Source: Roseobacter weihaiensis (GTDB lineage Bacteria; Pseudomonadota; Alphaproteobacteria; Rhodobacterales; Rhodobacteraceae). Taken from it: DNA of 64,000 bases. Below the pieces are notes generated by a model. The model saw nothing but the letters and a program-made list of their open reading frames with translations. It was not told the DNA's origin and made no database searches. The stretch covers positions 1 to 64,000 of the forward strand of contig NZ_JACNMO010000008.1 in the NCBI RefSeq assembly GCF_020622345.1, read 5' to 3'. Of this stretch, positions 1 through 64,000 are shown piece after piece. Every line of letters starts with the position of its first letter. The stretch's first letter is position 1. A program made the translations under genes and the position numbers.

Positions 1-47
1 TTCAGCACAAACGCTCTCTGCGCCTCCATGAATTTACTCTTCTTCAT
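1..47 (-). mobile_element. IS3-family transposase OrfA, N-terminus only (runs off window)
   Basis: Reading leftward, a reading frame starts at an ATG after a good ribosome site (GGAGAG) and gives MKKSKFMEAQRAFVLK before the window ends. IS3-family OrfA proteins typically open with MKKS(K/R)FTEAQIAFVLK, so this is probably the first 16 residues of such a helix-turn-helix protein. OrfA binds the element's inverted repeats. The terminal repeat that should lie just to the right was not recognised. Sixteen residues is little to judge from, so the family call is tentative. Confidence 0.55.
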
Positions 48-334
48 AGAACTCTCCTTCTCCCGCACGCGGGATCATAAATGGAAAATTCCAGCTCTGA
101 TCGATCCAGCTTTCGGGCAGCAGGTCACTATCGGCTCAGGAACAAGGTCCCGGCAGCACTGATGGAATTGCCAGGCGCATCCAGCCCGTCTGTGTGAGCA
201 AAAGCGCGGAAAATCTCGCCCAGACCTGGGACACTTTCGGCTAGCACATCAAAAACCCGCAAACTCTTGTTACCAACGAGGCAGCATTGGGGGAAGGTCA
301 GGACCAAATTTCTCTGAACGACAGCAATAGTTGA
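48..334. other. Intergenic stretch between the IS fragment and cheD
   Basis: No gene is assigned here. A minus-strand frame is open from about 328 to a stop at 128-130 and reads like protein (ending near GTLFLSR), but it has no ATG, GTG or TTG start of useful length. It could be the tail of a disrupted gene downstream of cheD. No convincing IS end was found. Confidence 0.4.
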
Positions 335-850
335 TCAAAATAATTCCAATCCATTTCCCGCCTCTGTAGCTGGCATTGGAACTTCATTTTGTATGACCTC
401 ATCAGCCCGCGCTTTCTGCATCGCACGTCCGCTGGCTGGCCAGAACATGATGTGGCGCGCCGCATCTCCACCGAGAGAGTGTTTCTCACAGTGAATGCCT
501 TCTTTCTGAAGAAAATCGAGCGTGAATTCACTGTTCATCCTGCCGATATCACTCAGGCCGGCCACCATCCTGGCCCCGCCGAATGCCTTGGCGCGCAAAC
601 GATCCCGGCTGCCGCCAAGCTTGAGAATATCGTTGATCAATAGCTCCATTGCGTTGATCCCTGCCAGGTTGCAAACGCCGGTACTGTTGGTGCTGACAGT
701 CAAAAGCATGTGGTTCATGCCGCCAACCCGCGCGACAGGGTCCCAAAGGCAACACGAAACGCAGGATCCCAGAATGGTGGTTATCACCTGATCGGGATGT
801 CCACCGACGGCACGTTCGCCTTGAGTAATATGCCTACGATCCTTGCTCAT
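335..850 (-). CDS. cheD: Chemotaxis receptor glutamine deamidase CheD
   Basis: CheD deamidates specific glutamines on chemoreceptors and in many bacteria tunes CheC/CheA activity. The 171-residue protein has the family core: a catalytic cysteine in [12 protein letters not shown] (about residues 26-37), the histidine of GGMNHMLL, and the later FGGARM segment. Length is normal for CheD. Its ATG overlaps the cheB stop by 4 bp (ATGA), so the two are translationally coupled. It acts in the cytoplasm on membrane receptors. No receptor, cheA or cheW lies in the window, so the rest of the system is presumably to the right in transcription order or elsewhere. Confidence 0.93.
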
Positions 851-2022
851 TGATTGTCCGCCCGAGAGAGGTTTTTCGCCGATTGTTTTGTGCCAGTGTG
901 ACCCAATCGAATGGCATCACCCAGCCGGTGTATCGGAAGTTGATGTTGAACGGCACCAATGCTGAAAGCCGCGCGTGGCATACCATAGACGACCGAGGTT
1001 TCTTCATCCTGACCAAATGTCACTGCGCCTGCCTCAGCAAGTTTCAGCATCCCTTCTGCACCATCTCGACCCAGACCGGTCAGAATCGCCGCCGTCACAC
1101 GACGCGCTTGCGGGACCGCAGAGTGAAAAAGATGGTCGACCGAAGGACAGTGAAGCATTTCGGGATCGTTATCCACAAACCGGCATTGCCATCCATTGGC
1201 CCGCTGAATGACCTCTGTATGGCGTCCAATGCCTGGGGCCAGCACAACGTCGCCACGTTCAAAAACCACGCCCTCTTCCGCCAGCCTGACGTTTTGCGGC
1301 AGCTGACGCTGCAAGCGCTCTGTAAAGCTTTGCAGGAAGTTTCCTGGCATATGCTGAACAATCACAACAGGCGGCCCGATCGGATCCAGCCGCGGCAAAA
1401 CCGCTTCGATTGCGGAGACACCCCCTGTCGAAGCGCCAATCACAATCAGCGAAGACCGACGGCAGGATATCCCACTCAGAGCAGGCGATGCGCCTGCACC
1501 GGGCGGCGTGTCATGCGGGTCCGGATTGCCCATTTGCAACCGGGCGACATTGGTACAGGCCGCTTGGTATACACGGTCACAGATGTCACGTGAAAGATCT
1601 TGATCAAAGCCTTTGGATGGCTTGAGAATACAGTCGATGGCCCCCCGCGAGAGGGCCTGTATGGCAGCATCACTGCCTTTGCTCGTCAGGCTGGAGAGCA
1701 TAACAACCGGCATCGGGCGCGCGCGCATCAGACGGGTCAAGAACTCCAGACCGCTCATGCCGGGCATTTCGATATCAAGCGTCAGAACATCCGCTGCATT
1801 GCGGCGCAGGAAATCCCGCGCCTCAACGGCATCACATGCCTCACCGACAATCTCCAACCGCCGGTCAGAAGAAAGCACGGTCCGCAGCCAGGCCCGTATG
1901 ACCCGCGAATCGTCTACGATAAGGACCTTCTTGGCCGGTTCGGAAGCAGAATGATTTGATGATGAAAAAAGCGCCAAGACATCTTCCCCAAAACTGCAGG
2001 CAACGCACCGCCCAATTGGCAC
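847..2022 (-). CDS. cheB: Chemotaxis response regulator and methylesterase CheB
   Basis: CheB removes methyl groups from chemoreceptor glutamates when phosphorylated by CheA. The 391-residue protein has an N-terminal receiver domain (about 31-150, phospho-acceptor Asp83 in [11 protein letters not shown]), a linker, and a C-terminal esterase domain with the catalytic triad visible as Ser198 (GASTGG), His224 (VQHMPGNF) and Asp320 ([11 protein letters not shown]). The given start is a GTG with a weak ribosome site. The first 30 residues precede the receiver domain and may be partly untranslated. It is cotranscribed with cheD. No FNR-type site is seen upstream, unlike the genes beyond 10 kb. Confidence 0.95.
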
Positions 2023-2174
2023 GCCTTGTGAGCTATGCGGCAGATAAGTGAAGGCTGGCTTAATAGGGTCGAAGAAAATGGGGCGTGTTTCTAATCAATT
2101 TCGAACTGCGGTCCAGGAATTCATCAAGTATAATAAGTTAAATATAATAAAAACAAATAGTTAAGAGTATCTTT

Positions 2175-3323
2175 TTATGTGGACTCAGGTTCGATCAACT
2201 GACGCGAGATGATAACGCGCATGATTTCGTTGGTACCCTCAAGGATCTGGTGAACGCGCAGGTCGCGCACGATCTTTTCGATCCCGTAATCGGCAAGATA
2301 GCCGTAGCCCCCATGCAGTTGCAGGGCTTGATTTGCGACGTCAAAGGCCACATCGGTAACATAGAGTTTTGCCATGGCGCAAAACCTGCTGGCGTCCGGC
2401 GATTTGCTGTCGAGTTTCCAGGCCGCCTGCCGCAAAAACACACGGGCGGTTTGCAGCTTGACTTCCATATCGGCCAGTTTGAATTGCAACGCCTGAAAGC
2501 TGTTGATTGCGGTCCCAAAGGCCTGGCGCTCACTGGTGTAGGACAGGGCCGCGTTCAATGCTGCCTGCGCGCCGCCCAAGGCAGAGGCGGCGATGTTCAG
2601 ACGTCCCCCGTCAAGCCCCGCCATGGCATAGGAAAACCCGCGCCCTTCCTCACCAACCAGGTTTTCGCCGGGCACCTTGCAGGCGTCGAATTGCACCTGT
2701 GCCGTGGGCTGCGCGCGCCAGCCCATCTTATCCTCCAACCCGCCAAAGGAAATCCCGGTGCGATCCGCTTCGACCAAGACAGCGGAGATGCCGCGCGGGC
2801 CCGGCTCTCCGGTACGCACCATGGTGAGGTAAACATCGGAATAGCCGCCGCCCGAGATAAACGCCTTGGTGCCGTTCAGGACGTAGCCCTCGTTGTCGCG
2901 GTCTGCGCGGGTGCGCAGGGCGGCGGCGTCCGACCCTGATCCCGGTTCGGTCAGACAGTATGAAAACACCGCCTCCATACGGCACAGAGGCGGGAGCCAT
3001 CGGTCCTTGAGCGCCTCAGACCCATAGGCGTCGATCATGCCGCCGCACATGTTATGGATCGACAGAAACGACCCGACGGAGGGACAAGCCATTGCAAGGG
3101 CTTCGAAAACAAGCGTGGCATCAAGCCGGTTCAACCCCGACCCGCCGTGGTCTTCAGAGACGTAGATCCCGGCAAGACCCAGTTCGGCCACCTTTGGCCA
3201 GAGGTCTTTCGGGATCGTTCCGGCTGCCTCCCAGGCGCGGGCGTGCGGGGCGATATGCTCTTGTCCAAAACCATGGGCCATGTCGAAAATGGCCTGTTGT
3301 TCTTCCGTCAGTGCGAAATCCAT
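2175..3323 (-). CDS. Acyl-CoA dehydrogenase, isobutyryl-CoA dehydrogenase-like
   Basis: A flavin enzyme that introduces the alpha,beta double bond into acyl-CoA and passes electrons to ETF. The 382 residues fit the family length. Visible signatures are the substrate/FAD loop CLTEPGSGSDAA, the segment GLDGGRLNIAASALG, and near the C-terminus LHGGYGYLADYGIEKIVRD followed by ILEGTNEIMR, where Glu362 is the likely catalytic base. The start pattern resembles the branched-chain (valine pathway) group, but substrate cannot be fixed from sequence. A GAGG ribosome site precedes the ATG. It stands alone: no other valine-degradation genes are adjacent in the window. Confidence 0.9.
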   Translation of the reverse strand: MDFALTEEQQAIFDMAHGFGQEHIAPHARAWEAAGTIPKDLWPKVAELGLAGIYVSEDHGGSGLNRLDATLVFEALAMACPSVGSFLSIHNMCGGMIDAYGSEALKDRWLPPLCRMEAVFSYCLTEPGSGSDAAALRTRADRDNEGYVLNGTKAFISGGGYSDVYLTMVRTGEPGPRGISAVLVEADRTGISFGGLEDKMGWRAQPTAQVQFDACKVPGENLVGEEGRGFSYAMAGLDGGRLNIAASALGGAQAALNAALSYTSERQAFGTAINSFQALQFKLADMEVKLQTARVFLRQAAWKLDSKSPDASRFCAMAKLYVTDVAFDVANQALQLHGGYGYLADYGIEKIVRDLRVHQILEGTNEIMRVIISRQLIEPEST

Positions 3324-3388
3324 ATGCGCCTCGTCCCTCTTTGCCCCCGCACAGGGATAGCATCCTCCTCTCAGCCTGCAAGGGGCTC

Positions 3389-4438
3389 TCAGTAACCGGT
3401 CATCTCCAGATAGCCCTGACCGCTATGGGTTCCTTCGATCCGGACGGGCCCTTCCCAATAGGGGATCGAGGTGGTCATCCAGGCGGATCCGTTCAACGCC
3501 GATACCGTAACATCGACCCCTTTGTCGGGCAATTGCACGCGCCAGCGGGTCGGGACGTCGCGCCCTGCGACCCGTGTGGTGTCGAGCGGCGTGGCCAGGA
3601 AAGCGCCGTTGGGAAAGGCGGTTGTGGTCCCGTCAGGTTCGATCCAGGTGGCCTGGGTAAAATCGCTGCCATCGCTGTCATGCAGCGTAAAGCCCATCAG
3701 CCGGGGGCCCTCGTCAAAGACCATGGAGAACCAGTCCCAGCTGACCTGCGTCGCGGCCAGTGGCTGCGAGGCCCACTCCCGGTCCAACCAGGCGGTCCCG
3801 GTGACCTCGACAGGCCCGTCCGGCAGCATCAGCGTGCCCTCAACCGCATAAAAGGGCTGCGAGTAATAGTAACTTGCGCGCCCGCTGGCGGATTTCTGAG
3901 AAAAACCGTTCTCACCGTGAAACACCAGTGGTCCCTGCGCGGTGAGCGTGACCTGATAGCCGAAATCCGCCCCCATGGCCCGCATTTCGACCTGATCCAG
4001 CGTGTCGCCTGCCATATGCCACTCGTCAATCCAGGCCTCAAACGGCGCCGCCGTGACACCTGCCTGCCCGACCCCGCCGCGCGCGATCCGCTCCGCCACG
4101 AAATGGTCCTGCGGGGTGGTCACCGCCGCGTGCCCCATCCAGAGCTGAGGACTGTCCCAACCGGGGCGCTCCTCCGGGGCCATGGCGGAGCGAAAGAGCG
4201 TCCACTGCAGGCCGAAATCACGCCCCTGATCGTCCTTGAGGTTGGCGGTCACATACCACCATTCGATCTGATACGCGGGATGGGCCCCGTGATCGGCTGG
4301 AAAGGCAAAGCTGCCCCCGCGCTCCGGCTGCGCAAAAGCGTCCGCTGACTGGCCCAGGCCCGCAAACCCCTGCGCGACACCCTGACCCGCAAAAATCACA
4401 AGGAAAATAAATGCATACAGCATGCTTCTAACGTTCAT
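3389..4438 (-). CDS. Secreted AttH/CrtC-like lipocalin-fold protein
   Basis: The 349-residue product starts with a signal peptide (MNVRSMLYAFIFLVIFAGQG, cleavage near AQG). It then shows the pattern of AttH/hydroxyneurosporene-synthase-like proteins: YQIEWWYVTANL near residue 56, LDREWASQPL and SWDWFSMVF further on. These proteins are often called secreted hydrolases, but the activity is not firmly known. It overlaps the end of the preceding permease gene by 11 bp and has an AAGG ribosome site, so it is the third gene of an ABC exporter operon. This three-gene set (ATPase, FtsX-type permease, AttH-like protein) recurs in proteobacteria, which suggests a role in lipid or envelope handling. That role is inferred. 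Confidence 0.82.
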   Translation of the reverse strand: MNVRSMLYAFIFLVIFAGQGVAQGFAGLGQSADAFAQPERGGSFAFPADHGAHPAYQIEWWYVTANLKDDQGRDFGLQWTLFRSAMAPEERPGWDSPQLWMGHAAVTTPQDHFVAERIARGGVGQAGVTAAPFEAWIDEWHMAGDTLDQVEMRAMGADFGYQVTLTAQGPLVFHGENGFSQKSASGRASYYYSQPFYAVEGTLMLPDGPVEVTGTAWLDREWASQPLAATQVSWDWFSMVFDEGPRLMGFTLHDSDGSDFTQATWIEPDGTTTAFPNGAFLATPLDTTRVAGRDVPTRWRVQLPDKGVDVTVSALNGSAWMTTSIPYWEGPVRIEGTHSGQGYLEMTGY

Positions 4439-6803
4439 TGCTAAACACCTTCAGCAGCCGTTGTGGATCGGTGCGGGCGAGTTTGACCGCCGGCCAGAGC
4501 GCCGCCAGGAAAGCGGCGACAAGCGTCAACCCCGCCAGACGCAGATAATCCAGCGGGAAAAAATACATTGGCAATCGCCACCCGAACGCCTCGACATTCA
4601 CGACCGCCAGAAGCACCCAGGCAAGCAGCAGTCCGACCGGCACCGCCAACACGCCGGTCAGGGCCGCGAGGCACACCGCCCGCACCACCTCCAACCGGGA
4701 GAGAGCGGCCCGGGTCAGCCCCAGGGCCCAGACCGGAGCCAGCTGCGGCAGCCGCATCGTCGCCAGCGTCAGCAGGCTGATGAGAATGGCCAGCCCCGCC
4801 ACCGACAGGGTCAGCACATTGAGGGCGGCGGTCACCGAGAAGGTCCGCTCAAACACCTGAAGCGAAAACGCCTTGAGATCGGTCTGGTTTATCAGCGCCT
4901 CCTCGTCCAGATCAAAGCGGGCGCGCAGCGCCGCCGCGAGCGCCTCCGGCTGATCGGTGCGCACCCCGAACCGCAGGCGCGGCACGTCCGGGTAGCGCGC
5001 GGAAAAGAGCGCCTCGCCCAGGATCATCTGGCCCGCGGAATTCCCATAATCGCTGTAGATGCCGATCAGGCGGTCGCCCGTGGGAAGTGTCTGGCCAATC
5101 CCCCAGCCCTCGCGCCGGGCCAGCTGTTCATTCACCAACACGCCCTCCCCGGCGGCGAGAGCGTCCCAGACATCCGGCGTTGCTTGCAGTAAGGGCCAGT
5201 GGGTGCGGTAGGTCTCATGATCGCGAATGCCGAACACCTCCGCCGGCAACCCGCCCAGACGGGTGTCCACGGAAACGATGGGCAGAACGGCATCGGCGGC
5301 GGTGCCCAGATAGCCCAGCAGCGCCTCGGCCTGCGCCGCGTCGCGGGCATTGAGGTAGAGCTCGGAAGCCAGCCGCTGGTCCAGGTAGGCGGTGAAGGTC
5401 ATCCGAAAGCTGGACACCATCGTCGACACACCGATGTTGGCGGCCATCGCCAGCAACAGCGCCATCAGCGCCATGGAAAGACCGGGCAATTGCTGACGGC
5501 TGTCGGCCCAGAACCACTGCACAACGGCGCGGGTGCTGAGACGTTCGGCGACGCTCAGGCATTGTGCGAGAAACCAGGGGACGCAAAAGGCGGCCCCGAT
5601 CAACAGGCACGCCAGCAGCGCAAAGCCCGCCAGAATCCCCTCGCCCCAAAGAGCAACAAGGATCCCCAGGAGGAACAACAGGACGGCCCCCCCGGCCAGC
5701 CGCTGCCCGGCCACGGAGGCCCCCACGCTCATCGCCCTTGGGTGATTGAAAGAGAGCAGCGGCATCTGCGCCAGCTTGAACAGGGCCGCCGCCGCGGCGA
5801 TCGCGGTGCCCGCCAGCGCCATGCCAAGCCCCGAGGCCCACCAGGCCGCGCGCAGCTGCAACTGCCCCGCGACATCGGCTCCGTAAAGCCCCCGCAGCGT
5901 GGCGGCCACATCCGGCAAAAGCGCCGCGGCGATCAGATACCCAAGGGCAACCCCCGCCGCCCCGGCAAGCAGGGCGAACACCGTCAGCTCCGCCACCAGC
6001 AGCAGCATCAGCCGGTTGAGGGGCAGCCCCAGAGCGCGCAGGGTTCGGAAAACGCCGCGGCGCTGCTCAAAGGCGAGGCCGACCGCGCCATAGACGATGA
6101 AAATTCCCACCGCAAAGGACAAGAGCCCGAAAGCCGTCAGGTTGAGGTGAAAGCTCTGCGTCAGCCGGGTCACATCCGTTTGCACCCCGGCCTGCGCCAC
6201 CCGGTATTCCGGCGGCAGCGGTGCGTGGTTCAGCGGCATCACGGAGCCCAACAGCAAGCGCTTGATCGATCCTTGTGGCCCCATGACCTGCTGCGCCTGT
6301 GCGATATCCATCAACACGCTGCCGCGCGGCCGTGTCGCGTCCGGGCGCAGGATGAGCGTTGATCCCGCGAGTTCGGGTATGTCGTCGGGATGCGCCATCG
6401 CCAGCGCCTCCGTTCCCAGCATGGCTGTCAGACCGCCTTCCTCTCCTGCGCTCTCGGGCAAGGCTGCGGGAAAGGTCAGAGGATCTATGCCGACAATGCG
6501 AAACGATTGCCCGTTAATGTCCACCTGCCCCTCCAGCACGGGGCTCACGGGCCAACCGAGCCGCCGCAGGCTTACGTACTCCGCAACGCTCAGCGCTGCC
6601 CCGTCGCGGCGCACCACACGGCTGACGTCCGCCGCCCCCAGCAGGTCCGAGGCCTGGGCGTAACTGGCCCGCGCCTCCGCGTTGATGGCCTGCACCCCCG
6701 ACCAAAGGGCGGTAGACAGCGCGAGGCCCGCCAGCAGGGTTATCAGCTGCCACGGGTTGTAGCGCCAATGCGACCAAAGCGCCTGAACCCCCTGCCCGAT
6801 CAT
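4428..6803 (-). CDS. FtsX/MacB-type ABC transporter permease
   Basis: A 791-residue inner-membrane protein with one transmembrane helix near the N-terminus (about 15-35), a large extracytoplasmic region (about 36-215), then groups of helices around 220-400, and a second extracytoplasmic region followed by a final three-helix bundle (about 660-780). This duplicated FtsX layout is typical of large permeases that extract lipids or lipoproteins rather than import solutes. Its ATG overlaps the ATPase stop (ATGA) and its end overlaps the AttH-like gene, so the three are one operon. Substrate unknown. Alternative family names are LolC/E-like or YbbP-like permease; the length and duplication favour YbbP. 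Confidence 0.88.
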   Translation of the reverse strand: MIGQGVQALWSHWRYNPWQLITLLAGLALSTALWSGVQAINAEARASYAQASDLLGAADVSRVVRRDGAALSVAEYVSLRRLGWPVSPVLEGQVDINGQSFRIVGIDPLTFPAALPESAGEEGGLTAMLGTEALAMAHPDDIPELAGSTLILRPDATRPRGSVLMDIAQAQQVMGPQGSIKRLLLGSVMPLNHAPLPPEYRVAQAGVQTDVTRLTQSFHLNLTAFGLLSFAVGIFIVYGAVGLAFEQRRGVFRTLRALGLPLNRLMLLLVAELTVFALLAGAAGVALGYLIAAALLPDVAATLRGLYGADVAGQLQLRAAWWASGLGMALAGTAIAAAAALFKLAQMPLLSFNHPRAMSVGASVAGQRLAGGAVLLFLLGILVALWGEGILAGFALLACLLIGAAFCVPWFLAQCLSVAERLSTRAVVQWFWADSRQQLPGLSMALMALLLAMAANIGVSTMVSSFRMTFTAYLDQRLASELYLNARDAAQAEALLGYLGTAADAVLPIVSVDTRLGGLPAEVFGIRDHETYRTHWPLLQATPDVWDALAAGEGVLVNEQLARREGWGIGQTLPTGDRLIGIYSDYGNSAGQMILGEALFSARYPDVPRLRFGVRTDQPEALAAALRARFDLDEEALINQTDLKAFSLQVFERTFSVTAALNVLTLSVAGLAILISLLTLATMRLPQLAPVWALGLTRAALSRLEVVRAVCLAALTGVLAVPVGLLLAWVLLAVVNVEAFGWRLPMYFFPLDYLRLAGLTLVAAFLAALWPAVKLARTDPQRLLKVFSNER

Positions 6804-7495
6804 TGCGCGGCTGCCGCTCCGGCACCGGCCGCTGACCTCTCACTCACCGCCCCGTGAGAGAGTATGAGCCGCCGCCCCATGCGGGCCGCCTGCCGGGCAG
6901 AATGGGTCACCATCAAGACCGCTGCCCCGGCTTCCTGAGCGCTTTCCAGCATCAGCGCCAGGACGGTGTCTGCGGTATCTTCATCCAGGTTGCCGGTGGG
7001 CTCATCCGCCAGGATCAGCCTGGGACGGGCCGCCAGCGTGCGCGCAATGGCGACCCGCTGTTGCTGGCCACCGGACAGTGCTTCGGGATACTTCTCAAGG
7101 TGATGCTCGAGCCCGATGCGGGCCGCCAGATGATCCGTCCACGCAGGATCAAATGCACCGCAAAGCCGCGCGTGAAAGGCAATATTGGCGCCCACCGTCA
7201 GACTGGGGATCAGGTTGAACTGTTGGAAGATGACACCCACGGTGCCGCGGCGCATTTTTGCCAGCTCTGTGTCGGAAAGGCGCGTGATCTCGGTGCCCTC
7301 AACCTCGATTGCCCCCTGCGTTGGTGCGTCGAGACCCGCGATCAGATGAAGGACGGTGCTTTTCCCGCTGCCGGATTCACCCTCCAACGCCAGTGTCTCG
7401 CCTGCGCCAAGGTCGAAAGAGACATCGCGCAGCACCTCAACAGCCGTCCCCCCCACGGAATAGCTTTTTGCAACATGTGAAAGTCTCAATACCAT
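6800..7495 (-). CDS. ABC transporter ATPase of the LolD/MacB family
   Basis: The 231-residue protein is a single nucleotide-binding domain: Walker [10 protein letters not shown] (about residue 38), Q-loop in [14 protein letters not shown], signature LSGGQQQR, and Walker [15 protein letters not shown]. The [10 protein letters not shown] pattern and the [10 protein letters not shown] segment place it with ATPases that pair with FtsX-type permeases, and the next gene encodes one. The C-terminus ends in an alanine/glycine tail. It is the first gene of the operon. The roughly 195 bp upstream, before the oppositely oriented neighbour's end, hold no recognised operator. Confidence 0.93.
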
Positions 7496-7691
7496 CTCTG
7501 TTCGCCCGGTTTCGTTCTACATGCCAAGAGATGGCGCAGTCCGGCAGGAACACAAGGGACGAGACGCGGTTAATCGACCACGGAACGCGGGCCAATTGCC
7601 ACCTCTGTCTTCAGCATTTGAGACCACATCATCATTGCATGCTGATCAAAACATCAAGAACGCGCAGCAAATATCTGATTATGATATCCTT

Positions 7692-8675
7692 TCACAGGCA
7701 GTCAGCTACTGCCACAGCCAAAGCATCCGCACTGTTAAACCCGGCTTCGACCCGTCCGGCCCCGCACCAGTCTCCGGCAGCACCAAGCCCCTTTTGTGGG
7801 TCCACAAGACAGGGTTGCTCTGCCGGGCAGGCAACCTTTGCAAAGCGCCATTTGTGCAGCGACACATATTGCGCGCGCCCTACCTCAAGCCCGGTAGCCG
7901 CCGCCAAAGCATTGCTGAGGCGGGCGGTCACCGCCTGCGCATCGTCTTCCAAATGGGCCTCTGCCCAATCATTCGAGGATTGGCACAGGATGCTCGTGGC
8001 CTCGGACCGACCCGGTTTGGAGTTGTTCAGCGCGATCCAAGCGAGGGGGCTGTCGCGCACCACTGCCGCCTCCCATCCCGTATCAAGCGGATCGGCAAAG
8101 CCCAGCATCAGACTGTAGCAGCCCTGCATCCGGGCGGTATTCAGCGCGTCGCTTTCAGCAAATTCAACTGGCATGAGCTGTGCCGACTGCTCTGCGGGTG
8201 CCGTGCAGAGAACCCAGTCGTAGGGGCCATATCTCTCCCCATCGAGCGCGATGAGAGACCATGCCGCCCCGACCCGTTCAATGGCGGCAACGCGCGTGCT
8301 GCGCCACACCTTCTGGTCGACCGCCAGCGCCTTGCACAGCGCATTCATCCCAGGCAGCGCCACATAGCGCGGGGCTGTCCATGCCCGGCCCGATGCCTGC
8401 CCGGCGGTCAAATCGACCAGTTCCGGCGACCAGCGGGCGACGGTTCCATCCGCCAGAAAAGGGGTCAGAAATTCGCGAAATGCCGCGGTATGGGCCGTAA
8501 AGTACTGCGCCCCGTGATCGAACTGAAAATCTTCCGCACGCCGGGTCGACATCCGCCCGCCAAAGCCGCGTGATTTCTCAAAGATATCAACGTCCGCCTG
8601 TGCCACCAGACGCTGGGCCAGCCGCAACCCGGTGATACCGGCACCGATAATGGCAATGCGAGGGAGATGAGACAT
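7692..8675 (-). CDS. FAD-dependent oxidoreductase, renalase/amine-oxidase-like
   Basis: The protein opens with a Rossmann FAD-binding motif (IAIIGAGITGLRLAQRL), followed by FEKSRGFGGRMSTRR with the second FAD-contacting glycines, and closes with a GDWCGAGRVEAGFNSADA segment that contacts the flavin. About 327 residues is the usual size for renalase-like bacterial oxidoreductases. The substrate is not known. I chose the ATG at 8675, preceded by AAGGG, over an upstream in-frame start at 8744 because the Rossmann strand begins right after it. It stands alone between the ABC operon and the decayed channel gene. Confidence 0.85.
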   Translation of the reverse strand: MSHLPRIAIIGAGITGLRLAQRLVAQADVDIFEKSRGFGGRMSTRRAEDFQFDHGAQYFTAHTAAFREFLTPFLADGTVARWSPELVDLTAGQASGRAWTAPRYVALPGMNALCKALAVDQKVWRSTRVAAIERVGAAWSLIALDGERYGPYDWVLCTAPAEQSAQLMPVEFAESDALNTARMQGCYSLMLGFADPLDTGWEAAVVRDSPLAWIALNNSKPGRSEATSILCQSSNDWAEAHLEDDAQAVTARLSNALAAATGLEVGRAQYVSLHKWRFAKVACPAEQPCLVDPQKGLGAAGDWCGAGRVEAGFNSADALAVAVADCL

Positions 8676-8839
8676 GATGGACCCTTCGTTTAATCTATCC
8701 AAGGACTTAGGCCGCTGACGCGTGGCGGCCAGCATGCCGCGCAAAAACGGCAGATGTCATCCCGCGGCGCCCACCCGGTCACCCGGCGGATTGAAGCTGC
8801 GCATCTGCCGCGGCTTGCGCGGCCTCTGCCTGGTCCCTG

Positions 8840-9849
8840 GTGTCGACCGACGATGACACGCGGCGCTGCCATTTCGATGTTTTTCTCCTGAAAGCCCTTC
8901 GGGATCGCATTCGGTGCTTCGCGCCGGATCAGGAATTGCTGGCCGGGTTCGGAGGTGAACTTGATCCCGATCTTGTAATCTGTCCCGATCAGGGCCACCG
9001 CGCCCTGACTTTTGAGCGGAGCCGGAAACTGCCCATCGAGTTCCGGGGATTCGAGCAACTCAACCCCTACTTTCTTGACCAGCTTGCGGAGTTTTTTCAG
9101 ATCACTCGTCGAGCGAGACTTCAAACGACAGCTTGACCGCGACCCAGTCCCGGCTGTGGTTCTGGATCGTACCCATGGAACTGAACGGGATCGTAAAGAC
9201 CGGCCCGCTGTGGTGACGCAGCCGCACGGAGAGCCGGCTGCCGCCCACACCTCCTTCGCCGTCGGGCAACTCCTCTGCACCCTCGCCCGCGCCATCCCTG
9301 GTGCCGTCGAAAAACGTGCCGGACGTCCGCCACGCGGAGACCCCGATCATGGTCAAGATTGCCGCACTCACCAGCCCCGGCAGGATGCGCTGCGCCCCGG
9401 TCAGATCTTTGGTGAAGGGGTCGATGTTCCGGGCATAGATGATGAAAAACGCCGTCCCGACAGTGATGGCCGCTTCCAGCAACGAAAATAGGCCCTGGAT
9501 GCGTCCGGCCTGCTTGCCTTCTGACGAGGACAACAGACGATCCCGCCGGATGCCGGTACTTCGAAAAGGGACGGGCCGGCACAATCGCTGCAAAGGATCG
9601 GTTCCGCGCATTTACTCCCTCGCTGAGCGCACCGGTCAGATTGCCATTGGCCTGTGCAAGGATCTGCAGCACCAGCAAGAAGATGCAAATCGCAGGCCAG
9701 GCGCGCGCGGTGAAGCCGACCACCTTGCAGGGCCCTTCCCTGTCTCGGCGCATGACGTGCCTTGCTTCCTCGTCCAGCAGGCCGGACGGGTGACTGCGTG
9801 CATCGCGAGAGCCTGTCAAAAGCGCCAGGATGACGAACCGGACCACCAT
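8840..9849 (-). pseudogene. Decayed MscS-family mechanosensitive channel gene
   Basis: Pieces of one protein lie in different minus-strand frames. From right to left: a transmembrane-like start (MVVRFVILALLTG near 9849, then ICIFLLVLQILAQ), a second piece from about 9550 (GRIQGLFSLLEAA and VSAAILTMIG), then GPVFTIPFSSMGTIQNHSRD typical of the MscS beta domain, then after a frameshift at about 9108 the C-terminal domain (DLKKLRKLVKKVGVEL, IGIKFTSEPGQQF). At least two frameshifts are needed, and most of the pore and beta-domain start is missing between the helices and GPVFTIPF. The parts are clearly homologous to MscS channels, which release solutes under hypo-osmotic shock, but no functional product is possible. 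Confidence 0.8.
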
Positions 9850-9860
9850 CCCCGATCCGA

Positions 9861-10535
9861 TCAGGACAGGGGCGCCTCGGCCAAGTGGCGGATCGGATCC
9901 ATTTCCGTGACCGCCAGAGCACCCCGGCTTAGTCTGAGCCACCCTCGACGCTCAAATTCCTTGAGCTGGCGTGAAACCACTTCCCGGGCGGTGCCCAATT
10001 CGACGGCAAGCTGTTGGTGAGTGAGCTGAAGGATGCCATGGGCGTCGAGCAATTCCAGGATCTTCTGGGCAAGCCGAATATCCAAACGCTTGAAGGCGAC
10101 CTCCTCGATCACGACAAACAGATCGGCAATCCGCTTCGAGTAGGCGTCAAAAATAAACGCGCGAAACTCCTTTGACAGCGATATCAGCGTATCGAAGTCA
10201 TGGCGCGGGATCAGCATGGCTTCGACATCAGTCTCCGCAATGCCCTCGGCCGAATAATCCTCGAAGGCCAACAGACAGTCTGTCGTCAGAACGCAGCTTT
10301 CGCCCGACTGCACGCGGTAAAGGACAATTTCGCGGCCCGTCTCGGAGAGCTGTTGCACCCGCACAGAGCCCGAGACCAACAGCAGAAGATGCCGCGCGGG
10401 GCTGCCTGGGCCAAAGACGACAGACCCCTCGGGAATCCTGACAGACCGTGCCTTTCGGTCCAGAAGTTCCGCCGCCTGATTTGAGATACCAGAAAGTCCG
10501 GGGAAGGTAGCACGCCAATTTGAAAAGGTCAGCAT
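9861..10535 (-). CDS. Crp/Fnr-family transcriptional regulator
   Basis: A 224-residue regulator: cyclic-nucleotide-type beta-roll (about 15-130), a dimerisation helix (about 135-165) and a C-terminal winged helix with LTHQQLAVELGTAREVVSRQL. The recognition helix has E..SR, the pattern that reads TTGAT half-sites in FNR and FixK. It lacks the N-terminal cysteine cluster of FNR; only two cysteines are seen (ESCVLTTDC), so it is probably not an FeS oxygen sensor of the FNR kind and may resemble Dnr-type proteins. It is divergent from a flavodoxin gene across an operator at 10588-10601, so it may regulate itself. It is one of two candidates in the window to read the 15 sites. Confidence 0.9.
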   Translation of the reverse strand: MLTFSNWRATFPGLSGISNQAAELLDRKARSVRIPEGSVVFGPGSPARHLLLLVSGSVRVQQLSETGREIVLYRVQSGESCVLTTDCLLAFEDYSAEGIAETDVEAMLIPRHDFDTLISLSKEFRAFIFDAYSKRIADLFVVIEEVAFKRLDIRLAQKILELLDAHGILQLTHQQLAVELGTAREVVSRQLKEFERRGWLRLSRGALAVTEMDPIRHLAEAPLS

Positions 10536-10587
10536 CTGTCTTGATCCGTTTTCCGCGCATCAATACCGCAACAGAGGGTTGAGTCCT

Positions 10588-10601
10588 TTGATATTTGTCA
10601 A
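10588..10601. promoter_or_regulatory. FNR/FixK-type operator TTGATATTTGTCAA (site 1)
   Basis: Matches TTGAT-N4-ATCAA with one mismatch. Its centre (10594.5) is 61.5 bp from the flavodoxin start on the plus strand and 59.5 bp from the crp start on the minus strand. Activation from -41.5 in either direction would leave leaders of about 20 bases. Confidence 0.8.
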
Positions 10602-10655
10602 CGGCCTCGCAGCACGCAGTGCCAAAAAGAGCGAAACAGAATTGGAGATGTCCGG

Positions 10656-11162
10656 ATGGATCGTACCAACAAGACTGCAGTGGTCTATTTCTCACTGACC
10701 GGTCATTCACAGCGATTGGCCACACGATTGGCACGGGCCTTGGGGGGTGAGCTGATCGCACTGAACGCCCCCTCTTACCGGTCCGGCCTTCTGGGCTACC
10801 TGCATGCCGGTTTCGACAGCGTTCGGAAAAAATGTGTTCTGGCGCCGCAACGCTTTACCACCCTTGCAGATTTTGACCGGCTTGTGCTTTGTGGTCCGGT
10901 CTGGACCTCCTACCCCGCCACACCCTTGCGGGCCCTCTTGCGCTCGGACATTGACCTGCCCGCATCGGTCAATGTGTTCCTGACCACCGGCAGCCAGTCC
11001 TCCGCGGAAAAGGCGTTGACCGTCGCGGAACAGGATCTGGGGCGCGCCCTGACGGCCACCGCATTTCTTGTCAACAGCGCAGAAGGGACCGAGCAGGAGA
11101 ATACCGTGGTCGAGGCGTTTTTACGCACTGTCGGCGCCGTGGCCCAAGATGAAGCCAGTTGA
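10656..11162 (+). CDS. Flavodoxin-like protein
   Basis: A 168-residue flavodoxin-fold protein. The FMN phosphate loop is visible as VVYFSLTGHSQRLA near residue 10, and a second flavin-contacting loop as GPVWTSYPATPLRA near residue 80. It has no predicted membrane segment. Such proteins carry electrons or reduce quinones in the cytoplasm. This family is often annotated only as flavodoxin or NAD(P)H-dependent oxidoreductase, and the partner is unknown. The start is well supported by GGAG eight bases upstream. Operator site 1 lies 61.5 bp upstream, so it is probably switched on when oxygen falls. A 200 bp gap separates it from phaC, and they may be one transcript. Confidence 0.82.
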   Translation: MDRTNKTAVVYFSLTGHSQRLATRLARALGGELIALNAPSYRSGLLGYLHAGFDSVRKKCVLAPQRFTTLADFDRLVLCGPVWTSYPATPLRALLRSDIDLPASVNVFLTTGSQSSAEKALTVAEQDLGRALTATAFLVNSAEGTEQENTVVEAFLRTVGAVAQDEAS

Positions 11163-11361
11163 AGATACCGCGTGAGATGACCGTATCCCAGAAGATTGCC
11201 GGGATGGACAAGCACCCGACCGCGCCTGGCAAGGCCCCTGCGGTCCGCAAGCTGCCAAACCATTGCGACGATGACTGTGCGCGCATATTGCCAAGTGCTG
11301 TGAGCGGAGACCGTCGCCCAGCCACGCCCCGAGGCGGGGTACATTCGGAAAGGTCGCGGCG

Positions 11362-13011
11362 GTGACGGCAAAGTCGAATAACATCAGGGGGCTGGATGCC
11401 GTTTGGCATTCGATCATCGGGCAGTTTACCGGCGGCCTGTCGCCAGCCGCCCTTGCCACCGCCTATACGGATTGGTCTTTGCACCTGCTGGCCTCGCCGG
11501 AAAAGCAGGCAGAGCTGCTCAGCGCCACTTTGACCGCCGGGGCTGCCGAAACCGCACAGGACCCACGCTTTCAACATCCCAGCTGGCAGACATTGCCCTA
11601 CAACCTCTATGCACAGGGGTTTCTGGCCGTTCAGAACTGGTGGGACAAGGCAACCGGCGACATGCCGGGGGTAGACCCCAAACATGCACGCATGATGAAT
11701 TTTGCCGCCCGCCAGTGGCTTGACATGATGGCACCCACAAACTTTGCCCTGACCAACCCGCAGGTGCTGGAACGTGCGGTGGAGGAACGCGGGCAGAACC
11801 TCATCCGCGGGACCCGCTACTGGATGGAAGACTTCAACCGGATGATTTCGGGCCACCCCCGGCGCGCCAGCGTGCACAGCGTTGGCACCGATCTGGCCAC
11901 GACGCCCGGCGACATCGTCCTGAGAAATGAGCTGGTCGAGTTGATCCGGTACCGGCCGACAACCGAAAAACTCTATCCTGAACCGATCCTGATCGTGCCC
12001 GCCTGGATCATGAAGTACTACATTCTGGACCTGACCGATCAACGATCGCTTGTAGCCTATCTTCGGGACCAGGGGTTCGAGGTCTTTATCCTGTCCTGGA
12101 AGAACCCGGACGCCGCGGATGCGGAGCTGTCGATGCAGGATTACCTTGACCTCGGCCCCCGCGCCGCGCTGACGCATCTCAGGCAGCTGGGCGCAACGCG
12201 GGTGCATGCCGTCGGGTACTGTCTGGGCGGCACGCTGCTTTCCATCGCGGCTGCGGCCATGGCGCGGGATCAGGATCGCACACTGGCTTCGGTCAGCCTC
12301 CTGGCCTCGCAGGTGGATTTCTCCGAGCCCGGCGAACTGAGCCTTTTCATCAGCGAAAGCCAGGTGGCCTTTCTTGAGGATCTGATGACCACCCAAGGCT
12401 ATCTGAAAGCCGACCAGATGGCGGGGGCCTTTCAACTGCTGCGCACAAATGATCTGATCTGGAGCCGCGTCGTGCGCCACTACCTGCTCGGGGAACGTAC
12501 AAAGGACAACCCCCTGATGGCCTGGAATGCGGATGCGACGCGGATGCCGGCCAAAATGCACTCTGAATACCTCAGACGTCTGTTTTTGGAAAATGCGCTG
12601 GCGAAGGGCCGGTTCAAGGTTGATGGTGCCTCGGTCGCCCTCACTGATATCCGCTGTCCGATCTATTGCGTGGCAACAGAACAGGACCATGTGTCACCCT
12701 GGCAATCTGTCTACAGGCTGCTGATGCTTACCGACACGGATGTGACCTTCGTGCTGACAAACGGCGGCCATAACGGCGGCATCCTGTCCGAGCCCGGCCA
12801 CAAGAACCGCCATTACCGCGCAGCGCACAAAACGGAAGGCGATGCGCATGTCACGGCGCCCGACTGGTTCGACCGTCATGCGCCTCATGACGGGTCCTGG
12901 TGGACGCATTGGTCGGAGTGGATGAAAACCCAGAGCGGCGATGCGGTGGACCCCCGCTCGCCGCCCGTAAAGTCCTATGGAAGCGCACCCGGCCACTATG
13001 TGCTTGGATAG
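11362..13011 (+). CDS. phaC: Poly(3-hydroxyalkanoate) synthase PhaC
   Basis: PhaC polymerises hydroxyacyl-CoA into polyester on granule surfaces. The 549-residue protein contains the lipase-like box with catalytic Cys287 in GYCLGG, the Asp of ATEQDHVSPW and the His of NGGHNGG near residue 472, giving a complete Cys-Asp-His triad. Length and the N-terminal WHSIIGQF..GGLSP region fit single-subunit (class I-like) enzymes. The start is a GTG with a GAAAGG ribosome site. It faces a phasin gene end-to-end with 2 bp between. No phaA or phaB is present here. Polymer synthesis would give an electron sink under oxygen limitation, which agrees with the neighbouring operators. Confidence 0.93.
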   Translation: MTAKSNNIRGLDAVWHSIIGQFTGGLSPAALATAYTDWSLHLLASPEKQAELLSATLTAGAAETAQDPRFQHPSWQTLPYNLYAQGFLAVQNWWDKATGDMPGVDPKHARMMNFAARQWLDMMAPTNFALTNPQVLERAVEERGQNLIRGTRYWMEDFNRMISGHPRRASVHSVGTDLATTPGDIVLRNELVELIRYRPTTEKLYPEPILIVPAWIMKYYILDLTDQRSLVAYLRDQGFEVFILSWKNPDAADAELSMQDYLDLGPRAALTHLRQLGATRVHAVGYCLGGTLLSIAAAAMARDQDRTLASVSLLASQVDFSEPGELSLFISESQVAFLEDLMTTQGYLKADQMAGAFQLLRTNDLIWSRVVRHYLLGERTKDNPLMAWNADATRMPAKMHSEYLRRLFLENALAKGRFKVDGASVALTDIRCPIYCVATEQDHVSPWQSVYRLLMLTDTDVTFVLTNGGHNGGILSEPGHKNRHYRAAHKTEGDAHVTAPDWFDRHAPHDGSWWTHWSEWMKTQSGDAVDPRSPPVKSYGSAPGHYVLG

Positions 13012-13013
13012 GT

Positions 13014-13361
13014 TCAGGGTGTCTTGTTGCCCGGTGTCGGGGCGAATGCCTTGGCGCCCATCTCAACCAGTTTCCCGGTTTCGGCCTGATATTGATCCAA
13101 CGCTTTCCGAATGAATTCCGCCTGGATCTGCTGAAGGTCCGCCACGTTCTTGCAGTGCAGTATTTCATGCTGGGTTTTCACATCTTCCTTGATCCGCTCC
13201 GCCACGAAACTGGCCATCTCGGCCCCCATATCGCTCAGCGCTTCCACCCAGGCCGTGCTGGCCCCCATGAAATTTCCAAGGCCCGCTTCTTGAAGCTGCG
13301 AAAGCGCGTTCAAGGGTGTTTCGCTGCTTGGCTTTGATTCCTTGTCTTGTTTATTCGCCAT
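13014..13361 (-). CDS. Phasin-family granule-associated protein
   Basis: A 115-residue mainly helical protein starting MANKQDKESK with a strong GGAGGATC ribosome site. Helical segments such as NFMGASTAWVEALSDMGAEM and the closing KALDQYQAETGKLVEMG..AFA are typical of the phasin_2 group, which coats PHB granules. It converges with phaC, supporting the call. An operator (site 2) lies 67.5 bp upstream and is shared with the divergent P-type ATPase gene. A longer frame extends upstream to 13619 but would cross the operator and lacks a ribosome site. Confidence 0.85.
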   Translation of the reverse strand: MANKQDKESKPSSETPLNALSQLQEAGLGNFMGASTAWVEALSDMGAEMASFVAERIKEDVKTQHEILHCKNVADLQQIQAEFIRKALDQYQAETGKLVEMGAKAFAPTPGNKTP

Positions 13362-13421
13362 GTCTGATCCTCCAGTGAATGTTGGCTGATTTGAGAATAA
13401 TCCAACTTGGTGCGGCGCTGA

Positions 13422-13435
13422 TTGACATTGCTCAA
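13422..13435. promoter_or_regulatory. FNR/FixK-type operator TTGACATTGCTCAA (site 2)
   Basis: Two mismatches to TTGAT-N4-ATCAA. The centre lies 67.5 bp from the phasin start and 65.5 bp from the P-type ATPase TTG start at 13494. The near-symmetry suggests one dimer serves both directions. Confidence 0.72.
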
Positions 13436-13493
13436 TGCGCCCGCGCACCGACAACAGGTATCGAAGGCAGGCCACCCCAGTTGGAGAGTTCTT

Positions 13494-16073
13494 TTGCCAA
13501 CCTTCAATCACGACTCTGGCCTGACGCCAGAGCAAGTACAGGCTGCGCGGGAACGTTCCGGCTGGAACGAGTTGCCGGTCGCAAAGACCGCCAGCGCACT
13601 TGGGGTCTTCTTGCGGCAATTCTCAAGTTTCTTGATCATCATCCTCATCGTCGCTGCCGGCGTGGCGGTTGCGCTCGGAGAGGTCCTGGATGCCGCAACA
13701 ATCGGCGTTGTGGTCTTGCTCAACGCCGTCTTGGGGTTTGTGCAGGAGTGGAAGGCGGAGACCGCCCTGGCGTCGCTGCGCAAGATGCTGGCCCCCAAGG
13801 CCATGGTCATAAGAGACGGTGAAGAGCAGGTCATTCCCGCCCGCGAGGTTGTGCCGGGGGATATTCTTGTTCTGTCTCCGGGCATCAAGGTCGCCGCCGA
13901 TGCAGTATTGCTCCGCGCCTCCGAGCTGCGCGCGGATGAGAGCATCCTGACGGGGGAGTCGGTGCCGGTTCCCAAATCACCCGACGCCGCAGAACCCGTC
14001 GTTTTTACAGGCACCGCAATCGTTGCCGGGCGCGGCGAAGCCCGCGTCACCGCGATCGGGGCAAATACCGAATTCGGCAAGATCGCCGATCTGACAGGGG
14101 CCGTCGGACCCAAGGTCACGAACCTTCAGGTCAAGCTGGGCCAGCTTGCGCGCCAGCTGGGTATCGCCGCCATCCTGGTGGCTGCCGGGGTAAGCATCCT
14201 TGGCGTCGCTCTGGGGCGCGACATCGGTGAAATGGTTATGACCGGGTTGTCCCTCTCTGTCGCAATGGTTCCCGAGGGGCTGCCTGCGGTGGTCACGATC
14301 ACGCTGGCTCTCGGGGCAACGGCGATGGTGCGCCAGAACGCTCTGGCCAGACGCTTGCAGGCCGTCGAAACGCTTGGTGCGGCGTCGGTCATCTGCACCG
14401 ACAAAACCGGCACCCTCACCGAAAACAAGATGACCGCCACCCATATCTGGACGGTGGATCGGACCTACGACGTCACGGGGACGGGCTATGACCCGGCAGG
14501 ACATATCGAAGCCAACGGCCAAAGACTTCGAGCGGGTGACGACCCTCTCTTGGCGGCCGTTCTGCAAACCGGGCTGTTTTGCAGCCACGCCCGCCTCACC
14601 CGGCAAGGTGACACATGGACCATGACCGGTGCGCCGACCGAAGGGGCCCTTGTCACCCTGGCTTACAAGGGATGGTGCGCTCCTTCGCAGGAGCAGGCCC
14701 TTCTGGCCGAGATCCCTTTCAGCAGCGCCCGAAAGCGCATGAGTGTTCTTTATCAATCGCCTGACGGCATGGTGGTGCTGTCCAAGGGCGCGCCCGAGCA
14801 GATACTGGAAATCTGCTCACGCATCATGGGCCAAGATGGCCTGCAAGACCTCACGCCCGAGCACATTGCGACCATAAACGCAGCCTACGCTGACTTGGCA
14901 GCCCGGGGTTTGCGGGTCATTGCGCTGGCACAGCGCAGCACCGCCGATCCCAAGATCGTCGAGGAAGACCTGACATTTCTGGGGCTTGTCGGCCTTATCG
15001 ATCCGCCCAGACAAGAGGTGAAAGCCGCCATCGCCTCGGCAGTGTCGGCCGGGATACGTGTCATCATGATCACCGGGGACAGTCCGATCACCGCAACGGC
15101 CATCGCAAACCAGCTGGCACTGGATGTGGAAACCCCGCTCACGGGAGCAGAGCTCGACCAGTTGACCGATGAGGCATTGGCCGAGCTGCTGGCCCAAAAC
15201 GTGCTGTTTGCCCGCACGAAGCCAGAGCAGAAGATGCGGATCGTCGGAACGCTGCAAAGCCAGGGTCAGATCGTGGCAATGACCGGTGACGGCGTCAATG
15301 ACGCCCCTGCCCTCAAGAAAGCAGACATCGGCGTGGCCATGGGTATTCGGGGAACGGATGTTGCCCAGGACGCCTCGGATCTGGTGCTGCTGGATGACAA
15401 CTTTGCCACGATTGTAAGGGCGATCGGCGAAGGCAGACGCCAATTCGCCAACGTCCGCAAGTTCGTTCGGTACCTTTTGTCCTCAAATGCGGGAGAGGTC
15501 ATCGCTCTCGTCGTCAACATCGCCATCGGTGGCCCGCTGATCTTTCTGGCAACGCAAATCCTCTGGATGAACCTCGTCACCGATGGGGTGACCGCCGTTG
15601 CGCTCGGCATGGAAAAATCCGAACCGGACCAGATGCAACACCCGCCGCGCCGCAAGAACACACAGATCCTCGGTGCGGGGGGCATTCTGTCCATCCTCCT
15701 GCTGGGCCTTTACACCGGCGGGGCCAGCCTCTGGATCTTCTTTCAGCTTTTGGATCAGGGGGTGGAACTCGCCCGCACAACCGCGTTTACTGCCATGGTC
15801 TTTTTCGAAAAAGCCAGTGTTTTTGCGTTCAGATCGCTCCGCCTGCCGGGCTGGAAAATCGGCTGGTTCAGCAACCCTTTCCTGCTGGCCGCGCTCGCCG
15901 TGACCCTGAGCGCGCAGGTTCTGGCGGTCTATTGGCCTCCCCTGCAGGCGATGCTGCGCACCGTGCCGATCGGCCCTGCGGAATGGCTGTGGATCGCGAT
16001 TTTTACAATCCCGATCCTGATCGTTCCCGAAGTTTTGAAGGCGCTGGCGCTATGGCATCAGCGCACCACGTAA
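13494..16073 (+). CDS. P-type cation ATPase, Ca2+/P2A-like
   Basis: An ion pump of about 859 residues with all P-type landmarks: the actuator motif DESILTGESVPVP, phosphorylation site ICTDKTGTLTENKM (Asp303), and hinge TGDGVNDAPALKKADIG. The membrane motif PEGLPAVVTI in M4 and LWMNLVTDGVTAVALGME in M6 match SERCA/PMR1-like Ca2+ pumps more than heavy-metal pumps. There is no N-terminal metal domain. I chose the TTG at 13494 because GGAGAG lies six bases upstream. A longer reading from 13422 would begin inside operator site 2. The gene converges on the Na+/Ca2+ exchanger with a 16 bp overlap, so two calcium-type transporters sit side by side. Confidence 0.9.
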   Translation: MPTFNHDSGLTPEQVQAARERSGWNELPVAKTASALGVFLRQFSSFLIIILIVAAGVAVALGEVLDAATIGVVVLLNAVLGFVQEWKAETALASLRKMLAPKAMVIRDGEEQVIPAREVVPGDILVLSPGIKVAADAVLLRASELRADESILTGESVPVPKSPDAAEPVVFTGTAIVAGRGEARVTAIGANTEFGKIADLTGAVGPKVTNLQVKLGQLARQLGIAAILVAAGVSILGVALGRDIGEMVMTGLSLSVAMVPEGLPAVVTITLALGATAMVRQNALARRLQAVETLGAASVICTDKTGTLTENKMTATHIWTVDRTYDVTGTGYDPAGHIEANGQRLRAGDDPLLAAVLQTGLFCSHARLTRQGDTWTMTGAPTEGALVTLAYKGWCAPSQEQALLAEIPFSSARKRMSVLYQSPDGMVVLSKGAPEQILEICSRIMGQDGLQDLTPEHIATINAAYADLAARGLRVIALAQRSTADPKIVEEDLTFLGLVGLIDPPRQEVKAAIASAVSAGIRVIMITGDSPITATAIANQLALDVETPLTGAELDQLTDEALAELLAQNVLFARTKPEQKMRIVGTLQSQGQIVAMTGDGVNDAPALKKADIGVAMGIRGTDVAQDASDLVLLDDNFATIVRAIGEGRRQFANVRKFVRYLLSSNAGEVIALVVNIAIGGPLIFLATQILWMNLVTDGVTAVALGMEKSEPDQMQHPPRRKNTQILGAGGILSILLLGLYTGGASLWIFFQLLDQGVELARTTAFTAMVFFEKASVFAFRSLRLPGWKIGWFSNPFLLAALAVTLSAQVLAVYWPPLQAMLRTVPIGPAEWLWIAIFTIPILIVPEVLKALALWHQRTT

Positions 16074-17095
16074 TAGGCGACGAGGCTGGCCAGAAAGGTG
16101 ATAAGCACGAGGATGGAATCCAGCCCGAATGTGCCGATTTTGGGTTTGCGCCGGACGATCAGCCCGACGAGATAGATTGCGGTGACCGCGATGCCAAACG
16201 AGAGCGCAAGGCTGACGGTCTGGGAGGTCTGTTGCAGGATGGGCCCCTCCCGAAACAGAATATCTGCCGGGAAAACCAAGACCAGCATGATGAGGTTGCT
16301 GCCAAAAATATTGGAAATCGCCATCGTGTAGGCCCCGATGCGAACCGCCGTGATGCTTGTTGTCAATTCCGGCAAAGAGGTCGCCACCGCCAGCAGCGTC
16401 ACCCCGATAAACCCTGTGCCAAGGCCCGATTGCGCCGCGATGCGCTCGGCAAAAAAGACAAGCAATATGCCAAACAGGAGAATGGCCAGGCAGGCGACGA
16501 TGGCTTGCCAGACAAGGGAGGCATTCACCGTTTCCGCCAGACCGGAAGGCGCCGGAAAGGGCAGCGGTTCAGGATCGGGCAGATCAACCGGCACCCAATC
16601 GCTCTCATTGTCATAGCGGCGCAAGAGCCAGACCGCCCCGGCATATGTCCCCACGATCAAAATGCTGCCAAATCCGACATTGTAGATCACAAAGGTTTCG
16701 CCCAGGCTGGTGATGATCAAGGCGACAGAGAGCAAAAGAACCAGTAATGTCGCCTCCAGAGCGTGATTGGCCTTGCGCGGGTAGTTGGTAATCGCACCAC
16801 GCGCCCAAAAATCCGACATGGCAAGAATGGCCGTTTGCAGCGCAATACCGCCAAAGAGGTTGTTCAACACGAGATCACGCGCTTGCTGGGCCGCGGCGGT
16901 CAATGTCGTCGCGACCTCGGGCAGTGAGGTTGCCAAAGACAACAGCAGCAGCCCCACCAGCGATTTTGCCAGTTTGAACCGATCCGCCAGCGTATCGGCC
17001 AGATAGGCAAGGCGCGCCCCGGAGATCCACACCACAGCCGCGCAGCACAGGAACGCCAGCAGGCTCTGTATCAAGGAGGTTTCGGGAATACCCAT
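16058..17095 (-). CDS. Na+/Ca2+ exchanger-family (CaCA) membrane protein
   Basis: The protein shows the duplicated CaCA repeat: LLLLSLATSLPEVATTLTAA in the first half and GFIGVTLLAVATSLPELTTS in the second, each with the acidic residue that binds the ion. The GGIALQTAI/GSNLIMLVL segments are the partner helices. About ten transmembrane helices are expected over 345 residues. It exchanges a divalent cation, probably Ca2+, against Na+ or H+ across the inner membrane. I favour the ATG at 17095, because an upstream frame to 17239 runs through operator site 3. The operator centre is 40.5 bp from this ATG, so the transcript may have almost no leader. Confidence 0.87.
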   Translation of the reverse strand: MGIPETSLIQSLLAFLCCAAVVWISGARLAYLADTLADRFKLAKSLVGLLLLSLATSLPEVATTLTAAAQQARDLVLNNLFGGIALQTAILAMSDFWARGAITNYPRKANHALEATLLVLLLSVALIITSLGETFVIYNVGFGSILIVGTYAGAVWLLRRYDNESDWVPVDLPDPEPLPFPAPSGLAETVNASLVWQAIVACLAILLFGILLVFFAERIAAQSGLGTGFIGVTLLAVATSLPELTTSITAVRIGAYTMAISNIFGSNLIMLVLVFPADILFREGPILQQTSQTVSLALSFGIAVTAIYLVGLIVRRKPKIGTFGLDSILVLITFLASLVAYYVVR

Positions 17096-17128
17096 GGCCT
17101 TGCGGTAGCGAATTTCCGCAAGAGCCAT

Positions 17129-17142
17129 TTGATATCGCTCAA
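17129..17142. promoter_or_regulatory. FNR/FixK-type operator TTGATATCGCTCAA (site 3)
   Basis: One mismatch to TTGAT-N4-ATCAA. It sits midway between the divergent exchanger and VIT-family genes: the centre is 40.5 bp from one ATG and 41.5 bp from the other, much closer than at most other sites. Confidence 0.75.
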
Positions 17143-17176
17143 TCCATGCCCCTGGCGCGGGTGAGAACATGCACCT

Positions 17177-17899
17177 ATGCAACAAGAGCACGGTCACAGC
17201 CGCACAGAAATTGCCCAACGCCTGTCCTCCGGAAACCAAGCTGCGTATCTAAAAGACATGATCTACGGCGGCATCGACGGGGCCGTGACGACCTTCGCCA
17301 TCGTGGCCGGCGTCGAAGGTGCGGGGCTCTCCCACGGTGTCATCGTCACACTTGGCATCGCGAATATCCTTGCGGATGGGTTCTCGATGGCGGCCAGCAA
17401 CTACTCCGGCACAAAGGCCGAACTCGATGATCGCAAGCGGATTATTCGCATTGAGGAGCAACACCTTGAAGACCACAAGGACGGCGAATTGGAAGAGTTG
17501 CGCCAGATCCTGGCCCTGCGTGGATTATCCGGCGAGGTTCTGACACAGGCGACTGACCTGATCTCTCAGGACAAGGCAAAATGGATCGATCTGATGCTTA
17601 CGGACGAATACGGCCTATCCAAGGATCAACCGCACCCCATCCGCGCGGCATTGGCGACATTCGGAGCCTTTCTCATGGCCGGGTCAGTGCCGCTGATTCC
17701 GTATGTGATCGAGATGAAAAACGCACTCCAAATATCTGTTTTTGCAACTCTTTTAACATTCTTCCTCATTGGCGCCTGCAAAAGCCGGTGGTCCCTGTCG
17801 CGGTGGTGGTGGTCGGGATTGGAGACTTTTGCAATCGGGGCCTTGGCCGCCTTGATTGCCTTTGGCGTTGGCGGGCTCTTTCATCTCGCAGGCGATTGA
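17177..17899 (+). CDS. VIT1/CCC1-family Fe2+/Mn2+ transporter
   Basis: A 240-residue protein of the VIT1/CCC1 family. The conserved start DMIYGGIDGAVTTFAIVAG and the following GIANILADGFSMAASNY form the first two helices of the metal path. A charged, largely helical cytoplasmic stretch (about 85-150, rich in Glu) probably collects the metal. Three more helices finish the protein (about 155-235). Eukaryotic members load iron into vacuoles; bacterial ones are thought to export or store Fe2+ or Mn2+. Exporting ferrous iron would make sense when oxygen falls and Fe2+ rises. It is probably cotranscribed with the site-2 protease gene 48 bp downstream. Confidence 0.88.
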   Translation: MQQEHGHSRTEIAQRLSSGNQAAYLKDMIYGGIDGAVTTFAIVAGVEGAGLSHGVIVTLGIANILADGFSMAASNYSGTKAELDDRKRIIRIEEQHLEDHKDGELEELRQILALRGLSGEVLTQATDLISQDKAKWIDLMLTDEYGLSKDQPHPIRAALATFGAFLMAGSVPLIPYVIEMKNALQISVFATLLTFFLIGACKSRWSLSRWWWSGLETFAIGALAALIAFGVGGLFHLAGD

Positions 17900-17947
17900 G
17901 CAAAATCAAAAAAACCGAGCCAACGTCATGATACTCTTACGCCAACG

Positions 17948-19090
17948 ATGGGGCTTTTTATGTTCTCTAACTCGGTAAAACTATTCTCTATCAATGGCTT
18001 TCAGATCAAAATTGATCCTAGCTGGCTCCTCATCGCGGGTCTGATCACCTGGAGTTTATCGCGGCGTTATTTTCCCTCTGTCTTCCCCGGTGAGGCCTAT
18101 CAGACATATCTCTTGATGGGCGTGATCGCGATGCTGCTGTTCTTTGCGTCCTTGCTGCTGCACGAATTGGCGCATTCGGTTGTCGCGCGCAGGCTGGGCG
18201 TACCCGTCGAAAACATCACCCTCTTTTTGTTCGGGGGCGTGGCGGAGCTCGAAGCCGAGCCGCAGTCGGCGCGTGTCGAATTCTGGGTGGCTTTGGCAGG
18301 GCCCGCGATGAGCCTTTGCCTGGCGCTGGGTTTCTGGTGTCTGGCACAGCTCGCACAGGTTTTCCCGGATTTTTCAAACGGCACAGCCGTTCTGTCATAT
18401 CTTGCGCTGGTCAACCTCGTGCTTGCGCTCTTCAATCTGGTGCCGGCATTTCCACTGGATGGCGGGCGCGTCCTGCGCGCCTATCTTTGGCACCGCACGG
18501 GCGACGCGCTCAGGGCAACGGAAATCGCATCGAGATCCGGTACGATCTTTGCCTATTTCCTGATGGCGATGGGTCTCTTTGCGCTCTTCCAAGGGGCGCT
18601 CATCGCGGGAATGTGGCAGATGCTGCTGGGTGGGTTCGTTCTGTTCGCGGCCCGCTCAAGCTATCGCACGCAACTCGCCCGCAAAGTCTTTGAGGGGAAA
18701 ACAGTAGAGACCCTGATGAACAGCGCGCCGATCATCGTCGCGCCCCAAATGACATTGGCCGAGTTCGTCAACAGGATCATGTTGCAACACCGGATCAGCT
18801 TTACCCCCGTGGTCGAAGACGGTGTTCTGCTGGGGCATATGGATCAGACGTTGCTGTCGGGGATTGATCGGGAAAACTGGGCAAATACGCACGTCGGTGA
18901 TGTTTTTGCAGGGCTCGATCCCAAAACGACAGTCGCGCCGGATATGCCCATTCAGGACCTGCTGACGACAATCGCGGCCACGAGGAACCGCAAGTTTCTG
19001 GTTACGGAAGACCATAAGCTGGTGGGCGTCATAACGTTGGCCGATGTCACGGAGTGCCTTCAAATCGCGGATGCGCTTTATCATCAGTGA
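17948..19090 (+). CDS. Site-2 protease (M50) with C-terminal CBS domains
   Basis: An intramembrane zinc metalloprotease of the CBS-containing S2P group (380 residues). The zinc site is visible as LLLHELAHSVVARR (HExxH, about residue 72), with the third ligand in LVPAFPLDGGRVLRA. Several transmembrane helices lie between residues 20 and 235. Two CBS modules follow (about 250-375), which in relatives bind adenine nucleotides and adjust activity to energy state. An inner-membrane substrate is expected but none is identified. Two in-frame ATGs are possible; the second at 17960 has GGGG six bases upstream. Linked to the VIT gene and so probably under operator site 3. Confidence 0.9.
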   Translation: MGLFMFSNSVKLFSINGFQIKIDPSWLLIAGLITWSLSRRYFPSVFPGEAYQTYLLMGVIAMLLFFASLLLHELAHSVVARRLGVPVENITLFLFGGVAELEAEPQSARVEFWVALAGPAMSLCLALGFWCLAQLAQVFPDFSNGTAVLSYLALVNLVLALFNLVPAFPLDGGRVLRAYLWHRTGDALRATEIASRSGTIFAYFLMAMGLFALFQGALIAGMWQMLLGGFVLFAARSSYRTQLARKVFEGKTVETLMNSAPIIVAPQMTLAEFVNRIMLQHRISFTPVVEDGVLLGHMDQTLLSGIDRENWANTHVGDVFAGLDPKTTVAPDMPIQDLLTTIAATRNRKFLVTEDHKLVGVITLADVTECLQIADALYHQ

Positions 19091-19209
19091 GGGGTTTTCT
19101 CAAAGATGCACCGAAGACTGAAGATGGCCCTCTTTCCAAGGCAGGTCCGCCCGGTCACCCGCACCGCACGTCGTTTAAGACGCAGGCCAAAGGCTGACAC
19201 CAGTCATCA

Positions 19210-19656
19210 TCACACAACCGACAAACACGCACATTTGGCCAGGTGATTGACCCGTTGCGTGGTACTGCCCAGCACCAGCCCGGCAACACGGCTCAGTCCC
19301 CGGCGCCCCGTTACGATCAGGTCCGCGCCGATCTCATCGGCACAGGCAAGCAATTCTGTCGCAGGATCCCCGTGCGGCATGCGGGTTTCAACACGTTTGC
19401 ATCCGATGTCCCCCGCGATCTTCAACCCTTCGTCCAGGATCTTTTGACCGGCCTTTTCGGCCTCTTCAAAGGTCGGCACCAGGGGGGGCACGTGGTCTCC
19501 GTCACCTGCGCTGACAGCTTCTGCTGCCGTCTCTGCGCGCGAAACATGCACAAGTGTCACCGTCCCGGCATAGTATTTCGCCAGATCACAAGCGATCCGG
19601 GCCGCCGATTTGGCCTTTTCGGACCCGTCGAGGCCCACGATGATTTGTCGGAACAT
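19210..19656 (-). CDS. Universal stress protein (UspA family), single domain
   Basis: A 148-residue Usp. The N-terminal strand and turn IIVGLDGSEKAKSAA and the nucleotide loop GRRGLSRVAGLVLGSTT (G-2x-G-9x-G-S) are both present, so ATP binding is likely. Usp proteins support survival in growth arrest and low oxygen; the exact function is not settled. It follows the host-attachment-family gene by 31 bp on the same strand and probably shares its promoter at operator site 4. One of three clear Usp genes in the window, plus a divergent possible fourth. Confidence 0.92.
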   Translation of the reverse strand: MFRQIIVGLDGSEKAKSAARIACDLAKYYAGTVTLVHVSRAETAAEAVSAGDGDHVPPLVPTFEEAEKAGQKILDEGLKIAGDIGCKRVETRMPHGDPATELLACADEIGADLIVTGRRGLSRVAGLVLGSTTQRVNHLAKCACLSVV

Positions 19657-19687
19657 AACGGCTCTCTTTTCTGATGGGCGGTGCGGA

Positions 19688-20125
19688 TCAGACCGCTATA
19701 ACCGCACCCAGATGGGATTTTACGACGTCAATTGGCTGCGCGGTCAGGTCTTTTGCAACTTCCTCCACGATCACGTCTTTCAGACGGTCTTCCGCAACAC
19801 CTCGCAACAACCCGAGCATCAGAGGCCCAGAGACAAGCACCAGACGGTGGAACCGCTTCTTATCCAAACTGTTGGACAGCCGACCCGCCACCTTCCGCGC
19901 AAACCGGATGTCGCTCTGCCGTTGAGGATCACCGGGGTCGACCGCGGATACCGCCGGACCGGCAATGCTGTGTCCGACCCCCGCCTTGTCGCGGGGTTTG
20001 TCCACGCCCTCCGCCCGCCAATGCTTATTCGCCAAGGGCTCCAGACCCTTGCCGGGACCTCGATTGACAAGGATCCTGACCTCACGCGTGTTTGCCAATA
20101 CAATCCATGTCACAACAGGTTTCAC
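19688..20125 (-). CDS. Host-attachment-family protein (PF10116-like)
   Basis: A 145-residue protein starting KPVVTWIVLANTREVRILVN and containing the family-like segments RFARKVAGRLSNS and RLVLVSGPLMLGLLR. These resemble proteins named for a role in host attachment in Agrobacterium, which fold like translation-release-factor-related domains. The real role is unknown. The GTG at 20125 is preceded by AGGAGTG at ideal spacing, while the upstream ATG at 20194 falls in operator site 4. The operator centre is 62.5 bp from the GTG. Cotranscribed with the Usp gene, suggesting a stress-related rather than adhesive role. Confidence 0.75.
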   Translation of the reverse strand: MKPVVTWIVLANTREVRILVNRGPGKGLEPLANKHWRAEGVDKPRDKAGVGHSIAGPAVSAVDPGDPQRQSDIRFARKVAGRLSNSLDKKRFHRLVLVSGPLMLGLLRGVAEDRLKDVIVEEVAKDLTAQPIDVVKSHLGAVIAV

Positions 20126-20180
20126 GGTCCACTCCTGATCGGTTCGCACCTGCAGATTTGCAGATCGGATCAATTGAGCG

Positions 20181-20194
20181 TTGACCAATATCAA
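20181..20194. promoter_or_regulatory. FNR/FixK-type operator TTGACCAATATCAA (site 4)
   Basis: One mismatch to TTGAT-N4-ATCAA. The centre is 62.5 bp from the host-attachment-family GTG and 66.5 bp from the hybrid kinase ATG. TGTAAT at 20217-20222 is a suitable -10 for the kinase. This would place the oxygen sensor under control of the regulators it feeds. Confidence 0.78.
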
Positions 20195-20253
20195 TCTAAG
20201 CTTGCGTCTGCCGCGATGTAATCAGCAGGCGTCATAGGAAAGTGAGGGAGGCG

Positions 20254-21804
20254 ATGACCAGGAGTGAGCGAGACAGTGCTTTGTTGCAGGCGATCCTCGA
20301 GGCTGCGGTCGACGCGATCATTGTGTCCGACCCGTCCGGCAGGATCATTCGCGCCAACCCGGCCGCCTGTCAGCTCTTTCAATATGAAATCGACGAGCTG
20401 GTCGGACAGAGCGTCAACACACTGATGCCGCATGCTCTGGCCAACCTGCATGACAGCTTTATGCAGCATTACCTTCAGACCGGCGAAAAGCGGATCATCG
20501 ACATTGGCCGTGATGTTGAAGGCCAGCGCAAGGACAAGAGCGTCTTTCCCCTGCACCTCTCCGTGGGAGAGACCATCGCGGGTGGCCAGCGCATGTTCAT
20601 CGCAATCCTGCATGACTTAACCCAACGCACCGCGACGCAGGAGGCCCTGGCGCGCTCCCAGCGGCTTGATGCGATCGGGCAGATGACCGGCGGCATTGCC
20701 CATGACTTCAACAACCTGCTCACGGTGGTGATCGGCAATCTGGAGCTTCTGGAGAACAGCGGTGCGAGTGCCCGTCAGTTGCCGCTTATCCAGGACGCCT
20801 TGAAATCGGCGGAACTCGGCGCCGATCTGACCTCAAGGCTGATGATCTTTGCCCGTCGAAGCAACCTGCATCCCGTTGGGGCAGATCTGCGGGTCCTGTG
20901 CGAAGACACGCTGGCGATCCTCAGGCGCACACTCGGGTCAAACTATGTGATCAGAACCGAGTTCGCACCCGAACTCGACAAGGTCATGATCGACCCGGTG
21001 CAGCTGCAGACAGCGTTGCTGAACCTCTCCTTGAACGCGCGCGATGCGATGGGGGAAAAGGGCGAGCTGCTGATAACAGTGTCAAATGTCTCGATAGACG
21101 ACACCTATATCGCGCAGGAAACGGATATCGAACCGGGCAACTACGTGCGCCTGTCGGTCAACGACGATGGTGCCGGGATGGACATAGAGGCGCAGCGCAG
21201 AGCCTTTGAGCCCTTTTTTACGACCAAAGCCGACAGCGGCGGCACGGGCCTTGGCCTGGCGATGGTCTATGGGTTCGTCCGGCAATCCGGCGGGCATATC
21301 ACGCTCTATAGCGAGCTCGGGCTGGGCACCAGTTTCGGGCTCTACTTTCCAGCGGTCTCTGCCACAGGTGAGCCCGCCAAAAGACCGCAAGAGGCGCAAC
21401 CCAAATCTGAAAATCCGCTCGGACATGGCGAGGTTGTGATGGTCGTGGAAGACAACCCCAGAGTCCGCAAGCTGTCCGTCGAACGCGTTCGCGATCTGGG
21501 CTTTAAGACCGAAGAAGCCACCAACGCCGATGAAGCCTATCAGATGCTCAGATCAGGCGTTCACGCAGATGTCGTGTTCACGGATCTTGTCATGCCGGGT
21601 GATCTGAACGGCTATGATCTTGCCGGTAAGGTCGCAGAGGAATTTACCGGCATCAAAGTGCTTTTGACGTCTGGCTATGCCAGCGATGTGGTGACCGAGG
21701 CCATGGCGAACGGGCAGACATACCCGATTTTGCACAAGCCCTACCGGCAATCAGAACTGGCCGGCAGGCTTCAGGCACTTTTGGCCGAAGATGCCGTCGA
21801 TTGA
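20254..21804 (+). CDS. Hybrid FixL-type heme-PAS histidine kinase with receiver
   Basis: A 516-residue soluble hybrid kinase. The PAS domain (about 10-125) closely resembles the FixL oxygen-sensing PAS: His66 in NLHDSF aligns with the heme-ligand histidine of FixL (RHDSY), and Arg86 in IIDIGR aligns with the arginine near bound oxygen. Next come the kinase H-box (His150 in GGIAHDFNNLL), N-box (LNARDAMGE), G-boxes (DDGAGMD, GTGLGLAMVYGF), and a C-terminal receiver with Asp444 (FTDLVMPGD). FixL loses kinase activity when O2 binds. No membrane helices are seen. The gene converges with the OmpR-type regulator, overlapping it by 34 bp. Start is uncertain between GTG 20242 and ATG 20254. Confidence 0.88.
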   Translation: MTRSERDSALLQAILEAAVDAIIVSDPSGRIIRANPAACQLFQYEIDELVGQSVNTLMPHALANLHDSFMQHYLQTGEKRIIDIGRDVEGQRKDKSVFPLHLSVGETIAGGQRMFIAILHDLTQRTATQEALARSQRLDAIGQMTGGIAHDFNNLLTVVIGNLELLENSGASARQLPLIQDALKSAELGADLTSRLMIFARRSNLHPVGADLRVLCEDTLAILRRTLGSNYVIRTEFAPELDKVMIDPVQLQTALLNLSLNARDAMGEKGELLITVSNVSIDDTYIAQETDIEPGNYVRLSVNDDGAGMDIEAQRRAFEPFFTTKADSGGTGLGLAMVYGFVRQSGGHITLYSELGLGTSFGLYFPAVSATGEPAKRPQEAQPKSENPLGHGEVVMVVEDNPRVRKLSVERVRDLGFKTEEATNADEAYQMLRSGVHADVVFTDLVMPGDLNGYDLAGKVAEEFTGIKVLLTSGYASDVVTEAMANGQTYPILHKPYRQSELAGRLQALLAEDAVD

Positions 21805-22550
21805 AGAGTTTTCACATCACAAGCCAGGGTGTAGCCGACGCCCCGCACGGTCTTTATGAGTTTCGGATCGGATGGGTCGCGTTCGATTTTTTTGCGCAGC
21901 CGGGCAATCTGGTTGTCGATTGTCCTGTCAAGGGGACTCCAGTTCTGCCCTCCTGTCAGATCCATCAGCTGATCCCGCGATAACACCCGTTTCGGACGTT
22001 CCAGAAACACGGTCAGCAATTTGAAATCGCCGCTGGTCAGCGCACAATCGAGCCCGGCGCGATCAATAAGCTCGAACCGATCCGGCGCAGCACTCAGGCC
22101 ATCGAACGTGTAGCCTGAAATCTCGGGCGCATTCCGGGGCTCGGGTGAACCGTCTTCTTTCGGGGCCTTCGCCGCAGCGGCACCCCCTGTCCTGCGCAGC
22201 ACGCTCCTGATGCGTGCGACCAATTCCCGGACATGAAATGGCTTGGTGATGTAGTCATCCGCCCCGACCTCGAGCCCGACCACGCGGTCGATCACATCAT
22301 CTCTGCCGGTCACCATCACAATCGGAATCTGGGATTGCCGCCGGATGTCGCGCGCGACTTCCAATCCATTGTCTGCCCCCAGATGCAGATCCAGGGTAAT
22401 CAGATCGATCTTGCTGGTCTCAATCGCCTCCAGCACTGCCGCAGCACTGGCAGCTTCGAGAACACGAAATCCCTCGTGTTCCAGAACGTTGCGCAGCAGC
22501 GCCCTGACCCTTTTGTCGTCTTCGACGACAAGAATTGTTTGGTGTCCCAT
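21771..22550 (-). CDS. OmpR-family response regulator, FxkR-like
   Basis: The 259-residue protein has a receiver domain (about 5-120, Asp54 in LITLDLHLG), a linker, and a winged-helix DNA-binding domain of the OmpR/PhoB type (SGDFKLLTVFLERPKRVLSR, then TIDNQIARLRKKIERDP and TVRGVGYTL). It is not a FixJ-type (LuxR-fold) regulator. In Rhizobium etli a hybrid FixL signals to FxkR, an OmpR-family regulator that activates fixK. This gene lies between a hybrid FixL and a fixK, which is the same set. It is divergent from fixK, and their shared upstream region holds the GATACA repeats. Identity as FxkR is inferred from neighbourhood and domain type. Confidence 0.85.
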   Translation of the reverse strand: MGHQTILVVEDDKRVRALLRNVLEHEGFRVLEAASAAAVLEAIETSKIDLITLDLHLGADNGLEVARDIRRQSQIPIVMVTGRDDVIDRVVGLEVGADDYITKPFHVRELVARIRSVLRRTGGAAAAKAPKEDGSPEPRNAPEISGYTFDGLSAAPDRFELIDRAGLDCALTSGDFKLLTVFLERPKRVLSRDQLMDLTGGQNWSPLDRTIDNQIARLRKKIERDPSDPKLIKTVRGVGYTLACDVKTLQSTASSAKSA

Positions 22551-22623
22551 AGACCGTTATTCGACCAACCCCGTGCCGACCCCCAGGAAGTAGATGCAGC
22601 CCTTATTTGCGGGTTTACGACTT

Positions 22624-22639
22624 GATACAAAACGATACA
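22624..22639. promoter_or_regulatory. K-box-like direct repeat GATACA-AAAC-GATACA
   Basis: Two exact GATACA hexamers in direct orientation, spaced by four bases (10 bp period), upstream of fixK. PhoB/OmpR-type regulators bind such direct repeats. The K-box recalled for R. etli FxkR is GTTACA-N4-GTTACA, which differs by one base per half. The centre is about 37 bp upstream of the transcription start predicted from the -10 at 22657. Confidence 0.65.
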
Positions 22640-22656
22640 AAACCGTGCAGTTTAGT

Positions 22657-22662
22657 TATAAC
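22657..22662 (+). promoter_or_regulatory. Putative -10 element TATAAC of the fixK promoter
   Basis: TATAAC lies 18 bp after the second GATACA, with no good -35 element. The repeat covers the -35 position, as expected for an activator-dependent promoter. Transcription would start near 22669, leaving a leader of about 49 bases. Confidence 0.45.
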
Positions 22663-22717
22663 TCAGAATACAACACACGTTCAAGTTCGGCCGAATGCAA
22701 AATGGGGGCCGACAAAA

Positions 22718-23392
22718 ATGTATGTCACAATACTGAGCGATGAGACGACCCGAAAACCATTCAGAACCCTCTCCAGCACAACAGCGAGATCACCCGAAGC
22801 CTACCTCAGAGCCGGATCATATCTCTATTTTGAGGGCGATTCCGTCGACTGGCTCTATCAGGTCAAGACCGGGGTCCTGCGGTTGACGCGCATGTTGGAA
22901 GACGGCCGCCGTCAGGTCATTGCCTTTGGGTATCCCGGTGACATCGTTGGCTTTCCGTCAGATGGCTTGCATCATACCGATTGTGAGGTTCTGGTCGATT
23001 CGCATCTTCAGCCCTACCGCAGATCCATGCTGGAAAGAGGCGATGGAGACCCCGACCTGCACCGCGAGTTGTTACAGGCCGCGCTGCGCGAGATCAGCGC
23101 CATGCAGGATCATTTCATGATGCTTGGGCGGAAATCCGCCGTGGAAAAGGTGGCATCCTTTCTGTGTGTCCTGACCGACCGCGTCGGTCAGGAGGTGGCG
23201 GGACACGTTCAGGTGGCGCTCCCGATGGGGCGCGGCGATATCGCGGATTTTCTGGGCCTGACCACGGAGACGGTCAGCCGGACACTCACGCAGCTTCGCA
23301 AGACCGGCGTTATTGCAATCGACAACATCCACACGGTCATTGTCCTGCAACCGACCGCCCTGATCAGCCTGTCTCTGGGAGATCGCGGGTAG
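22718..23392 (+). CDS. fixK: FixK-type Crp/Fnr transcriptional activator
   Basis: A 224-residue Crp/Fnr protein of the FixK branch: beta-roll sensor domain (about 20-110) including YFEGDSVDWLYQVKTGVLR, long dimer helix, the FixK-like SAVEKVASFL segment, and a DNA-binding domain GRGDIADFLGLTTETVSRTL with the E..SR pattern for TTGAT half-sites. It has no FNR-type cysteine cluster, so oxygen control would come from the FixL cascade. I chose the ATG at 22718 with GGGGG nine bases upstream. The longer frame from 22607 would translate across the GATACA repeat and the -10 element. It is the most likely reader of the TTGAT-N4-ATCAA sites in this window. Confidence 0.88.
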   Translation: MYVTILSDETTRKPFRTLSSTTARSPEAYLRAGSYLYFEGDSVDWLYQVKTGVLRLTRMLEDGRRQVIAFGYPGDIVGFPSDGLHHTDCEVLVDSHLQPYRRSMLERGDGDPDLHRELLQAALREISAMQDHFMMLGRKSAVEKVASFLCVLTDRVGQEVAGHVQVALPMGRGDIADFLGLTTETVSRTLTQLRKTGVIAIDNIHTVIVLQPTALISLSLGDRG

Positions 23393-23415
23393 CAGATCAA
23401 AAGCACGCGACCCCG

Positions 23416-23451
23416 CGGCCCCGGCAGAAGGCTTCACGCCCTAAGGGGCCG
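23416..23451. terminator. GC hairpin between convergent fixK and DUF2267 genes
   Basis: CGGCCCC at 23416-23422 can pair with GGGGCCG at 23445-23451 around a 22-base loop. The position just after fixK suits a terminator, but there is no T-run and the loop is long. Confidence 0.35.
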
Positions 23452-23872
23452 GCCAGAGGGCGCGTATCGCCGATGGCAAGCTGGCGCGGATATCGGCGAT
23501 CTCACCCGCACTCACCTTGGTATTCAGCAGCTTGAAGACACAGGAGATGTCTTCGGCGCCACGATACTCTTCCGTATCCCCCAGACGGGTTTCGATAAAA
23601 GCAATGAAGTCGGCGCTTGCCCGCTCCTTGATCGGTGTTTTCTTGGGCACCCAGCCTTCAAAAAACATACCGCGGATCATCAGCGGAAGTTGGGCGGAAA
23701 ACTGCGCCAATTCGTCCGGCATCAGATGATCCCGCAGGTGCTGAAGCGTGGCTCTGAGCAGGCTGAGCGCGCTGCGTTTTGACGACCAGTCCAGACGCCC
23801 TGCAAGTTCGTTGATCCACTCGTGGGTAATGTGAACAGAGCGGTCAATTACTTCTAAACCTTGTGCAGACAT
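23441..23872 (-). CDS. DUF2267-family protein
   Basis: A 143-residue protein with the DUF2267 pattern: paired helices around LDWSSKRSALSLLRATLQHLRDHL, LPLMIRGMFFEGW, then a second repeat ending VSAGEIADIRASLPSAIRALW. The family looks like two copies of a short helical unit and has no proven function, though members often sit with stress genes. The ATG at 23872 has AGGAG eight bases upstream. It follows the membrane-protein gene by 24 bp and is probably in that operon, under operator site 5. Confidence 0.82.
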   Translation of the reverse strand: MSAQGLEVIDRSVHITHEWINELAGRLDWSSKRSALSLLRATLQHLRDHLMPDELAQFSAQLPLMIRGMFFEGWVPKKTPIKERASADFIAFIETRLGDTEEYRGAEDISCVFKLLNTKVSAGEIADIRASLPSAIRALWPAP

Positions 23873-23896
23873 CGGCAATTCTCCTGGTATCCAGTT

Positions 23897-25078
23897 TCAG
23901 TCATCAATCGGCTGCATATCAATGTCGAAGGCCTCACCCGGGTTTCCGATGAGATATTGAAATACAGCATGTGTCATTGCACCAAGACCCAGCAGGACAA
24001 GCGTGTAATTCGCCACCCATCCCACGAAGGGGATAAAGTTCAACAGGGCAATGAGAAGGATCGCCGCGGCAAAGACGACAAGGCGGGCTGCGTTGCTTGG
24101 CTCTGCTTCACCGCCGAAACCGGTCCAGACGCGCATGGCCACACTATAGGCGCCCAATGCATATCCCAGTGTCCAGACGACCACGATGGCAAGCACGACA
24201 ACGGGTACGAAGGGTAATCCGACAATCGTCAAGCCGGTGATGGGCACCATGCCAAACAAAATCGACAACCCGATAACGCCGAGCAAAATGGACCGTCCGG
24301 GCGCCGCCGCAATGCTCTGCCGCATTTTTTCGAGCCGTTTGGGCATGAAGCTGAGCATGCCAGCCCCCAAAATGACGAAGAACAACAAGGACACCACAAA
24401 CCCAAAGAGAAGCGACGCAAAGGTTGGCAGAACCGGCATCTCGTTGCGGATGTCGTCCCATTCGCGCCAGGCATGCCCGGCCGATACCCGTTCAAAAACC
24501 ACACGATCAGCCGGGGCGACGCGCTCGGGAACCGAAATCCTCTCGGCTATGCTGTAGGTCAGAACACCGGCGACCTTTGCCTCTGGCCCAAAGGAAATGG
24601 ATTGCGCCAGAAGCCTGACGTCCCCTTCAATGGGGGCATTCAAAACCACATCCCGGGCCGTCACCAGAAGAGCGCCGTTCACAGGTCCGTCGACCGTGAC
24701 CGTTTTCCCGAACAAACGCGCGTTTCGGCTTGTGACGGAGCTGCTCTCTGTTCGGACAGAGAAACCTGTTACCGTCAGATCCTTGGCGATCTGACCCCGG
24801 ATGGCCACGACAGCGCCTGCGGCGTATAAATCCTCGGCAGCATCGGCGCTCACGGTGATATCAAAGCCCGCGACATGCAAATCGCCGGTGACCTGACCGC
24901 TCGCGCTTACCGTTCTTGCGGCGGCAAAGGTATCGCCGGATGTCTCCAGCGTCTCGTTGATGACCGGCCCTGCGATAAAGGTATCGCCGCCGTGCGCGAT
25001 CTGGCTGGTTTCCGGCAGAGCCGCAGTAGCGCAGGAAAGGCTGGCGGCCGCGGCCATCATAATGCGCAAAAGCTTCAT
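23897..25078 (-). CDS. Membrane protein with bactofilin-like beta-helix domain
   Basis: The 393-residue protein starts with a signal peptide (MKLLRIMMAAAASLSCATAA). Residues about 35-170 form repeats of a polymer-forming beta-helix kind (GDTFIAG, SGDTFAAA, GDLHVAG, EGDVRLLA, each about 18 residues apart), which would lie outside the inner membrane. Residues about 205-390 contain five or more hydrophobic helices. Proteins of this build are annotated as polymer-forming cytoskeletal or DUF8173-like. Function unknown; an envelope scaffold or stress-responsive membrane organiser is possible. An earlier in-frame ATG at 25096 cannot be excluded. The upstream operator (site 5) is a perfect palindrome, shared with hsp20. 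Confidence 0.72.
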   Translation of the reverse strand: MKLLRIMMAAAASLSCATAALPETSQIAHGGDTFIAGPVINETLETSGDTFAAARTVSASGQVTGDLHVAGFDITVSADAAEDLYAAGAVVAIRGQIAKDLTVTGFSVRTESSSVTSRNARLFGKTVTVDGPVNGALLVTARDVVLNAPIEGDVRLLAQSISFGPEAKVAGVLTYSIAERISVPERVAPADRVVFERVSAGHAWREWDDIRNEMPVLPTFASLLFGFVVSLLFFVILGAGMLSFMPKRLEKMRQSIAAAPGRSILLGVIGLSILFGMVPITGLTIVGLPFVPVVVLAIVVVWTLGYALGAYSVAMRVWTGFGGEAEPSNAARLVVFAAAILLIALLNFIPFVGWVANYTLVLLGLGAMTHAVFQYLIGNPGEAFDIDMQPIDD

Positions 25079-25138
25079 TTCCTGCTCCCGGTCCATCGGT
25101 CCCTCAAGCCTGATTTACCCTGCCACCCGCGCCGTTGA

Positions 25139-25152
25139 TTGATTCTTATCAA
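25139..25152. promoter_or_regulatory. FNR/FixK-type operator TTGATTCTTATCAA (site 5), perfect
   Basis: Exact TTGAT-N4-ATCAA. The centre is 67.5 bp from the membrane-protein start on the minus strand and 81.5 bp from the hsp20 ATG on the plus strand. Confidence 0.87.
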
Positions 25153-25226
25153 TCGAAGGTGATCCCGATTTGATAGGCAAAGATCGGCACTCGCCGCGTT
25201 TCAGACCGTCAGAAAGGAGATCGAAC

Positions 25227-25718
25227 ATGACCCGAAGACCTTTGCCCAGCCTGCAATCGGTAACAGGAGAATCCCCGCTGTTCCCCTCGTTTCAACGCGA
25301 GATGAACCGTTTGTTTGACCAGTTTCGCGCCGGTTTCCCGGTCCCCGAAACGTCGGGTGACACAGGCTTTGCGGCGTCGGTCTTTCCCGCAATAGACATC
25401 GTGGAAACGGACAGCGCCATTGAGATCAGTGCCGAAGTACCCGGTGTCAGCGAAGAGAACCTGGAGGCCACCATCGCCGGAGATACCCTGGTCCTGAAGG
25501 GGGAAAAGAGTTCAGATCACGACGAGACGGAGGACAGCTACCACCGCATCGAGCGCCACTACGGCCGCTTCAGGCGTCAGATCCCGCTGGGCTTCGCGCC
25601 CGAAGATAACGCGGTCGACGCCAAGTTCACGGCGGGCGTCCTGAAGATCAGGATTTCAAAACCGGAAGCCGCTGCCGCTGGCGCTGGCGTCCGAAAGATC
25701 GACATCAGCAATCGTTGA
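25227..25718 (+). CDS. Hsp20/alpha-crystallin small heat-shock protein
   Basis: A 163-residue small heat-shock protein. The alpha-crystallin domain runs from about residue 52: PAIDIVETDSAIEISAEVPG, the loop VLKGEKSSDHDE, RIERHYGRFRRQIPLG, and the closing FTAGVLKIRI with the A-x-x-x-G-V-L motif. The C-terminal tail carries IDI near the end. It holds unfolding proteins in oligomers without ATP. The ATG at 25227 has AAAGGAGA at ideal distance; an earlier frame start at 25170 lacks one. Followed 58 bp later by a double Usp gene, probably cotranscribed under operator site 5. Confidence 0.93.
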   Translation: MTRRPLPSLQSVTGESPLFPSFQREMNRLFDQFRAGFPVPETSGDTGFAASVFPAIDIVETDSAIEISAEVPGVSEENLEATIAGDTLVLKGEKSSDHDETEDSYHRIERHYGRFRRQIPLGFAPEDNAVDAKFTAGVLKIRISKPEAAAAGAGVRKIDISNR

Positions 25719-25776
25719 TGCAGGCACCGGGCGTGTTCCTGCGCCCGGCCAATTCCTTTTTAGAAGGGCACGCTCC

Positions 25777-26616
25777 ATGAGCCTGAAAACACTTCTGGTC
25801 TGTCTCACGACACCCGATCATGCGGAAGAGCTGATGAAGCTTGCCGTTCCCCTTGCCCGCAAACATGATGCCCATCTGATTGGATTGCACACAATTGAAT
25901 CCCTGGTGGTCTACCCCGGCATTGCAGTGCATGTTCCCGAGCCCGCCTTTGCGGCCTTCAACGACAGCCAGAAAGCAGCCGCAGACGCCATTCAGGCCGT
26001 GTTCGACAAGCACACCGCACCCGAAGACTTTCAAAGCGAATTCCGCTGTATCCGCGCCGAAGCCGCGTCGGCAACCGACAGGATGGTGGAAAGCGCGCGG
26101 GCGGCGGACCTTGTCATCATGGCCCATGAAGACAAGGCGGCGGACAGATACGATCAGCGCAAGGCACAGGCGCAGCTCATTCGGGAAAGCGGGCGTCCGG
26201 TCATCGTTGTTCCGCTTGGCTATGACGGCCCGGAAATTGGCACGTCCATTCTGCTGGGATGGAGCGATACCCGCGAAGCCGCCCGCGCCGCCCACGATCT
26301 GGTCAATCTGGCGGATGAGGGTGCGGTCGTTACGGTCCTGCGTGTGGGCGACGCATCTGAAGATGCGCTGGAGGATTCCAAAGGGATTGATCTGGCCGGG
26401 ATGCTTTCCCGACACGGGCTGAAAGCCAAGCTGGCGCATCGCACCCCGCTGGGGGCCGCGGTTGCAGAGGTGTTGAACCAGGTGGCCTTTGAAGAGGGTG
26501 CCGATCTTATCGCAACCGGCGCATTCGGGCATTCAAAGGCCTATGATTTTGTCATGGGGGCCACGACATATGCCTTGTTGAAGGACGCTAAACTGCCCGT
26601 GCTTTTCAGCAAATAG
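25777..26616 (+). CDS. Tandem-domain universal stress protein
   Basis: A 279-residue protein made of two Usp domains. The N-terminal half (1-150) keeps the fold (LLVCLTTPDHAEELMKLAVP, ADLVIMAHED) but lacks the glycine-rich nucleotide loop. The C-terminal half has it as GAFGHSKAYDFVMGATT, so only the second domain is likely to bind ATP. Similar tandem Usp proteins belong to FNR/Anr and DosR regulons in other bacteria. The gene follows hsp20 by 58 bp and probably shares its promoter. Its end overlaps the convergent nuclease-family gene by 11 bp. Confidence 0.9.
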   Translation: MSLKTLLVCLTTPDHAEELMKLAVPLARKHDAHLIGLHTIESLVVYPGIAVHVPEPAFAAFNDSQKAAADAIQAVFDKHTAPEDFQSEFRCIRAEAASATDRMVESARAADLVIMAHEDKAADRYDQRKAQAQLIRESGRPVIVVPLGYDGPEIGTSILLGWSDTREAARAAHDLVNLADEGAVVTVLRVGDASEDALEDSKGIDLAGMLSRHGLKAKLAHRTPLGAAVAEVLNQVAFEEGADLIATGAFGHSKAYDFVMGATTYALLKDAKLPVLFSK

Positions 26617-27316
26617 ATGCCTTTGGGGGGACAACGATATCTGCCCATATCGGCAAGTGGTCGGAGGCGCGCCGCGCCAGCGTGCCATCTTCAACGCCGC
26701 CGTCATCAAACGACAGACCATGGCTGATCGCAAATCGATCCAAGGCCGCAATCGGCCGTCGGGCATGAAAGGACCGGCCGGGCGCATGAACCTGAAACCG
26801 CCCGTCCAACGCTTCAAGCCCCTTGCGCCGGGACCATTCGTTGAAGTCCCCGGCCATCACCGTATGCCCGCAGTCCTGCGTCGCATGGCGCAACACCTCC
26901 AGCTGCGCCCTGCGATCACGTCGCCTCAGCCCCAGATGGGTTGCAACCAAACAGAACCCGCCCGCGACATCAAAGGTCATGCGCACCGCTCCCCGCGGCT
27001 CAAGCCCCGGCAGGTCCAGGCGGTCGATGGCACCGACCTTGAGACCAGGCCGCACCAGAACCGCATTCCCGTGCCAGCCAAGGCTGACCCCTTTTTCCGT
27101 CAGATCGAGGAGGTCCAGATCCGTTTCCGTTTCGATCAGCCTGCGCGGAATGGCAGGCTTTCTCGCCCCGTGCCGCCTGTCGGCTTCCTGCAGAACGACG
27201 ATGTCGGCATTCAGGCCGTTGATAACCTGCAGCGTGCGCTCAGGCTTGCGTTTATTGTCAAGGCCACGCGCCTTGCGAATATTATAACTTGCGAAACGGA
27301 GACCTGCATCTGACAT
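26606..27316 (-). CDS. Endonuclease/exonuclease/phosphatase-family protein
   Basis: A 236-residue EEP-fold hydrolase. All main motifs are seen: FASYNIRKARG at the start, VVLQEADRR with the metal-binding Glu, TVMAGDFNEWSRR with the Asp/Asn pair, and the C-terminal RASDHLPIWADI carrying the catalytic Asp-His. Members cleave nucleic acids or phosphodiester/phosphate bonds, and the substrate cannot be told. It is cytoplasmic, without a signal peptide. No operator of the TTGAT type is found upstream, so it is one of the few genes in the core that seems outside the shared control. Confidence 0.87.
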   Translation of the reverse strand: MSDAGLRFASYNIRKARGLDNKRKPERTLQVINGLNADIVVLQEADRRHGARKPAIPRRLIETETDLDLLDLTEKGVSLGWHGNAVLVRPGLKVGAIDRLDLPGLEPRGAVRMTFDVAGGFCLVATHLGLRRRDRRAQLEVLRHATQDCGHTVMAGDFNEWSRRKGLEALDGRFQVHAPGRSFHARRPIAALDRFAISHGLSFDDGGVEDGTLARRASDHLPIWADIVVPPKASIC

Positions 27317-27371
27317 ATCATGAATGTAGGTTCACAGATGCGAAATGTAATACAATGACAGCCTTTGTCCG

Positions 27372-28025
27372 ATGATTTCTTCGAAAAACACCAGTCCGGT
27401 CATGCTCGTGATCTGGGCGTTGCTGCTGCTGGCGGGGCTTGTCGCGCTTGTTCTGGCGCGCTGGCCCTTGGCTTTCGTCAGCTTCGGCACGCTTGCCTTG
27501 TCGCTTGTCCCGCCGATCCTTGCCTCGCGCTGGTCGCTGCACCTGCCGGTGCCGTTCCTGTTTGCAACGACCCTGTTCTTCTTTGCGTCCATCTTCCTTG
27601 GCGAGGCTTTGGGTTTCTATGAACGCCTCTGGTGGTGGGATCTGGCATTGCACGGCTCTTCGGCCATTGGATTTGGCCTCATCGGGTTCCTGTTCGTTTT
27701 CATGTTGTTCGAAGGGGACCGTTTTGCGGCACCGCCCTCTGCCCTTGCGTTCATCACCTTTTGCGTCGCCATGACAATCGGGGCCCTTTGGGAGGTGTTC
27801 GAATTTCTCATGGATCAGACATTTGGATTGAACATGCAGAAAACCGGGCTGAACGATACGATGGGGGATCTTATGATCAACGGGCTTGGCAGCGCGATCG
27901 CCAGCCTGACAGGGTATCTGTATCTGGTGCGCAAATCAGCCGGGTATCTCGGGCGCGGCCTGGCCCAATTCATCACGCTCAACAAGCGGCTGTACCAGAA
28001 ATCCAAGGACAGCCTCAAAAAGTGA
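27372..28025 (+). CDS. DUF2238/YjdF-like membrane protein
   Basis: A 217-residue integral membrane protein with about five to six helices (residues 10-30, 35-55, 60-80, 95-118, 125-145, 165-182). The conserved polar motifs of the YjdF/DUF2238 group are visible: FYERLWWWDLALHGSSAIGFG and GALWEVFEFLMDQTFGLNMQ, followed by NDTMGDLMINGLGSA. The W-E-x-x-E-F and D-T-x-x-D motifs suggest a metal or proton site within the membrane. Function unknown. It precedes the arginine operon, but an operator lies between them, so it is probably a separate unit. Confidence 0.75.
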   Translation: MISSKNTSPVMLVIWALLLLAGLVALVLARWPLAFVSFGTLALSLVPPILASRWSLHLPVPFLFATTLFFFASIFLGEALGFYERLWWWDLALHGSSAIGFGLIGFLFVFMLFEGDRFAAPPSALAFITFCVAMTIGALWEVFEFLMDQTFGLNMQKTGLNDTMGDLMINGLGSAIASLTGYLYLVRKSAGYLGRGLAQFITLNKRLYQKSKDSLKK

Positions 28026-28044
28026 GCTGCAACCACTGGCCGGA

Positions 28045-28058
28045 TTGACCAATCTCAA
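28045..28058. promoter_or_regulatory. FNR/FixK-type operator TTGACCAATCTCAA (site 6)
   Basis: Two mismatches to TTGAT-N4-ATCAA. The centre is 70.5 bp upstream of yfcC, the first gene of the arginine deiminase operon, which in many bacteria is driven by FNR-type regulators under low oxygen. Confidence 0.72.
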
Positions 28059-28121
28059 TCCGGCATCCCGATTCCGGCCCACATTCCGTCTCAACATATG
28101 CGTTAACGAGAGGAGACCGGG

Positions 28122-29567
28122 ATGAGCCAGGCACCCGACAGAGATATCCCGGCCGACCAGCCGGCCCTGGGGCGGTTCCCCACGGCTTACACGATCCTGT
28201 TTCTTCTGGTCATCCTGATGGCCGTCCTGACCTGGGTGATCCCAGCCGGGGAATACACGCGTACCCCCAATGACGCGCTCGGCAGAGACGTGCCCGTCCC
28301 CGGCACCTATCAACTGGTCGAGGCCTCCCCCCAAAACCTTTTCCACGTCCTCATGGCACCAGTTGCGGGGTTCTATGATCCGGCCTCATACGAAGCAAAC
28401 GCCATCGATGTGTCTTTGTTCGTTCTGATCGTGGGGGGGTTTCTCGGGGTCGTCACAGCGACGGGGGCAATCACGACCGGCGTGGCCAGCGCCATGCGCA
28501 AGATGCAGGGGCGCGAAAAGTGGATGATCCCGATCATGATGGCGCTCTTTGCCGCCGGTGGCACCACCTACGGCATGGCCGAAGAAACGCTGGCCTTCTA
28601 CGTCTTGCTGATCCCTATTCTGATCGCAGCCGGGTATGACGCGCTGACCGGTGTTGCCGTCATCATGCTTGGGGCCGGTGTGGGTGTCATCGGCTCAACG
28701 ATCAACCCGTTCTCGACCGCCATCGCATCCGATGCGGCGGGCATTCCGTTCACCCAGGGAATGGGATTGCGGTTTGCCATCCTCGGACTTTGCTGGATCA
28801 CGGCGGTGCTCTTTGTGATGCGATATGCCGAAAGGGTCCGGCGCGATCCGTCCCTGTCACTGGTCGCTGACATGAAAGCGGCGAACGAGGCGCATTTTCT
28901 GCAACGCGCCCCGCAGGCCGAGGCCACGGCGCTCACCCCGCTGCAAATCGTCATCCTGCTTCTCTTTGCCGGGACCTTTGTGGTCATGGTCTGGGGTGTC
29001 TCTTCTCAGGACTGGTGGATGGCTGAAATGTCCGCCCTGTTTCTGGGATCGTCGCTCGTGATCGGCACCTTGGCCTGGCTGGGGGAAAAGCAATTCACCA
29101 CCGCCTTTGTGAATGGCGCGCGCGATCTTCTGGGCGTGGCGCTGGTCATCGGCCTGGCGCGCGGCATTGTCATCATCATGGACCAGGGACGCATCACCGA
29201 TACCTTTCTGTATACCTTTGAAGGCTGGATTGCGGGCATGTCAGACATTGCCTTTGTGAACGCCCTCTTCGGGGTCGAGGCCTTGATGAGCTTCCTTGTG
29301 CCCTCGACATCCGGTCTCGCGGTCCTCTCCATGCCCATTCTGGCCCCCCTGTCTGATTTTGCAGGCGTCAGCCGCGACCTTGCCGTGACAGCCTTTCAGA
29401 CGGCCATCGGGATCACCAACCTTGTCGCGCCGACCTATGCCGTCGTGGTGGGCGGCTTGGCCATCGGCCGCGTGCCCTATAACCGCTGGCTGCGCTTTGT
29501 CTGGCCGCTTTTGCTGATTTTTTCCCTCATCTCCATGGCACTTCTGAGTGCGGCGGTGATGCTATGA
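28122..29567 (+). CDS. YfcC-family transporter, probable arginine/ornithine antiporter
   Basis: A 481-residue membrane protein of the YfcC/DcuC family with 11-13 helices. Landmarks are [20 protein letters not shown] near residue 20, the [14 protein letters not shown] segment and the repeated polar hairpins [15 protein letters not shown] and [15 protein letters not shown]. It occupies the place of ArcD in an arginine deiminase operon, so arginine-ornithine exchange is the natural inference; classic ArcD belongs to a different (APC) superfamily. Its stop overlaps the arcA ATG by 4 bp, showing tight coupling. A role in dicarboxylate transport is less likely in this setting. Confidence 0.85.
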
Positions 29568-30787
29568 CCGCCCCTCTCGGGGTGCACTCGGAGGTCGGCA
29601 AGCTGCGCACTGTGATGGTGTCGCGGCCCGGTTTGGCGCACGAACGTCTGACGCCCAGCAATTGCGATGCGCTGCTTTTTGACGACATCCTGTGGGTCGA
29701 CGAAGCCCGCAAGGATCATTTTGCCTTTTGTGACAAGATGCGGGACCGGGGGGTCGAGGTTCTGGATCAGCACGACCTGCTGACCGACATCCTGGACATC
29801 AAGGCCGCACGCAAGTGGTTGCTGGATCGCAAGATCACCGAAGACCACATCGGTGTGGGCATGCTGGATGAGGTGCGCGGCTGGCTGGACGAGATGCCCT
29901 CCCCCCGCCTCACGCGTTTTTTGACCGGCGGGATCGCTGTGCATGACCTGCCCTTCGCGACCACCAGCATGTTCGGACAGTTCCTGGGGCCGGATGGATT
30001 TGTGTTGCCGCCCTTGCCCAATCTGTTGTTCACGCGGGACACGAGCTGTTGGATCTACGGCGGGGCGACACTGAACCCGATGCACTGGCCGGCGCGCCAG
30101 CAAGAGACGCTGATCACCGCAGCCATCTATGAATTTCATCCTCGTTTTGCGGCAAAAACCACGATCTGGTGGGGCAATCCCGATCAGGATTTCGGCCCGG
30201 CCACCCTTGAGGGAGGGGATGTGATGCCGATTGGCAAAGGCTGTGTTCTGATCGGCATGGGCGAGCGCACAACACCCCAGGCGGTGGGCCAGCTGGCGCT
30301 GTCGCTCTTCCGTCAGGAAGCGGCGGAGCAGGTGATTGCCTGCCAGATGCCGCCCTCGCGTGCCGCCATGCACCTCGATACGGTGTTTTCGTTCTGTGAC
30401 ACGGATCTGGTGACCAGCTATACGCATATTGCCGACAAGATCAGATGCTACACGCTGCGGCCGGATGGCCAGAACCGGCTGCATGTCACGGAAGATCCCG
30501 GCAACATCTTTGACATGGTGGAAGAGGCCCTTGGTCTGAAGTCCCTGCGCACCATCGCCACCGGGGGGGATCATTTTGAACAAGAACGTGAGCAATGGGA
30601 TGACGGCAATAATGTCGTCGCGCTGGAGCCGGGCGTGGTGCTCGCCTATGACCGCAATGTTCACACCAACACGCTTCTGCGCAAAGCGGGCATTGAGGTC
30701 ATCACGATCCGCGGTGCTGAACTGGGCCGGGGCCGCGGCGGCGGCCACTGCATGACCTGCCCCATTTCGCGGGATCCGGTGGAGTAA
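29564..30787 (+). CDS. arcA: Arginine deiminase
   Basis: Arginine deiminase hydrolyses L-arginine to citrulline and ammonia. The 407 residues match the family. Visible are [16 protein letters not shown], the FTRDTS loop, [10 protein letters not shown] with substrate-binding acids, and the C-terminal GGGHCMTCP with the nucleophile Cys396. It is the first enzyme of the pathway that ends with ATP from carbamoyl phosphate, useful when respiration stops. The ATG overlaps the yfcC stop. The next gene is ornithine carbamoyltransferase, 3 bp downstream. Confidence 0.96.
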
Positions 30788-30790
30788 GAC

Positions 30791-31792
30791 ATGGCTTATA
30801 ATCTCAAGAACCGTTCCTTTCTGAGCCTGCGGGATTTTACCGGCGCCGAAATCCGGCATCTGTTGAAGCTTGCGGCAGATCTGAAGGCCGCGAAATACGC
30901 TGGCACCGAACAGCAGACCCTCAAAGGACGCGAAATCGCGCTGATTTTTGAAAAGAATTCGACCCGCACCCGCATCGGGTTCGAGGTGGCGGCACACGAT
31001 CAAGGCGCGCATGTCACCTACCTGGGGCCTTCCGGCAGTCATATCGGCAAGAAAGAAAGCATCAAGGACACCGCCCGCGTTCTGGGACGTGTCTATGACG
31101 CCATTGAATACCGGGGGTTTGGCCAATCTGTTGTTGAGACATTGGCCGAATGGTCAGGCGTCCCGGTCTACAACGGGCTCACGGATGAGTTTCATCCCAC
31201 TCAGATCCTCGCGGATGTGTTGACGATGCAGGAGCATGTGAACAAGCCCCTGAGCCAGATGGCTTTCTGCTTTCTGGGCGATGTCGGCAACAACATGGGG
31301 GACAGCTTGTTGATCGGTGCGGCCAAGCTGGGCATGGATGTGCGCCTGTGCGGACCCAAGTCTCTCTGGCCCGAGAAATCCATCGTAAAGGCCGCGTTGG
31401 CCGAGGCAAAGCAGACCGGTGCGCGCATTCTGCTGACAGAGGACCTCCAGCAGGGGGTGAGCGAATGCGATGTGCTCTACACCGACGTCTGGGTGTCGAT
31501 GGGGGCCGCGGATGACGACTGGGCCGAGAGGATCAAGCTGCTGATCCCCTATCAGGTCAACCGGGAGGTCCTGTCCATGACCGGCAACCCGCATACGAAA
31601 TTCATGCATTGCCTGCCCGCATTTCATAACACCGAAACAGAAATCGGACTGCAGATACGCGAAAAATTCGCTCTGGAGGCGATGGAGGTCACCGAAGATG
31701 TTTTTGAAAGCCCGGCCTCCATCGTCTTTGATCAGGCCGAAAACCGGATGCACACGATCAAGGCGGTGCTTGTCGCCACATTGGGCTCCTGA
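30791..31792 (+). CDS. arcB: Ornithine carbamoyltransferase, catabolic
   Basis: Converts citrulline and phosphate to ornithine and carbamoyl phosphate in this pathway. The 333-residue protein carries the carbamoyl phosphate site [14 protein letters not shown] (about residues 54-67), the [13 protein letters not shown] segment (His and Gln contacts), and HCLPAFHN with the catalytic Cys. The length of over 330 is nearer catabolic arcB/E. coli-type argF than the roughly 310-residue alphaproteobacterial anabolic enzyme, and its place between arcA and arcC settles the role. GGAG precedes the ATG. Confidence 0.95.
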
Positions 31793-32707
31793 ATGAGAAT
31801 TGTTGTTGCGTTGGGCGGCAACGCCCTGTCTGTCCGAGGGGAAGCGCTCACGGCCGAAGGCCAGCGCAAGAGCATTCGCGTCGCGGCAAAGTCAATTGCG
31901 CAACTGCTGGAGGCCGGTCATGAGGTGGTGATCACCCATGGAAACGGCCCGCAGGTCGGGTACCTGGCGCTTCAGGCCAGCCCTTTCCCGCTGGATGTGC
32001 TGGGCGCGAAAACCGATGGCATGATCGGGTACGTCCTGCAACAGGAGCTCGACAACGCCTACCTGCCCGAGGCCAGATACGCGACACTTCTGACCCAGAT
32101 CGAGGTCGATCCCGCCGATCCCGCCTTTCAGGCGCCGACGAAATTCATCGGGCCGATCTACACCGAAGAGGCCGCCTCCAAGCTCAGCCTGGAGCGGGGG
32201 TGGACAATCGGCCAGGATGGGGAACATTTCCGCCGCACTGTCCCATCGCCGCGACCCAAACGTATTCTGGAGATCGATGTGATCCGCTTGCTCTTGGATC
32301 AGGGTGTGGTTGTCATCTGCGCCGGGGGTGGTGGCATTCCCGTGGTTCAGAAAGACGATGGCACGATGACGGGAATAGAGGCGGTCATCGACAAGGACCA
32401 CGCCAGCGGGTTGCTTGCGCGCTCTCTGGATGCGGATGCCTTTGTGATGTTGACAGATGTGGAAGGCGTCTTTGCCGATTGGGGGACCCCAAAGCAGCGG
32501 CTGATCGATCACGCCACGCCGAGCGAGCTTGGCGCGATGGATTTCCCTGCAGGATCGATGGGTCCCAAGGTTGAGGCCGCCTGCGCCTTTGCGGATGCAG
32601 CGGGGAAGTTTGCCGCCATCGGACGGCTTGAAGACACCGCCAAGCTGGTCGCAGGCACCAGCGGGACGAGGGTGAGCCTAGACAGGCACCCCCCACCACG
32701 TGCGTGA
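31793..32707 (+). CDS. arcC: Carbamate kinase
   Basis: Transfers the phosphate of carbamoyl phosphate to ADP, making the pathway's ATP. The 304-residue amino-acid-kinase fold protein has the N-terminal MRIVVALGGNAL, THGNGPQVGYLALQ, and CAGGGGIPVV motifs, then DKDHASGLLA and MLTDVEGVF of the nucleotide-binding lobe. Its ATG follows the arcB stop directly. Its end overlaps the convergent DUF5765-like gene by 30 bp. No arcR-type regulator is present; control is expected from operator site 6. Confidence 0.95.
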   Translation: MRIVVALGGNALSVRGEALTAEGQRKSIRVAAKSIAQLLEAGHEVVITHGNGPQVGYLALQASPFPLDVLGAKTDGMIGYVLQQELDNAYLPEARYATLLTQIEVDPADPAFQAPTKFIGPIYTEEAASKLSLERGWTIGQDGEHFRRTVPSPRPKRILEIDVIRLLLDQGVVVICAGGGGIPVVQKDDGTMTGIEAVIDKDHASGLLARSLDADAFVMLTDVEGVFADWGTPKQRLIDHATPSELGAMDFPAGSMGPKVEAACAFADAAGKFAAIGRLEDTAKLVAGTSGTRVSLDRHPPPRA

Positions 32708-33400
32708 GGACATACGCTGCCGAACGGCGGGGCTCAGGCTGATGCACAGGATCGCCACCGAGAAGAGACACCAAACCGCAGGCATCTCATTCGGATTGCT
32801 TGTCAAGGACCAGGCCAGGGTCGGCCCGAGTAAAACATGCACAAGCACGAAACGCCACGCCCCGTAGAAAAGCGGCAGCACAAAGGCCGAGACCATATAT
32901 GTCGGAAATCCCGAATTCAGGCCCAGCAGTTGATCCAACGGGGTCAGTAGTCCGTTATAGGGAATGTTCCACGCAATATGCCACGCGCCGGACACCGTGC
33001 AGAGGTCGCGCGCGCAAAGCGGGGTTCCAAGCGCGCAGCGGCCCAGAGACGGCCACGGCAGGAGCTGCGCCAGCATCACAGCCGATGACAGGGCGCAGAG
33101 CCCGAACACCCAGACCCGGACCCGGCGTCTGACCGGCGCTGGCACCAGCTCCATCGCAAAGGCGTTTATAAACAACGGCTGGAACACGATATGAAGGTAG
33201 GAAAGCAAAGTGACAGCCCTGTTTTCAGGCGTGCCGCACTGGTCGAGCACACGGTACCCGGCGACTTGCAGCGCTTCCATGACCGTGAAATAGCCCAGCG
33301 TGAGCCATATCCCGGCAGGCTGCTCTTTGGACCATGCAAACCCTGTCGCCGCCGCCCCTGCTATGACAAATGCGGCTGAGGCCTCGATGCTCCAGCACAT
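32678..33400 (-). CDS. DUF5765-like seven-helix membrane protein
   Basis: A 240-residue membrane protein with about seven helices. Notable are the start MCWSIEASAAFVIAGA, PLFINAFAMELVP, and a loop with several cysteines (CALGTPLCARDLC) followed by SGAWHIAWNIPYNGL. I recognise the general pattern of the DUF5765 family (MCWS..A), whose function is not known. It follows no gene closely upstream; the region between it and the cbpM end at 33404 is 3 bp, so it may be the last gene of the cbpA-cbpM unit under operator site 7. Confidence 0.7.
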   Translation of the reverse strand: MCWSIEASAAFVIAGAAATGFAWSKEQPAGIWLTLGYFTVMEALQVAGYRVLDQCGTPENRAVTLLSYLHIVFQPLFINAFAMELVPAPVRRRVRVWVFGLCALSSAVMLAQLLPWPSLGRCALGTPLCARDLCTVSGAWHIAWNIPYNGLLTPLDQLLGLNSGFPTYMVSAFVLPLFYGAWRFVLVHVLLGPTLAWSLTSNPNEMPAVWCLFSVAILCISLSPAVRQRMSSRTWWGVPV

Positions 33401-33403
33401 CGT

Positions 33404-33703
33404 TCAGATCGCCTCGTATCTTGAGAGCCTGCTCAGGACCGCGTCCCGTTCCTCCAATAGCTCCAGCACAAGCGCCACCCCGGCGACGTTGATGCCGAGA
33501 TCGCGGTTCAGGCGACGCGCCTTTTTTGCGCGGGCAATGCTTGGGCCCTGAAAGTGCCAATTCTGAACAGTCCTGCCCAAAGGCTCCAATACGCCATATT
33601 CAACCAGCTCGATCACCCAAGCCTCATCCGCCTGACAAAAACGGCACAGGTCCGGCAAGGACAAGGTGTCAATCAGATCACTGCGGGACGTGGTCTTCTT
33701 CAT
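33404..33703 (-). CDS. cbpM: CbpM-type chaperone-modulator protein
   Basis: A 99-residue helical protein of the CbpM/MerR-like HTH_18 kind: LCRFCQADEAWVIELVEYGVLEP followed by ARAKKARRLNRDLGINVAGVALVLELLEER. CbpM binds the J-domain of CbpA and inhibits its co-chaperone and DNA-binding activity. Its ATG lies 4 bp after the cbpA stop, the arrangement known for the cbpA-cbpM pair. The LNRDLGINVAGVALVL segment is the family's most conserved part. Confidence 0.87.
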   Translation of the reverse strand: MKKTTSRSDLIDTLSLPDLCRFCQADEAWVIELVEYGVLEPLGRTVQNWHFQGPSIARAKKARRLNRDLGINVAGVALVLELLEERDAVLSRLSRYEAI

Positions 33704-33707
33704 GGGG

Positions 33708-34640
33708 TTATCCTCCTAGTTGAGCGCGCGGATCGAACGGCATGTCCTTTGCCATCTTTTCGAAAAACGCGCGCGCCTCCTGCGTGGTGACTTTCGGGTT
33801 GACGATCCTGAGGGTGGCATAGATGTCGCCGGCCGGTACGCCCGGAAGCCCCTTGCCTTTGAGGCGCAGCTTCTGGCCGGTCCGGGCGTTCTTGGGAATG
33901 CGCAAATCGACCTTGCCGTCGGGGGTCGGCATAACGACATGCCCGCCCAAGGCGGCCTCCCAGGGGGCTACCGGCAGGTCCAGATGCAGGTCCCTGCCGT
34001 CCGGACGATAGACCGGATGCGCCGCAAAGGCGACCTCGAGATAAAGATCCCCCGCCGCCCCCGACCCGAAGGCGGGGGCGGCCTGCCCGGCCAGTCGAAT
34101 ATGCTGGCCCTGGGCTGTCCCCTTCGGGATCTGCACCGAAATCGACCGGTCCTGCAGGGTGACGCGCCCGTCCGGACCGACCACTGGCATTCTGAGGCTG
34201 ATGGTGCGATTTGCGCCGCGATAGGCGTCTTCGATTGTGATCTCGACCCGCCCATGGCTGTCCGGCCCTTGGGCCGACCGACTCTCACCCGCCGGGCCGG
34301 CACCTCGGCGGAACAGGGTTTCAAAGAAGTCGCTGAAGCCCTCTTGCCCGTACGGCCCGCCTTCCGAAAAGGCAAACCCGCTGTCCCAGTCAGGCGGTGG
34401 CTGATAGGGTCCCTGCCCGGGGGGCGGTTCCTGCCCCAGCTGATCGTAGGCGGCCCGCCGTTCCGGGTCCTTGAGCACTTCATAGGCTTCGTTGACATCC
34501 TTGAACTTCATCTCCGCGTCAGCGCCGGGATTGATGTCAGGATGATACTTTCGCGCGTTCTTGCGAAAAGCCTTCTTGATGTCATCCGCCCCAGCCGTGC
34601 GGGGGATGCCAAGTACCTTGTAGTAATCCTTGAAGTCCAT
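33708..34640 (-). CDS. cbpA: DnaJ-class co-chaperone CbpA
   Basis: A 310-residue J-protein of the CbpA type: J-domain (about 4-70) with the HPD motif in [10 protein letters not shown], a Gly/Pro/Phe-rich linker (about 75-120), and two C-terminal beta-sandwich peptide-binding domains, without the zinc-finger domain of DnaJ. It stimulates DnaK ATPase and can bind curved DNA in stationary phase. Paired with cbpM downstream. The operator at 34701-34714 is centred 67.5 bp upstream, the same distance as for two other units here. Confidence 0.93.
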
Positions 34641-34700
34641 CTGCCACTTTTCCGAAGGTCTGGTTTCGGATCAGAATGCCATGGGTACTCCGGGCGTCAG

Positions 34701-34714
34701 TTGATCTTTGTCAG
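34701..34714. promoter_or_regulatory. FNR/FixK-type operator TTGATCTTTGTCAG (site 7)
   Basis: Two mismatches to TTGAT-N4-ATCAA. Centre 67.5 bp upstream of cbpA on the minus strand. Confidence 0.65.
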
Positions 34715-34792
34715 TCCGGCCCCGACGCCTTTACGGCGTGCGCCATCACGGTAAGGTCCAAGGCTTCCCGGCCCTCGGACTGCGCCGGACAG

Positions 34793-34814
34793 GAACACCG
34801 TCAGAAGGGTGTTC
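34793..34814. terminator. Hairpin downstream of the phosphofructokinase gene
   Basis: GAACACC and GGTGTTC form a perfect 7 bp stem with an 8-base loop, 66-87 bp beyond the pfkB-type stop. No clear T-run follows, so termination is only probable. Confidence 0.4.
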
Positions 34815-34879
34815 GCCTTTCAGATCTCAAAGAAAATCAAGCCCTTTGCCCGCATCAATGGAGCAACAGAAAGCCCGCG

Positions 34880-35827
34880 CTAAACCTCTTCCAGATGACA
34901 CTGCGAACGCAGGCCCGCGACAATGTCGCGGGTGCAAAAATCAGTGCCGTGCGTGCTCATGGTGGCCGTGGCCGAGGCAACACCCCACTGCAATGCAACG
35001 CCGGGCGCATCGCCCTGCGCCAGCGAAAAGGTCAGTGCGCCGACAAAAGCGTCACCGGCGCCGATCTTGCTGATCACAGGGACCTGCGGCGTACGGCAGA
35101 TGTAGCGTCGCCCGGATGTGACAAGGATCGAACCTTCCGCCTGCCGACCGCTCACGATGGTCCTGGCAACGCCGCGGGCGATCAATGCTTCGGCAAAGGC
35201 AATGCTGTCGGCAGGCGTCGGCAACGGCTTGCCTGCCGATTGCTCCGCCTCTCGCTGATCGAGCCGCAGCAGATGCACCGGGGCCGAAGGCTGGCGGATC
35301 AGGTGATCAAGCGCGCCCTTGGAGGTATCCACAATCAGCCGGTCGGTCCGCGGGGCAATCGCCGCCAAAACACGATCAGGGAAGGCGTCACCCAGCCCAG
35401 GGGCAACCCCGCCGCTCAGCACCACATAGCTGTCCCCGGAGACCTCTGCGGCAATCTCGGCCAGCAGCCGGTCGCCGTCTTCGCGGGTCAGGCTCTGACC
35501 GGGAAGACTAAAGCGGTACTGCGCGCCGGAAACCTCATCCGTTACGGCAAAGCTTTCACGGGTCTCGCCGCTGACTGCGACCGGGTGAACCGGCACCGCT
35601 TCTGCCGAAAGCAGGTTCAGCAACCGATCACCGGACGCGCCGCCAACCGCCACCAGCGCTTTGGCAATGCCGCCCAGTCTGCAAATCGCACGGGCAACGT
35701 TCACGCCGCCGCCGCCCGGATCAACCCGCGGTGCTTTGCAATAGAGCTTGGGCCCCGCCACGACCTGTTCGACCGACGTCGCCAGATCGACCGCAGGATT
35801 GAGCGTGATGGTCAGAATATCCGTCAG
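34880..35827 (-). CDS. 1-phosphofructokinase family (PfkB) sugar kinase, apparent CTG start
   Basis: A PfkB-family kinase that phosphorylates fructose phosphate or a related sugar phosphate. Seen are ILTITLNPAVDLATS at the start, the substrate motif DPGGGGVNVARAI (about residue 35), and the ATP/anion-hole motif SKIGAGDAFVGAL near residue 265. The conserved first strand needs translation from upstream of the GTG at 35761. In that frame no ATG, GTG or TTG exists back to the stop. A CTG at 35827 preceded by AGAAGG eight bases away gives (M)TDILTITLNPAVD, which fits the family start exactly. About 315 residues. The alternative is a damaged start. No TTGAT-type operator is seen upstream. Confidence 0.82.
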   Translation of the reverse strand: MTDILTITLNPAVDLATSVEQVVAGPKLYCKAPRVDPGGGGVNVARAICRLGGIAKALVAVGGASGDRLLNLLSAEAVPVHPVAVSGETRESFAVTDEVSGAQYRFSLPGQSLTREDGDRLLAEIAAEVSGDSYVVLSGGVAPGLGDAFPDRVLAAIAPRTDRLIVDTSKGALDHLIRQPSAPVHLLRLDQREAEQSAGKPLPTPADSIAFAEALIARGVARTIVSGRQAEGSILVTSGRRYICRTPQVPVISKIGAGDAFVGALTFSLAQGDAPGVALQWGVASATATMSTHGTDFCTRDIVAGLRSQCHLEEV

Positions 35828-36275
35828 AGTGCGCGCCTTCTCGATTTTTGCTGACGCCCCATGCTTTGGGACGACACCTTTCAGTCACCAGAGGTCGTGA
35901 CCAGATCCTGTCAGTCTTTTGGGGATCATAGCCAACCGCATCGTGGCGGCAAGTACAGCTTTGAACAGGATGGGGCATGTGCGAACCCTAATTGCAGTGA
36001 CTTTGTCATTTTGACCTGTTTGACGCAATCTGCAGAGGGTGAGCGTGCCATCCTTCGGAGTTGAAACGCGGGCAATGCCCTGACGCTTTTGAGCATATAT
36101 CCATGTCAGGCCGCGCATTTATCTGTATTGGAGCCTCTCCCCCCGGCCGGGCCGAGGCCTGTCAGGCTTGCCCGCGTCGCGAAAGACCGGTTGATACCCC
36201 GTCAGTCGCAACCTCGGCCCGGTGCAAAGACACGCGCGCCCGGCATCTTCAGGTCCAGCCGTCCGAAAACGCAGC
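35828..36275. other. Gene-poor stretch of about 450 bp
   Basis: Lies between the phosphofructokinase gene and the upstream hypothetical gene on the same strand. Only short frames without family features are present. TTGACCTGTTTGAC near 36013 contains two direct TTGAC copies but is not the palindrome seen elsewhere. It presumably holds the promoter of the kinase gene. Confidence 0.4.
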
Positions 36276-37043
36276 TCAAACCGGCGGGAAATGCGTTGTA
36301 TGTTCCACCTTCGGAACCCAGGACGACGCCCCCAGAACAACGACCGGGCAGCGGGATGCATCCACAAGCGATTTCAACTGCGCCTTACTGTGGATCGGAC
36401 CGCATGACAGGTCCACCACAACGGCCTGCGCATTGGTCCGGTCCAGGGCGGCAATCGCCTCCTCCGGACTGTCAAATACCAGGGAGGTATGATGCTGGGC
36501 ATGCAGGTCAATGGCTGTTTCCGCTCCGACACGGAACAAAACCAGATTTGAATTGAGCTGACCGGCCAGTTGCCTGGAAAGATCCATCAGCTTGCCATCA
36601 TCCGGCAGGGTCGGTTCAATGGCCACGATCTTGCCCGTAAAGGGATGAATGCTGCGGTATCCGAATATGACGACATCCCACCCGCCGGCTGTGCGCATTG
36701 CCGTGTCGATGAGTTCGCCCATCTGCCGGTCAAAGGACCAGTCCAGGGCCGCCGGATGGGCGATCTTTTCTATAAGATGTTCAAAAGCGCGGGCATCAGC
36801 GTTCATCAGGGTGTGCATCTGCGAGGGTGACGGGCTCAGCAGGAACGCACCTCTGGCCGAGATGACGCGCTGGTTCGGCAGCTCACACACCACCCGGGTG
36901 TTTTCATCGTCAACCAGTAACCCGCCTAGACATTGCGCAAAATCCTGCGCGACACGCTGGGCAATTCGCAACGCTGTGGTCGCATCCGCAAAGGAGCTGG
37001 CGCCCACCAGAATACGCAATTTGGACGCCACCCCCGCCGTCAT
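36276..37043 (-). CDS. Hypothetical protein, possibly a divergent Usp-fold protein
   Basis: A 255-residue protein I do not recognise firmly. It begins LRILVGASSFADATTALRIAQRVAQDF, a pattern like a Usp first strand and helix, and a second half (WDVVIFGYRS, LVLFRVGAETAIDL, CPVVVLGASS) could be a second such fold. The Usp nucleotide loop (G-2x-G-9x-G) is missing. Its ATG overlaps the lonB stop by 4 bp, so it is coupled to that protease gene. It may be a non-nucleotide-binding Usp relative that works with LonB, but this is inference from fold pattern and position. Confidence 0.6.
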   Translation of the reverse strand: MTAGVASKLRILVGASSFADATTALRIAQRVAQDFAQCLGGLLVDDENTRVVCELPNQRVISARGAFLLSPSPSQMHTLMNADARAFEHLIEKIAHPAALDWSFDRQMGELIDTAMRTAGGWDVVIFGYRSIHPFTGKIVAIEPTLPDDGKLMDLSRQLAGQLNSNLVLFRVGAETAIDLHAQHHTSLVFDSPEEAIAALDRTNAQAVVVDLSCGPIHSKAQLKSLVDASRCPVVVLGASSWVPKVEHTTHFPPV

Positions 37044-39511
37044 GTCCTGTCCCCCGCAGGTCCGTTTTCCCGGCCCGCATCTGCAAACAGCTTCTGGGTC
37101 TGCGCAAACTCCCGGAGCCGGTTTTCCACCAGCGCATTGAGCGTTCCCTCGGGAAACAGACCATTGCGCCGCCTCTTGCCGGCGGGACAGCCGGTCAGGA
37201 TTTCAATACCCTGATCAATTGTCCTGACCGGAAACACCCTGAACTTGCCGGCGCGTGCAGCCTCCACCACATCCGGGCGCAGCATCAGGTTGTCAACATT
37301 CGCAGCCGGGATCAGCACCCCCTGCCGGCCCGTGAGCCGTCTCGCTTTGCAGATATCGAAAAAACCTTCGATCTTTTCGTTGACGCCTCCGATTGCCTGT
37401 ATCTCTCCGTGCTGATTGACCGACCCCGTCACCGCAAGGCCCTGGCGGACGCCAAGGCCCGAGAGTGCCGACAGCAGCGCATAAAGCTCGGCAGAGGACG
37501 CGCTATCGCCTTCGACACCGCCGTAGCTCTGCTCAAACACAAGACTGGCCTGCAGAGACATCGGCACATCCAGCGCATAGGTTGCGGAGAGATATCCGGA
37601 CAGGATCAGCACCCCCTTGGAATGCAGCGGCCCGCCCAGTTCGACCTCGCGTTCGATATCGACAAGCTTTCCCGCTCCCATCCGGGTTCTGGCGGTGATC
37701 CGGGACGGACGCCCGAAGCGGTAGGTCCCGATCCCGATAACGGACAGCCCGTTGACCTGACCCGCGACCGATCCGCTTGTGTCAATCAGCACCGTCTTGC
37801 GGATCACGGCCTCCTGCATGCGGTCCTTGATCCGCGCGGCACGATGATCCGCCCGGTCAATCGCCCGCGCGATGTCCTTTTGCTCCATCACGCTGCGCCC
37901 GGCTGCCTTGGCGTAGTGGTTTGCCTCCCGCATGAGGTCCCCCAGAACGCCAAGCTGAAGCGTAAACTTTCGAGCATCATCCGCCAGACGGGTGGCCTGA
38001 TCCAACACAGCCGCAACCGCGCCCGCCGTCATCGTGCACAGATCCTCGCGCGCCGCAAAATCGGCAATGACCGACGCCATGCTGCGGGTGTTCTTGACCG
38101 TGCGTGGCAGGTCATCCTCAAAATCTGCCAACAGCTTGAACAGAGTTCCAAATTCCGGATCGAGCTGCACGAGCAGCATATGTAGGCGCCGGTCCCCGAT
38201 CAGCACCACCCGCACGTTGCAGGGAATGGGATCGGGCTCAAGCGATATGGTGGATCCCAGGCTCAGCCGGTCTGCCAAGGAAACGATGGCAATCGACTGG
38301 CTTTGCAAACATCGCTTCAGCGCATCCCACGCATAAGGCTCAGCCAGCAGGCGTCGGGCATCGAGCACCAGATAGCCGCCGTTCGCCCGGTGCAGCGCGC
38401 CAGGTTTGATCAGCGTGAAGTTGGTCACAAGCGTGCCCATCTGCGACAAGTGCTCGACCCGGCCTGTCAGTTGATTGAGAGAGGGTTTGTCTTCGGTGAT
38501 CACAGGAGCCGCGTCGGTCTCAGGGTCACCGTGAGACACCATGACATTCACGTCGTAGCGGTAAAACCGCGGTTCGCGATGGTATTTGTGGATCGCCTTG
38601 CGAAAGGGGCCGGTCTCATTTTGCTCACCGTCCTCCAGAAAGAGTTCGGCGTTGGAGATCATGTCCTGCCGGACAGCCTCAAGATAGGCCACGACATCGG
38701 CGGTATCGCTGAAATCATCCATGAGTGCCTGCACCCTGACCGACACCACACGCTCTGCCATCTGTGCATGCAGGTCCTCGACCTTTTGTCGGTGCTCTTT
38801 TTCAAGCTGCGGCACCTCTTTCAGAATGTCCGACAACTGACCTTGAAGACGTTCAATTCTCTCGTCTATCTCCCGGCGCTCCTCCGGCTCCAGCTTTTCG
38901 TAGACGTCGGGCTTGATCGGTTTGCCGTCTATGACCGCAGCCAGCATGAACCCCATGGGCGTTTTCAACAAAGCTGCGTTTTCTTCCTTGACCTGCTTTG
39001 CAAAGGCGGCGAGTGGGGCTTCCTGTTTTTCCCCTGCCTCCTCTTCGATGGCGCGGCGCTGGGTTTGATATTCATCGGATTCAAACAGCGTCGGCACCTC
39101 ATTGGCCAGATCATCAACGAGGTTTTGCATGGCTCTCTTTAGCGCAACCGCCTGGCCAGGTGGCAATCGGAGAGCGTTCGGTTTGTGCGGCGTCTCGAAG
39201 TTGTTGACGTAAACCCAGTCATTGGACTTTGGACGCCGGGCGGCTTGCTGAGACAGATAGTGCAGGACAGCGCTGTGCCGCCCCATACCTTCACGACCGG
39301 CGACAAACAGGTTGAAGTCCTTGTCACCGATGCTCGCGGACAGCCTGATTGCCTCGATTGCACGGTCCTGCCCGATCAGCCCATCCGACGTCTTGAGGTC
39401 AGCCGTGGTTGAAAAGCCAAGCTCCTGCGGCTGGATTTCAGACCTCAATTTGGACGCAGTCAAACCTTCGGGGAGCGCATCTGGATCTTGGCTTTTTTGA
39501 ATCAACTGCAT
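37040..39511 (-). CDS. LonB-type ATP-dependent serine protease
   Basis: A protease of about 823 residues with a LonB-like layout: an N-terminal region with a degenerate nucleotide loop (VAGREGMGRHS), a long coiled-coil insertion (about 150-270, rich in Glu/Lys/Arg), an AAA+ region with GGYLVLDARRLL and VLIGDRRLHMLL, and a C-terminal Lon protease domain with the catalytic dyad Ser670 (GDSASSAEL) and Lys713 (GGVNEKIEG). It should degrade damaged or regulatory proteins with ATP. The start is uncertain: ATG 39511 has GGAG almost touching it, and upstream starts at 39586 and 39604 lack ribosome sites. Operator site 8 is 342 bp upstream. Confidence 0.88.
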   Translation of the reverse strand: MQLIQKSQDPDALPEGLTASKLRSEIQPQELGFSTTADLKTSDGLIGQDRAIEAIRLSASIGDKDFNLFVAGREGMGRHSAVLHYLSQQAARRPKSNDWVYVNNFETPHKPNALRLPPGQAVALKRAMQNLVDDLANEVPTLFESDEYQTQRRAIEEEAGEKQEAPLAAFAKQVKEENAALLKTPMGFMLAAVIDGKPIKPDVYEKLEPEERREIDERIERLQGQLSDILKEVPQLEKEHRQKVEDLHAQMAERVVSVRVQALMDDFSDTADVVAYLEAVRQDMISNAELFLEDGEQNETGPFRKAIHKYHREPRFYRYDVNVMVSHGDPETDAAPVITEDKPSLNQLTGRVEHLSQMGTLVTNFTLIKPGALHRANGGYLVLDARRLLAEPYAWDALKRCLQSQSIAIVSLADRLSLGSTISLEPDPIPCNVRVVLIGDRRLHMLLVQLDPEFGTLFKLLADFEDDLPRTVKNTRSMASVIADFAAREDLCTMTAGAVAAVLDQATRLADDARKFTLQLGVLGDLMREANHYAKAAGRSVMEQKDIARAIDRADHRAARIKDRMQEAVIRKTVLIDTSGSVAGQVNGLSVIGIGTYRFGRPSRITARTRMGAGKLVDIEREVELGGPLHSKGVLILSGYLSATYALDVPMSLQASLVFEQSYGGVEGDSASSAELYALLSALSGLGVRQGLAVTGSVNQHGEIQAIGGVNEKIEGFFDICKARRLTGRQGVLIPAANVDNLMLRPDVVEAARAGKFRVFPVRTIDQGIEILTGCPAGKRRRNGLFPEGTLNALVENRLREFAQTQKLFADAGRENGPAGDRT

Positions 39512-39846
39512 CTCCGTTTCGCCGGGGCGGGTTTGTTCTGAGAGACAAGAAGGGTGCGGGCCAAAGCACTGGGGATCGCGCAACATGGCCGCTTTGACCC
39601 GCAAGGGCAGACGTTTGCCCTAACTCAATTCTGATGGTCATGAGCCGCAGCAACCCGCCCGGATGCAGCACGACTGGACCTGCGAATGGGATACTGTCAC
39701 CCTTTCCCCTTACATGGACCCCATAACGGCAGCGATCCGGGCCTCTTTCGGGACAATATCTCAATCCTGGAGATAACCCCGCCTCTCCAACTCCTTCTGA
39801 AACATCCTTAATGCCCGCCAGTCTAGGCCTCGTCCGGGTCCGGTTT
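39512..39846 (-). other. Long leader between operator site 8 and lonB; possible small RNA
   Basis: If site 8 activates leftward at -41.5, transcription begins near 39812, about 300 bases before lonB. That is far longer than other leaders here. A hairpin AGGGCA-GACGTT-TGCCCT lies at 39604-39622 inside it. No protein-coding frame with a ribosome site was found. It may be a regulated leader or a separate short RNA of about 200 bases. Confidence 0.35.
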
Positions 39847-39860
39847 TTGATTTTTGTCAA
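39847..39860. promoter_or_regulatory. FNR/FixK-type operator TTGATTTTTGTCAA (site 8)
   Basis: One mismatch to TTGAT-N4-ATCAA. It lies 342 bp upstream of lonB and 234 bp upstream of the acyl-CoA ligase gene, which has its own closer site 9. Confidence 0.7.
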
Positions 39861-40014
39861 AACCCCCAAGCAGGCGAAAAACTGACAAGCGTCGGTGTCT
39901 GGCGGCCCAGTGCCAAGATCAGAGCCGCAGGCGAGACCATCCCGCGCCCGCTCCAAGACCGGCAGTGGCAAATATCCTACCGTCTTTCAGGTGCTGACTG
40001 GATGCGATCCTGAA

Positions 40015-40028
40015 TTGATCTTGCTCAG
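40015..40028. promoter_or_regulatory. FNR/FixK-type operator TTGATCTTGCTCAG (site 9)
   Basis: Two mismatches to TTGAT-N4-ATCAA. Centre 66.5 bp upstream of the acyl-CoA ligase ATG. TGTTAG at 40047-40052 is a plausible -10. Confidence 0.65.
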
Positions 40029-40087
40029 TTGGCGGTCAAACCCCCCTGTTAGCCTCAGGAAAAGAGAGACCAAGGGAGGGTGCCTGA

Positions 40088-41833
40088 ATGGAACGCGACC
40101 TGATCCGGAAAGACGACAAGACGGCCCGTGCGGCCAATATGGCGGATTATGCCCGCACACGGGCAGATTTCACCTGGGAACACGCCCGGCAGCAGATCGA
40201 TGGGCTCAAGGACGGCAAGCTTAACATCGCGCATGAGGCCGTGGACCGACATGTTGAGGCGGGGCACGGCGCGCAGACAGCCCTGCGTTGGATTTCCAAG
40301 TCTGGTGACCGCACCGATTTCACCTATGAAGATTTGCAAAGGCTTTCCAGCCGCTTTGCAAATGTGCTTGTAAGCACCGGGATCGGGCGCGGCGACAAGG
40401 TCTATGCGCTCCTGGGGCGCGTGCCGGAGCTCTACATCGCGGCCCTTGGCACGCTTCGGGCGGGGGCTGTTTTTTGCCCGCTCTTTTCGGCTTTTGGGCC
40501 GGAACCCATTCGCTCACGTATGGAGATCGGAGACGCCAGTGCCATCGTCACCTCCGGGCGGCTTTACAGGCGAAAGCTGAAAACCCTGCGCGATCAATTG
40601 CCAAACCTCCGTCAAGTTTACCTGACCGATGAGGAGCACAGCGCCACCAAAGATCTCAGATCCCTGATGGCAACCGCATCAGATACATTTGCAACCGTGG
40701 CCCTGCAGCCCGAAGACCCCGCGCTCCTGCATTTCACGTCCGGGACAACCGGCACACCCAAGGGCGTCGTTCACGTACACGAAGCGGTTGTTGCGCATCA
40801 CGTGACCGGCAGCCTGGCCCTCGATCTGAAACCGCAGGATGTTTATTGGTGCACCGCCGATCCGGGCTGGGTGACGGGGACGTCCTACGGCATCATCGCG
40901 CCGCTGACGAACCTGGTGACGATGATCGTCGACGAGGCGGAGTTTGATGTGGCACGCTGGTACGACACGCTGGCACGCGAGGCCGTAAACGTCTGGTACA
41001 CCGCCCCGACAGCCATTCGAATGCTGATCAAGGCCGGGACCGAGGCCAAACAGAGGCACGAGTTTCCCGCCCTGCGGTTCATGGCCAGTGTCGGCGAACC
41101 GCTCAATCCCGAAGCGGTCCTGTGGGGCAACGAGACCTTTGGCATGCCGTTTCACGACAATTGGTGGCAAACCGAAACCGGCGGCATCATGATTGCCAAT
41201 TTTGCGGCACTGGATGTGAAACCCGGCTCGATGGGCAAGCCGCTGCCGGGCATTGATGCCGGCATCGTCGAGATCACCCACGATGGTCTGCGCGAGCTGA
41301 CCGAGCCCATGGCCATGGGAGAGCTGGCCCTGCGCCCGGGCTGGCCGTCGATGATGCGGGGCTACCTGCACGAGGACGCGCGGTATAAAAAATGCTTCCG
41401 CGATGGCTGGTATCTCAGCGGCGATCTGGCAATGCGCGATGCGGATGGGTACTTCTGGTTCGTCGGACGCAGCAAGGATCTGATCAAGAGCGCAGGGCAT
41501 TTGATCGGCCCCTTCGAGGTCGAAAGTGCGTTGATGGAGCATGCCGCAGTTGCCGAGGTCGGCGTTATCGGTGTGCCGGACGAGATCGCGGGCGAAATCG
41601 TCAAAGCCTATATCGCGCTGAAACCCGGCCATGAGCCTACGGAGGATTTGCGGATTGACCTGATGGGTCACGCCCGCAAGCGTCTCGGGCCGGCAGTGGC
41701 TCCAAAGGAGATCATTTTTCGACAGAACCTGCCCAAGACCCGCAGCGGCAAAATCATGCGTCGTCTTTTGAAAGCACGCGCGCTTGGTCTGCCTGAAGGA
41801 GACATCTCGACACTAGAAAGTGATGAGGCATGA
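40088..41833 (+). CDS. AMP-forming acyl-CoA (acetyl-CoA-type) synthetase
   Basis: A 581-residue ligase that activates a carboxylic acid with ATP and CoA. It has the P-loop-like [14 protein letters not shown], the A5 motif [29 protein letters not shown] of the hinge and the C-terminal [13 protein letters not shown] with the catalytic lysine. The WWQTETGG pattern is that of acetyl/propionyl-CoA synthetases, and the length is somewhat shorter than E. coli Acs. A strong GGAGGG ribosome site precedes it. It heads a four-gene operon with E1, E2 and an acyl carrier protein, all overlapping by 4 bp, under operator site 9. Confidence 0.88.
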
Positions 41834-43833
41834 CAGAACTCACGGAAAAACCCCATCTGGATCGATCACATGTGCGGGCCTTGCTCAAGGAGATGATCCG
41901 CATCCGGCATTTCGAAGACAAATGCGCCGAGCTCTACACCCAGCAGAAAATCCGCGGTTTCCTGCATCTCTATGACGGAGAGGAGGCGATTGCCGCCGGG
42001 ATCATCCCGCTCCTTGAGCCGAAGGATCGCGTGGTCGCCACCTATCGTGAACACGGGCATGCGCTGGCGCGGGGTGTGCCGATGAGCAGCATTCTGGCGG
42101 AGATGTATGGCAAGGCGCAGGGCTGTGCCGGAGGCCGTGGCGGGTCGATGCATCTTTTTAGCCGCCAGCACAAATTCTATGGGGGCAACGCGATTGTCGG
42201 CGGCGGGCTGCCTCTCGCCGTTGGGCTCGGGCTGGCGGACCGGATGTCCAGCAGTACCGCAACGACCGCGTGTTTCTTTGGCGAAGGGGCCGTGGCCGAA
42301 GGCGAGTTTCACGAAAGCCTGAACCTTGCAGCCCTATGGCATCTGCCGGTTCTCTTTGTCTGCGAAAACAACGGCTACGCCATGGGCTCGGCGCTTGAGT
42401 TGACAGAGGCGCAGACCGATATCTCCACCAAGGCCGAGAGCTACGGCATTGATGCGCAATCGGTGGACGGCATGGATGTCGTCGCCGTAGAGGTTGCCGC
42501 CCGGCGGGCCCTGAATGAGATTGCCGAGAACGGAAGACCGCAGTTTCTGGAATGCAAGACCTATCGGTTTCGGCCGCATTCGATGTTTGACGCGCAGCTT
42601 TACAGATCCAAGGAAGAGATTGCCGAGTGGCGTCAGAAAGGGCCCATTTTGCGTTTTCAGACCTGGCTTGAGCAGTCCGGGCTGCTTTTGCCGCCCGAAG
42701 TGTCGGAAATCACGGCAGAGGTGGATGCAGAGATCGCCGAAGCCGTGGCCTTTGCCGAAAGAGGCACGGATGAGCCCATTGCAGACCTCAAACGCTTTGT
42801 GATGGCCCCGGAACGGCCCGCCCCGCCTGCTCCGGACAAGCCCGGCCCCCTCGTCACCACCACATACCGTGCCGCCGTCAGAGCCGCGATCGTGGATGCG
42901 ATGATGCGCGATGATCGCACGTTTCTGATGGGCGAGGATGTCGGGCAATACGGCGGCTGCTATGCCGTCAGCAAAGGGCTGCTGGAAAAGTTCGGCGCGC
43001 AGCGTATTCGCGACACGCCGCTCTCTGAATCGGGCTTTACCGGGGCGGGCATAGGGGCCGCGATTGCAGGCATGCGCCCGATTGTGGAGCTGATGACAGT
43101 GAATTTTTCGCTGCTGGCGCTGGATCAGATCCTCAATACCGCCGCCACGCTCCGGCATATGTCCAACAACCAGTTTGGCGTCCCGGTGGTGATCCGCATG
43201 GCAACCGGGGCCGGCAAACAGCTTGCCGCCCAACATTCGCACAGTCTGGAAGGGTGGTATGCACATATCCCCGGCCTGCGGGTGCTGGCACCTGCGACCC
43301 TTGAAGATGCCCGCGGGATGCTCTGGACGGCCCTCCAGGACCCCGACCCGGTGCTGATCTTCGAGAATGTCATGCTTTATAACCGCGAGGGGCGCTTGGC
43401 TGAAAACGCCGGACCGGTTGATATCGACCGCGCCGCGGTGCGGGCGTCCGGTGACGATATCTCGCTGATCACCTATGGTGGCTTGCTTTACAAGACCCTT
43501 GAAGCCGCGCAGATGCTGGCCAAGGACGGCATTTCCGCCGAGGTGATCGACCTGCGCACGCTCCGCCCGCTCGACATGGAGACCATTGCCGCTTCCGTCG
43601 CCAAAACCCGCCGCGCCCTGATGGTTGATGAGGGGTGGAAAACCGGGAGCCTGGCCGCCGAAATCGGCATGCGGCTGGCGGAAGACTGCTTTTTCGACCT
43701 CGACGCGCCGCTGGCGCGGGTCTGCAGCGAAGAAGTGCCGATCCCCTATGCCTATCACCTTGAACAGGCAGCGATCCCGCAGACCAGCAAGATCGTCGCC
43801 GCGGTAAAGAAACTGATGGAGGTCACCGCATGA
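41830..43833 (+). CDS. Fused E1 alpha-beta subunit of a 2-oxoacid/acetoin-type dehydrogenase
   Basis: A 667-residue fusion. The first half (1-330) is an E1 alpha: [24 protein letters not shown] and the TPP/Mg motif [26 protein letters not shown]. The second half (about 345-665) is an E1 beta: [33 protein letters not shown], the active-site region [18 protein letters not shown], and [14 protein letters not shown]. It decarboxylates a 2-oxoacid or cleaves acetoin and passes the acyl group to lipoyl-E2. Fused E1 is found in some acetoin/pyruvate-type complexes. The ATG overlaps the ligase stop. No gene for E3 lies in the operon. Confidence 0.92.
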
Positions 43834-45059
43834 GCGAATTCCTGATGCCCTCCTTGGGCGCAGACATGGAGGCTGGAACCTTGGTAGAACAACTGATTGC
43901 CGCCGGAGAACGGGTCACACGCGGTGATGTCATCGGTGCGGTTGAAACCCAAAAAGGTGTGATCGAGATTGAGGTCTTCGAGACCGGAGTTCTCGATGGT
44001 TGGCTCGTCGATATCGGCGAGAAGGTCCCTGTTGGAACACCGCTCGCTGTGATCCGGGGCACAGGGGATCCGGACCCGCCTGAGGTGCCCGAGCCGTCCC
44101 CACCGGCGCCCGCTCCCCCCGAGGCCCCACAGCCGACTGACCCGCCTGTTGAGCCACCCGCACCGGAAGAGGTGCCGCTCACCGACCCGACGCCGGACCC
44201 CGGCATGCCGGAAATCCCCGATACGCCGGGCGTTGAAATCCCGCCCCCGGAAACCCGGCATCCGCGCATCACACCGGCGGCCCGTCGGTTCATCGCGGAG
44301 CGCGAGATCGATCTGACCAAGCTTGCCATCCCAGCCGGGCAGACGATCACGCGGGCACGCCTTGAAGCCATGGCCGCGGGTCCACCGGAGCAGGCGGCCA
44401 CAGACATCCGGCGTGCGATTGCTGCCGCCATGTCTCGCGCCAAACGCGAAATCCCGCATTATTACCTGTCTCACACGATTGATCTGACGGTCGCGGATGC
44501 CTTTGTGAAGGCGGCGAACGCGGATCGCCCTCCGCAATCGCGGCTCCTGGCAGGCGCGGTTTACGCGCGTGCCGTTGCCCGGGCGCTTGAAAAATTTCCG
44601 GAATTCAATGGGCATTTCACTGCAGAGCGCTTTCAGCCCAGCGATGCGGTGCATTTGGGGTTTGCAATCAATTTGCGGGGCGGCGGCCTCGTGGCACCGG
44701 CGCTGTTTGATGTCGCGGCGGGCGATCTCGACACGCTCATGCAGGCGTTGCGCGATCTTGTGATGCGTGTGCGGGCGGGGCGTTTCAGGGCCCGTGAACT
44801 GTCCGACGCAACCATCACCCTCTCGAGCCTCGGGGAGCGTGGGGTGGATCAGCTGCACGGCATTATCTACCCCCCGCAAGTCGCAATTGTCGGGGTTGGT
44901 ACGCCGAGACGGCGCCCATGGGTCCGTGAGGGAGAAATCACCCCGAGCCTGATCGCTGAACTCACCCTGGCAGCGGATCACCGGGTCAGCGACGGGCATC
45001 GTGGCGCATTGTTTCTGAACCAGATCGATACATATCTGCAAAAACCGGAGGCGCTATGA
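43830..45059 (+). CDS. Dihydrolipoamide acyltransferase (E2)
   Basis: A 409-residue E2: one lipoyl domain (1-78) with Lys42 in [13 protein letters not shown], a Pro-rich acidic linker (about 80-145), a short E1/E3-binding domain ([19 protein letters not shown], about 150-185), and the catalytic core (about 190-405) with [12 protein letters not shown], where His384 is the catalytic histidine. The lipoyl lysine context ETQKG differs from the usual ETDKA, so recognition by lipoylation enzymes may be special. Coupled by 4 bp overlaps to E1 and to the acyl carrier protein gene. Confidence 0.92.
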
Positions 45060-45301
45060 CACCTGAGGATGTTGACCCTGTCCTGAGCGAACATCTGCAC
45101 AGGATCGCCCCTGAAATCGATCTGGCAGAAATCGACCGCAGCGCTGATCTGCGTGAGGAATGCGACATCGATTCAATGGATTTTCTGACCCTCGTGACGG
45201 CGCTGTCCGAAAGGTTCGGCATCGACATGCCCGAAGCGGATTACGACGAAATGCGCAGCTACAATGCGCTGGCGGCCTATATCGCCGGCAAGGTCGACTG
45301 A
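45056..45301 (+). CDS. Acyl carrier protein
   Basis: An 81-residue acidic helical carrier with the phosphopantetheine site CDIDSMDFL (Ser40). Helix 1 (VLSEHLHRIAP) and helices 2-4 (MDFLTLVTALSERFG, DEMRSYNALAAYIAG) fit the ACP fold. It is not in a fatty-acid or polyketide cluster but is the fourth gene of the ligase-E1-E2 operon, overlapping E2 by 4 bp. It may accept the acyl group made by the complex or be loaded by the adjacent AMP-ligase. The carrier identity is clear; the role is open. Confidence 0.9.
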   Translation: MTPEDVDPVLSEHLHRIAPEIDLAEIDRSADLREECDIDSMDFLTLVTALSERFGIDMPEADYDEMRSYNALAAYIAGKVD

Positions 45302-45304
45302 CAG

Positions 45305-46129
45305 TCAACGGGCCCCCAGCAGCGGCTCCATGTCGAGCCGGTAGTCTTCGCCGACCCGAAAAACCGTTGCGTTCGGCACCTCGTACCAGTCTTCTGCGTA
45401 GGTGACCGCCTCGGATGCGATCTCGATCGCCTGATAGGCGCTCTTTGGATCGTGGTGCACATGCGGCTCGCCGCAGATCGGACAGTCGAAGACATGGTCG
45501 CGCAGCAGATAGAAAAGGGATCGGTTTAAACGCGACCCCACCATACGGTCGCCATCGGTCAGCACGATGTTCAGCCCCACGGGCGCGTCAGGATCAACCT
45601 CGGCCGACCAGGCCACGATCTGCGCAAGCCCAACGCGCACAATGCCCATCAGGCCGCGTTCGGGGTGACGCAGGAACAGGCTGAGAAGATAACGGAAGAT
45701 ATGCTCGCTGTCGGTTGTGCCATGCACCTGTGTCCGGTGAAGGGGGTCCATGTTTTCAAGAAACCTGAACCGCAGTTGCTCGAAGTTGGGCACGGTTCCA
45801 TTATGGGCAAAAATCCAGCGGCCATGATGAAAGGGATGCGTGTTTTCAATACCGGGTCCGCCAACAGTCGCATGCCTGACATGGGCCACAACCGTTTTGG
45901 CATAGACCCGCGCGGCCTTACGGGTGAAATGCTCGCCGTGGAACGCCGCCCAGACCTGTTTTTCAATCATCGGGACGCCGTCGGGGTAATCCGCCACACC
46001 CCACCCGTGCCCGTGCGCGTTGCCCTCCATATCGCCCTTGCTCTGCGCCATCAGGGCGTTCTGGGCTTTCACAAGGCCGCATTCCACCTTGGTTGGTTCA
46101 TTGGCATGCATGGCGTAAAGACGACACAT
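45305..46129 (-). CDS. Class II glutamine amidotransferase (YafJ-like)
   Basis: A 274-residue protein with the Ntn-type glutaminase start MCRLYAMHANEPT; the N-terminal Cys2 becomes the nucleophile after Met removal. VAHVRHATVGGPGIENTHPF and IFAHNGTVPNFEQL are the glutamine-binding loops, and GTTDSEHIFRYLL completes the fold. It lacks a fused synthase domain, so it is either a stand-alone amidase or supplies ammonia to a partner. The divergent neighbour is an ATP-grasp-like protein, and the two share operator site 10, which hints that they may cooperate. Start chosen by GGAG seven bases upstream and by the need for Cys2. Confidence 0.9.
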   Translation of the reverse strand: MCRLYAMHANEPTKVECGLVKAQNALMAQSKGDMEGNAHGHGWGVADYPDGVPMIEKQVWAAFHGEHFTRKAARVYAKTVVAHVRHATVGGPGIENTHPFHHGRWIFAHNGTVPNFEQLRFRFLENMDPLHRTQVHGTTDSEHIFRYLLSLFLRHPERGLMGIVRVGLAQIVAWSAEVDPDAPVGLNIVLTDGDRMVGSRLNRSLFYLLRDHVFDCPICGEPHVHHDPKSAYQAIEIASEAVTYAEDWYEVPNATVFRVGEDYRLDMEPLLGAR

Positions 46130-46181
46130 AAACGGGCTCCCTGGCGACCGGGCACAGATTAGCAGACCGCAAACGGGCGGG

Positions 46182-46195
46182 CTGATCTTGATCAA
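46182..46195. promoter_or_regulatory. FNR/FixK-type operator CTGATCTTGATCAA (site 10)
   Basis: One mismatch to TTGAT-N4-ATCAA. Centre 59.5 bp from the amidotransferase ATG and 40.5 bp from the ATP-grasp-like ATG. Confidence 0.75.
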
Positions 46196-46215
46196 TCAGG
46201 CGGTCGATATCGCGG

Positions 46216-46221
46216 TATACT
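46216..46221 (+). promoter_or_regulatory. -10 element TATACT of the ATP-grasp-like operon
   Basis: A near-consensus -10, 27.5 bp after the centre of site 10, as expected for FNR activation at -41.5. Transcription would start at about 46228-46230, on the ATG at 46229, so the messenger should be leaderless. Confidence 0.6.
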
Positions 46222-46228
46222 CAGCGTC

Positions 46229-47656
46229 ATGCCCGCAGTGTCCTCGCCTCAGCCCTGTTGCGATGAAACCGTCGCCAAGGAGCTTCTTCGCGATGACCCC
46301 ACGCTTATCTCCTCGCTGGACTTCGGAGCTTTCGTTCGTCAGGGGGTGGGCACCGGTCCGTCGCTGCTGATCGGGGACCAGTCGGAAATTCCACTGTTGG
46401 CGGCGGCAACCAGGTCGCATCTGGAATACCGGATGGCCTTGCTGGCACATCCGGGGGATCATGTGATGCTGCGACATCGCGACCGCGATTTCGAAGAATA
46501 CCTGGGCACACATCTCGGCCTTGCAGAGCTGACATTTCACAAGGCGGGCTGTTGCAGCCGCGCTTCGGTCACGCAATGGGCCTGGAGCCACCCGAAACGG
46601 GTTGCAGGATTTGCACAGCTTGCCGAGCAAGGCGGCGGTCTCACGATCAAATCCTATCTGACAACCGGTCATACATGGCGGTTGGCACAGGCGATTGGGC
46701 AGACATCAAAACAGATCATCCATGTCTACGGCCCCTCGCTGCGGATAACCGGGTGGTCAAACGACAAATTGTGGTTCGCACAGCTGGCCCGGCGGGTGCT
46801 CGGGACAGAAGCCACGCCGCCCACGCGGGCAGCCTACGGCCCTGCAGCGGCGGCGGGGCTGGTCCGGCAAATCAGCAAGATGTCGGATCAGGTCATCGTC
46901 AAAGTTCCCGACAGCGCAGGCTCGACCGGCAACATGCGCCTTGACAGCATGTCGGTGCGAGGCAGGCCCTTGCGGGATCTCAAACAGATGCTGCTCAGCC
47001 GCCTTTATGCCGTGGGGTGGCACGATAGCTACCCCGTGCTGGTCGGGGTGTGGGACCGGAACGTGGTCTGCAGCCCCTCGGTCCAGCTCTGGCTGCCGCA
47101 TTTGTCAGCCGGCCAACCCGTGGTCGAAGGCATCTTTGAGCAGCGCGTTCAGACCAGCGCCGCACAGTTTGTCGGCGCGTCACGATCCGCATTGGGACGA
47201 GAAATCCAAGCCTCGTTGAGGCGGGAAGGCACCCGCATTGCCACAGTTCTGCAGCAGCTGGGGTACTACGGACGATGCAGCCTGGACGCGGTCATCTGCC
47301 GGACAAAGGATCAATCGCCGCTGATCCACTGGATCGAATGCAACGGCCGCTGGGGCGCTGTGTCCATTCCAGTGACGGCGGCAAGACAGCTCTTGCGCCA
47401 TCGGCGCCCAAGCGCGATGTCCATCCTGCAGGAGGTCTTGCCGGACCGCGACATCAGCACGCAGCAGCTCATGCAGGGCGTGCGGGACATGTTGCTCAAG
47501 GTCGGTCGGGATACATCCGGTCTGATTGTCCTTTCGCCACCCTCCAACCCGAAGGGAGCGCTCCTCAATCTATGTGCTGTGGCAGAGACGCAATCCGCAG
47601 CAGATACCATGCTGGACGAGGTCATGAACCGTTTGACAAAGAGCGGGCAAATGTGA
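46229..47656 (+). CDS. ATP-grasp-like protein of unknown substrate
   Basis: A 475-residue protein I place with ATP-grasp-like ligases. The supporting parts are VIVKVPDSAGSTGNMRL near residue 231 (a possible nucleotide-binding lysine strand and glycine loop), the acidic segment WIECNGRWGAVSIPV near residue 370 (N-x-R/E metal-ligand pattern) and YYGRCSLDAVIC before it. The first 200 residues resemble a pre-ATP-grasp domain. It would join a carboxylate to an amine or thiol, but substrate is unknown. No ribosome site precedes the ATG, agreeing with a leaderless start. It overlaps the flavocytochrome gene by one base (TGATG). Confidence 0.7.
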   Translation: MPAVSSPQPCCDETVAKELLRDDPTLISSLDFGAFVRQGVGTGPSLLIGDQSEIPLLAAATRSHLEYRMALLAHPGDHVMLRHRDRDFEEYLGTHLGLAELTFHKAGCCSRASVTQWAWSHPKRVAGFAQLAEQGGGLTIKSYLTTGHTWRLAQAIGQTSKQIIHVYGPSLRITGWSNDKLWFAQLARRVLGTEATPPTRAAYGPAAAAGLVRQISKMSDQVIVKVPDSAGSTGNMRLDSMSVRGRPLRDLKQMLLSRLYAVGWHDSYPVLVGVWDRNVVCSPSVQLWLPHLSAGQPVVEGIFEQRVQTSAAQFVGASRSALGREIQASLRREGTRIATVLQQLGYYGRCSLDAVICRTKDQSPLIHWIECNGRWGAVSIPVTAARQLLRHRRPSAMSILQEVLPDRDISTQQLMQGVRDMLLKVGRDTSGLIVLSPPSNPKGALLNLCAVAETQSAADTMLDEVMNRLTKSGQM

Positions 47657-48996
47657 TGCAAGCCCGCCTTGGATCCTTGTGGCCGCCGCTCCTCATCCTC
47701 CTTTACCTGGGTGTCATCTGTCTGCCGCTGCTGTTGTCGTGGGGGGCCGCAATGGCCCCGCGGTCCTTTCGCAATGACATCGCTTCGGGTTTGGGCCTTC
47801 TTGCCTTTGCGATGATCCTGGCGGAATTTGTCCTATCGGGCCGCTTCCGGTCTGGTTCGGGCGGGCTGGGGTTGGACATAACGATCCGGTTTCACCAGTT
47901 GATGGCGCGTACCGCGTTGGCCTTTGCGGTGCTGCATCCGTTCATGTACCGGTGGCTGCCCGGCCCTCACAGACCGTGGGATCCAACACGGCAACTGACC
48001 CTCACCACTGATTTTTCCGAGCTTGTGACCGGCATTCTCGCGTTTTTGCTTTTGCCCGGCTTTGTGATCCTCTCCATGAAGCACGACGATCTGGACTACA
48101 GATATGAGATCTGGCGGCTGGTACACGGGCTGGGAGCGCTGCTGATTGCGGGGCTGTTGCTGCATCATGCGCTGAATGCAGGGCGCTACAGCGCCGACCC
48201 GGTCATGGTCTGGATGTGGGGTGCAATGACAGCGGTTGCCGGCTTTTCGCTTTTTGCCGTCTACTGTCTTAAACCCGCCTATCAGGTCATGCATCGCTGG
48301 CGCGTGGCAGCGATTGACCGGCTCACACCGCACCAATGGGCTGTGACAATTACGCCAGATGGGCATTCAGGCGTGCCCTACAAGGCGGGTCAGTTTGTCT
48401 GGCTCAACATTGGACATGTCCCGTTTTCCCTTGCCGAGAACCCTTTTTCCATCAGTTCAGCCCCAAGCGGTGGGCCCGATCTGAGTTTCCTTATCAAGGA
48501 GGCAGGCGATTTCACATCGCAGCTTGACCAGATCGAGGCTGGCGAAAAAGCCTATATCGACGGCCCGCACGGCACGCTGACAGTCGCAGGGCGGCACGAG
48601 CCGGGCATTGCCCTGATCGCCGGGGGCGTGGGCGTTGCGCCCCTGCTCGGCATCTTGCGCGAGTGTCACCTGACGGATGATCCGCGACAGAGGGTGTTGG
48701 TCTATGGCAACCGCACCGAAGACCAGATTGTCTGTCGCGAAGAAACCGAGGCCTTTGCCCGGTCGGGAAAAACCCGTGTGATTCATGTCTTGCGCGAACC
48801 AGGGGCGGACTGGCGCGGGCAGCGCGGCGTTGTCGATGCGGATCTGATTGAACGTGTCTTTGATCAGAGCCAGTTCGAGACATGGCTTTTTGTGTTATGC
48901 GGCCCGCCGAAGATGATGACCAGCGTCGAAGAGCTGCTGACGAGCAAAGGCGTCGCTGCCCCCCGCATCCTTTCGGAAAGGTTCCAATATGACTAG
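47656..48996 (+). CDS. Ferric-reductase/NOX-like membrane flavocytochrome
   Basis: A 446-residue membrane oxidoreductase. The first 215 residues have about six helices with two histidine pairs spaced like the two-heme NADPH-oxidase core: His80/His94 (13 residues between) and His157/His170 (12 between). The rest is a ferredoxin-reductase module: FAD motif ENPFSISSAP, GPHGTLTV, NAD(P) loop IAGGVGVAPLLGIL and the C-terminal CGPPKMM. It should move electrons from NAD(P)H through FAD and two hemes across the inner membrane. The acceptor is unknown (Fe3+, O2 or a quinone). Middle gene of the operon led by the ATP-grasp-like gene. Confidence 0.88.
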   Translation: MQARLGSLWPPLLILLYLGVICLPLLLSWGAAMAPRSFRNDIASGLGLLAFAMILAEFVLSGRFRSGSGGLGLDITIRFHQLMARTALAFAVLHPFMYRWLPGPHRPWDPTRQLTLTTDFSELVTGILAFLLLPGFVILSMKHDDLDYRYEIWRLVHGLGALLIAGLLLHHALNAGRYSADPVMVWMWGAMTAVAGFSLFAVYCLKPAYQVMHRWRVAAIDRLTPHQWAVTITPDGHSGVPYKAGQFVWLNIGHVPFSLAENPFSISSAPSGGPDLSFLIKEAGDFTSQLDQIEAGEKAYIDGPHGTLTVAGRHEPGIALIAGGVGVAPLLGILRECHLTDDPRQRVLVYGNRTEDQIVCREETEAFARSGKTRVIHVLREPGADWRGQRGVVDADLIERVFDQSQFETWLFVLCGPPKMMTSVEELLTSKGVAAPRILSERFQYD

Positions 48997-49096
48997 CTGG
49001 TTCTGGCGACTGACCCGGGAACGACGGGTCGGGTGGGCGGTGGTGACTGTCAACGTTTTCCTGATCCTGGCACTTGTCGCCTTTGCTTTGCGGTAG
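48989..49096 (+). CDS. 35-residue single-pass membrane peptide
   Basis: A small frame starting at ATG 48989 inside the end of the flavocytochrome gene (8 bp overlap) and reading MTSWFWRLTRERRVGWAVVT followed by a hydrophobic helix (about residues 16-33) and stop TAG. The basic N-terminal half and single helix suggest a small inner-membrane subunit with its N-terminus inside. Overlap and strand suggest translational coupling and a role as a partner of the flavocytochrome. No family is recognised. Confidence 0.6.
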   Translation: MTSWFWRLTRERRVGWAVVTVNVFLILALVAFALR

Positions 49097-49178
49097 ACCC
49101 GTGCGGTTCCTCTTACAGGCTCCACCCCTGTTGGCGGAAAGCCCAGCCTGCAACGCCCGTGACACCGGTCAAACCGGC

Positions 49179-51614
49179 CTACCCTTCAAGAAAAGCGGAT
49201 ATCCGGTCGCGCACCTGCGTCGCTGATGTCAAGGTCAAAACATCTTCCGCCAGCTTGTCACATGCCGCTTTGTTCAGGTCCCTGACGGTCAGCTTGAATT
49301 CAGCAATATCAGCAGGCGCCATGCTGAATTCATCAAGCCCCATGCCGATCAGAACCGGTGCCGCCAGCGGGCTGCCGGCCATGGCCCCGCACATCCCGAT
49401 CCAGATACCCGCGCGATGCGCCGCCGCGATGGACTTCTGCACCATCTTCAGCACGGCAGGATTGAACGGATCAAACAGCGTTTGCACTTTCGGATTGGCG
49501 CGGTCAGCGGCCATTGTGTATTGCGTCAGGTCATTGGTGCCGATGCTGAAGAAATCGACCCGCGGTGCCAGAACATGGGCCATTTCTGCCGCGGCGGGCA
49601 CCTCAATCATGATCCCCAGCTCGATCTCTTCGGCGAACGGCTGCCCCTGCTGCCGCAATCGGGCCTTGGCCTTGTCGACATGCGCGCGGGCCGCGTCCAG
49701 CTCTGCCAGCGTACTCACAAGCGGAAACATGATCCGCACCGGACCATGTGCGCTCGCCCGCAGAATTGCACCAAGCTGGATATCAAAAAGCGCGGGCACG
49801 TCCAGACTGTACCTGATCCCCCGCCAGCCAAGGTTCGGGTTGGCTTCGGCCGGACGCGCCATGTAGAGGACGGGTTTGTCGCCACCGATGTCGATGGTCC
49901 GGACCGTCAAAGGCTTGCCGTCGAGGCCTTCCAGAATCGTGCGGTAGATCTCGTATTGCTCAGCTTCGCTGGGGGCTTCGGGGCGGCGCATGAACAAAAA
50001 CTCGGTCCGCAGCAGGCCGACTTCCTCTGCACCGCTCTTGGCAATCAGGCCGGTTTCCTCCACCGATGCCATATTCGCAGCAACCCTGACCTCGTGGCCA
50101 TCCGCGGTGATTGCAGGCTCGAACCGGACCTCCTCCGCCAGTGCTTGCCGCGCCTGCCACGTTGCCCGTTGCGTTTCGAGCGTGGCTTTCTCCTTGGGGT
50201 CCGGGTTCAACACAAGCTGCCCCTCGGCGCCATCGAGCATCACCTCCTGACCATCGGGCAAGGATGCCAATGCCGCGCCGAGGGCAAACACCACCGGCAC
50301 CGGCAAGCTTGCCGCAAGAATGCCGGCGTGGGATGTCTTGCCGCCCGCACTGGTGCAGATGCCCAGGATCCGGCGCGACGAGAAACCGAGCACGTCCGAG
50401 GGCAGCAGTTCGTCAAGCGCCAGAATGACCGGGGTCTCGACATCCACGGCCTCCCCTGCCCCCGTAAGAAGGCGCAGCACCCGCTGCCCCACATCCAAAA
50501 CATCCGCTGCCCGAGCAGCCATGGCGGGGTCTTGCAGGGCGCTGTAGCTGTGGATCAGATCGCTGATGATCTCACGCCAGATTGCGGCTGCGCAGAGTTT
50601 TCGGGCGGTGATTTCATCCTCGACGCGCTGGCGAATATCGGGATCGTGCAGATGAGCGATATGGGCCTCGAATATCTTCCGGTCATAGGCAGAGAACTGG
50701 CCCTCCGCCGCATCAAGCTGGGCTTTGATCTCTGCCTCTGCTGCCGCGAGGGCTTGTTCGAAGGCTGCGATTTCGGATGCCGGATCGGTGATCGCTGTCG
50801 GGGCGATGTCGGGCAGGTCTCTTGCCACATGGTGCAAAGGCCCGACCGCAAATCCCTTTGCAACGGGCACCCCTGAAAGGTGTTTCACCGCACCGTCTGT
50901 GGCCACGGGCGGCCCGGCTGCCGGTGTCACGCCATCCTCGTCAAAGTTCTCCGCCAGCAGATGTGCAATTTCGTCAAACACGGTGTCGGATGTCGCGTCC
51001 CGTGCCACCAGACGGATCTGGTCATTCCCCGAGACTTCGGACAGCATCACCCCGTTGATGCTTTTGGCGTTAGCGGCGGGTTTGCCCTTGGTGAGGTTTA
51101 TCAGATGAACCTCTCCCGCAATCCTGCTCATCGCTTCGGCGAACTTTGCCGCCGGCCGGGCGTGCAGACCCAGACGGTTCGTGACAGCGAAATCGCGTGA
51201 GACGCCGCCCTCCTGCGACAGTTGCACCAGCGCGGCACCACCGCGCGCCTCGCGGACCACCTCCTCCATAGTGCCGCCGGCCGCGATTTGCACAGTGGCG
51301 GCAAGCACACCTTCCACCAGCGGAGCATCACAGAACGTGACCTTGGCACGCTCGGGTTCGTCCAACAGGTCAATGGCCATCTCGGCGCTCAACCGGGCTG
51401 AGCCGACATCGGCAAAAATCAGGACACCCTCGGCGGAAGCCACCGATCGCACGGCCTTCATGACCCGAAGCGCATCGGTGCCCAAGGCACCTTCGGGGTC
51501 GTCCAGCCCGCCCGCTGACGCGATCGGGACAGGCGCTTGTGTCATCGCCTCGGCCATCTCCTTGAGACCCTCCGCCAGTTTACGGCTGTGAGAGACGATG
51601 ACGAGACCGATCAT
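49179..51614 (-). CDS. dhaM: DhaM fused to HPr and full-length PTS enzyme I
   Basis: An 811-residue phosphotransfer fusion for dihydroxyacetone kinase. Domains in order: EIIA-Man-type DhaM (1-130, His9 in VSHSRKLAEG), HPr (about 140-225, His151 in LGLHARPAAKF), and enzyme I (about 245-811) with phospho-His429 in GGKTSHAGILA and the PEP-binding part with SIGTNDLTQYT and GMCGAMAGSP. E. coli DhaM (about 470 residues) ends within enzyme I, whereas this one appears complete, so it could draw phosphate from PEP by itself. It phosphorylates ADP held on DhaL. Its ATG overlaps the dhaL stop by 4 bp. Confidence 0.93.
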   Translation of the reverse strand: MIGLVIVSHSRKLAEGLKEMAEAMTQAPVPIASAGGLDDPEGALGTDALRVMKAVRSVASAEGVLIFADVGSARLSAEMAIDLLDEPERAKVTFCDAPLVEGVLAATVQIAAGGTMEEVVREARGGAALVQLSQEGGVSRDFAVTNRLGLHARPAAKFAEAMSRIAGEVHLINLTKGKPAANAKSINGVMLSEVSGNDQIRLVARDATSDTVFDEIAHLLAENFDEDGVTPAAGPPVATDGAVKHLSGVPVAKGFAVGPLHHVARDLPDIAPTAITDPASEIAAFEQALAAAEAEIKAQLDAAEGQFSAYDRKIFEAHIAHLHDPDIRQRVEDEITARKLCAAAIWREIISDLIHSYSALQDPAMAARAADVLDVGQRVLRLLTGAGEAVDVETPVILALDELLPSDVLGFSSRRILGICTSAGGKTSHAGILAASLPVPVVFALGAALASLPDGQEVMLDGAEGQLVLNPDPKEKATLETQRATWQARQALAEEVRFEPAITADGHEVRVAANMASVEETGLIAKSGAEEVGLLRTEFLFMRRPEAPSEAEQYEIYRTILEGLDGKPLTVRTIDIGGDKPVLYMARPAEANPNLGWRGIRYSLDVPALFDIQLGAILRASAHGPVRIMFPLVSTLAELDAARAHVDKAKARLRQQGQPFAEEIELGIMIEVPAAAEMAHVLAPRVDFFSIGTNDLTQYTMAADRANPKVQTLFDPFNPAVLKMVQKSIAAAHRAGIWIGMCGAMAGSPLAAPVLIGMGLDEFSMAPADIAEFKLTVRDLNKAACDKLAEDVLTLTSATQVRDRISAFLEG

Positions 51615-52249
51615 CTGCCCGCCACGACATCCGCCAGAGCGCGCAGGATCATCGCACTGGACGTGGCCCCCGGATCCTGGTGGCCTTTGCTGCGGTCGCC
51701 CAGATAGCTGGCGCGCCCACGTTGGGCCAGCATCGGCACCGTGGCACTGGCCCCCGCCTCTGCGGCTTTTGCAGCCGCCTGCACCGCTAACGAAACTGTC
51801 CCGCCCTGGGTGGCCTCCATGCGGCAGGCGACCGCTGCGGGATCAAGCGCGTCGATCATGGTCTTCATGCCGGTCTCGGCTTTCCCGCGTTTCTTGACCG
51901 CTGCCACGGCCTCCTCCAGGGCGGACGCCAGCGCGTCGATATCGAGTGGTGCCGCGCCCTCAAACCTCTTGGCGAGCGCCAGAAAATAGGTGCCATAAAG
52001 CGGGCCCGCAGCGCCCCCGACCTTGGAAATCAGCGCCATGGCGACGGCCTTGGCCACAGCGGCGGGATCCTCTCCCGGCGGCAGGGCGGCGCTGGCCGCA
52101 TTGAAGCCGCGCTGCATGTTGTTGCCATGGTCGGCATCTCCGATCGGACTGTCGAGATCGGTCAGATAAGCGCGGTTTTCAGACAACACATCCGCCGCCT
52201 TCCTGATCCAATCGCGCAGGGTGTCCGCTGTCAGAACACTTTGTGTCAA
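51611..52249 (-). CDS. dhaL: Dihydroxyacetone kinase ADP-binding subunit DhaL
   Basis: A 212-residue all-helical subunit that keeps ADP/ATP bound and transfers phosphate from DhaM to substrate on DhaK. The metal-binding aspartates and loop are visible as LTDLDSPIGDADHGNNMQRGF (about residues 27-47), and GGAAGPLYGTYF and GRASYLGDRSKGHQDPGA are family motifs. The frame begins with TTG, one base after the dhaK stop, so translation probably relies on coupling. No ATP-dependent DAK C-terminal fusion is present, which confirms the PTS-dependent type. Confidence 0.93.
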   Translation of the reverse strand: MTQSVLTADTLRDWIRKAADVLSENRAYLTDLDSPIGDADHGNNMQRGFNAASAALPPGEDPAAVAKAVAMALISKVGGAAGPLYGTYFLALAKRFEGAAPLDIDALASALEEAVAAVKKRGKAETGMKTMIDALDPAAVACRMEATQGGTVSLAVQAAAKAAEAGASATVPMLAQRGRASYLGDRSKGHQDPGATSSAMILRALADVVAGR

Positions 52250-52250
52250 C

Positions 52251-53318
52251 TCAACACCCCCACCGCAAGGCGGGTGTGTTCACCGGCGCGTCGTAAAGCC
52301 TCAGAATCTCCTCATCCGTCTTGACCAGCGTGATCGACATGCCTGCCATCTCCAGCGAGGTAATGTAATTGCCCACCAGATTCCGGATGATCTTTACTCC
52401 ATGCCGCCCCGCCACCTCGGCCAGTTTTGCATAAACGGTGTAAAGTTCAGAGAGCGGTGTGCCGCCCATACCGTTCACGATGGCGATCACCTGGTCCCCG
52501 GACTGAAAGGTGATGTCTTTCACTTCGACATCCACCCAGTCCTGCTGCGCCCTGTCCCATTCGGGCAATGCGCGCGTATAGGCCTCATCCTCCAGAATAT
52601 GATTGGCGAGGATTTCAGTCACGGCATCTGCGCTCTTGATCTTTGTCCGCGCCACGCCGGGTTCTCCGTGGATACCGATGCCGATCTCCATCTCTCCCTC
52701 CGGCAGGTCGAAACTGGGCTTGCCATTCTGCGGCGTCGTGCAGGAGGTGAGCGCCATGCCCATGCTCTTGCCAAAGATATTCACCTTTCGGCAGAGCGCC
52801 GCCAAGCGGTCCAGATCGTACCCCTCCCGGGCGGCAGCACCACAGACCTTTTCGGCAATCAATGTCGTGCCCAGCCCGCGCCGCCCGGCGGTATAAAGAG
52901 AATCCTTCAAAGCCACATCGTCATCGATGACGATATTGCGCACCTCGATCCCGTCTTCGCGCAGCATGTCGGCAGCCATCTGGAAATTCAGCACATCGCC
53001 GGTATAGTTCTTGACGATCTGCAGCAGACCCCGGTCGCCTGCAACCCTCTTTCCCGCCGCAACCATCTGATCCGGTGTCGGCGAGGTAAAGACCTGACCA
53101 GGACAGGCCGCATCCAGCATGCCAAGCCCCACGAAACCGCCATGCAGAGGTTCATGCCCGGACCCGCCGCCCGAGATCACCGCCACCCGGTCCTGCGCCC
53201 CATCCACCGCGGAGACGAACGTGGGATCGCTGTGAACTTCGATATCCTCATGCGCCAGTCCAAACCCATGCAGCTGTTCAACCGTCACATCTTCGGCGTT
53301 ATTGATGAGTTTTTTCAT
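52251..53318 (-). CDS. dhaK: Dihydroxyacetone kinase substrate-binding subunit DhaK
   Basis: A 355-residue subunit that binds dihydroxyacetone covalently through His217 in GIGIHGEPG. The N-terminal GGGSGHEPLHGGFVG and NYTGDVLNF motifs are also conserved. Together with DhaL and DhaM it makes dihydroxyacetone phosphate for glycolysis. The ATG at 53318 has GGGAGGTGA upstream; an earlier GTG at 53333 is less likely. It overlaps the glpF stop by 4 bp. Glycerol would enter by GlpF, but no glycerol dehydrogenase is seen in the window, so how dihydroxyacetone is made is open. Confidence 0.95.
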   Translation of the reverse strand: MKKLINNAEDVTVEQLHGFGLAHEDIEVHSDPTFVSAVDGAQDRVAVISGGGSGHEPLHGGFVGLGMLDAACPGQVFTSPTPDQMVAAGKRVAGDRGLLQIVKNYTGDVLNFQMAADMLREDGIEVRNIVIDDDVALKDSLYTAGRRGLGTTLIAEKVCGAAAREGYDLDRLAALCRKVNIFGKSMGMALTSCTTPQNGKPSFDLPEGEMEIGIGIHGEPGVARTKIKSADAVTEILANHILEDEAYTRALPEWDRAQQDWVDVEVKDITFQSGDQVIAIVNGMGGTPLSELYTVYAKLAEVAGRHGVKIIRNLVGNYITSLEMAGMSITLVKTDEEILRLYDAPVNTPALRWGC

Positions 53319-54160
53319 TTCGTCACCTCCCACTCCGGGCGCTCGGTGTCATAGGTCTCGAAGACGCCCCGGTAAAATCCGCGGTAGAACGCGCCGGCAA
53401 TCAGGCCGCCGCAGATGCTGGCGATGCTGGGGATCCACCATCCGCCCCGCGGTCCGGGCAAGGCCATCTCGCCCCAGCCGAAGAAGAATGACACGACCCG
53501 CGGCCCCAGATCGCGCGCCGGATTCATTGCCGTCATCGAAATCGGTGCTTCATAGGCCACCAATGCGGCCACCAGCAGCCCGATGAAGAACGGGGCCAGA
53601 TTGGCCGACGGCGCTGAGGTGTTGTGCTGGTCGGTCAGGAACAGCACGCCAAACACAAGAATGCCGGTGGTGAAGGCCTCCGACAAAAACCACTGGGTGA
53701 GCGAGACCTGTGCAAATGCCTCCGGCGTCGTTCCGATGAAGGCGGGATTGGGCGCGTAGGTACCGAACCCCATTGCACTCAACTGGCTGCCGGGCTGGCC
53801 GCGCACGATCTCGGCTCCAAGCTCGAATTGCGCCACGATCCCCGCGTAAAATCCATAAATCGCGGCTGACGCCAGTATGGCTCCGATGAACTGCGCCAGG
53901 ATATAGGGGGCCACCTTGGCCCAAGGGAACCCCGTGAAAACCGCCATCGTGAGGGTCACGGCGGGGTTGATGTGACCGCCCGAGATCTTGCCGGACGCAT
54001 ACACCCCGAAGGTCACGCCAAGCGCGAACATCAAGGCAACGGGCCAAAGGCTCAATCCCCCGGTCCAGACCGACACGGCAACGGCCCCAACGCCAAAGAG
54101 CACCAGAATGAATGTGCCGATCGCCTCCGCGATCATTTCGTGAAAGATCGATCTCTGCAT
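53315..54160 (-). CDS. glpF: Aquaglyceroporin (GlpF-type MIP channel)
   Basis: A 281-residue MIP-family channel with six helices and both half-helix motifs: GGHINPAVTLTMA and AMNPARDLGPRV. The second motif followed by D-L-G-P-R is the glycerol-facilitator form. It also has the extended loop typical of GlpF between helices 3 and 4. It should let glycerol, and possibly dihydroxyacetone, enter down its gradient. The ATG at 54160 is nine bases after GGGAGG; upstream starts are weaker. First gene of glpF-dhaKLM, with operator site 11 108.5 bp upstream. Confidence 0.92.
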   Translation of the reverse strand: MQRSIFHEMIAEAIGTFILVLFGVGAVAVSVWTGGLSLWPVALMFALGVTFGVYASGKISGGHINPAVTLTMAVFTGFPWAKVAPYILAQFIGAILASAAIYGFYAGIVAQFELGAEIVRGQPGSQLSAMGFGTYAPNPAFIGTTPEAFAQVSLTQWFLSEAFTTGILVFGVLFLTDQHNTSAPSANLAPFFIGLLVAALVAYEAPISMTAMNPARDLGPRVVSFFFGWGEMALPGPRGGWWIPSIASICGGLIAGAFYRGFYRGVFETYDTERPEWEVTK

Positions 54161-54261
54161 GGCGGACATCCTCCCAGGTTGTCTTGCAAACGCATGTCGC
54201 GACGCCACGCAGGTGCAGGGCGACAACAGGAGCGAAGCTACAATCTGCCGTCCCCGCTGGA

Positions 54262-54275
54262 TTGATCGATATCAA
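54262..54275. promoter_or_regulatory. FNR/FixK-type operator TTGATCGATATCAA (site 11), perfect
   Basis: Exact TTGAT-N4-ATCAA. Centre 108.5 bp upstream of glpF. It lies 58 bp from site 12, which faces the divergent Usp gene. Confidence 0.87.
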
Positions 54276-54319
54276 TCTAGCAGGCGCTGCCGGCACCCTG
54301 CGCCGACGAGGCATCCCGA

Positions 54320-54333
54320 TTGATCCAGATCAG
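54320..54333. promoter_or_regulatory. FNR/FixK-type operator TTGATCCAGATCAG (site 12)
   Basis: One mismatch to TTGAT-N4-ATCAA. Centre 87.5 bp upstream of the Usp gene at 54414. Here the two divergent units each have a site rather than sharing one. Confidence 0.78.
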
Positions 54334-54413
54334 TCGACGGGGCGCCAAATCGTCCAAGCTCGCCCCTGCCGCCGCGACCTTCCTGGCGGTGAAAACAATG
54401 ACGGAGAACGGAT

Positions 54414-55259
54414 ATGGAACGCGCGACAGTGCTTTTTGTGGTGACGCAGGACACACCAGATGAGGTGATATCGGAGTTGGCCGAGGCCTCGGCCCAAGAG
54501 CAGATGCATCTGAGCTGCATGCTCTTGGGCATCGCGCCGCCGCTGCCGATGTACGCCTACGGCGTTCCCCCCTATGGCACAATGAGTGTCCCGGATAACT
54601 GGGCAGAGGTCACCAATGCCGCCAACGACCGGCAAAATCAGCGCGCAGAGCAGATCGAAGGCCTCTTGGCGCGCAGCGGCACCTCGGGGGACGTTCTGTC
54701 CCATCTCTGTGCAACGATGGACATGAAACATCTGGTCGCGCGCCGGGCGCGGGTCTGCGACATCGCGCATTTTGCATCAGACCTGTCCGACACACCCGAT
54801 ATCCTGCGCGAAGCGGCCCATGGGATATTGTTTCAATCTCCCATTGGGCTGATCCTGAACGACACGCCCTGCCTGAAACCGCAGCGCATCTTCGTGGCCT
54901 GGAACAGAAGCGATGCGGTCTCGAAAGCGGTTCACTTGGCCTTGCCGTACCTGAAGAACGCGCAGGAGGTCATCATCGGATGTTTTGATCCCGTCATGAC
55001 TCCGGAGAAAGAAGGGGCCGATCCAGGGACCGACGTCGCCGCATGGCTCAGCCACCACGGCTGCAACGTCACCGTGTCCCAATATCCCAGTGGCGGGGAG
55101 GAAATCGCCCAAGGCATTCAGGATCGCGCGAAGGAGGTGGGCGCAGACCTTGTTGTCATGGGGGCTTACGGGCATGCACGTCTGATGGAGGCTGTTTTTG
55201 GCGGCACCACCCGGACGATGATGGAGCAGACGGAACTGCCCGTCCTTATGGCGCATTGA
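54414..55259 (+). CDS. Tandem-domain universal stress protein
   Basis: A 281-residue protein of two Usp-type halves. The C-terminal half has the full nucleotide loop GAYGHARLMEAVFGGTT (G-2x-G-9x-G-T) and ADLVVMGAYG. The N-terminal half (VLFVVTQDTPDEVISELAEA) lacks it and contains a Tyr/Pro-rich insertion around residues 40-60. It resembles the tandem protein at 25777 in layout but the two are not close copies. GGAG precedes the ATG. A strong hairpin 84 bp downstream ends the unit. Confidence 0.87.
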   Translation: MERATVLFVVTQDTPDEVISELAEASAQEQMHLSCMLLGIAPPLPMYAYGVPPYGTMSVPDNWAEVTNAANDRQNQRAEQIEGLLARSGTSGDVLSHLCATMDMKHLVARRARVCDIAHFASDLSDTPDILREAAHGILFQSPIGLILNDTPCLKPQRIFVAWNRSDAVSKAVHLALPYLKNAQEVIIGCFDPVMTPEKEGADPGTDVAAWLSHHGCNVTVSQYPSGGEEIAQGIQDRAKEVGADLVVMGAYGHARLMEAVFGGTTRTMMEQTELPVLMAH

Positions 55260-55342
55260 TCGCGGCCTTTCGGGCAAATGAAAGGTGTTGTCGCACAGAA
55301 GCGTTCAACGCATCCCGCCGCTACGCAAAGGTCGCCTGAGGG

Positions 55343-55375
55343 GCTTGCAGGCTGAAACCTCTGAAGCCTGCAAGC
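55343..55375. terminator. Strong hairpin between convergent Usp and MBL genes
   Basis: GCTTGCAGGCT (55343-55353) pairs perfectly with AGCCTGCAAGC (55365-55375) around an 11-base loop. It lies between two convergent genes and probably terminates both directions. No T-run is obvious. Confidence 0.65.
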
Positions 55376-55387
55376 AGCTGCGCGAAA

Positions 55388-56269
55388 TCAGATCGCGTTC
55401 AGCGGCACTTTCAGCATCGGCTTTCCACCATCGCCTTTTGGCAAAACCCCGGCGCGCATGTTGACCTGCAACGAAGGCAAGATCAGATTGGGCATCTGGA
55501 GTGTCGCGTCCCGTGCTTTTCGAAACCTGATGAACTTTGCACGGGATGTCCCTTTGCCAACATGGATGTTTTCGGCTTTTTCTTCGGCGACGGTGGTTTC
55601 CCACATGATGTCGCGCCCGCCCGGCGCATAGTCATGGCACATGAAGAGCCGCATTTCATCGGGCAAGGCGAGAACCTTTTGAATTGAGTCGTAAAGCTGG
55701 CCTGCGTCTCCTCCCGGGAAATCCGCGCGGGCCGACCCGCCATCCGGCATGAACAATGTATCGCCAACAAAAGCGGCATCCCCCACCACATGCACCATAC
55801 AGGCGGGCGTGTGTCCGGGCGTGTGCATGGCAAAGGCGGTGATCTCCCCGATCTGGTAGGTGTCGCCATCCTTGAACAGCCTGTCGAACTGCGACCCGTC
55901 CCTTTGAAACTCTGTTCCTTCGTTGAACACTTTGCCAAAGGTGTCCTGAACAACGGTGATCTGCTCGCCAATGCCGATCAGCCCGCCCAGTTTCGACTGG
56001 AGGTAGGGGGCGGCGGATAGATGATCGGCATGCACATGGGTTTCGATCAACCATTCCAGTTTAAGGTCATGTTTGTGGATGTACGCGATGATTTCATCGG
56101 CGTGATCGTAGGTGATCCGACCGGCCGCGTAATCGATATCCATCACCGGATCGACCACGGCGCAGGCGTTTGTCTTCTGCTCCACCACAACATGGCTGAT
56201 CGTGTTCGTCTGCGGGTCGAAAAACGACTCGACCGCCGGATGCACGCTGATATCTACAGGATATTTCAT
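55388..56269 (-). CDS. MBL-fold metallohydrolase, persulfide-dioxygenase-like
   Basis: A 293-residue metallo-beta-lactamase-fold protein. Metal ligands are visible in ETHVHADHLSAAPYL (HxHxDH, residues about 76-81), HTPGHTPACMVHVV, FVGDTLFMPDGGSARADFPG and MCHDYAPGG. The ADHLSAA and PDGGSARADFPGG patterns are those of the ETHE1/Blh group, which oxidise persulfides or otherwise act on sulfur compounds; a glyoxalase II role is less likely. GGAG lies before the ATG. Operator site 13 is 106.5 bp upstream. A truncated YeeE-type sulfur transporter lies at 63252 but is not linked. Confidence 0.82.
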   Translation of the reverse strand: MKYPVDISVHPAVESFFDPQTNTISHVVVEQKTNACAVVDPVMDIDYAAGRITYDHADEIIAYIHKHDLKLEWLIETHVHADHLSAAPYLQSKLGGLIGIGEQITVVQDTFGKVFNEGTEFQRDGSQFDRLFKDGDTYQIGEITAFAMHTPGHTPACMVHVVGDAAFVGDTLFMPDGGSARADFPGGDAGQLYDSIQKVLALPDEMRLFMCHDYAPGGRDIMWETTVAEEKAENIHVGKGTSRAKFIRFRKARDATLQMPNLILPSLQVNMRAGVLPKGDGGKPMLKVPLNAI

Positions 56270-56368
56270 TGTTCAATTCTCCGCTTTCGGGCTATCGCGA
56301 GGATCATGGGCGCAAGACTAGGACCCTTCCGTGACAAGATCACGGTCGCGCAAGAACACCAAACAGGA

Positions 56369-56382
56369 TTGAGAAATATCAA
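56369..56382. promoter_or_regulatory. FNR/FixK-type operator TTGAGAAATATCAA (site 13)
   Basis: One mismatch to TTGAT-N4-ATCAA. Centre 106.5 bp upstream of the MBL-fold gene. Confidence 0.7.
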
Positions 56383-56461
56383 CCCCCACGGATACGGCCC
56401 GCCCGCACTCTGATCCCATTGAAACCACCCCGCAGGCCCCGAATATCCCCAAACCATGCGC

Positions 56462-57646
56462 TCAACAGTCATCACCCGGCCCGACCTGCGCCTGCTCTGT
56501 TTTCCGTATCGCGATCAGGGTCGCGATCGGTCCCAATATCTCGAAAATCACCGTGCTGCCGATGGTCATGGCGATGATCTCCGACCGCCACTCGGGAAAC
56601 CTCTGGGATGCGACAAGAGCCATGCCGATCGCAATGCCCGCTTGCGGCATGAGCGCGATGCCGTACCAGATCCGCTCCTGCGCGGGCGCCCGTGCAAGAT
56701 GGGCCCCAAGCCATCCACCAAAGACCCGCGCCACCAGGCGCAAGGCAATAAAGCCAAAGCCAACAAGGCCCAGAGACAGGGCAACCTCGATCTCCAACGC
56801 GGCCCCGGCAAGAATGAAGAACAAAACCATGAACGGCCATTGGATGTGCTCGATTTCATGGAACGCCTTCTGGTGGTGTGACGCGGCATTCACGATGACG
56901 GCCCCAACCGTCATCCCGGCAATCAGAAAACTCACCTCGAGCCAGAGCGCCAACCCGGCGGTCAGAAACACAAGGCTGAGCGCTTCGACTTCAAGCGGCT
57001 CTCCGTCGTTCAGTCGCCCGGTCAGAAATGCGGCAGGTGCCCCGACAAGCGCGCCCAATAGAACGGCGCCAAAGACCTCCCAGCCCGCATCCGACAGCCC
57101 CGTCCCGGCGGACTGGCCGTTCAGGTGGGAAACCACCACCAGCGTGAAACTGAACACGATCAACCCCCACACATCATCGATCGCAACAATGCCCCGCAGG
57201 GTCTGTGTGAAACGATTGTCGCGGCCCGATTGGGTAATGACATCATTTGTCGCAGCCGGCGCCGTGGCCGTCGCAATCGCAGCAAGCAAAAGCGCAAGGC
57301 CAAGAGGCACCCCGACCGCGACAAGACCGCCCCCCACGACAACCAGTGTCACGAAGACAATACTCATTGAAATCAGAAGGATCGCGGCACCATTGCGTCG
57401 CAGGTTTTCCAGCTTCAGCGCGCTGCCCAGCAAAAAGGCCACCATGGTGAGTGCTGTCACCGACAGAAATTCGTACCAATCCCAAAGGCTATCCGGAATG
57501 AGGCCAAAGCCTGACCCGCCGGCCAGCAAACCAAGAAGCAGGAGCAACGTCACGCGGGGAAAACCTGTTTGGCGGGCTAACAGATCAGCCATCAGACCCG
57601 CCAGAAACAACGCCCCAAGTGCGACAAGGGATAAAGGATTGGTCAC
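56462..57646 (-). CDS. Na+/H+ antiporter-like cation:proton antiporter (CPA)
   Basis: A membrane protein of about 394 residues with some 11-12 helices. The core ion-site motifs are TAPAATNDVITQSG, followed by VAIDDVWGLIVF with the two acidic residues expected in electrogenic CPA2-type antiporters, and LFFILAGAALE later. It would exchange Na+ or K+ for H+ and help keep pH and ion balance when respiration slows. I favour the GTG at 57646 because the frame further up (to 57712) overlaps the small lipoprotein gene; no ribosome site is clear and coupling to that gene is likely. Confidence 0.8.
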   Translation of the reverse strand: MTNPLSLVALGALFLAGLMADLLARQTGFPRVTLLLLLGLLAGGSGFGLIPDSLWDWYEFLSVTALTMVAFLLGSALKLENLRRNGAAILLISMSIVFVTLVVVGGGLVAVGVPLGLALLLAAIATATAPAATNDVITQSGRDNRFTQTLRGIVAIDDVWGLIVFSFTLVVVSHLNGQSAGTGLSDAGWEVFGAVLLGALVGAPAAFLTGRLNDGEPLEVEALSLVFLTAGLALWLEVSFLIAGMTVGAVIVNAASHHQKAFHEIEHIQWPFMVLFFILAGAALEIEVALSLGLVGFGFIALRLVARVFGGWLGAHLARAPAQERIWYGIALMPQAGIAIGMALVASQRFPEWRSEIIAMTIGSTVIFEILGPIATLIAIRKTEQAQVGPGDDC

Positions 57647-57653
57647 GATGCCG

Positions 57654-57806
57654 CTAGCGTAGCGGAATGCAATCCGACGCGTCCAGCCCTCTGACCGGAT
57701 CATCCGGGCCACATTCCTCGTCGGTTATGGGGTATCTGTCCTCACGAATGCAGCCGGAGATCAGCAGGACCAGTGAAATCATAAAGAGTGATTGGACGAG
57801 TTTCAT
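57654..57806 (-). CDS. Small lipoprotein, 50 residues
   Basis: A short gene with a good ribosome site (GGAG seven bases before the ATG). The protein starts MKLVQSLFMISLVLLISGC, a signal peptide with a lipobox ending at Cys19, followed by a polar mature part of 31 residues with two more cysteines and many acids (IREDRYPITDEECG). It should be anchored to a membrane facing the periplasm. It ends 8 bp before the antiporter start, and operator site 15 is 68.5 bp upstream. No family is recognised; similar tiny lipoproteins are rarely annotated. Confidence 0.68.
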   Translation of the reverse strand: MKLVQSLFMISLVLLISGCIREDRYPITDEECGPDDPVRGLDASDCIPLR

Positions 57807-57867
57807 AGTTTACTCCGCGTTGATTGTTTCTGTCAGGCCATCCTTAGCGGGTGCCCGCCTTTGCCTT

Positions 57868-57881
57868 TTGATTTTCCTCAA
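57868..57881. promoter_or_regulatory. FNR/FixK-type operator TTGATTTTCCTCAA (site 15)
   Basis: One mismatch to TTGAT-N4-ATCAA. Centre 68.5 bp upstream of the small lipoprotein gene on the minus strand. Confidence 0.75.
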
Positions 57882-57964
57882 CCGCAAAAAGCCTTCCCGC
57901 GCCTCTGCGCATCACCTGCTTTCCGGAGCCTACAGCACGTCAAAGGTAATTTCTCCAGATGCCA

Positions 57965-57978
57965 TTGATATTCGTCAA
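57965..57978. promoter_or_regulatory. FNR/FixK-type operator TTGATATTCGTCAA (site 14)
   Basis: One mismatch to TTGAT-N4-ATCAA. Centre 87.5 bp upstream of the GTG start of the HlyD-type gene. An ATG at 58005 would be only 33.5 bp away, too close for activation, which supports the GTG. Confidence 0.77.
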
Positions 57979-58058
57979 ACCGCCGCGGTACCACCTGTCA
58001 GAGGATGGCCCAAATCGCAGAATTTGAGGTCTTTGACGGCGAAAAGAGGAGCAGGCGC

Positions 58059-59075
58059 GTGGCGGCAAAGCAGATTATCGCAATCCTTCTGGTGGTTGCT
58101 GCAAGTGGTGCGGGATATTTCTATTGGGACAGCCAGAACCGGGATGATCTGCCCGAAGGAATTGCATCCGGGAACGGTCGGATCGAAGCCGTTCAGGTCG
58201 ATGTTTCGACCAAATTCGCAGGCAGGGTCGAAGCCGTTCTCGTGCATGAGGGTGATTTCGTCGTTCCGGATCAGGTGGTGGCGAGAGTTGAGATATCCCA
58301 GCTTCAGGCGCAGCTGCACCGGGCCAATGCCGAAATCGCCAGCGCGCAAAGCCTGGTTGCAGCTGCAGAAGCAGAGGTCAAGATGAGCAGAGCGGAGCTC
58401 ATGCTGGCCGAGCAGGAGCTTGACCGTTCCGCCAGTCTGCTCGAACGCGGTCACACCAGCCAGGAGAATTACGACATCCGCAGAACCGCACGCGATGTCG
58501 CGATATCGACCCTGTCATCCGCGATTGCCAACCAGACCTCGCGGGAACGGGGTGTCGACGCCGCAAAGGCCACGGCAGAAGAAATCGGTACACAGATCGA
58601 GGACGGCGTGCTGACCTCCCCGGTGTCGGGGCGGGTGCTCTACCGGCTCGCCGAACCGGGCGAGGTTCTGGGCAACGGCGGCAAGGTGCTCACGATTGTG
58701 GATCATGACGACATCTACATGGAGATTTTTCTGCCCGCTGCACAGGCACATCTCGTGAATGTCGGCAGCGAGGCCCGCATCCAACTTGATATCTTTGATG
58801 TGGCGATCCCCGCGACAGTCAGTTTCGTCTCGCCGGATTCGCAATTCACACCCAAGCAGGTCGAAACGGCCACCGAACGTGACAAGCTGATGTTTCGCAT
58901 CAAGGTCCGGGTCATGCCGGAACTGGTCAGGCAGAACATCGAACGGGTGAAAACCGGGCTGCGCGGCGTGGCCTATGTGCAACTGGACGGCACACCGGCA
59001 CCGGACTGGTCCTCCTTCCTGCAGGAACTGCCACAAGACGAATTGGTCGGGACAGAGCAGCCTGATGCCAACTGA
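58059..59075 (+). CDS. HlyD-type membrane fusion protein of an ABC exporter
   Basis: A 338-residue periplasmic adaptor with a single N-terminal helix (AKQIIAILLVVAASGAGYFY), a barrel-sandwich/lipoyl half (SGNGRIEAVQVDVSTKFAGRV), a coiled-coil hairpin (about 85-190, rich in Ala/Glu) and the second half of the lipoyl domain (DGVLTSPVSGRVLYRLAEPGE). This is the YhiI/YbhG type that partners with RbbA/YhhJ. I chose the GTG at 58059 with GAGGAG seven bases upstream, because the ATG at 58005 sits too near operator site 14. The end overlaps the ATPase gene by 11 bp. Confidence 0.87.
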   Translation: MAAKQIIAILLVVAASGAGYFYWDSQNRDDLPEGIASGNGRIEAVQVDVSTKFAGRVEAVLVHEGDFVVPDQVVARVEISQLQAQLHRANAEIASAQSLVAAAEAEVKMSRAELMLAEQELDRSASLLERGHTSQENYDIRRTARDVAISTLSSAIANQTSRERGVDAAKATAEEIGTQIEDGVLTSPVSGRVLYRLAEPGEVLGNGGKVLTIVDHDDIYMEIFLPAAQAHLVNVGSEARIQLDIFDVAIPATVSFVSPDSQFTPKQVETATERDKLMFRIKVRVMPELVRQNIERVKTGLRGVAYVQLDGTPAPDWSSFLQELPQDELVGTEQPDAN

Positions 59076-61836
59076 GCCTTCCGCGATCACGCATGGGATC
59101 GTCGCCCGCGTGCGAGAGGTCAGCCATACCTACAAGACCGCGACGCCGCTGGACGCGGTGTCCGTGGATATCGCCGAAGGGGAAATGATCGGCCTGGTGG
59201 GCCCCGACGGTGTCGGGAAATCGACACTGCTGAGCCTGATTGCGGGGGCGCGCAAGCTGCAAAAGGGTCAGCTGCAGGTTCTGGGCGGCGAGATGAGCAA
59301 CAGTGCTCATCGCAGAAGCATCAGCCCCCGGATTGCCTATATGCCGCAAGGCTTGGGCAAGAACCTCTATGAGCCGCTCAGCATCCGGGAGAACCTCGAT
59401 TTCTTCGGCAAGCTCTTTGGCCTTCCATCGGCAGAGCGCGCAGCGCGCATCGACCAGCTGACCAGTGCAACGGGCCTGAAACCCTATCTGACACGCCCCG
59501 CTGGCAAGCTCTCGGGAGGAATGAAACAGAAGTTGGGGCTGTGCTGTGCCTTGATCCACGATCCCGATCTGATGATCCTCGACGAGCCGACCACCGGTGT
59601 CGATCCGCTGTCACGGCGCCAACTGTGGGAATTGATCGACAAGATCAAGGCCAACCGTCCGAAGATGAGCGTTCTGGTCTCGACAGCCTATATGGACGAA
59701 GCGGAACGGTTCGATCAGCTGATTGCAATGAATGCAGGCCGCATCCTGGCCTGCGACACCCCCGCCGGTCTCAAAAGGCAGACCGGGACTGACACGATTG
59801 AAGCCGCCTTTGTGAGCCTCCTGCCCCGCACTGCGGTGGATGGCCACACGGCGCTGACCATCCCACCGCTTGATACCGTCGATATGCCCCCCGCCATCGT
59901 GGCAGAAGGGCTGACGCGCCGGTTTGGTGATTTCACCGCGGTGCAGAACGTCAGTTTTCGCATTGGTGTTGGAGAGATCTTTGGCTTCCTCGGCTCCAAC
60001 GGTTGCGGCAAGACCACAACGATGAAAATGCTCACGGGTCTGTTGCCCGCCTCGGAGGGTCAGGCGTTCCTGTTCGGCAAACCCGTTGACACCACCGGGT
60101 CGGATACACGGCGGCGCGTCGGCTTCATGACCCAATCCTTTTCGCTCTATGGCGAATTGACGGTTGTTCAGAACCTGCGGCTGCATGGCCGTCTGTTTCA
60201 CATGGCCCCCAAGAAGATCGACGCCCGCATTGAAGAGCTGGTGGCGCGGTTCGGCCTTGTCCCCTACCGCGATGCGCTGGCCTCTGCTTTACCGCTTGGC
60301 ATTCGTCAGCGGCTTTCGCTGGCGGTGGCGGTGATCCATGAGCCGGAAATGCTGATCCTCGATGAACCGACATCCGGTGTCGATCCTGTCGCGCGCGATG
60401 ACTTCTGGAAACTGCTGGTCGAGTTGTCGCGCCGGGACAGAGTCACGATTTTCATCTCTACCCATTTCATGTCGGAGGCGATGCGCTGTGATCGCATCTC
60501 GCTGATGCACGAGGGCCGGGTTCTTGTGCGCGGCACACCGCAGGATTTGGTGGAGAGCAAAGGAGCCCCCGATCTCGAAGCCGCGTTCATCAGCTATATC
60601 GAGGACGACATGAGCAAATCCACGGACATCCCGGCGGACACGCCCTCCCCGCTCGGCGGCGATCTTGGAGGGGCGGCCCATATACCGCCGCCACGACCCA
60701 AGGCGGCATCCCAGGCGATCAACCGCGCGCTGGCCTTCAGCACCCGCGAGATGCTGGAGGTTGTGCGCGATCCCATCAGGATGGCCTTTGCCTTTCTGGG
60801 CAGCATGTTTCTGCTGCTGATGATTGCCTTTGGCATCTCGCATGATGTGGAGGATGTGACCTTTGCGGCACTCGACTTTGACCAATCGCCGGAAAGCCGG
60901 GCGTATCTTTTGAATTTTTCGGGGTCCCGATACTTCATTGAAAAGCCCGAACTGCAAAGCCACGCCGAGTTTGAGGCGCGGTTGACCTCCAACGACATCA
61001 CGCTGGCCCTTGAGATCCCAAGAGGGTTTGGCGAGGACGTCAGATCCGGCTCAAGACCGGAAGTCTCCGCATGGATCGACGGCGCCAATACGCAGCGCGC
61101 CGGAACCATCGAGGGGTATGTGTCGGGCGGACACTTTGAATATCTCGACCAGCACCTGCATGACAGCGGGCAGGACATCGCTGAGCTGGAACTGGTCACG
61201 GTTGAAACGCGGTATCTCTACAACCCCTCGTTCGAGAGCATCTATGCTGTCGGCCCGTCCGTGCCCGCCATGCTGCTGATGCTGTTTCCCGCCATTCTGA
61301 TGGCCGTCAGCGTCGTGCGGGAAAAGGAAATCGGGACAATCACCAATTTCTACGTCACCCCGACCAGCCGAACGGAATTCCTTGTGGGAAAGCAACTACC
61401 CTATGTTGTCATAGGGTTGATAAACTTTTTCGCCATGTGCCTGCTGGTGATCTTTGTCTTGCAGGTGCCCCTGAAGGGCAGCATTTTGGCGTTGACCCTC
61501 GGCGCGCTCCTCTATGTGACTGCGGCGACCGGTTTTGGCCTCTTGATGTCGACTTTTACCCGCACCCAGGTGGCGGCGGTCTTTGCGACGGCCATTCTTT
61601 CGCTGCTGCCCACAATCCAGTTCTCCGGAATGCTGCAACCCATATCCACCCTTGAAGGCGGTGCATGGCTGGTGGGAAATATCTGGCCCACCAGCTATTT
61701 CGTCCACCTCAGCGTGGGCGCCTTTACAAAAGGTCTTGGCCCCGGCGATGTGCTTTCTGACCTCGCCTTCCTGCTGATCTATGCGCCGGTTTTCACGCTG
61801 GTCTCGGCATTTTTGCTGAAAAAGCAGGAGCTGTAG
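59065..61836 (+). CDS. RbbA-like fusion of two ABC ATPases and an ABC-2 permease
   Basis: A 923-residue protein. ATPase 1 (about 10-235): Walker A GPDGVGKST, signature LSGGMKQK, Walker B LMILDEPTTGVD. ATPase 2 (about 280-510): Walker A GSNGCGKTT, then LPLGIRQRLSL in place of the LSGGQ signature, and LILDEPTSGVD. The permease part (about 550-920) has one helix, a large extracytoplasmic loop and five further helices with an ABC-2 pattern (VREKEIGTITNFYVTP). E. coli RbbA has the same order and is reported to bind ribosomes, but in operon context an export role is more natural. The start at 59065 overlaps hlyD. Confidence 0.9.
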   Translation: MPTEPSAITHGIVARVREVSHTYKTATPLDAVSVDIAEGEMIGLVGPDGVGKSTLLSLIAGARKLQKGQLQVLGGEMSNSAHRRSISPRIAYMPQGLGKNLYEPLSIRENLDFFGKLFGLPSAERAARIDQLTSATGLKPYLTRPAGKLSGGMKQKLGLCCALIHDPDLMILDEPTTGVDPLSRRQLWELIDKIKANRPKMSVLVSTAYMDEAERFDQLIAMNAGRILACDTPAGLKRQTGTDTIEAAFVSLLPRTAVDGHTALTIPPLDTVDMPPAIVAEGLTRRFGDFTAVQNVSFRIGVGEIFGFLGSNGCGKTTTMKMLTGLLPASEGQAFLFGKPVDTTGSDTRRRVGFMTQSFSLYGELTVVQNLRLHGRLFHMAPKKIDARIEELVARFGLVPYRDALASALPLGIRQRLSLAVAVIHEPEMLILDEPTSGVDPVARDDFWKLLVELSRRDRVTIFISTHFMSEAMRCDRISLMHEGRVLVRGTPQDLVESKGAPDLEAAFISYIEDDMSKSTDIPADTPSPLGGDLGGAAHIPPPRPKAASQAINRALAFSTREMLEVVRDPIRMAFAFLGSMFLLLMIAFGISHDVEDVTFAALDFDQSPESRAYLLNFSGSRYFIEKPELQSHAEFEARLTSNDITLALEIPRGFGEDVRSGSRPEVSAWIDGANTQRAGTIEGYVSGGHFEYLDQHLHDSGQDIAELELVTVETRYLYNPSFESIYAVGPSVPAMLLMLFPAILMAVSVVREKEIGTITNFYVTPTSRTEFLVGKQLPYVVIGLINFFAMCLLVIFVLQVPLKGSILALTLGALLYVTAATGFGLLMSTFTRTQVAAVFATAILSLLPTIQFSGMLQPISTLEGGAWLVGNIWPTSYFVHLSVGAFTKGLGPGDVLSDLAFLLIYAPVFTLVSAFLLKKQEL

Positions 61837-61839
61837 CGG

Positions 61840-62964
61840 ATGCGACAGGTCGAAAACATATTCTGGCTGGGCATCAAGGAGTTCCGAAGCTTCTTCAGCG
61901 ATATCGTGATGGTGATCTTCCTGGTGTGGTCGTTCACTTTTTCCATATACAGCGAGGCAACAGGCAGCTCCGAAGACGTCAACAACGCCTCGGTTGCGAT
62001 CGTGGACGAAGACCGGTCGACCTTGTCGCGCAAGATCGCAACCGCGCTCTACCCGCCTTACTTCCGCGCACCCGAGGAGATTACCGCGGCAGAGATCGAC
62101 CGCAGCATGGATCAGGACAAATACATGTTTGTGCTGAACATACCGCCCGATTTCGAGCGTGACGTCCGGCTGGGACGCCGCCCCGTTGTCCAATTGAACA
62201 TCGACGCCACAGCGGTGGCACAGGCGGCCTTGGGGGCCCGCTATCTGGAATCCATCGTCGAGGGTGAAGTCATCCATTTTGCCCAGCAGTTCGGCGAAGA
62301 ATACGACCCGCCTGTCACCCTGACTTTGCGGCGGGCGTTCAATCCCAATGGGGCGGAATCCTGGTTTCTGGCCATCAACGCGATCTTGAACAACCTGTCC
62401 ATTCTGACGATCGTGCTGACGGGGGCCGCGCTCCTGCGCGAACGCGAACATGGCACAATCGAACATCTGCTGATCATGCCGTTGACCGCCTTCCAGATTG
62501 CCCTGGCCAAGATCTGGGCAAATGTTTTCATTGTTCTTGTCGCTTTTGCCCTTTCAATGTTCATTGTTGTCGAAGGCTTTCTCAATGTTCCCATCGCAGG
62601 CTCACGCCCGCTCTTGCTCTTTGGTGTGACGGTGTATCTTTTTGCCGCAGCAGCCATTGGTATTCTTCTGGGCACCCTGGCCCGTACAATGGCGCAGTTC
62701 GCGCTTTTGATCCTGTTAACGATCATGCCGATGATGATGCTGTCAGGGGGCGTGGGCCCAATCGAAAGTCAGCCCGACTATATCCAGCCGTTCACATGGC
62801 TTTTGCCGTCACGGCACTTCATGGAATTCGCGCAGGCCGTTGTCTTCCGCGGTGCCGACTTTGAAATCGTCTGGCGCACGCTGTTGACCATGGCAGGGCT
62901 TGGGTTCGTGTTCTTCGCCATCAGCCTGCTGCTCTTTCGGCGATCCGTTACAGCTCAGCGGTGA
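61840..62964 (+). CDS. ABC-2 type permease (YhhJ-like)
   Basis: A 374-residue permease: first helix near residues 20-40 (SDIVMVIFLVWSFTFSIYSE), a large extracytoplasmic domain (about 45-170), then five helices with the ABC-2 signature LLREREHGTIEHLLIMPL, and IQPFTWLLPSRHFMEFAQ near the end. It is the second permease partner of the RbbA-like protein, completing a three-gene HlyD/RbbA/YhhJ set. AGGAG lies before the ATG, 3 bp after the previous stop. Substrate unknown. Confidence 0.9.
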   Translation: MRQVENIFWLGIKEFRSFFSDIVMVIFLVWSFTFSIYSEATGSSEDVNNASVAIVDEDRSTLSRKIATALYPPYFRAPEEITAAEIDRSMDQDKYMFVLNIPPDFERDVRLGRRPVVQLNIDATAVAQAALGARYLESIVEGEVIHFAQQFGEEYDPPVTLTLRRAFNPNGAESWFLAINAILNNLSILTIVLTGAALLREREHGTIEHLLIMPLTAFQIALAKIWANVFIVLVAFALSMFIVVEGFLNVPIAGSRPLLLFGVTVYLFAAAAIGILLGTLARTMAQFALLILLTIMPMMMLSGGVGPIESQPDYIQPFTWLLPSRHFMEFAQAVVFRGADFEIVWRTLLTMAGLGFVFFAISLLLFRRSVTAQR

Positions 62965-63251
62965 GCGCTGACACCGCAACCGCTTGGTTTTCAAAAGACC
63001 GTCAGATCCCGCATCCGGTGCGCCGCCTCCGGGTTGGGAGGATGTTTTCCCGCAGGGCAGAGAACAACGTGCCCGGCCACCCTTTAAAAAGGTGATACGC
63101 CTCGGCCCTTGCATAAAACATGACAAAACCCTCTTCACCCGGTGCCAACCGCCGTGCCCAACAAGGCCAGTGGCAAATGGCAAAATCGCGACAGACCGCA
63201 GGATCACACATGATCTTTCAGGCTAGTTGCATAGGTTTGAGGGGCGTCAAA
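62965..63251. other. Intergenic stretch after the ABC exporter
   Basis: No gene or convincing terminator seen. CAGCG-GTGAG-CGCTG just after the stop forms only a 5 bp stem. Confidence 0.4.
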
Positions 63252-63533
63252 TTGGATTTCTTAGAAAATGTAGCCGGAATGATGCTTCTGGGTGGCCTCC
63301 TGAATGGCATTGCATCCGGTCTTCTGACCCTGCTGACAGGCCAGGTCATGAGCGCTTCTGGTATGATGGGACATCTTCTTGGCGGCGCCGAAGGGGTGGC
63401 CGCAACCAGTGTTGCTCTCATTGGCGGCATTTTTTCGGCGTCGCTGATCATGACAGGTCTTGGATTTTCGCCTCAGCAAGCGACCGAAGCGAGCTGGCCG
63501 TTTCTGATGGTCGGTGGGCTATCTTGGGTGTAA
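63252..63533 (+). pseudogene. Truncated YeeE/YedE-family transporter gene
   Basis: From a possible TTG start after GAGGGG, the frame reads LDFLENVAGMMLLGGLLNG, then SGLLTLLTGQVMSASGMMG and GHLLGG, the typical glycine-rich hairpin of YeeE/YedE (thiosulfate or sulfur-compound uptake). After about 90 residues and three helices the similarity ends at a short unrelated tail (GGLSWV) and stop. Family halves are usually about 135-140 residues, so the 3' part has been lost and joined to foreign sequence near 63525. Probably not functional. Confidence 0.65.
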
Positions 63534-63673
63534 AGAACAAGCTGAGAATCTACCACACGCCTTGGTCGCCGAATTACACGAACACCAAGATTGACGTCAA
63601 AGACAGTCAACACTGGTTTTGTGATGAAGGCGAAGCGCTCGCTGCGGGCTGGCGTCCTGTTGCAGAGCGTTAG
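63527..63673 (+). pseudogene. Fragment resembling a 'sunset'-type C-terminal domain
   Basis: In another frame right after the YeeE break, the sequence LRIYHTPWSPNYTNTKID followed by WFCDEGEALAAGWRPVAER resembles the short domain (IYHxPxxxxYxxxxI..WFCSEEEAxAAGWR) found at the end of secreted nuclease-like and related proteins. Only the domain remains, without a start, so this is the 3' remnant of a gene joined to the truncated transporter. Confidence 0.5.
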
Positions 63674-63761
63674 GACGGCAATCCTCTAAATGGAAACCAA
63701 TGTCTCCAAACCAGACACTGATGAACAGGCATCACTTACACCAACTGGCCCATGACACCAC

Positions 63762-64000
63762 TCACGGCGACGAAGCCTGTGCCAGTATTCCAGTGATTTG
63801 TGATGTCCAGTTCCTAGCATTGACCCAAGATCGCGCCCGTTTCGCGTTTCTTTGACGAGCCTTTGCAGCTGTTGGGTCGAAAAAATACTCCAGAGCGGCC
63901 TGCAACTGCGTTTCAACACCTTGCTGCGAATGGGACAGCACGGTGCCAAATCCATGTTCTTCAAGCCGCGCAGCCGTCATATGCGCTTCAACGTGCTTTG
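63762..64000 (-). CDS. Partial reading frame at the window edge, C-terminal part, function unclear
   Basis: A minus-strand frame open from the window edge. Its visible part includes TAARLEEHGFGTVLSHSQQG, then AALEYFFDPTAAKARQRNAKRA and SWVNARNWTSQITGILAQ before the stop. The LExxG..V and ..W..Q pattern is somewhat like the C-terminus of a glycosyltransferase, but this is weak. The beginning is beyond the window. Confidence 0.4.
   Translation of the reverse strand, partial: KHVEAHMTAARLEEHGFGTVLSHSQQGVETQLQAALEYFFDPTAAKARQRNAKRARSWVNARNWTSQITGILAQASSP

Follow-up and report, generated by a model that had tools for sequence, protein, structure and literature searches.

The question raised by this stretch of Roseobacter weihaiensis DNA, a 64-kb window of one contig, is whether the FNR-type operators (TTGAT-N4-ATCAA) crowded into a 47.4-kb island within it mark a low-oxygen regulon gathered in one place, and by what regulator such a regulon would be run. 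A sequence-only reading had listed 15 of these palindromes, and each was recovered by a motif scan, two being perfect, nine having one mismatch to TTGAT-N4-ATCAA and four having two. A sixteenth operator, at 17,896, had been overlooked; it overlaps the vit1 stop codon by 4 bases, lies 42 bp before m50 and has its counterpart in the congener G004 at 139576. The operators given by the scan are listed below without strand, together with the relatives in which each is kept.

10588–10601, operator between crp1 and flavodoxin-like-phaC; kept in G004
13422–13435, operator between the phasin and P-type ATPase genes; kept in G004
17129–17142, operator between the Na/Ca exchanger and VIT1 genes; kept in G004 and L032
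17896–17909, operator before the M50-CBS protease gene; kept in G004
20181–20194, operator between the host-attachment-like/Usp operon and hFixL; kept in G004 and G060
25139–25152, perfect operator between bactofilin-like-DUF2267 and Hsp20-Usp; kept in G004, G061 and L032
28045–28058, operator of arcDABC; kept in G004
34701–34714, operator of cbpA-cbpM-DUF5765; kept in G004
39847–39860, operator of lonB, with a -10-like TAGACT at offset 21 on the lonB side; G004 counterpart weak
40015–40028, operator of acs-E1-E2-ACP; kept in G004
46182–46195, operator between GATase and PreATP-grasp-NOX-like, with -10-like hexamers on both sides; kept in G004
54262–54275, perfect operator of glpF-dhaKLM; these genes not found in G004
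54320–54333, operator of the Usp gene at 54414; kept in G004
56369–56382, operator of the MBL-fold hydrolase gene; kept in G004
57868–57881, operator of the Na/H exchanger gene; kept in G004
57965–57978, operator of hlyD-rbbA-ABC2; kept in G004

The whole window contains 52 sites with at most two mismatches, against a mean of 20.6 and a maximum of 34 in 100 dinucleotide shuffles. Exact matches to TTGAYNNNNRTCAA (TTGAY-N4-RTCAA) number 40 in the 5.35-Mb genome, and six of them fall inside the island, which represents 0.9% of the genome and would be expected by its length to hold 0.35 (Poisson value about 2e-6, a hand estimate); the reversed control pattern occurs five times in the genome. With at most one mismatch to TTGAT-N4-ATCAA there are 219 sites genome-wide (19 for the reversed control) and 12 in the island, where 1.9 are expected. 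A scoring matrix trained on 39 operators of related genomes, chosen by consensus and so not independent of it, gives 16 island sites with a score of at least 14, against nine in 400 kb sampled from this genome (about one per 47 kb) and none in the remaining 16.6 kb of the window; the excess is smaller at score 12 (17 against 3.6 per 47 kb) and smaller again at score 8 (29 against 14.9 per 47 kb). By exact, one-mismatch and matrix counts alike, the sites are denser here than in the rest of the genome; equal density, the outcome that would speak against a gathered regulon, was looked for and not found.

The position of the operators depends on the gene starts, which were inferred by alignment with relatives and give a coding fraction of 92% for the island. 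Fourteen of the 15 palindromes originally listed lie outside every gene, including those at 17,129, 20,181 and 46,182, which are within the longest ORFs and outside the aligned parts of those ORFs. The statement that all lie between genes falls short at 13,422, where the TTG of the operator also opens the ORF of the P-type ATPase; as the congener shares this DNA, alignment does not decide the start, which is probably near 13.5 kb. An operator is found upstream of 22 of 27 inferred transcription units (grouped by us), in agreement with the description of nearly all units as operator-flanked; no operator precedes fxkR and fixK, which have a K-box region in common, an exo/endonuclease-phosphatase gene (26,606), a membrane protein gene (27,372) and pfkB. 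The proposed distance of 60–108 bp to the start codons was roughly right, the aligned starts giving mostly about 34–103 bp with outliers for the host-attachment-like gene (14 bp), the Na/H exchanger (234) and lonB (261). Among 75 oriented operator-gene pairs, 38 have a -10-like hexamer 20–23 bp past the operator end, against a mean of 8.1 and a maximum of 16 at 57 other spacings; the pairs of the window alone give 10 of 24, against 2.2 elsewhere and at most five, the other 14 being without a good -10 at the expected spacing. This spacing fits the FNR-type activation at -41.5 that had been proposed from start-codon distance, and adds to that distance. The class II geometry is thus supported on average, though not for every promoter.

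The genes named earlier (Usp, Hsp20, LonB, CbpA, P-ATPase, PHB, arginine fermentation and redox) were correctly recognized, as judged by Pfam and profile matches, and to them can be added phasin, VIT1, an M50-CBS protease, PfkB, a PEP-dependent DHA kinase and RbbA. Apart from the regulatory genes at 20,242–23,392, the features are:

9861–10535, minus strand, second Crp/Fnr regulator Crp1 with an EVVSR helix, operator-flanked (Pfam; best PDB match 3dv8)
10656–13011, plus strand, flavodoxin-like protein (weak match, below the Pfam cut-off) and PHB synthase PhaC
13014–13364, minus strand, phasin
13422–16073, plus strand, P-type cation ATPase (Pfam; ORF coordinates)
16058–17239, minus strand, Na/Ca exchanger (aligned start near 17,095)
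17177–19090, plus strand, VIT1 transporter and M50-CBS site-2-type protease
19210–20194, minus strand, Usp and host-attachment-like protein
23441–25096, minus strand, DUF2267 protein and membrane protein weakly like bactofilin
25170–26616, plus strand, Hsp20 and Usp
28122–32707, plus strand, arginine deiminase pathway: ArcD/DcuC-type carrier, ADI, OTC and carbamate kinase
32678–34640, minus strand, DUF5765, CbpM-like (MerR_2) and CbpA-like (DnaJ) proteins
34880–35761, minus strand, PfkB-type sugar kinase (best PDB match 6-phosphofructokinase isozyme 2)
36276–39604, minus strand, LonB-like protease, then a protein without a Pfam match
40088–45301, plus strand, acetate-CoA ligase, fused PDH E1, E2 and ACP
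45305–48996, class II GATase (minus), PreATP-grasp protein (plus) and ferric-reductase/NOX-like protein (plus, start uncertain)
49179–54226, minus strand, DhaM-type protein (fused to PTS HPr and EI), DhaL, DhaK and GlpF-type channel
54414–57712, Usp (plus), MBL hydrolase (minus) and Na/H exchanger (minus)
58005–62964, plus strand, HlyD-type adaptor, RbbA and ABC-2 permease

The genes at 20,242–23,392 are of the oxygen-cascade type:

20242–21804, plus strand, hFixL-type hybrid kinase with PAS, HisKA, HATPase and receiver domains (Pfam)
21771–22550, minus strand, FxkR-type OmpR-family response regulator (Pfam Response_reg and Trans_reg_C)
22624–22639, plus strand, K-box-like direct repeat GATACA-N4-GATACA in the fxkR-fixK gap, upstream of fixK
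22718–23392, plus strand, FixK-type Crp/Fnr regulator with the recognition helix ETVSR

The PAS domain of the kinase aligns to the heme PAS of S. meliloti FixL (1d06, E 1.6e-27), and at the aligned histidine (LHDSF) all nine distinct sequences, its own among them, have H; by this similarity the protein is a hybrid kinase with a FixL-type PAS and a receiver, predicted to bind heme and oxygen. The FxkR-type protein matches the hFixL/FixK-linked regulator of S. meliloti pB at 50% and one of R. phaseoli at 48%, against 35–44% (best 43–44%) for paralogs in its own genome, and its gene adjoins fixK in 28 of 30 fixK loci examined, so that an OmpR-type regulator closer to rhizobial FxkR than to its own paralogs stands near fixK; in the tree it groups weakly (88/74) with the rhizobial pair. 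For the R. phaseoli protein the annotation says no more than response regulator, and no hFixL or FixK gene adjoins it. Exact GWTACA-N4-GWTACA occurs once in the genome, as does its reversed control; within one mismatch the putative K-box of the fixK promoter is present in 23 of 28 fxkR-fixK gaps, counting its own, where resampled sequence would give 0.07, and was not found in the other five; in six gaps compared it is the single block with strong conservation. FixK itself has FixK2 as its best PDB match (4i2o, E 1.2e-35) and reaches 36–43% to Sinorhizobium FixK and 32–34% to the FnrL-type proteins of its own genome; it passed no NCBIfam equivalog cut-off, and the tree gave it no firm place relative to rhizobial FixK. 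Its sequence contains no N-terminal cysteine cluster of the kind found in Fe-S sensors, so it probably does not sense oxygen itself.

The idea of one low-oxygen regulon gathered in one place is supported by site density, synteny and -10 geometry, and is sharpened by the cascade within the island. We consider it likely that this is a self-contained regulon island run by hFixL, FxkR and FixK. As oxygen falls, the heme-PAS hybrid kinase would drive phosphorylation of the FxkR-type regulator, which would bind the K-box and turn on fixK; FixK would then occupy the operators, activating from a class II position centred close to -41.5, and induce about 22 transcription units. Sequence comparison establishes the genes, the operators with their -10 geometry, the K-box and the conservation; that oxygen is the signal, that phosphate is passed on, that FixK binds, which way regulation runs and that expression depends on oxygen are our inferences. 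Some of the putative targets would protect protein and membrane (Usp, Hsp20, CbpA, LonB, M50-CBS); others would move ions, store PHB or supply energy at low oxygen (arginine deiminase, PDH/Acs, DHA kinase). Since an operator precedes hFixL, the circuit may reinforce itself by feedback on the sensor; this operator is not seen at that place in G061 or G059. In deeper anoxia control of these operators may pass to the FnrL-type proteins of the genome.

In the congener G004 the island is split into two reordered blocks, where 39 of the 44 island proteins are matched and 14 of the 16 operators still stand upstream of the same genes. Of 295 Rhodobacteraceae genomes, 36 have a FixK match; the gene occurs in roughly one genus in ten of the family, and parts of the gene set recur, rearranged, on chromosomes and plasmids of other genera. 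As described in the available parts of PMC7888657 and PMC4999443, the cascade and its K-box are known experimentally from Rhizobium: R. etli and R. leguminosarum have the same hybrid FixL-type kinase, non-FixJ FxkR, K-box and FixK acting on TTGAT-N4-ATCAA. There, the K-box is GTTACA-N4-GTTACA, against G[AT]TACA-N4-G[AT]TACA here, the copy in the island differing by one base per half-site, and the targets named for R. leguminosarum are fixNOQP and fnrN, whereas here candidate stress, storage and fermentation genes surround the cascade. In these accounts the cascade belongs to Rhizobiaceae and not, as here, to Rhodobacteraceae; for Rhodobacterales the corresponding part of the 2016 survey, with 12 genomes of the order in its motif set, gives FnrN-type proteins only (PMC4999443). 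The hFixL-FixK-FxkR block of S. meliloti LMB1 plasmid pB (L180) is likewise operator-dense, with seven exact sites in 30.7 kb, and has Usp, P-type ATPase, acetate-CoA ligase, OTC and CBS genes. It differs in matching no more than 5 of the 44 island proteins at 35% or above and, in the stretch examined, in carrying a phosphoketolase gene and no PDH; the block contains no exact G[AT]TACA-N4-G[AT]TACA.

The operators do not by themselves prove control by FixK, since other contigs (C35:189058, C16:47393) encode two FnrL-type proteins that have N-terminal cysteines and share the ETVSR helix. The operators might thus serve mainly the Fe-S sensor FnrL and the cascade just a few genes, a reading we regard as rather unlikely. 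As far as reported in PMC5398030 and PMC2908626, the FnrL regulons of Dinoroseobacter shibae and Rhodobacter sphaeroides, where oxygen is sensed by an Fe-S cluster, share the operator sequence and usp targets, FnrL directly activating usp genes in D. shibae (PMC5398030). Operators also occur where FixK has no match: a 60-kb Leisingera plasmid with matches to 17 of the 44 island proteins and seven operator-like sites of matrix score at least 14 has no match to hFixL, FxkR or FixK, and in the family member G025 lonB is preceded by two exact operators, yet FixK has no match. Against this, the cascade genes lie inside operator-rich stretches with the gene kit in G004, G060, G061, G062 and G059, and in S. 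meliloti pB they are likewise ringed by operator-rich DNA. The regulator encoded among the targets is of the FixK type and not an Fe-S-cysteine protein.

It is quite improbable that the sites answer to another Crp/Fnr protein, Crp1 or an NO-sensing Dnr type, and to a signal other than oxygen. Crp1 is encoded at the island edge, is present in G004 and G059, and Dnr regulators may, according to the relevant part of PMC5398030, recognise similar sites; but Crp1 lies far from FNR/FixK in the tree and was not found in the examined stretches of G060, G061 and G062, all with operators and FixK. Least probable is ordinary clustering, with independent FNR-regulated genes as chance neighbours under no common control or inheritance. 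Although usp, Hsp20 and phb genes are described as individual FNR or FixK targets in other alphaproteobacteria (PMC2908626, in part), six of the 40 exact sites fall within 0.9% of the genome, and random co-location would not recur across genera and on plasmids as much of this gene set does.

The cascade-run island also invites comparison with the mycobacterial DosR regulon, a parallel drawn earlier with a different regulator. In that regulon Rip3 is of the M50-CBS type, and some further members besides Rv2623 are also Usp proteins. In the portions of PMC4082495 and PMC5309233 that concern it, the DosR regulon is likewise a heme-sensor-driven hypoxia set, with a ctpF-type cation ATPase, PfkB, HspX (alpha-crystallin), the Usp Rv2623 and the Rip3 metalloprotease; it differs in being run by DosS/DosT-DosR with its genes in nine blocks, against a three-step cascade ending in FixK and one block here, and, as there described, in the PHB and arginine deiminase genes found here. 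The island regulators are a PAS-HK-REC kinase, an OmpR-type response regulator and two Crp/Fnr proteins, and not DosR, DosS or DosT: with its shared protein families, the island works like the DosR regulon and is not a member of it.

It is possible, and we suggest it tentatively, that the island represents a transferable low-oxygen survival module of the Roseobacter group: its sensor, relay, master regulator and operator-tagged kit would travel as a set between chromosomes and plasmids, reshuffling on the way, and a cell taking them up would gain a hypoxia program already wired, a dormancy regulon like that of DosR but built independently on FixK. If the main reading holds, the hFixL-FxkR-FixK cascade, which serves nitrogen-fixing symbiosis in the Rhizobiaceae, would extend to roughly a tenth of the genera of Rhodobacteraceae, and a contiguous hypoxia program would be seen to hold its own switch along with several protein families known from the dormancy regulon of mycobacteria; being contiguous, the set would open to test the inheritance of a low-oxygen survival state as one unit.

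All 15 operators of the TTGAT-N4-ATCAA type that the sequence-only reading had placed in the island were recovered at their positions, together with a sixteenth absent from that reading. The features on which the account relies are the following.

C90:1-64000: the window, in a draft genome of 5.35 Mb and 91 contigs
17,896-17,909: sixteenth operator, upstream of the M50-CBS protease gene, overlapping the vit1 stop codon by 4 bases, conserved in the congener G004 at 139576
22,718: start of fixK
C35:184488-189792 and C16:47393: two FnrL-type regulators with N-terminal cysteines, elsewhere in the same genome

With up to two mismatches allowed, the window holds 52 sites versus 20.6 in shuffled sequences. 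Exact copies of TTGAYNNNNRTCAA number 40 in the genome, six of them inside the 47.4-kb island, for which its length predicts 0.35, and of the 219 genome-wide sites with at most one mismatch to TTGAT-N4-ATCAA, 12 are located in the island (1.9 expected); such whole-genome counts were made for six genomes. The next cluster of exact TTGAYNNNNRTCAA is on contig C35, where 21 kb adjoining an FnrL-type gene contain four copies. A matrix was trained on 39 operators of relatives, G004 sites among them, leaving out the rows of the ptsI and e1 paralogs, a K-box-like match at 26,355 of the related genome G062, and the G004 site 37,232. Sites scoring at least 14 number 16 in the island and 9 in a 400-kb sample of genomic sequence outside it; the window beyond the island has none. 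Lowering the cut-off to 8 reduces the island excess to about twofold. Genome counts and matrix scan alike show the operators to be denser in the island than elsewhere, and a chance origin of the cluster is rejected on the shuffles, the genome counts, and the 400-kb sample.

The island is 92% coding when gene starts are judged by alignment. With starts so placed, the proposal that the operators lie between genes stands for 14 of the 16; the other two are 17,896, which overlaps a stop codon, and 13,422, which coincides with an early TTG of the P-type ATPase ORF that is taken not to be the true start. Nearly all transcription units are indeed flanked, as 22 of 27 have an operator upstream in our own grouping of neighbouring genes. 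The class II geometry suggested earlier, with the operator centre near -41.5, also agrees with the data. In such a promoter the -10 hexamer is expected to begin some 21-22 bp beyond the operator; this spacing was expected beforehand, and the 20-23 bin was chosen after a first look at the data. Taking seven genomes together, our own among them, 38 of the 75 oriented operator-gene pairs have a -10-like hexamer beginning at 20-23 bp, versus a mean of 8.1 and a maximum of 16 in 57 other four-base windows, an excess whose binomial value overstates it because related sequences are non-independent and some operators entered twice, once per side. The separate counts are 10/24 in our genome (other windows: mean 2.2, maximum 5), 11/23 in G004 (2.9 and 7), and 17/28 in the remaining genomes (3.0 and 8). 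Four of 79 oriented pairs were left out (the ptsI and e1 paralogs and the G062 match at 26,355 in both orientations), and 14 of the 16 window sites were used, without 17,129 (inside an over-long ORF) and 40,015 (two core mismatches).

G004 has the island in two pieces, at C1:26-61 kb and at 129-159 kb; of the 44 island proteins counted, from crp1 to hlyD, 39 are matched there at 35% or more. Under a definition that tolerates one mismatch to TTGAYNNNNRTCAA and two to TTGAT-N4-ATCAA, 14 of 16 operators have a counterpart ahead of the same genes in G004, which answers the synteny comparison proposed by the sequence-only reading. The lonB operator has a weak counterpart only, and glpF-dhaKLM was not found in G004. 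At a matrix score of at least 14 the two G004 stretches (72 kb) contain 25 sites versus 5 in 88 kb elsewhere on the same contig, counts that are partly circular since G004 sites were in the matrix training. Smaller versions in a different order are present in four other genomes (G059, G060, G061, and G062), where several of the same genes are likewise preceded by an operator. LonB was matched at E <= 1e-100 in one of 18 other genomes of the genus, which makes this part of the set, at least, accessory. Its closest named relatives are in Rhodobacteraceae, for example Sulfitobacter sp. CW3 (64%), Rhodobacteraceae bacterium Alg231_04 (63%), and Palleronia (57%), and the host is accordingly placed in this family, close to the Roseobacter group.

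According to Pfam and NCBIfam, the island encodes storage and transport proteins (PHB synthase, phasin, P-type ATPase, Na/Ca exchanger, VIT1, Na/H exchanger, HlyD-RbbA), protein protection (M50-CBS protease, Usps, Hsp20, CbpA-CbpM, LonB), metabolic enzymes (the arginine deiminase pathway, an acetate-CoA ligase with fused PDH E1, E2, and ACP), and further a PEP-dependent dihydroxyacetone kinase with GlpF, PfkB, and an MBL-fold hydrolase; flavodoxin and bactofilin matches are under the curated Pfam cut-offs. ORFs favoured by GC3, including those at 12,900, 19,243, 19,610, 25,705, 26,657, 34,676, and 43,755, were rejected as antisense and replaced using Pfam. At 40088-45301 acs, fused PDH E1 alpha-beta, E2, and ACP form one operon with no E3 called adjoining, an order also present in G004, G060, and a Tropicibacter plasmid. 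It is followed at 45305-48996 by a class II glutamine amidotransferase, a PreATP-grasp protein, and a ferric-reductase/NOX-like protein, found together in G004 and close to each other in G061. The first in-frame start codon of PfkB (34880-35761) is at 35761, and in an alignment with 6-phosphofructokinase isozyme 2 its residue 5 falls opposite residue 27, so the N-terminus looks short. The mycobacterial DosR regulon shares the ctpF, pfkB, hspX, Usp, and Rip3 families with the island, as far as passages of PMC4082495 and PMC5309233 describe it; the likeness extends to gene families but not to regulators, and the two are set side by side by family, not by sequence. Judged by title, open-licence PMC gave no publication on a proteobacterial DosR-like or Anr/Usp island, a weak negative.

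The PAS domain of the hybrid kinase matches the heme domain of S. meliloti FixL (1d06, E 1.6e-27). Its aligned histidine, which we take to be the heme ligand, is kept in 9/9 distinct sequences, these being the matches found among 43 sources, many of whose loci are too short to reach the PAS domain. The OmpR-type regulator shares 50% identity with the regulator next to hFixL and FixK on S. meliloti pB and 48% with one from R. phaseoli, more than with any paralog in its own genome (43-44%). FixK is most like FixK2 among PDB structures and lacks an N-terminal cysteine cluster; in a tree with rhizobial FixK the branches are long, and orthology between the two is no more than possible. Among the best 30 fixK loci of 36 matching genomes, our own included, fxkR adjoins fixK in 28 (more than 1 kb off in one) and hFixL is present in 24 within the roughly 3.6 kb examined. 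The fxkR-fixK gaps of six genomes share one strongly conserved block, which reads GATACA-N4-G[AT]TACA or differs slightly from it and resembles the FxkR K-box, GTTACA-N4-GTTACA, given in passages of PMC4999443 and PMC7888657. Leaving out the two loci without fxkR within 3.6 kb, the K-box is exact in 16 of 28 gaps, our own among them, and has one mismatch in 7, versus 0.07 expected from resampled sequence; the exact K-box occurs once in our genome, at 22,624, and the reversed control likewise has a single copy in the genome. Titles and abstract openings in open-licence PMC yielded no publication on this cascade in Rhodobacteraceae, again a weak negative.

The same operators could be served by FnrL. 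Both FnrL-type proteins should recognise operators of this type, and the one on C35, with an adjoining usp-like gene and the second cluster of exact sites, may represent the usual cco-usp-fnrL-hem core. In the family member G025, which lacks a FixK match at E <= 1e-30, lonB is preceded by two operators (C44:3798-3944), both exact to TTGAYNNNNRTCAA, on which FnrL may act. With FnrL-type proteins in our genome, and with operators both in G025 and on a Leisingera plasmid that has no FixK match, we infer rather than observe FixK control of each promoter. In R. leguminosarum hFixL-FixK acts at microoxia and FnrN near anoxia, according to passages of PMC7888657, and a staged scheme of this kind would be the natural model for the island.

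At E <= 1e-30, FixK is matched in 36 of the 295 Rhodobacteraceae genomes searched, which represent 35 of 294 genera; 32 of the 36 matches have at least 47% identity, our genome included and one over a short stretch. At E <= 1e-45, a cut-off that would miss rhizobial FixK, a sample of 385 genomes of the class gives three that match, all in the same family and one of them our own. Parts of the set are also found on plasmids. The 49-kb plasmid of Tropicibacter oceani carries 9/44 island proteins, the cascade among them, and Sulfitobacter pDSM110093_a (337 kb, typed as mobilizable) has hFixL-FxkR-FixK near ccoNOP/ccoG, with exact operators before ccoG and ccoN. On S. meliloti LMB1 pB seven exact operators occur in 30.7 kb around hFixL-FixK-FxkR, in a block that includes Usp, P-ATPase, CBS, and phosphoketolase genes. 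The 60-kb RepABC plasmid NZ_CP041158.1 of Leisingera aquaemixtae carries 17/44 island proteins and a Crp/Fnr gene, with no match to hFixL, FxkR, or FixK; strong operators are fewer on it, and the sole exact one is at 54,132. Among the 20 records listed, 13 are Leisingera plasmids bearing a P-type ATPase 67-69% identical to that of the window; open-licence PMC held no publication on these operator-tagged genes on a Leisingera plasmid, likewise a weak negative. For the island contig itself a RepABC plasmid, and that type alone, was rejected, RepC matches being on C27 and C29 only and the G004 copy on a 1.27-Mb contig. About 5 kb past the last operon of the island, at C90:67905-69281 near AraC-type regulators, relaxase-like (just under the Pfam cut-off) and DUF3363 ORFs are possible remains of a mobile element.

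Passages of PMC4999443 credit Rhodobacterales with only FnrN and place the origin of FixKf/FxkR in Rhizobiaceae, and FixK is described as generally restricted to Rhizobiales in a passage of PMC2908626. The FixK distribution found here extends or corrects these statements, as they are worded in those passages.
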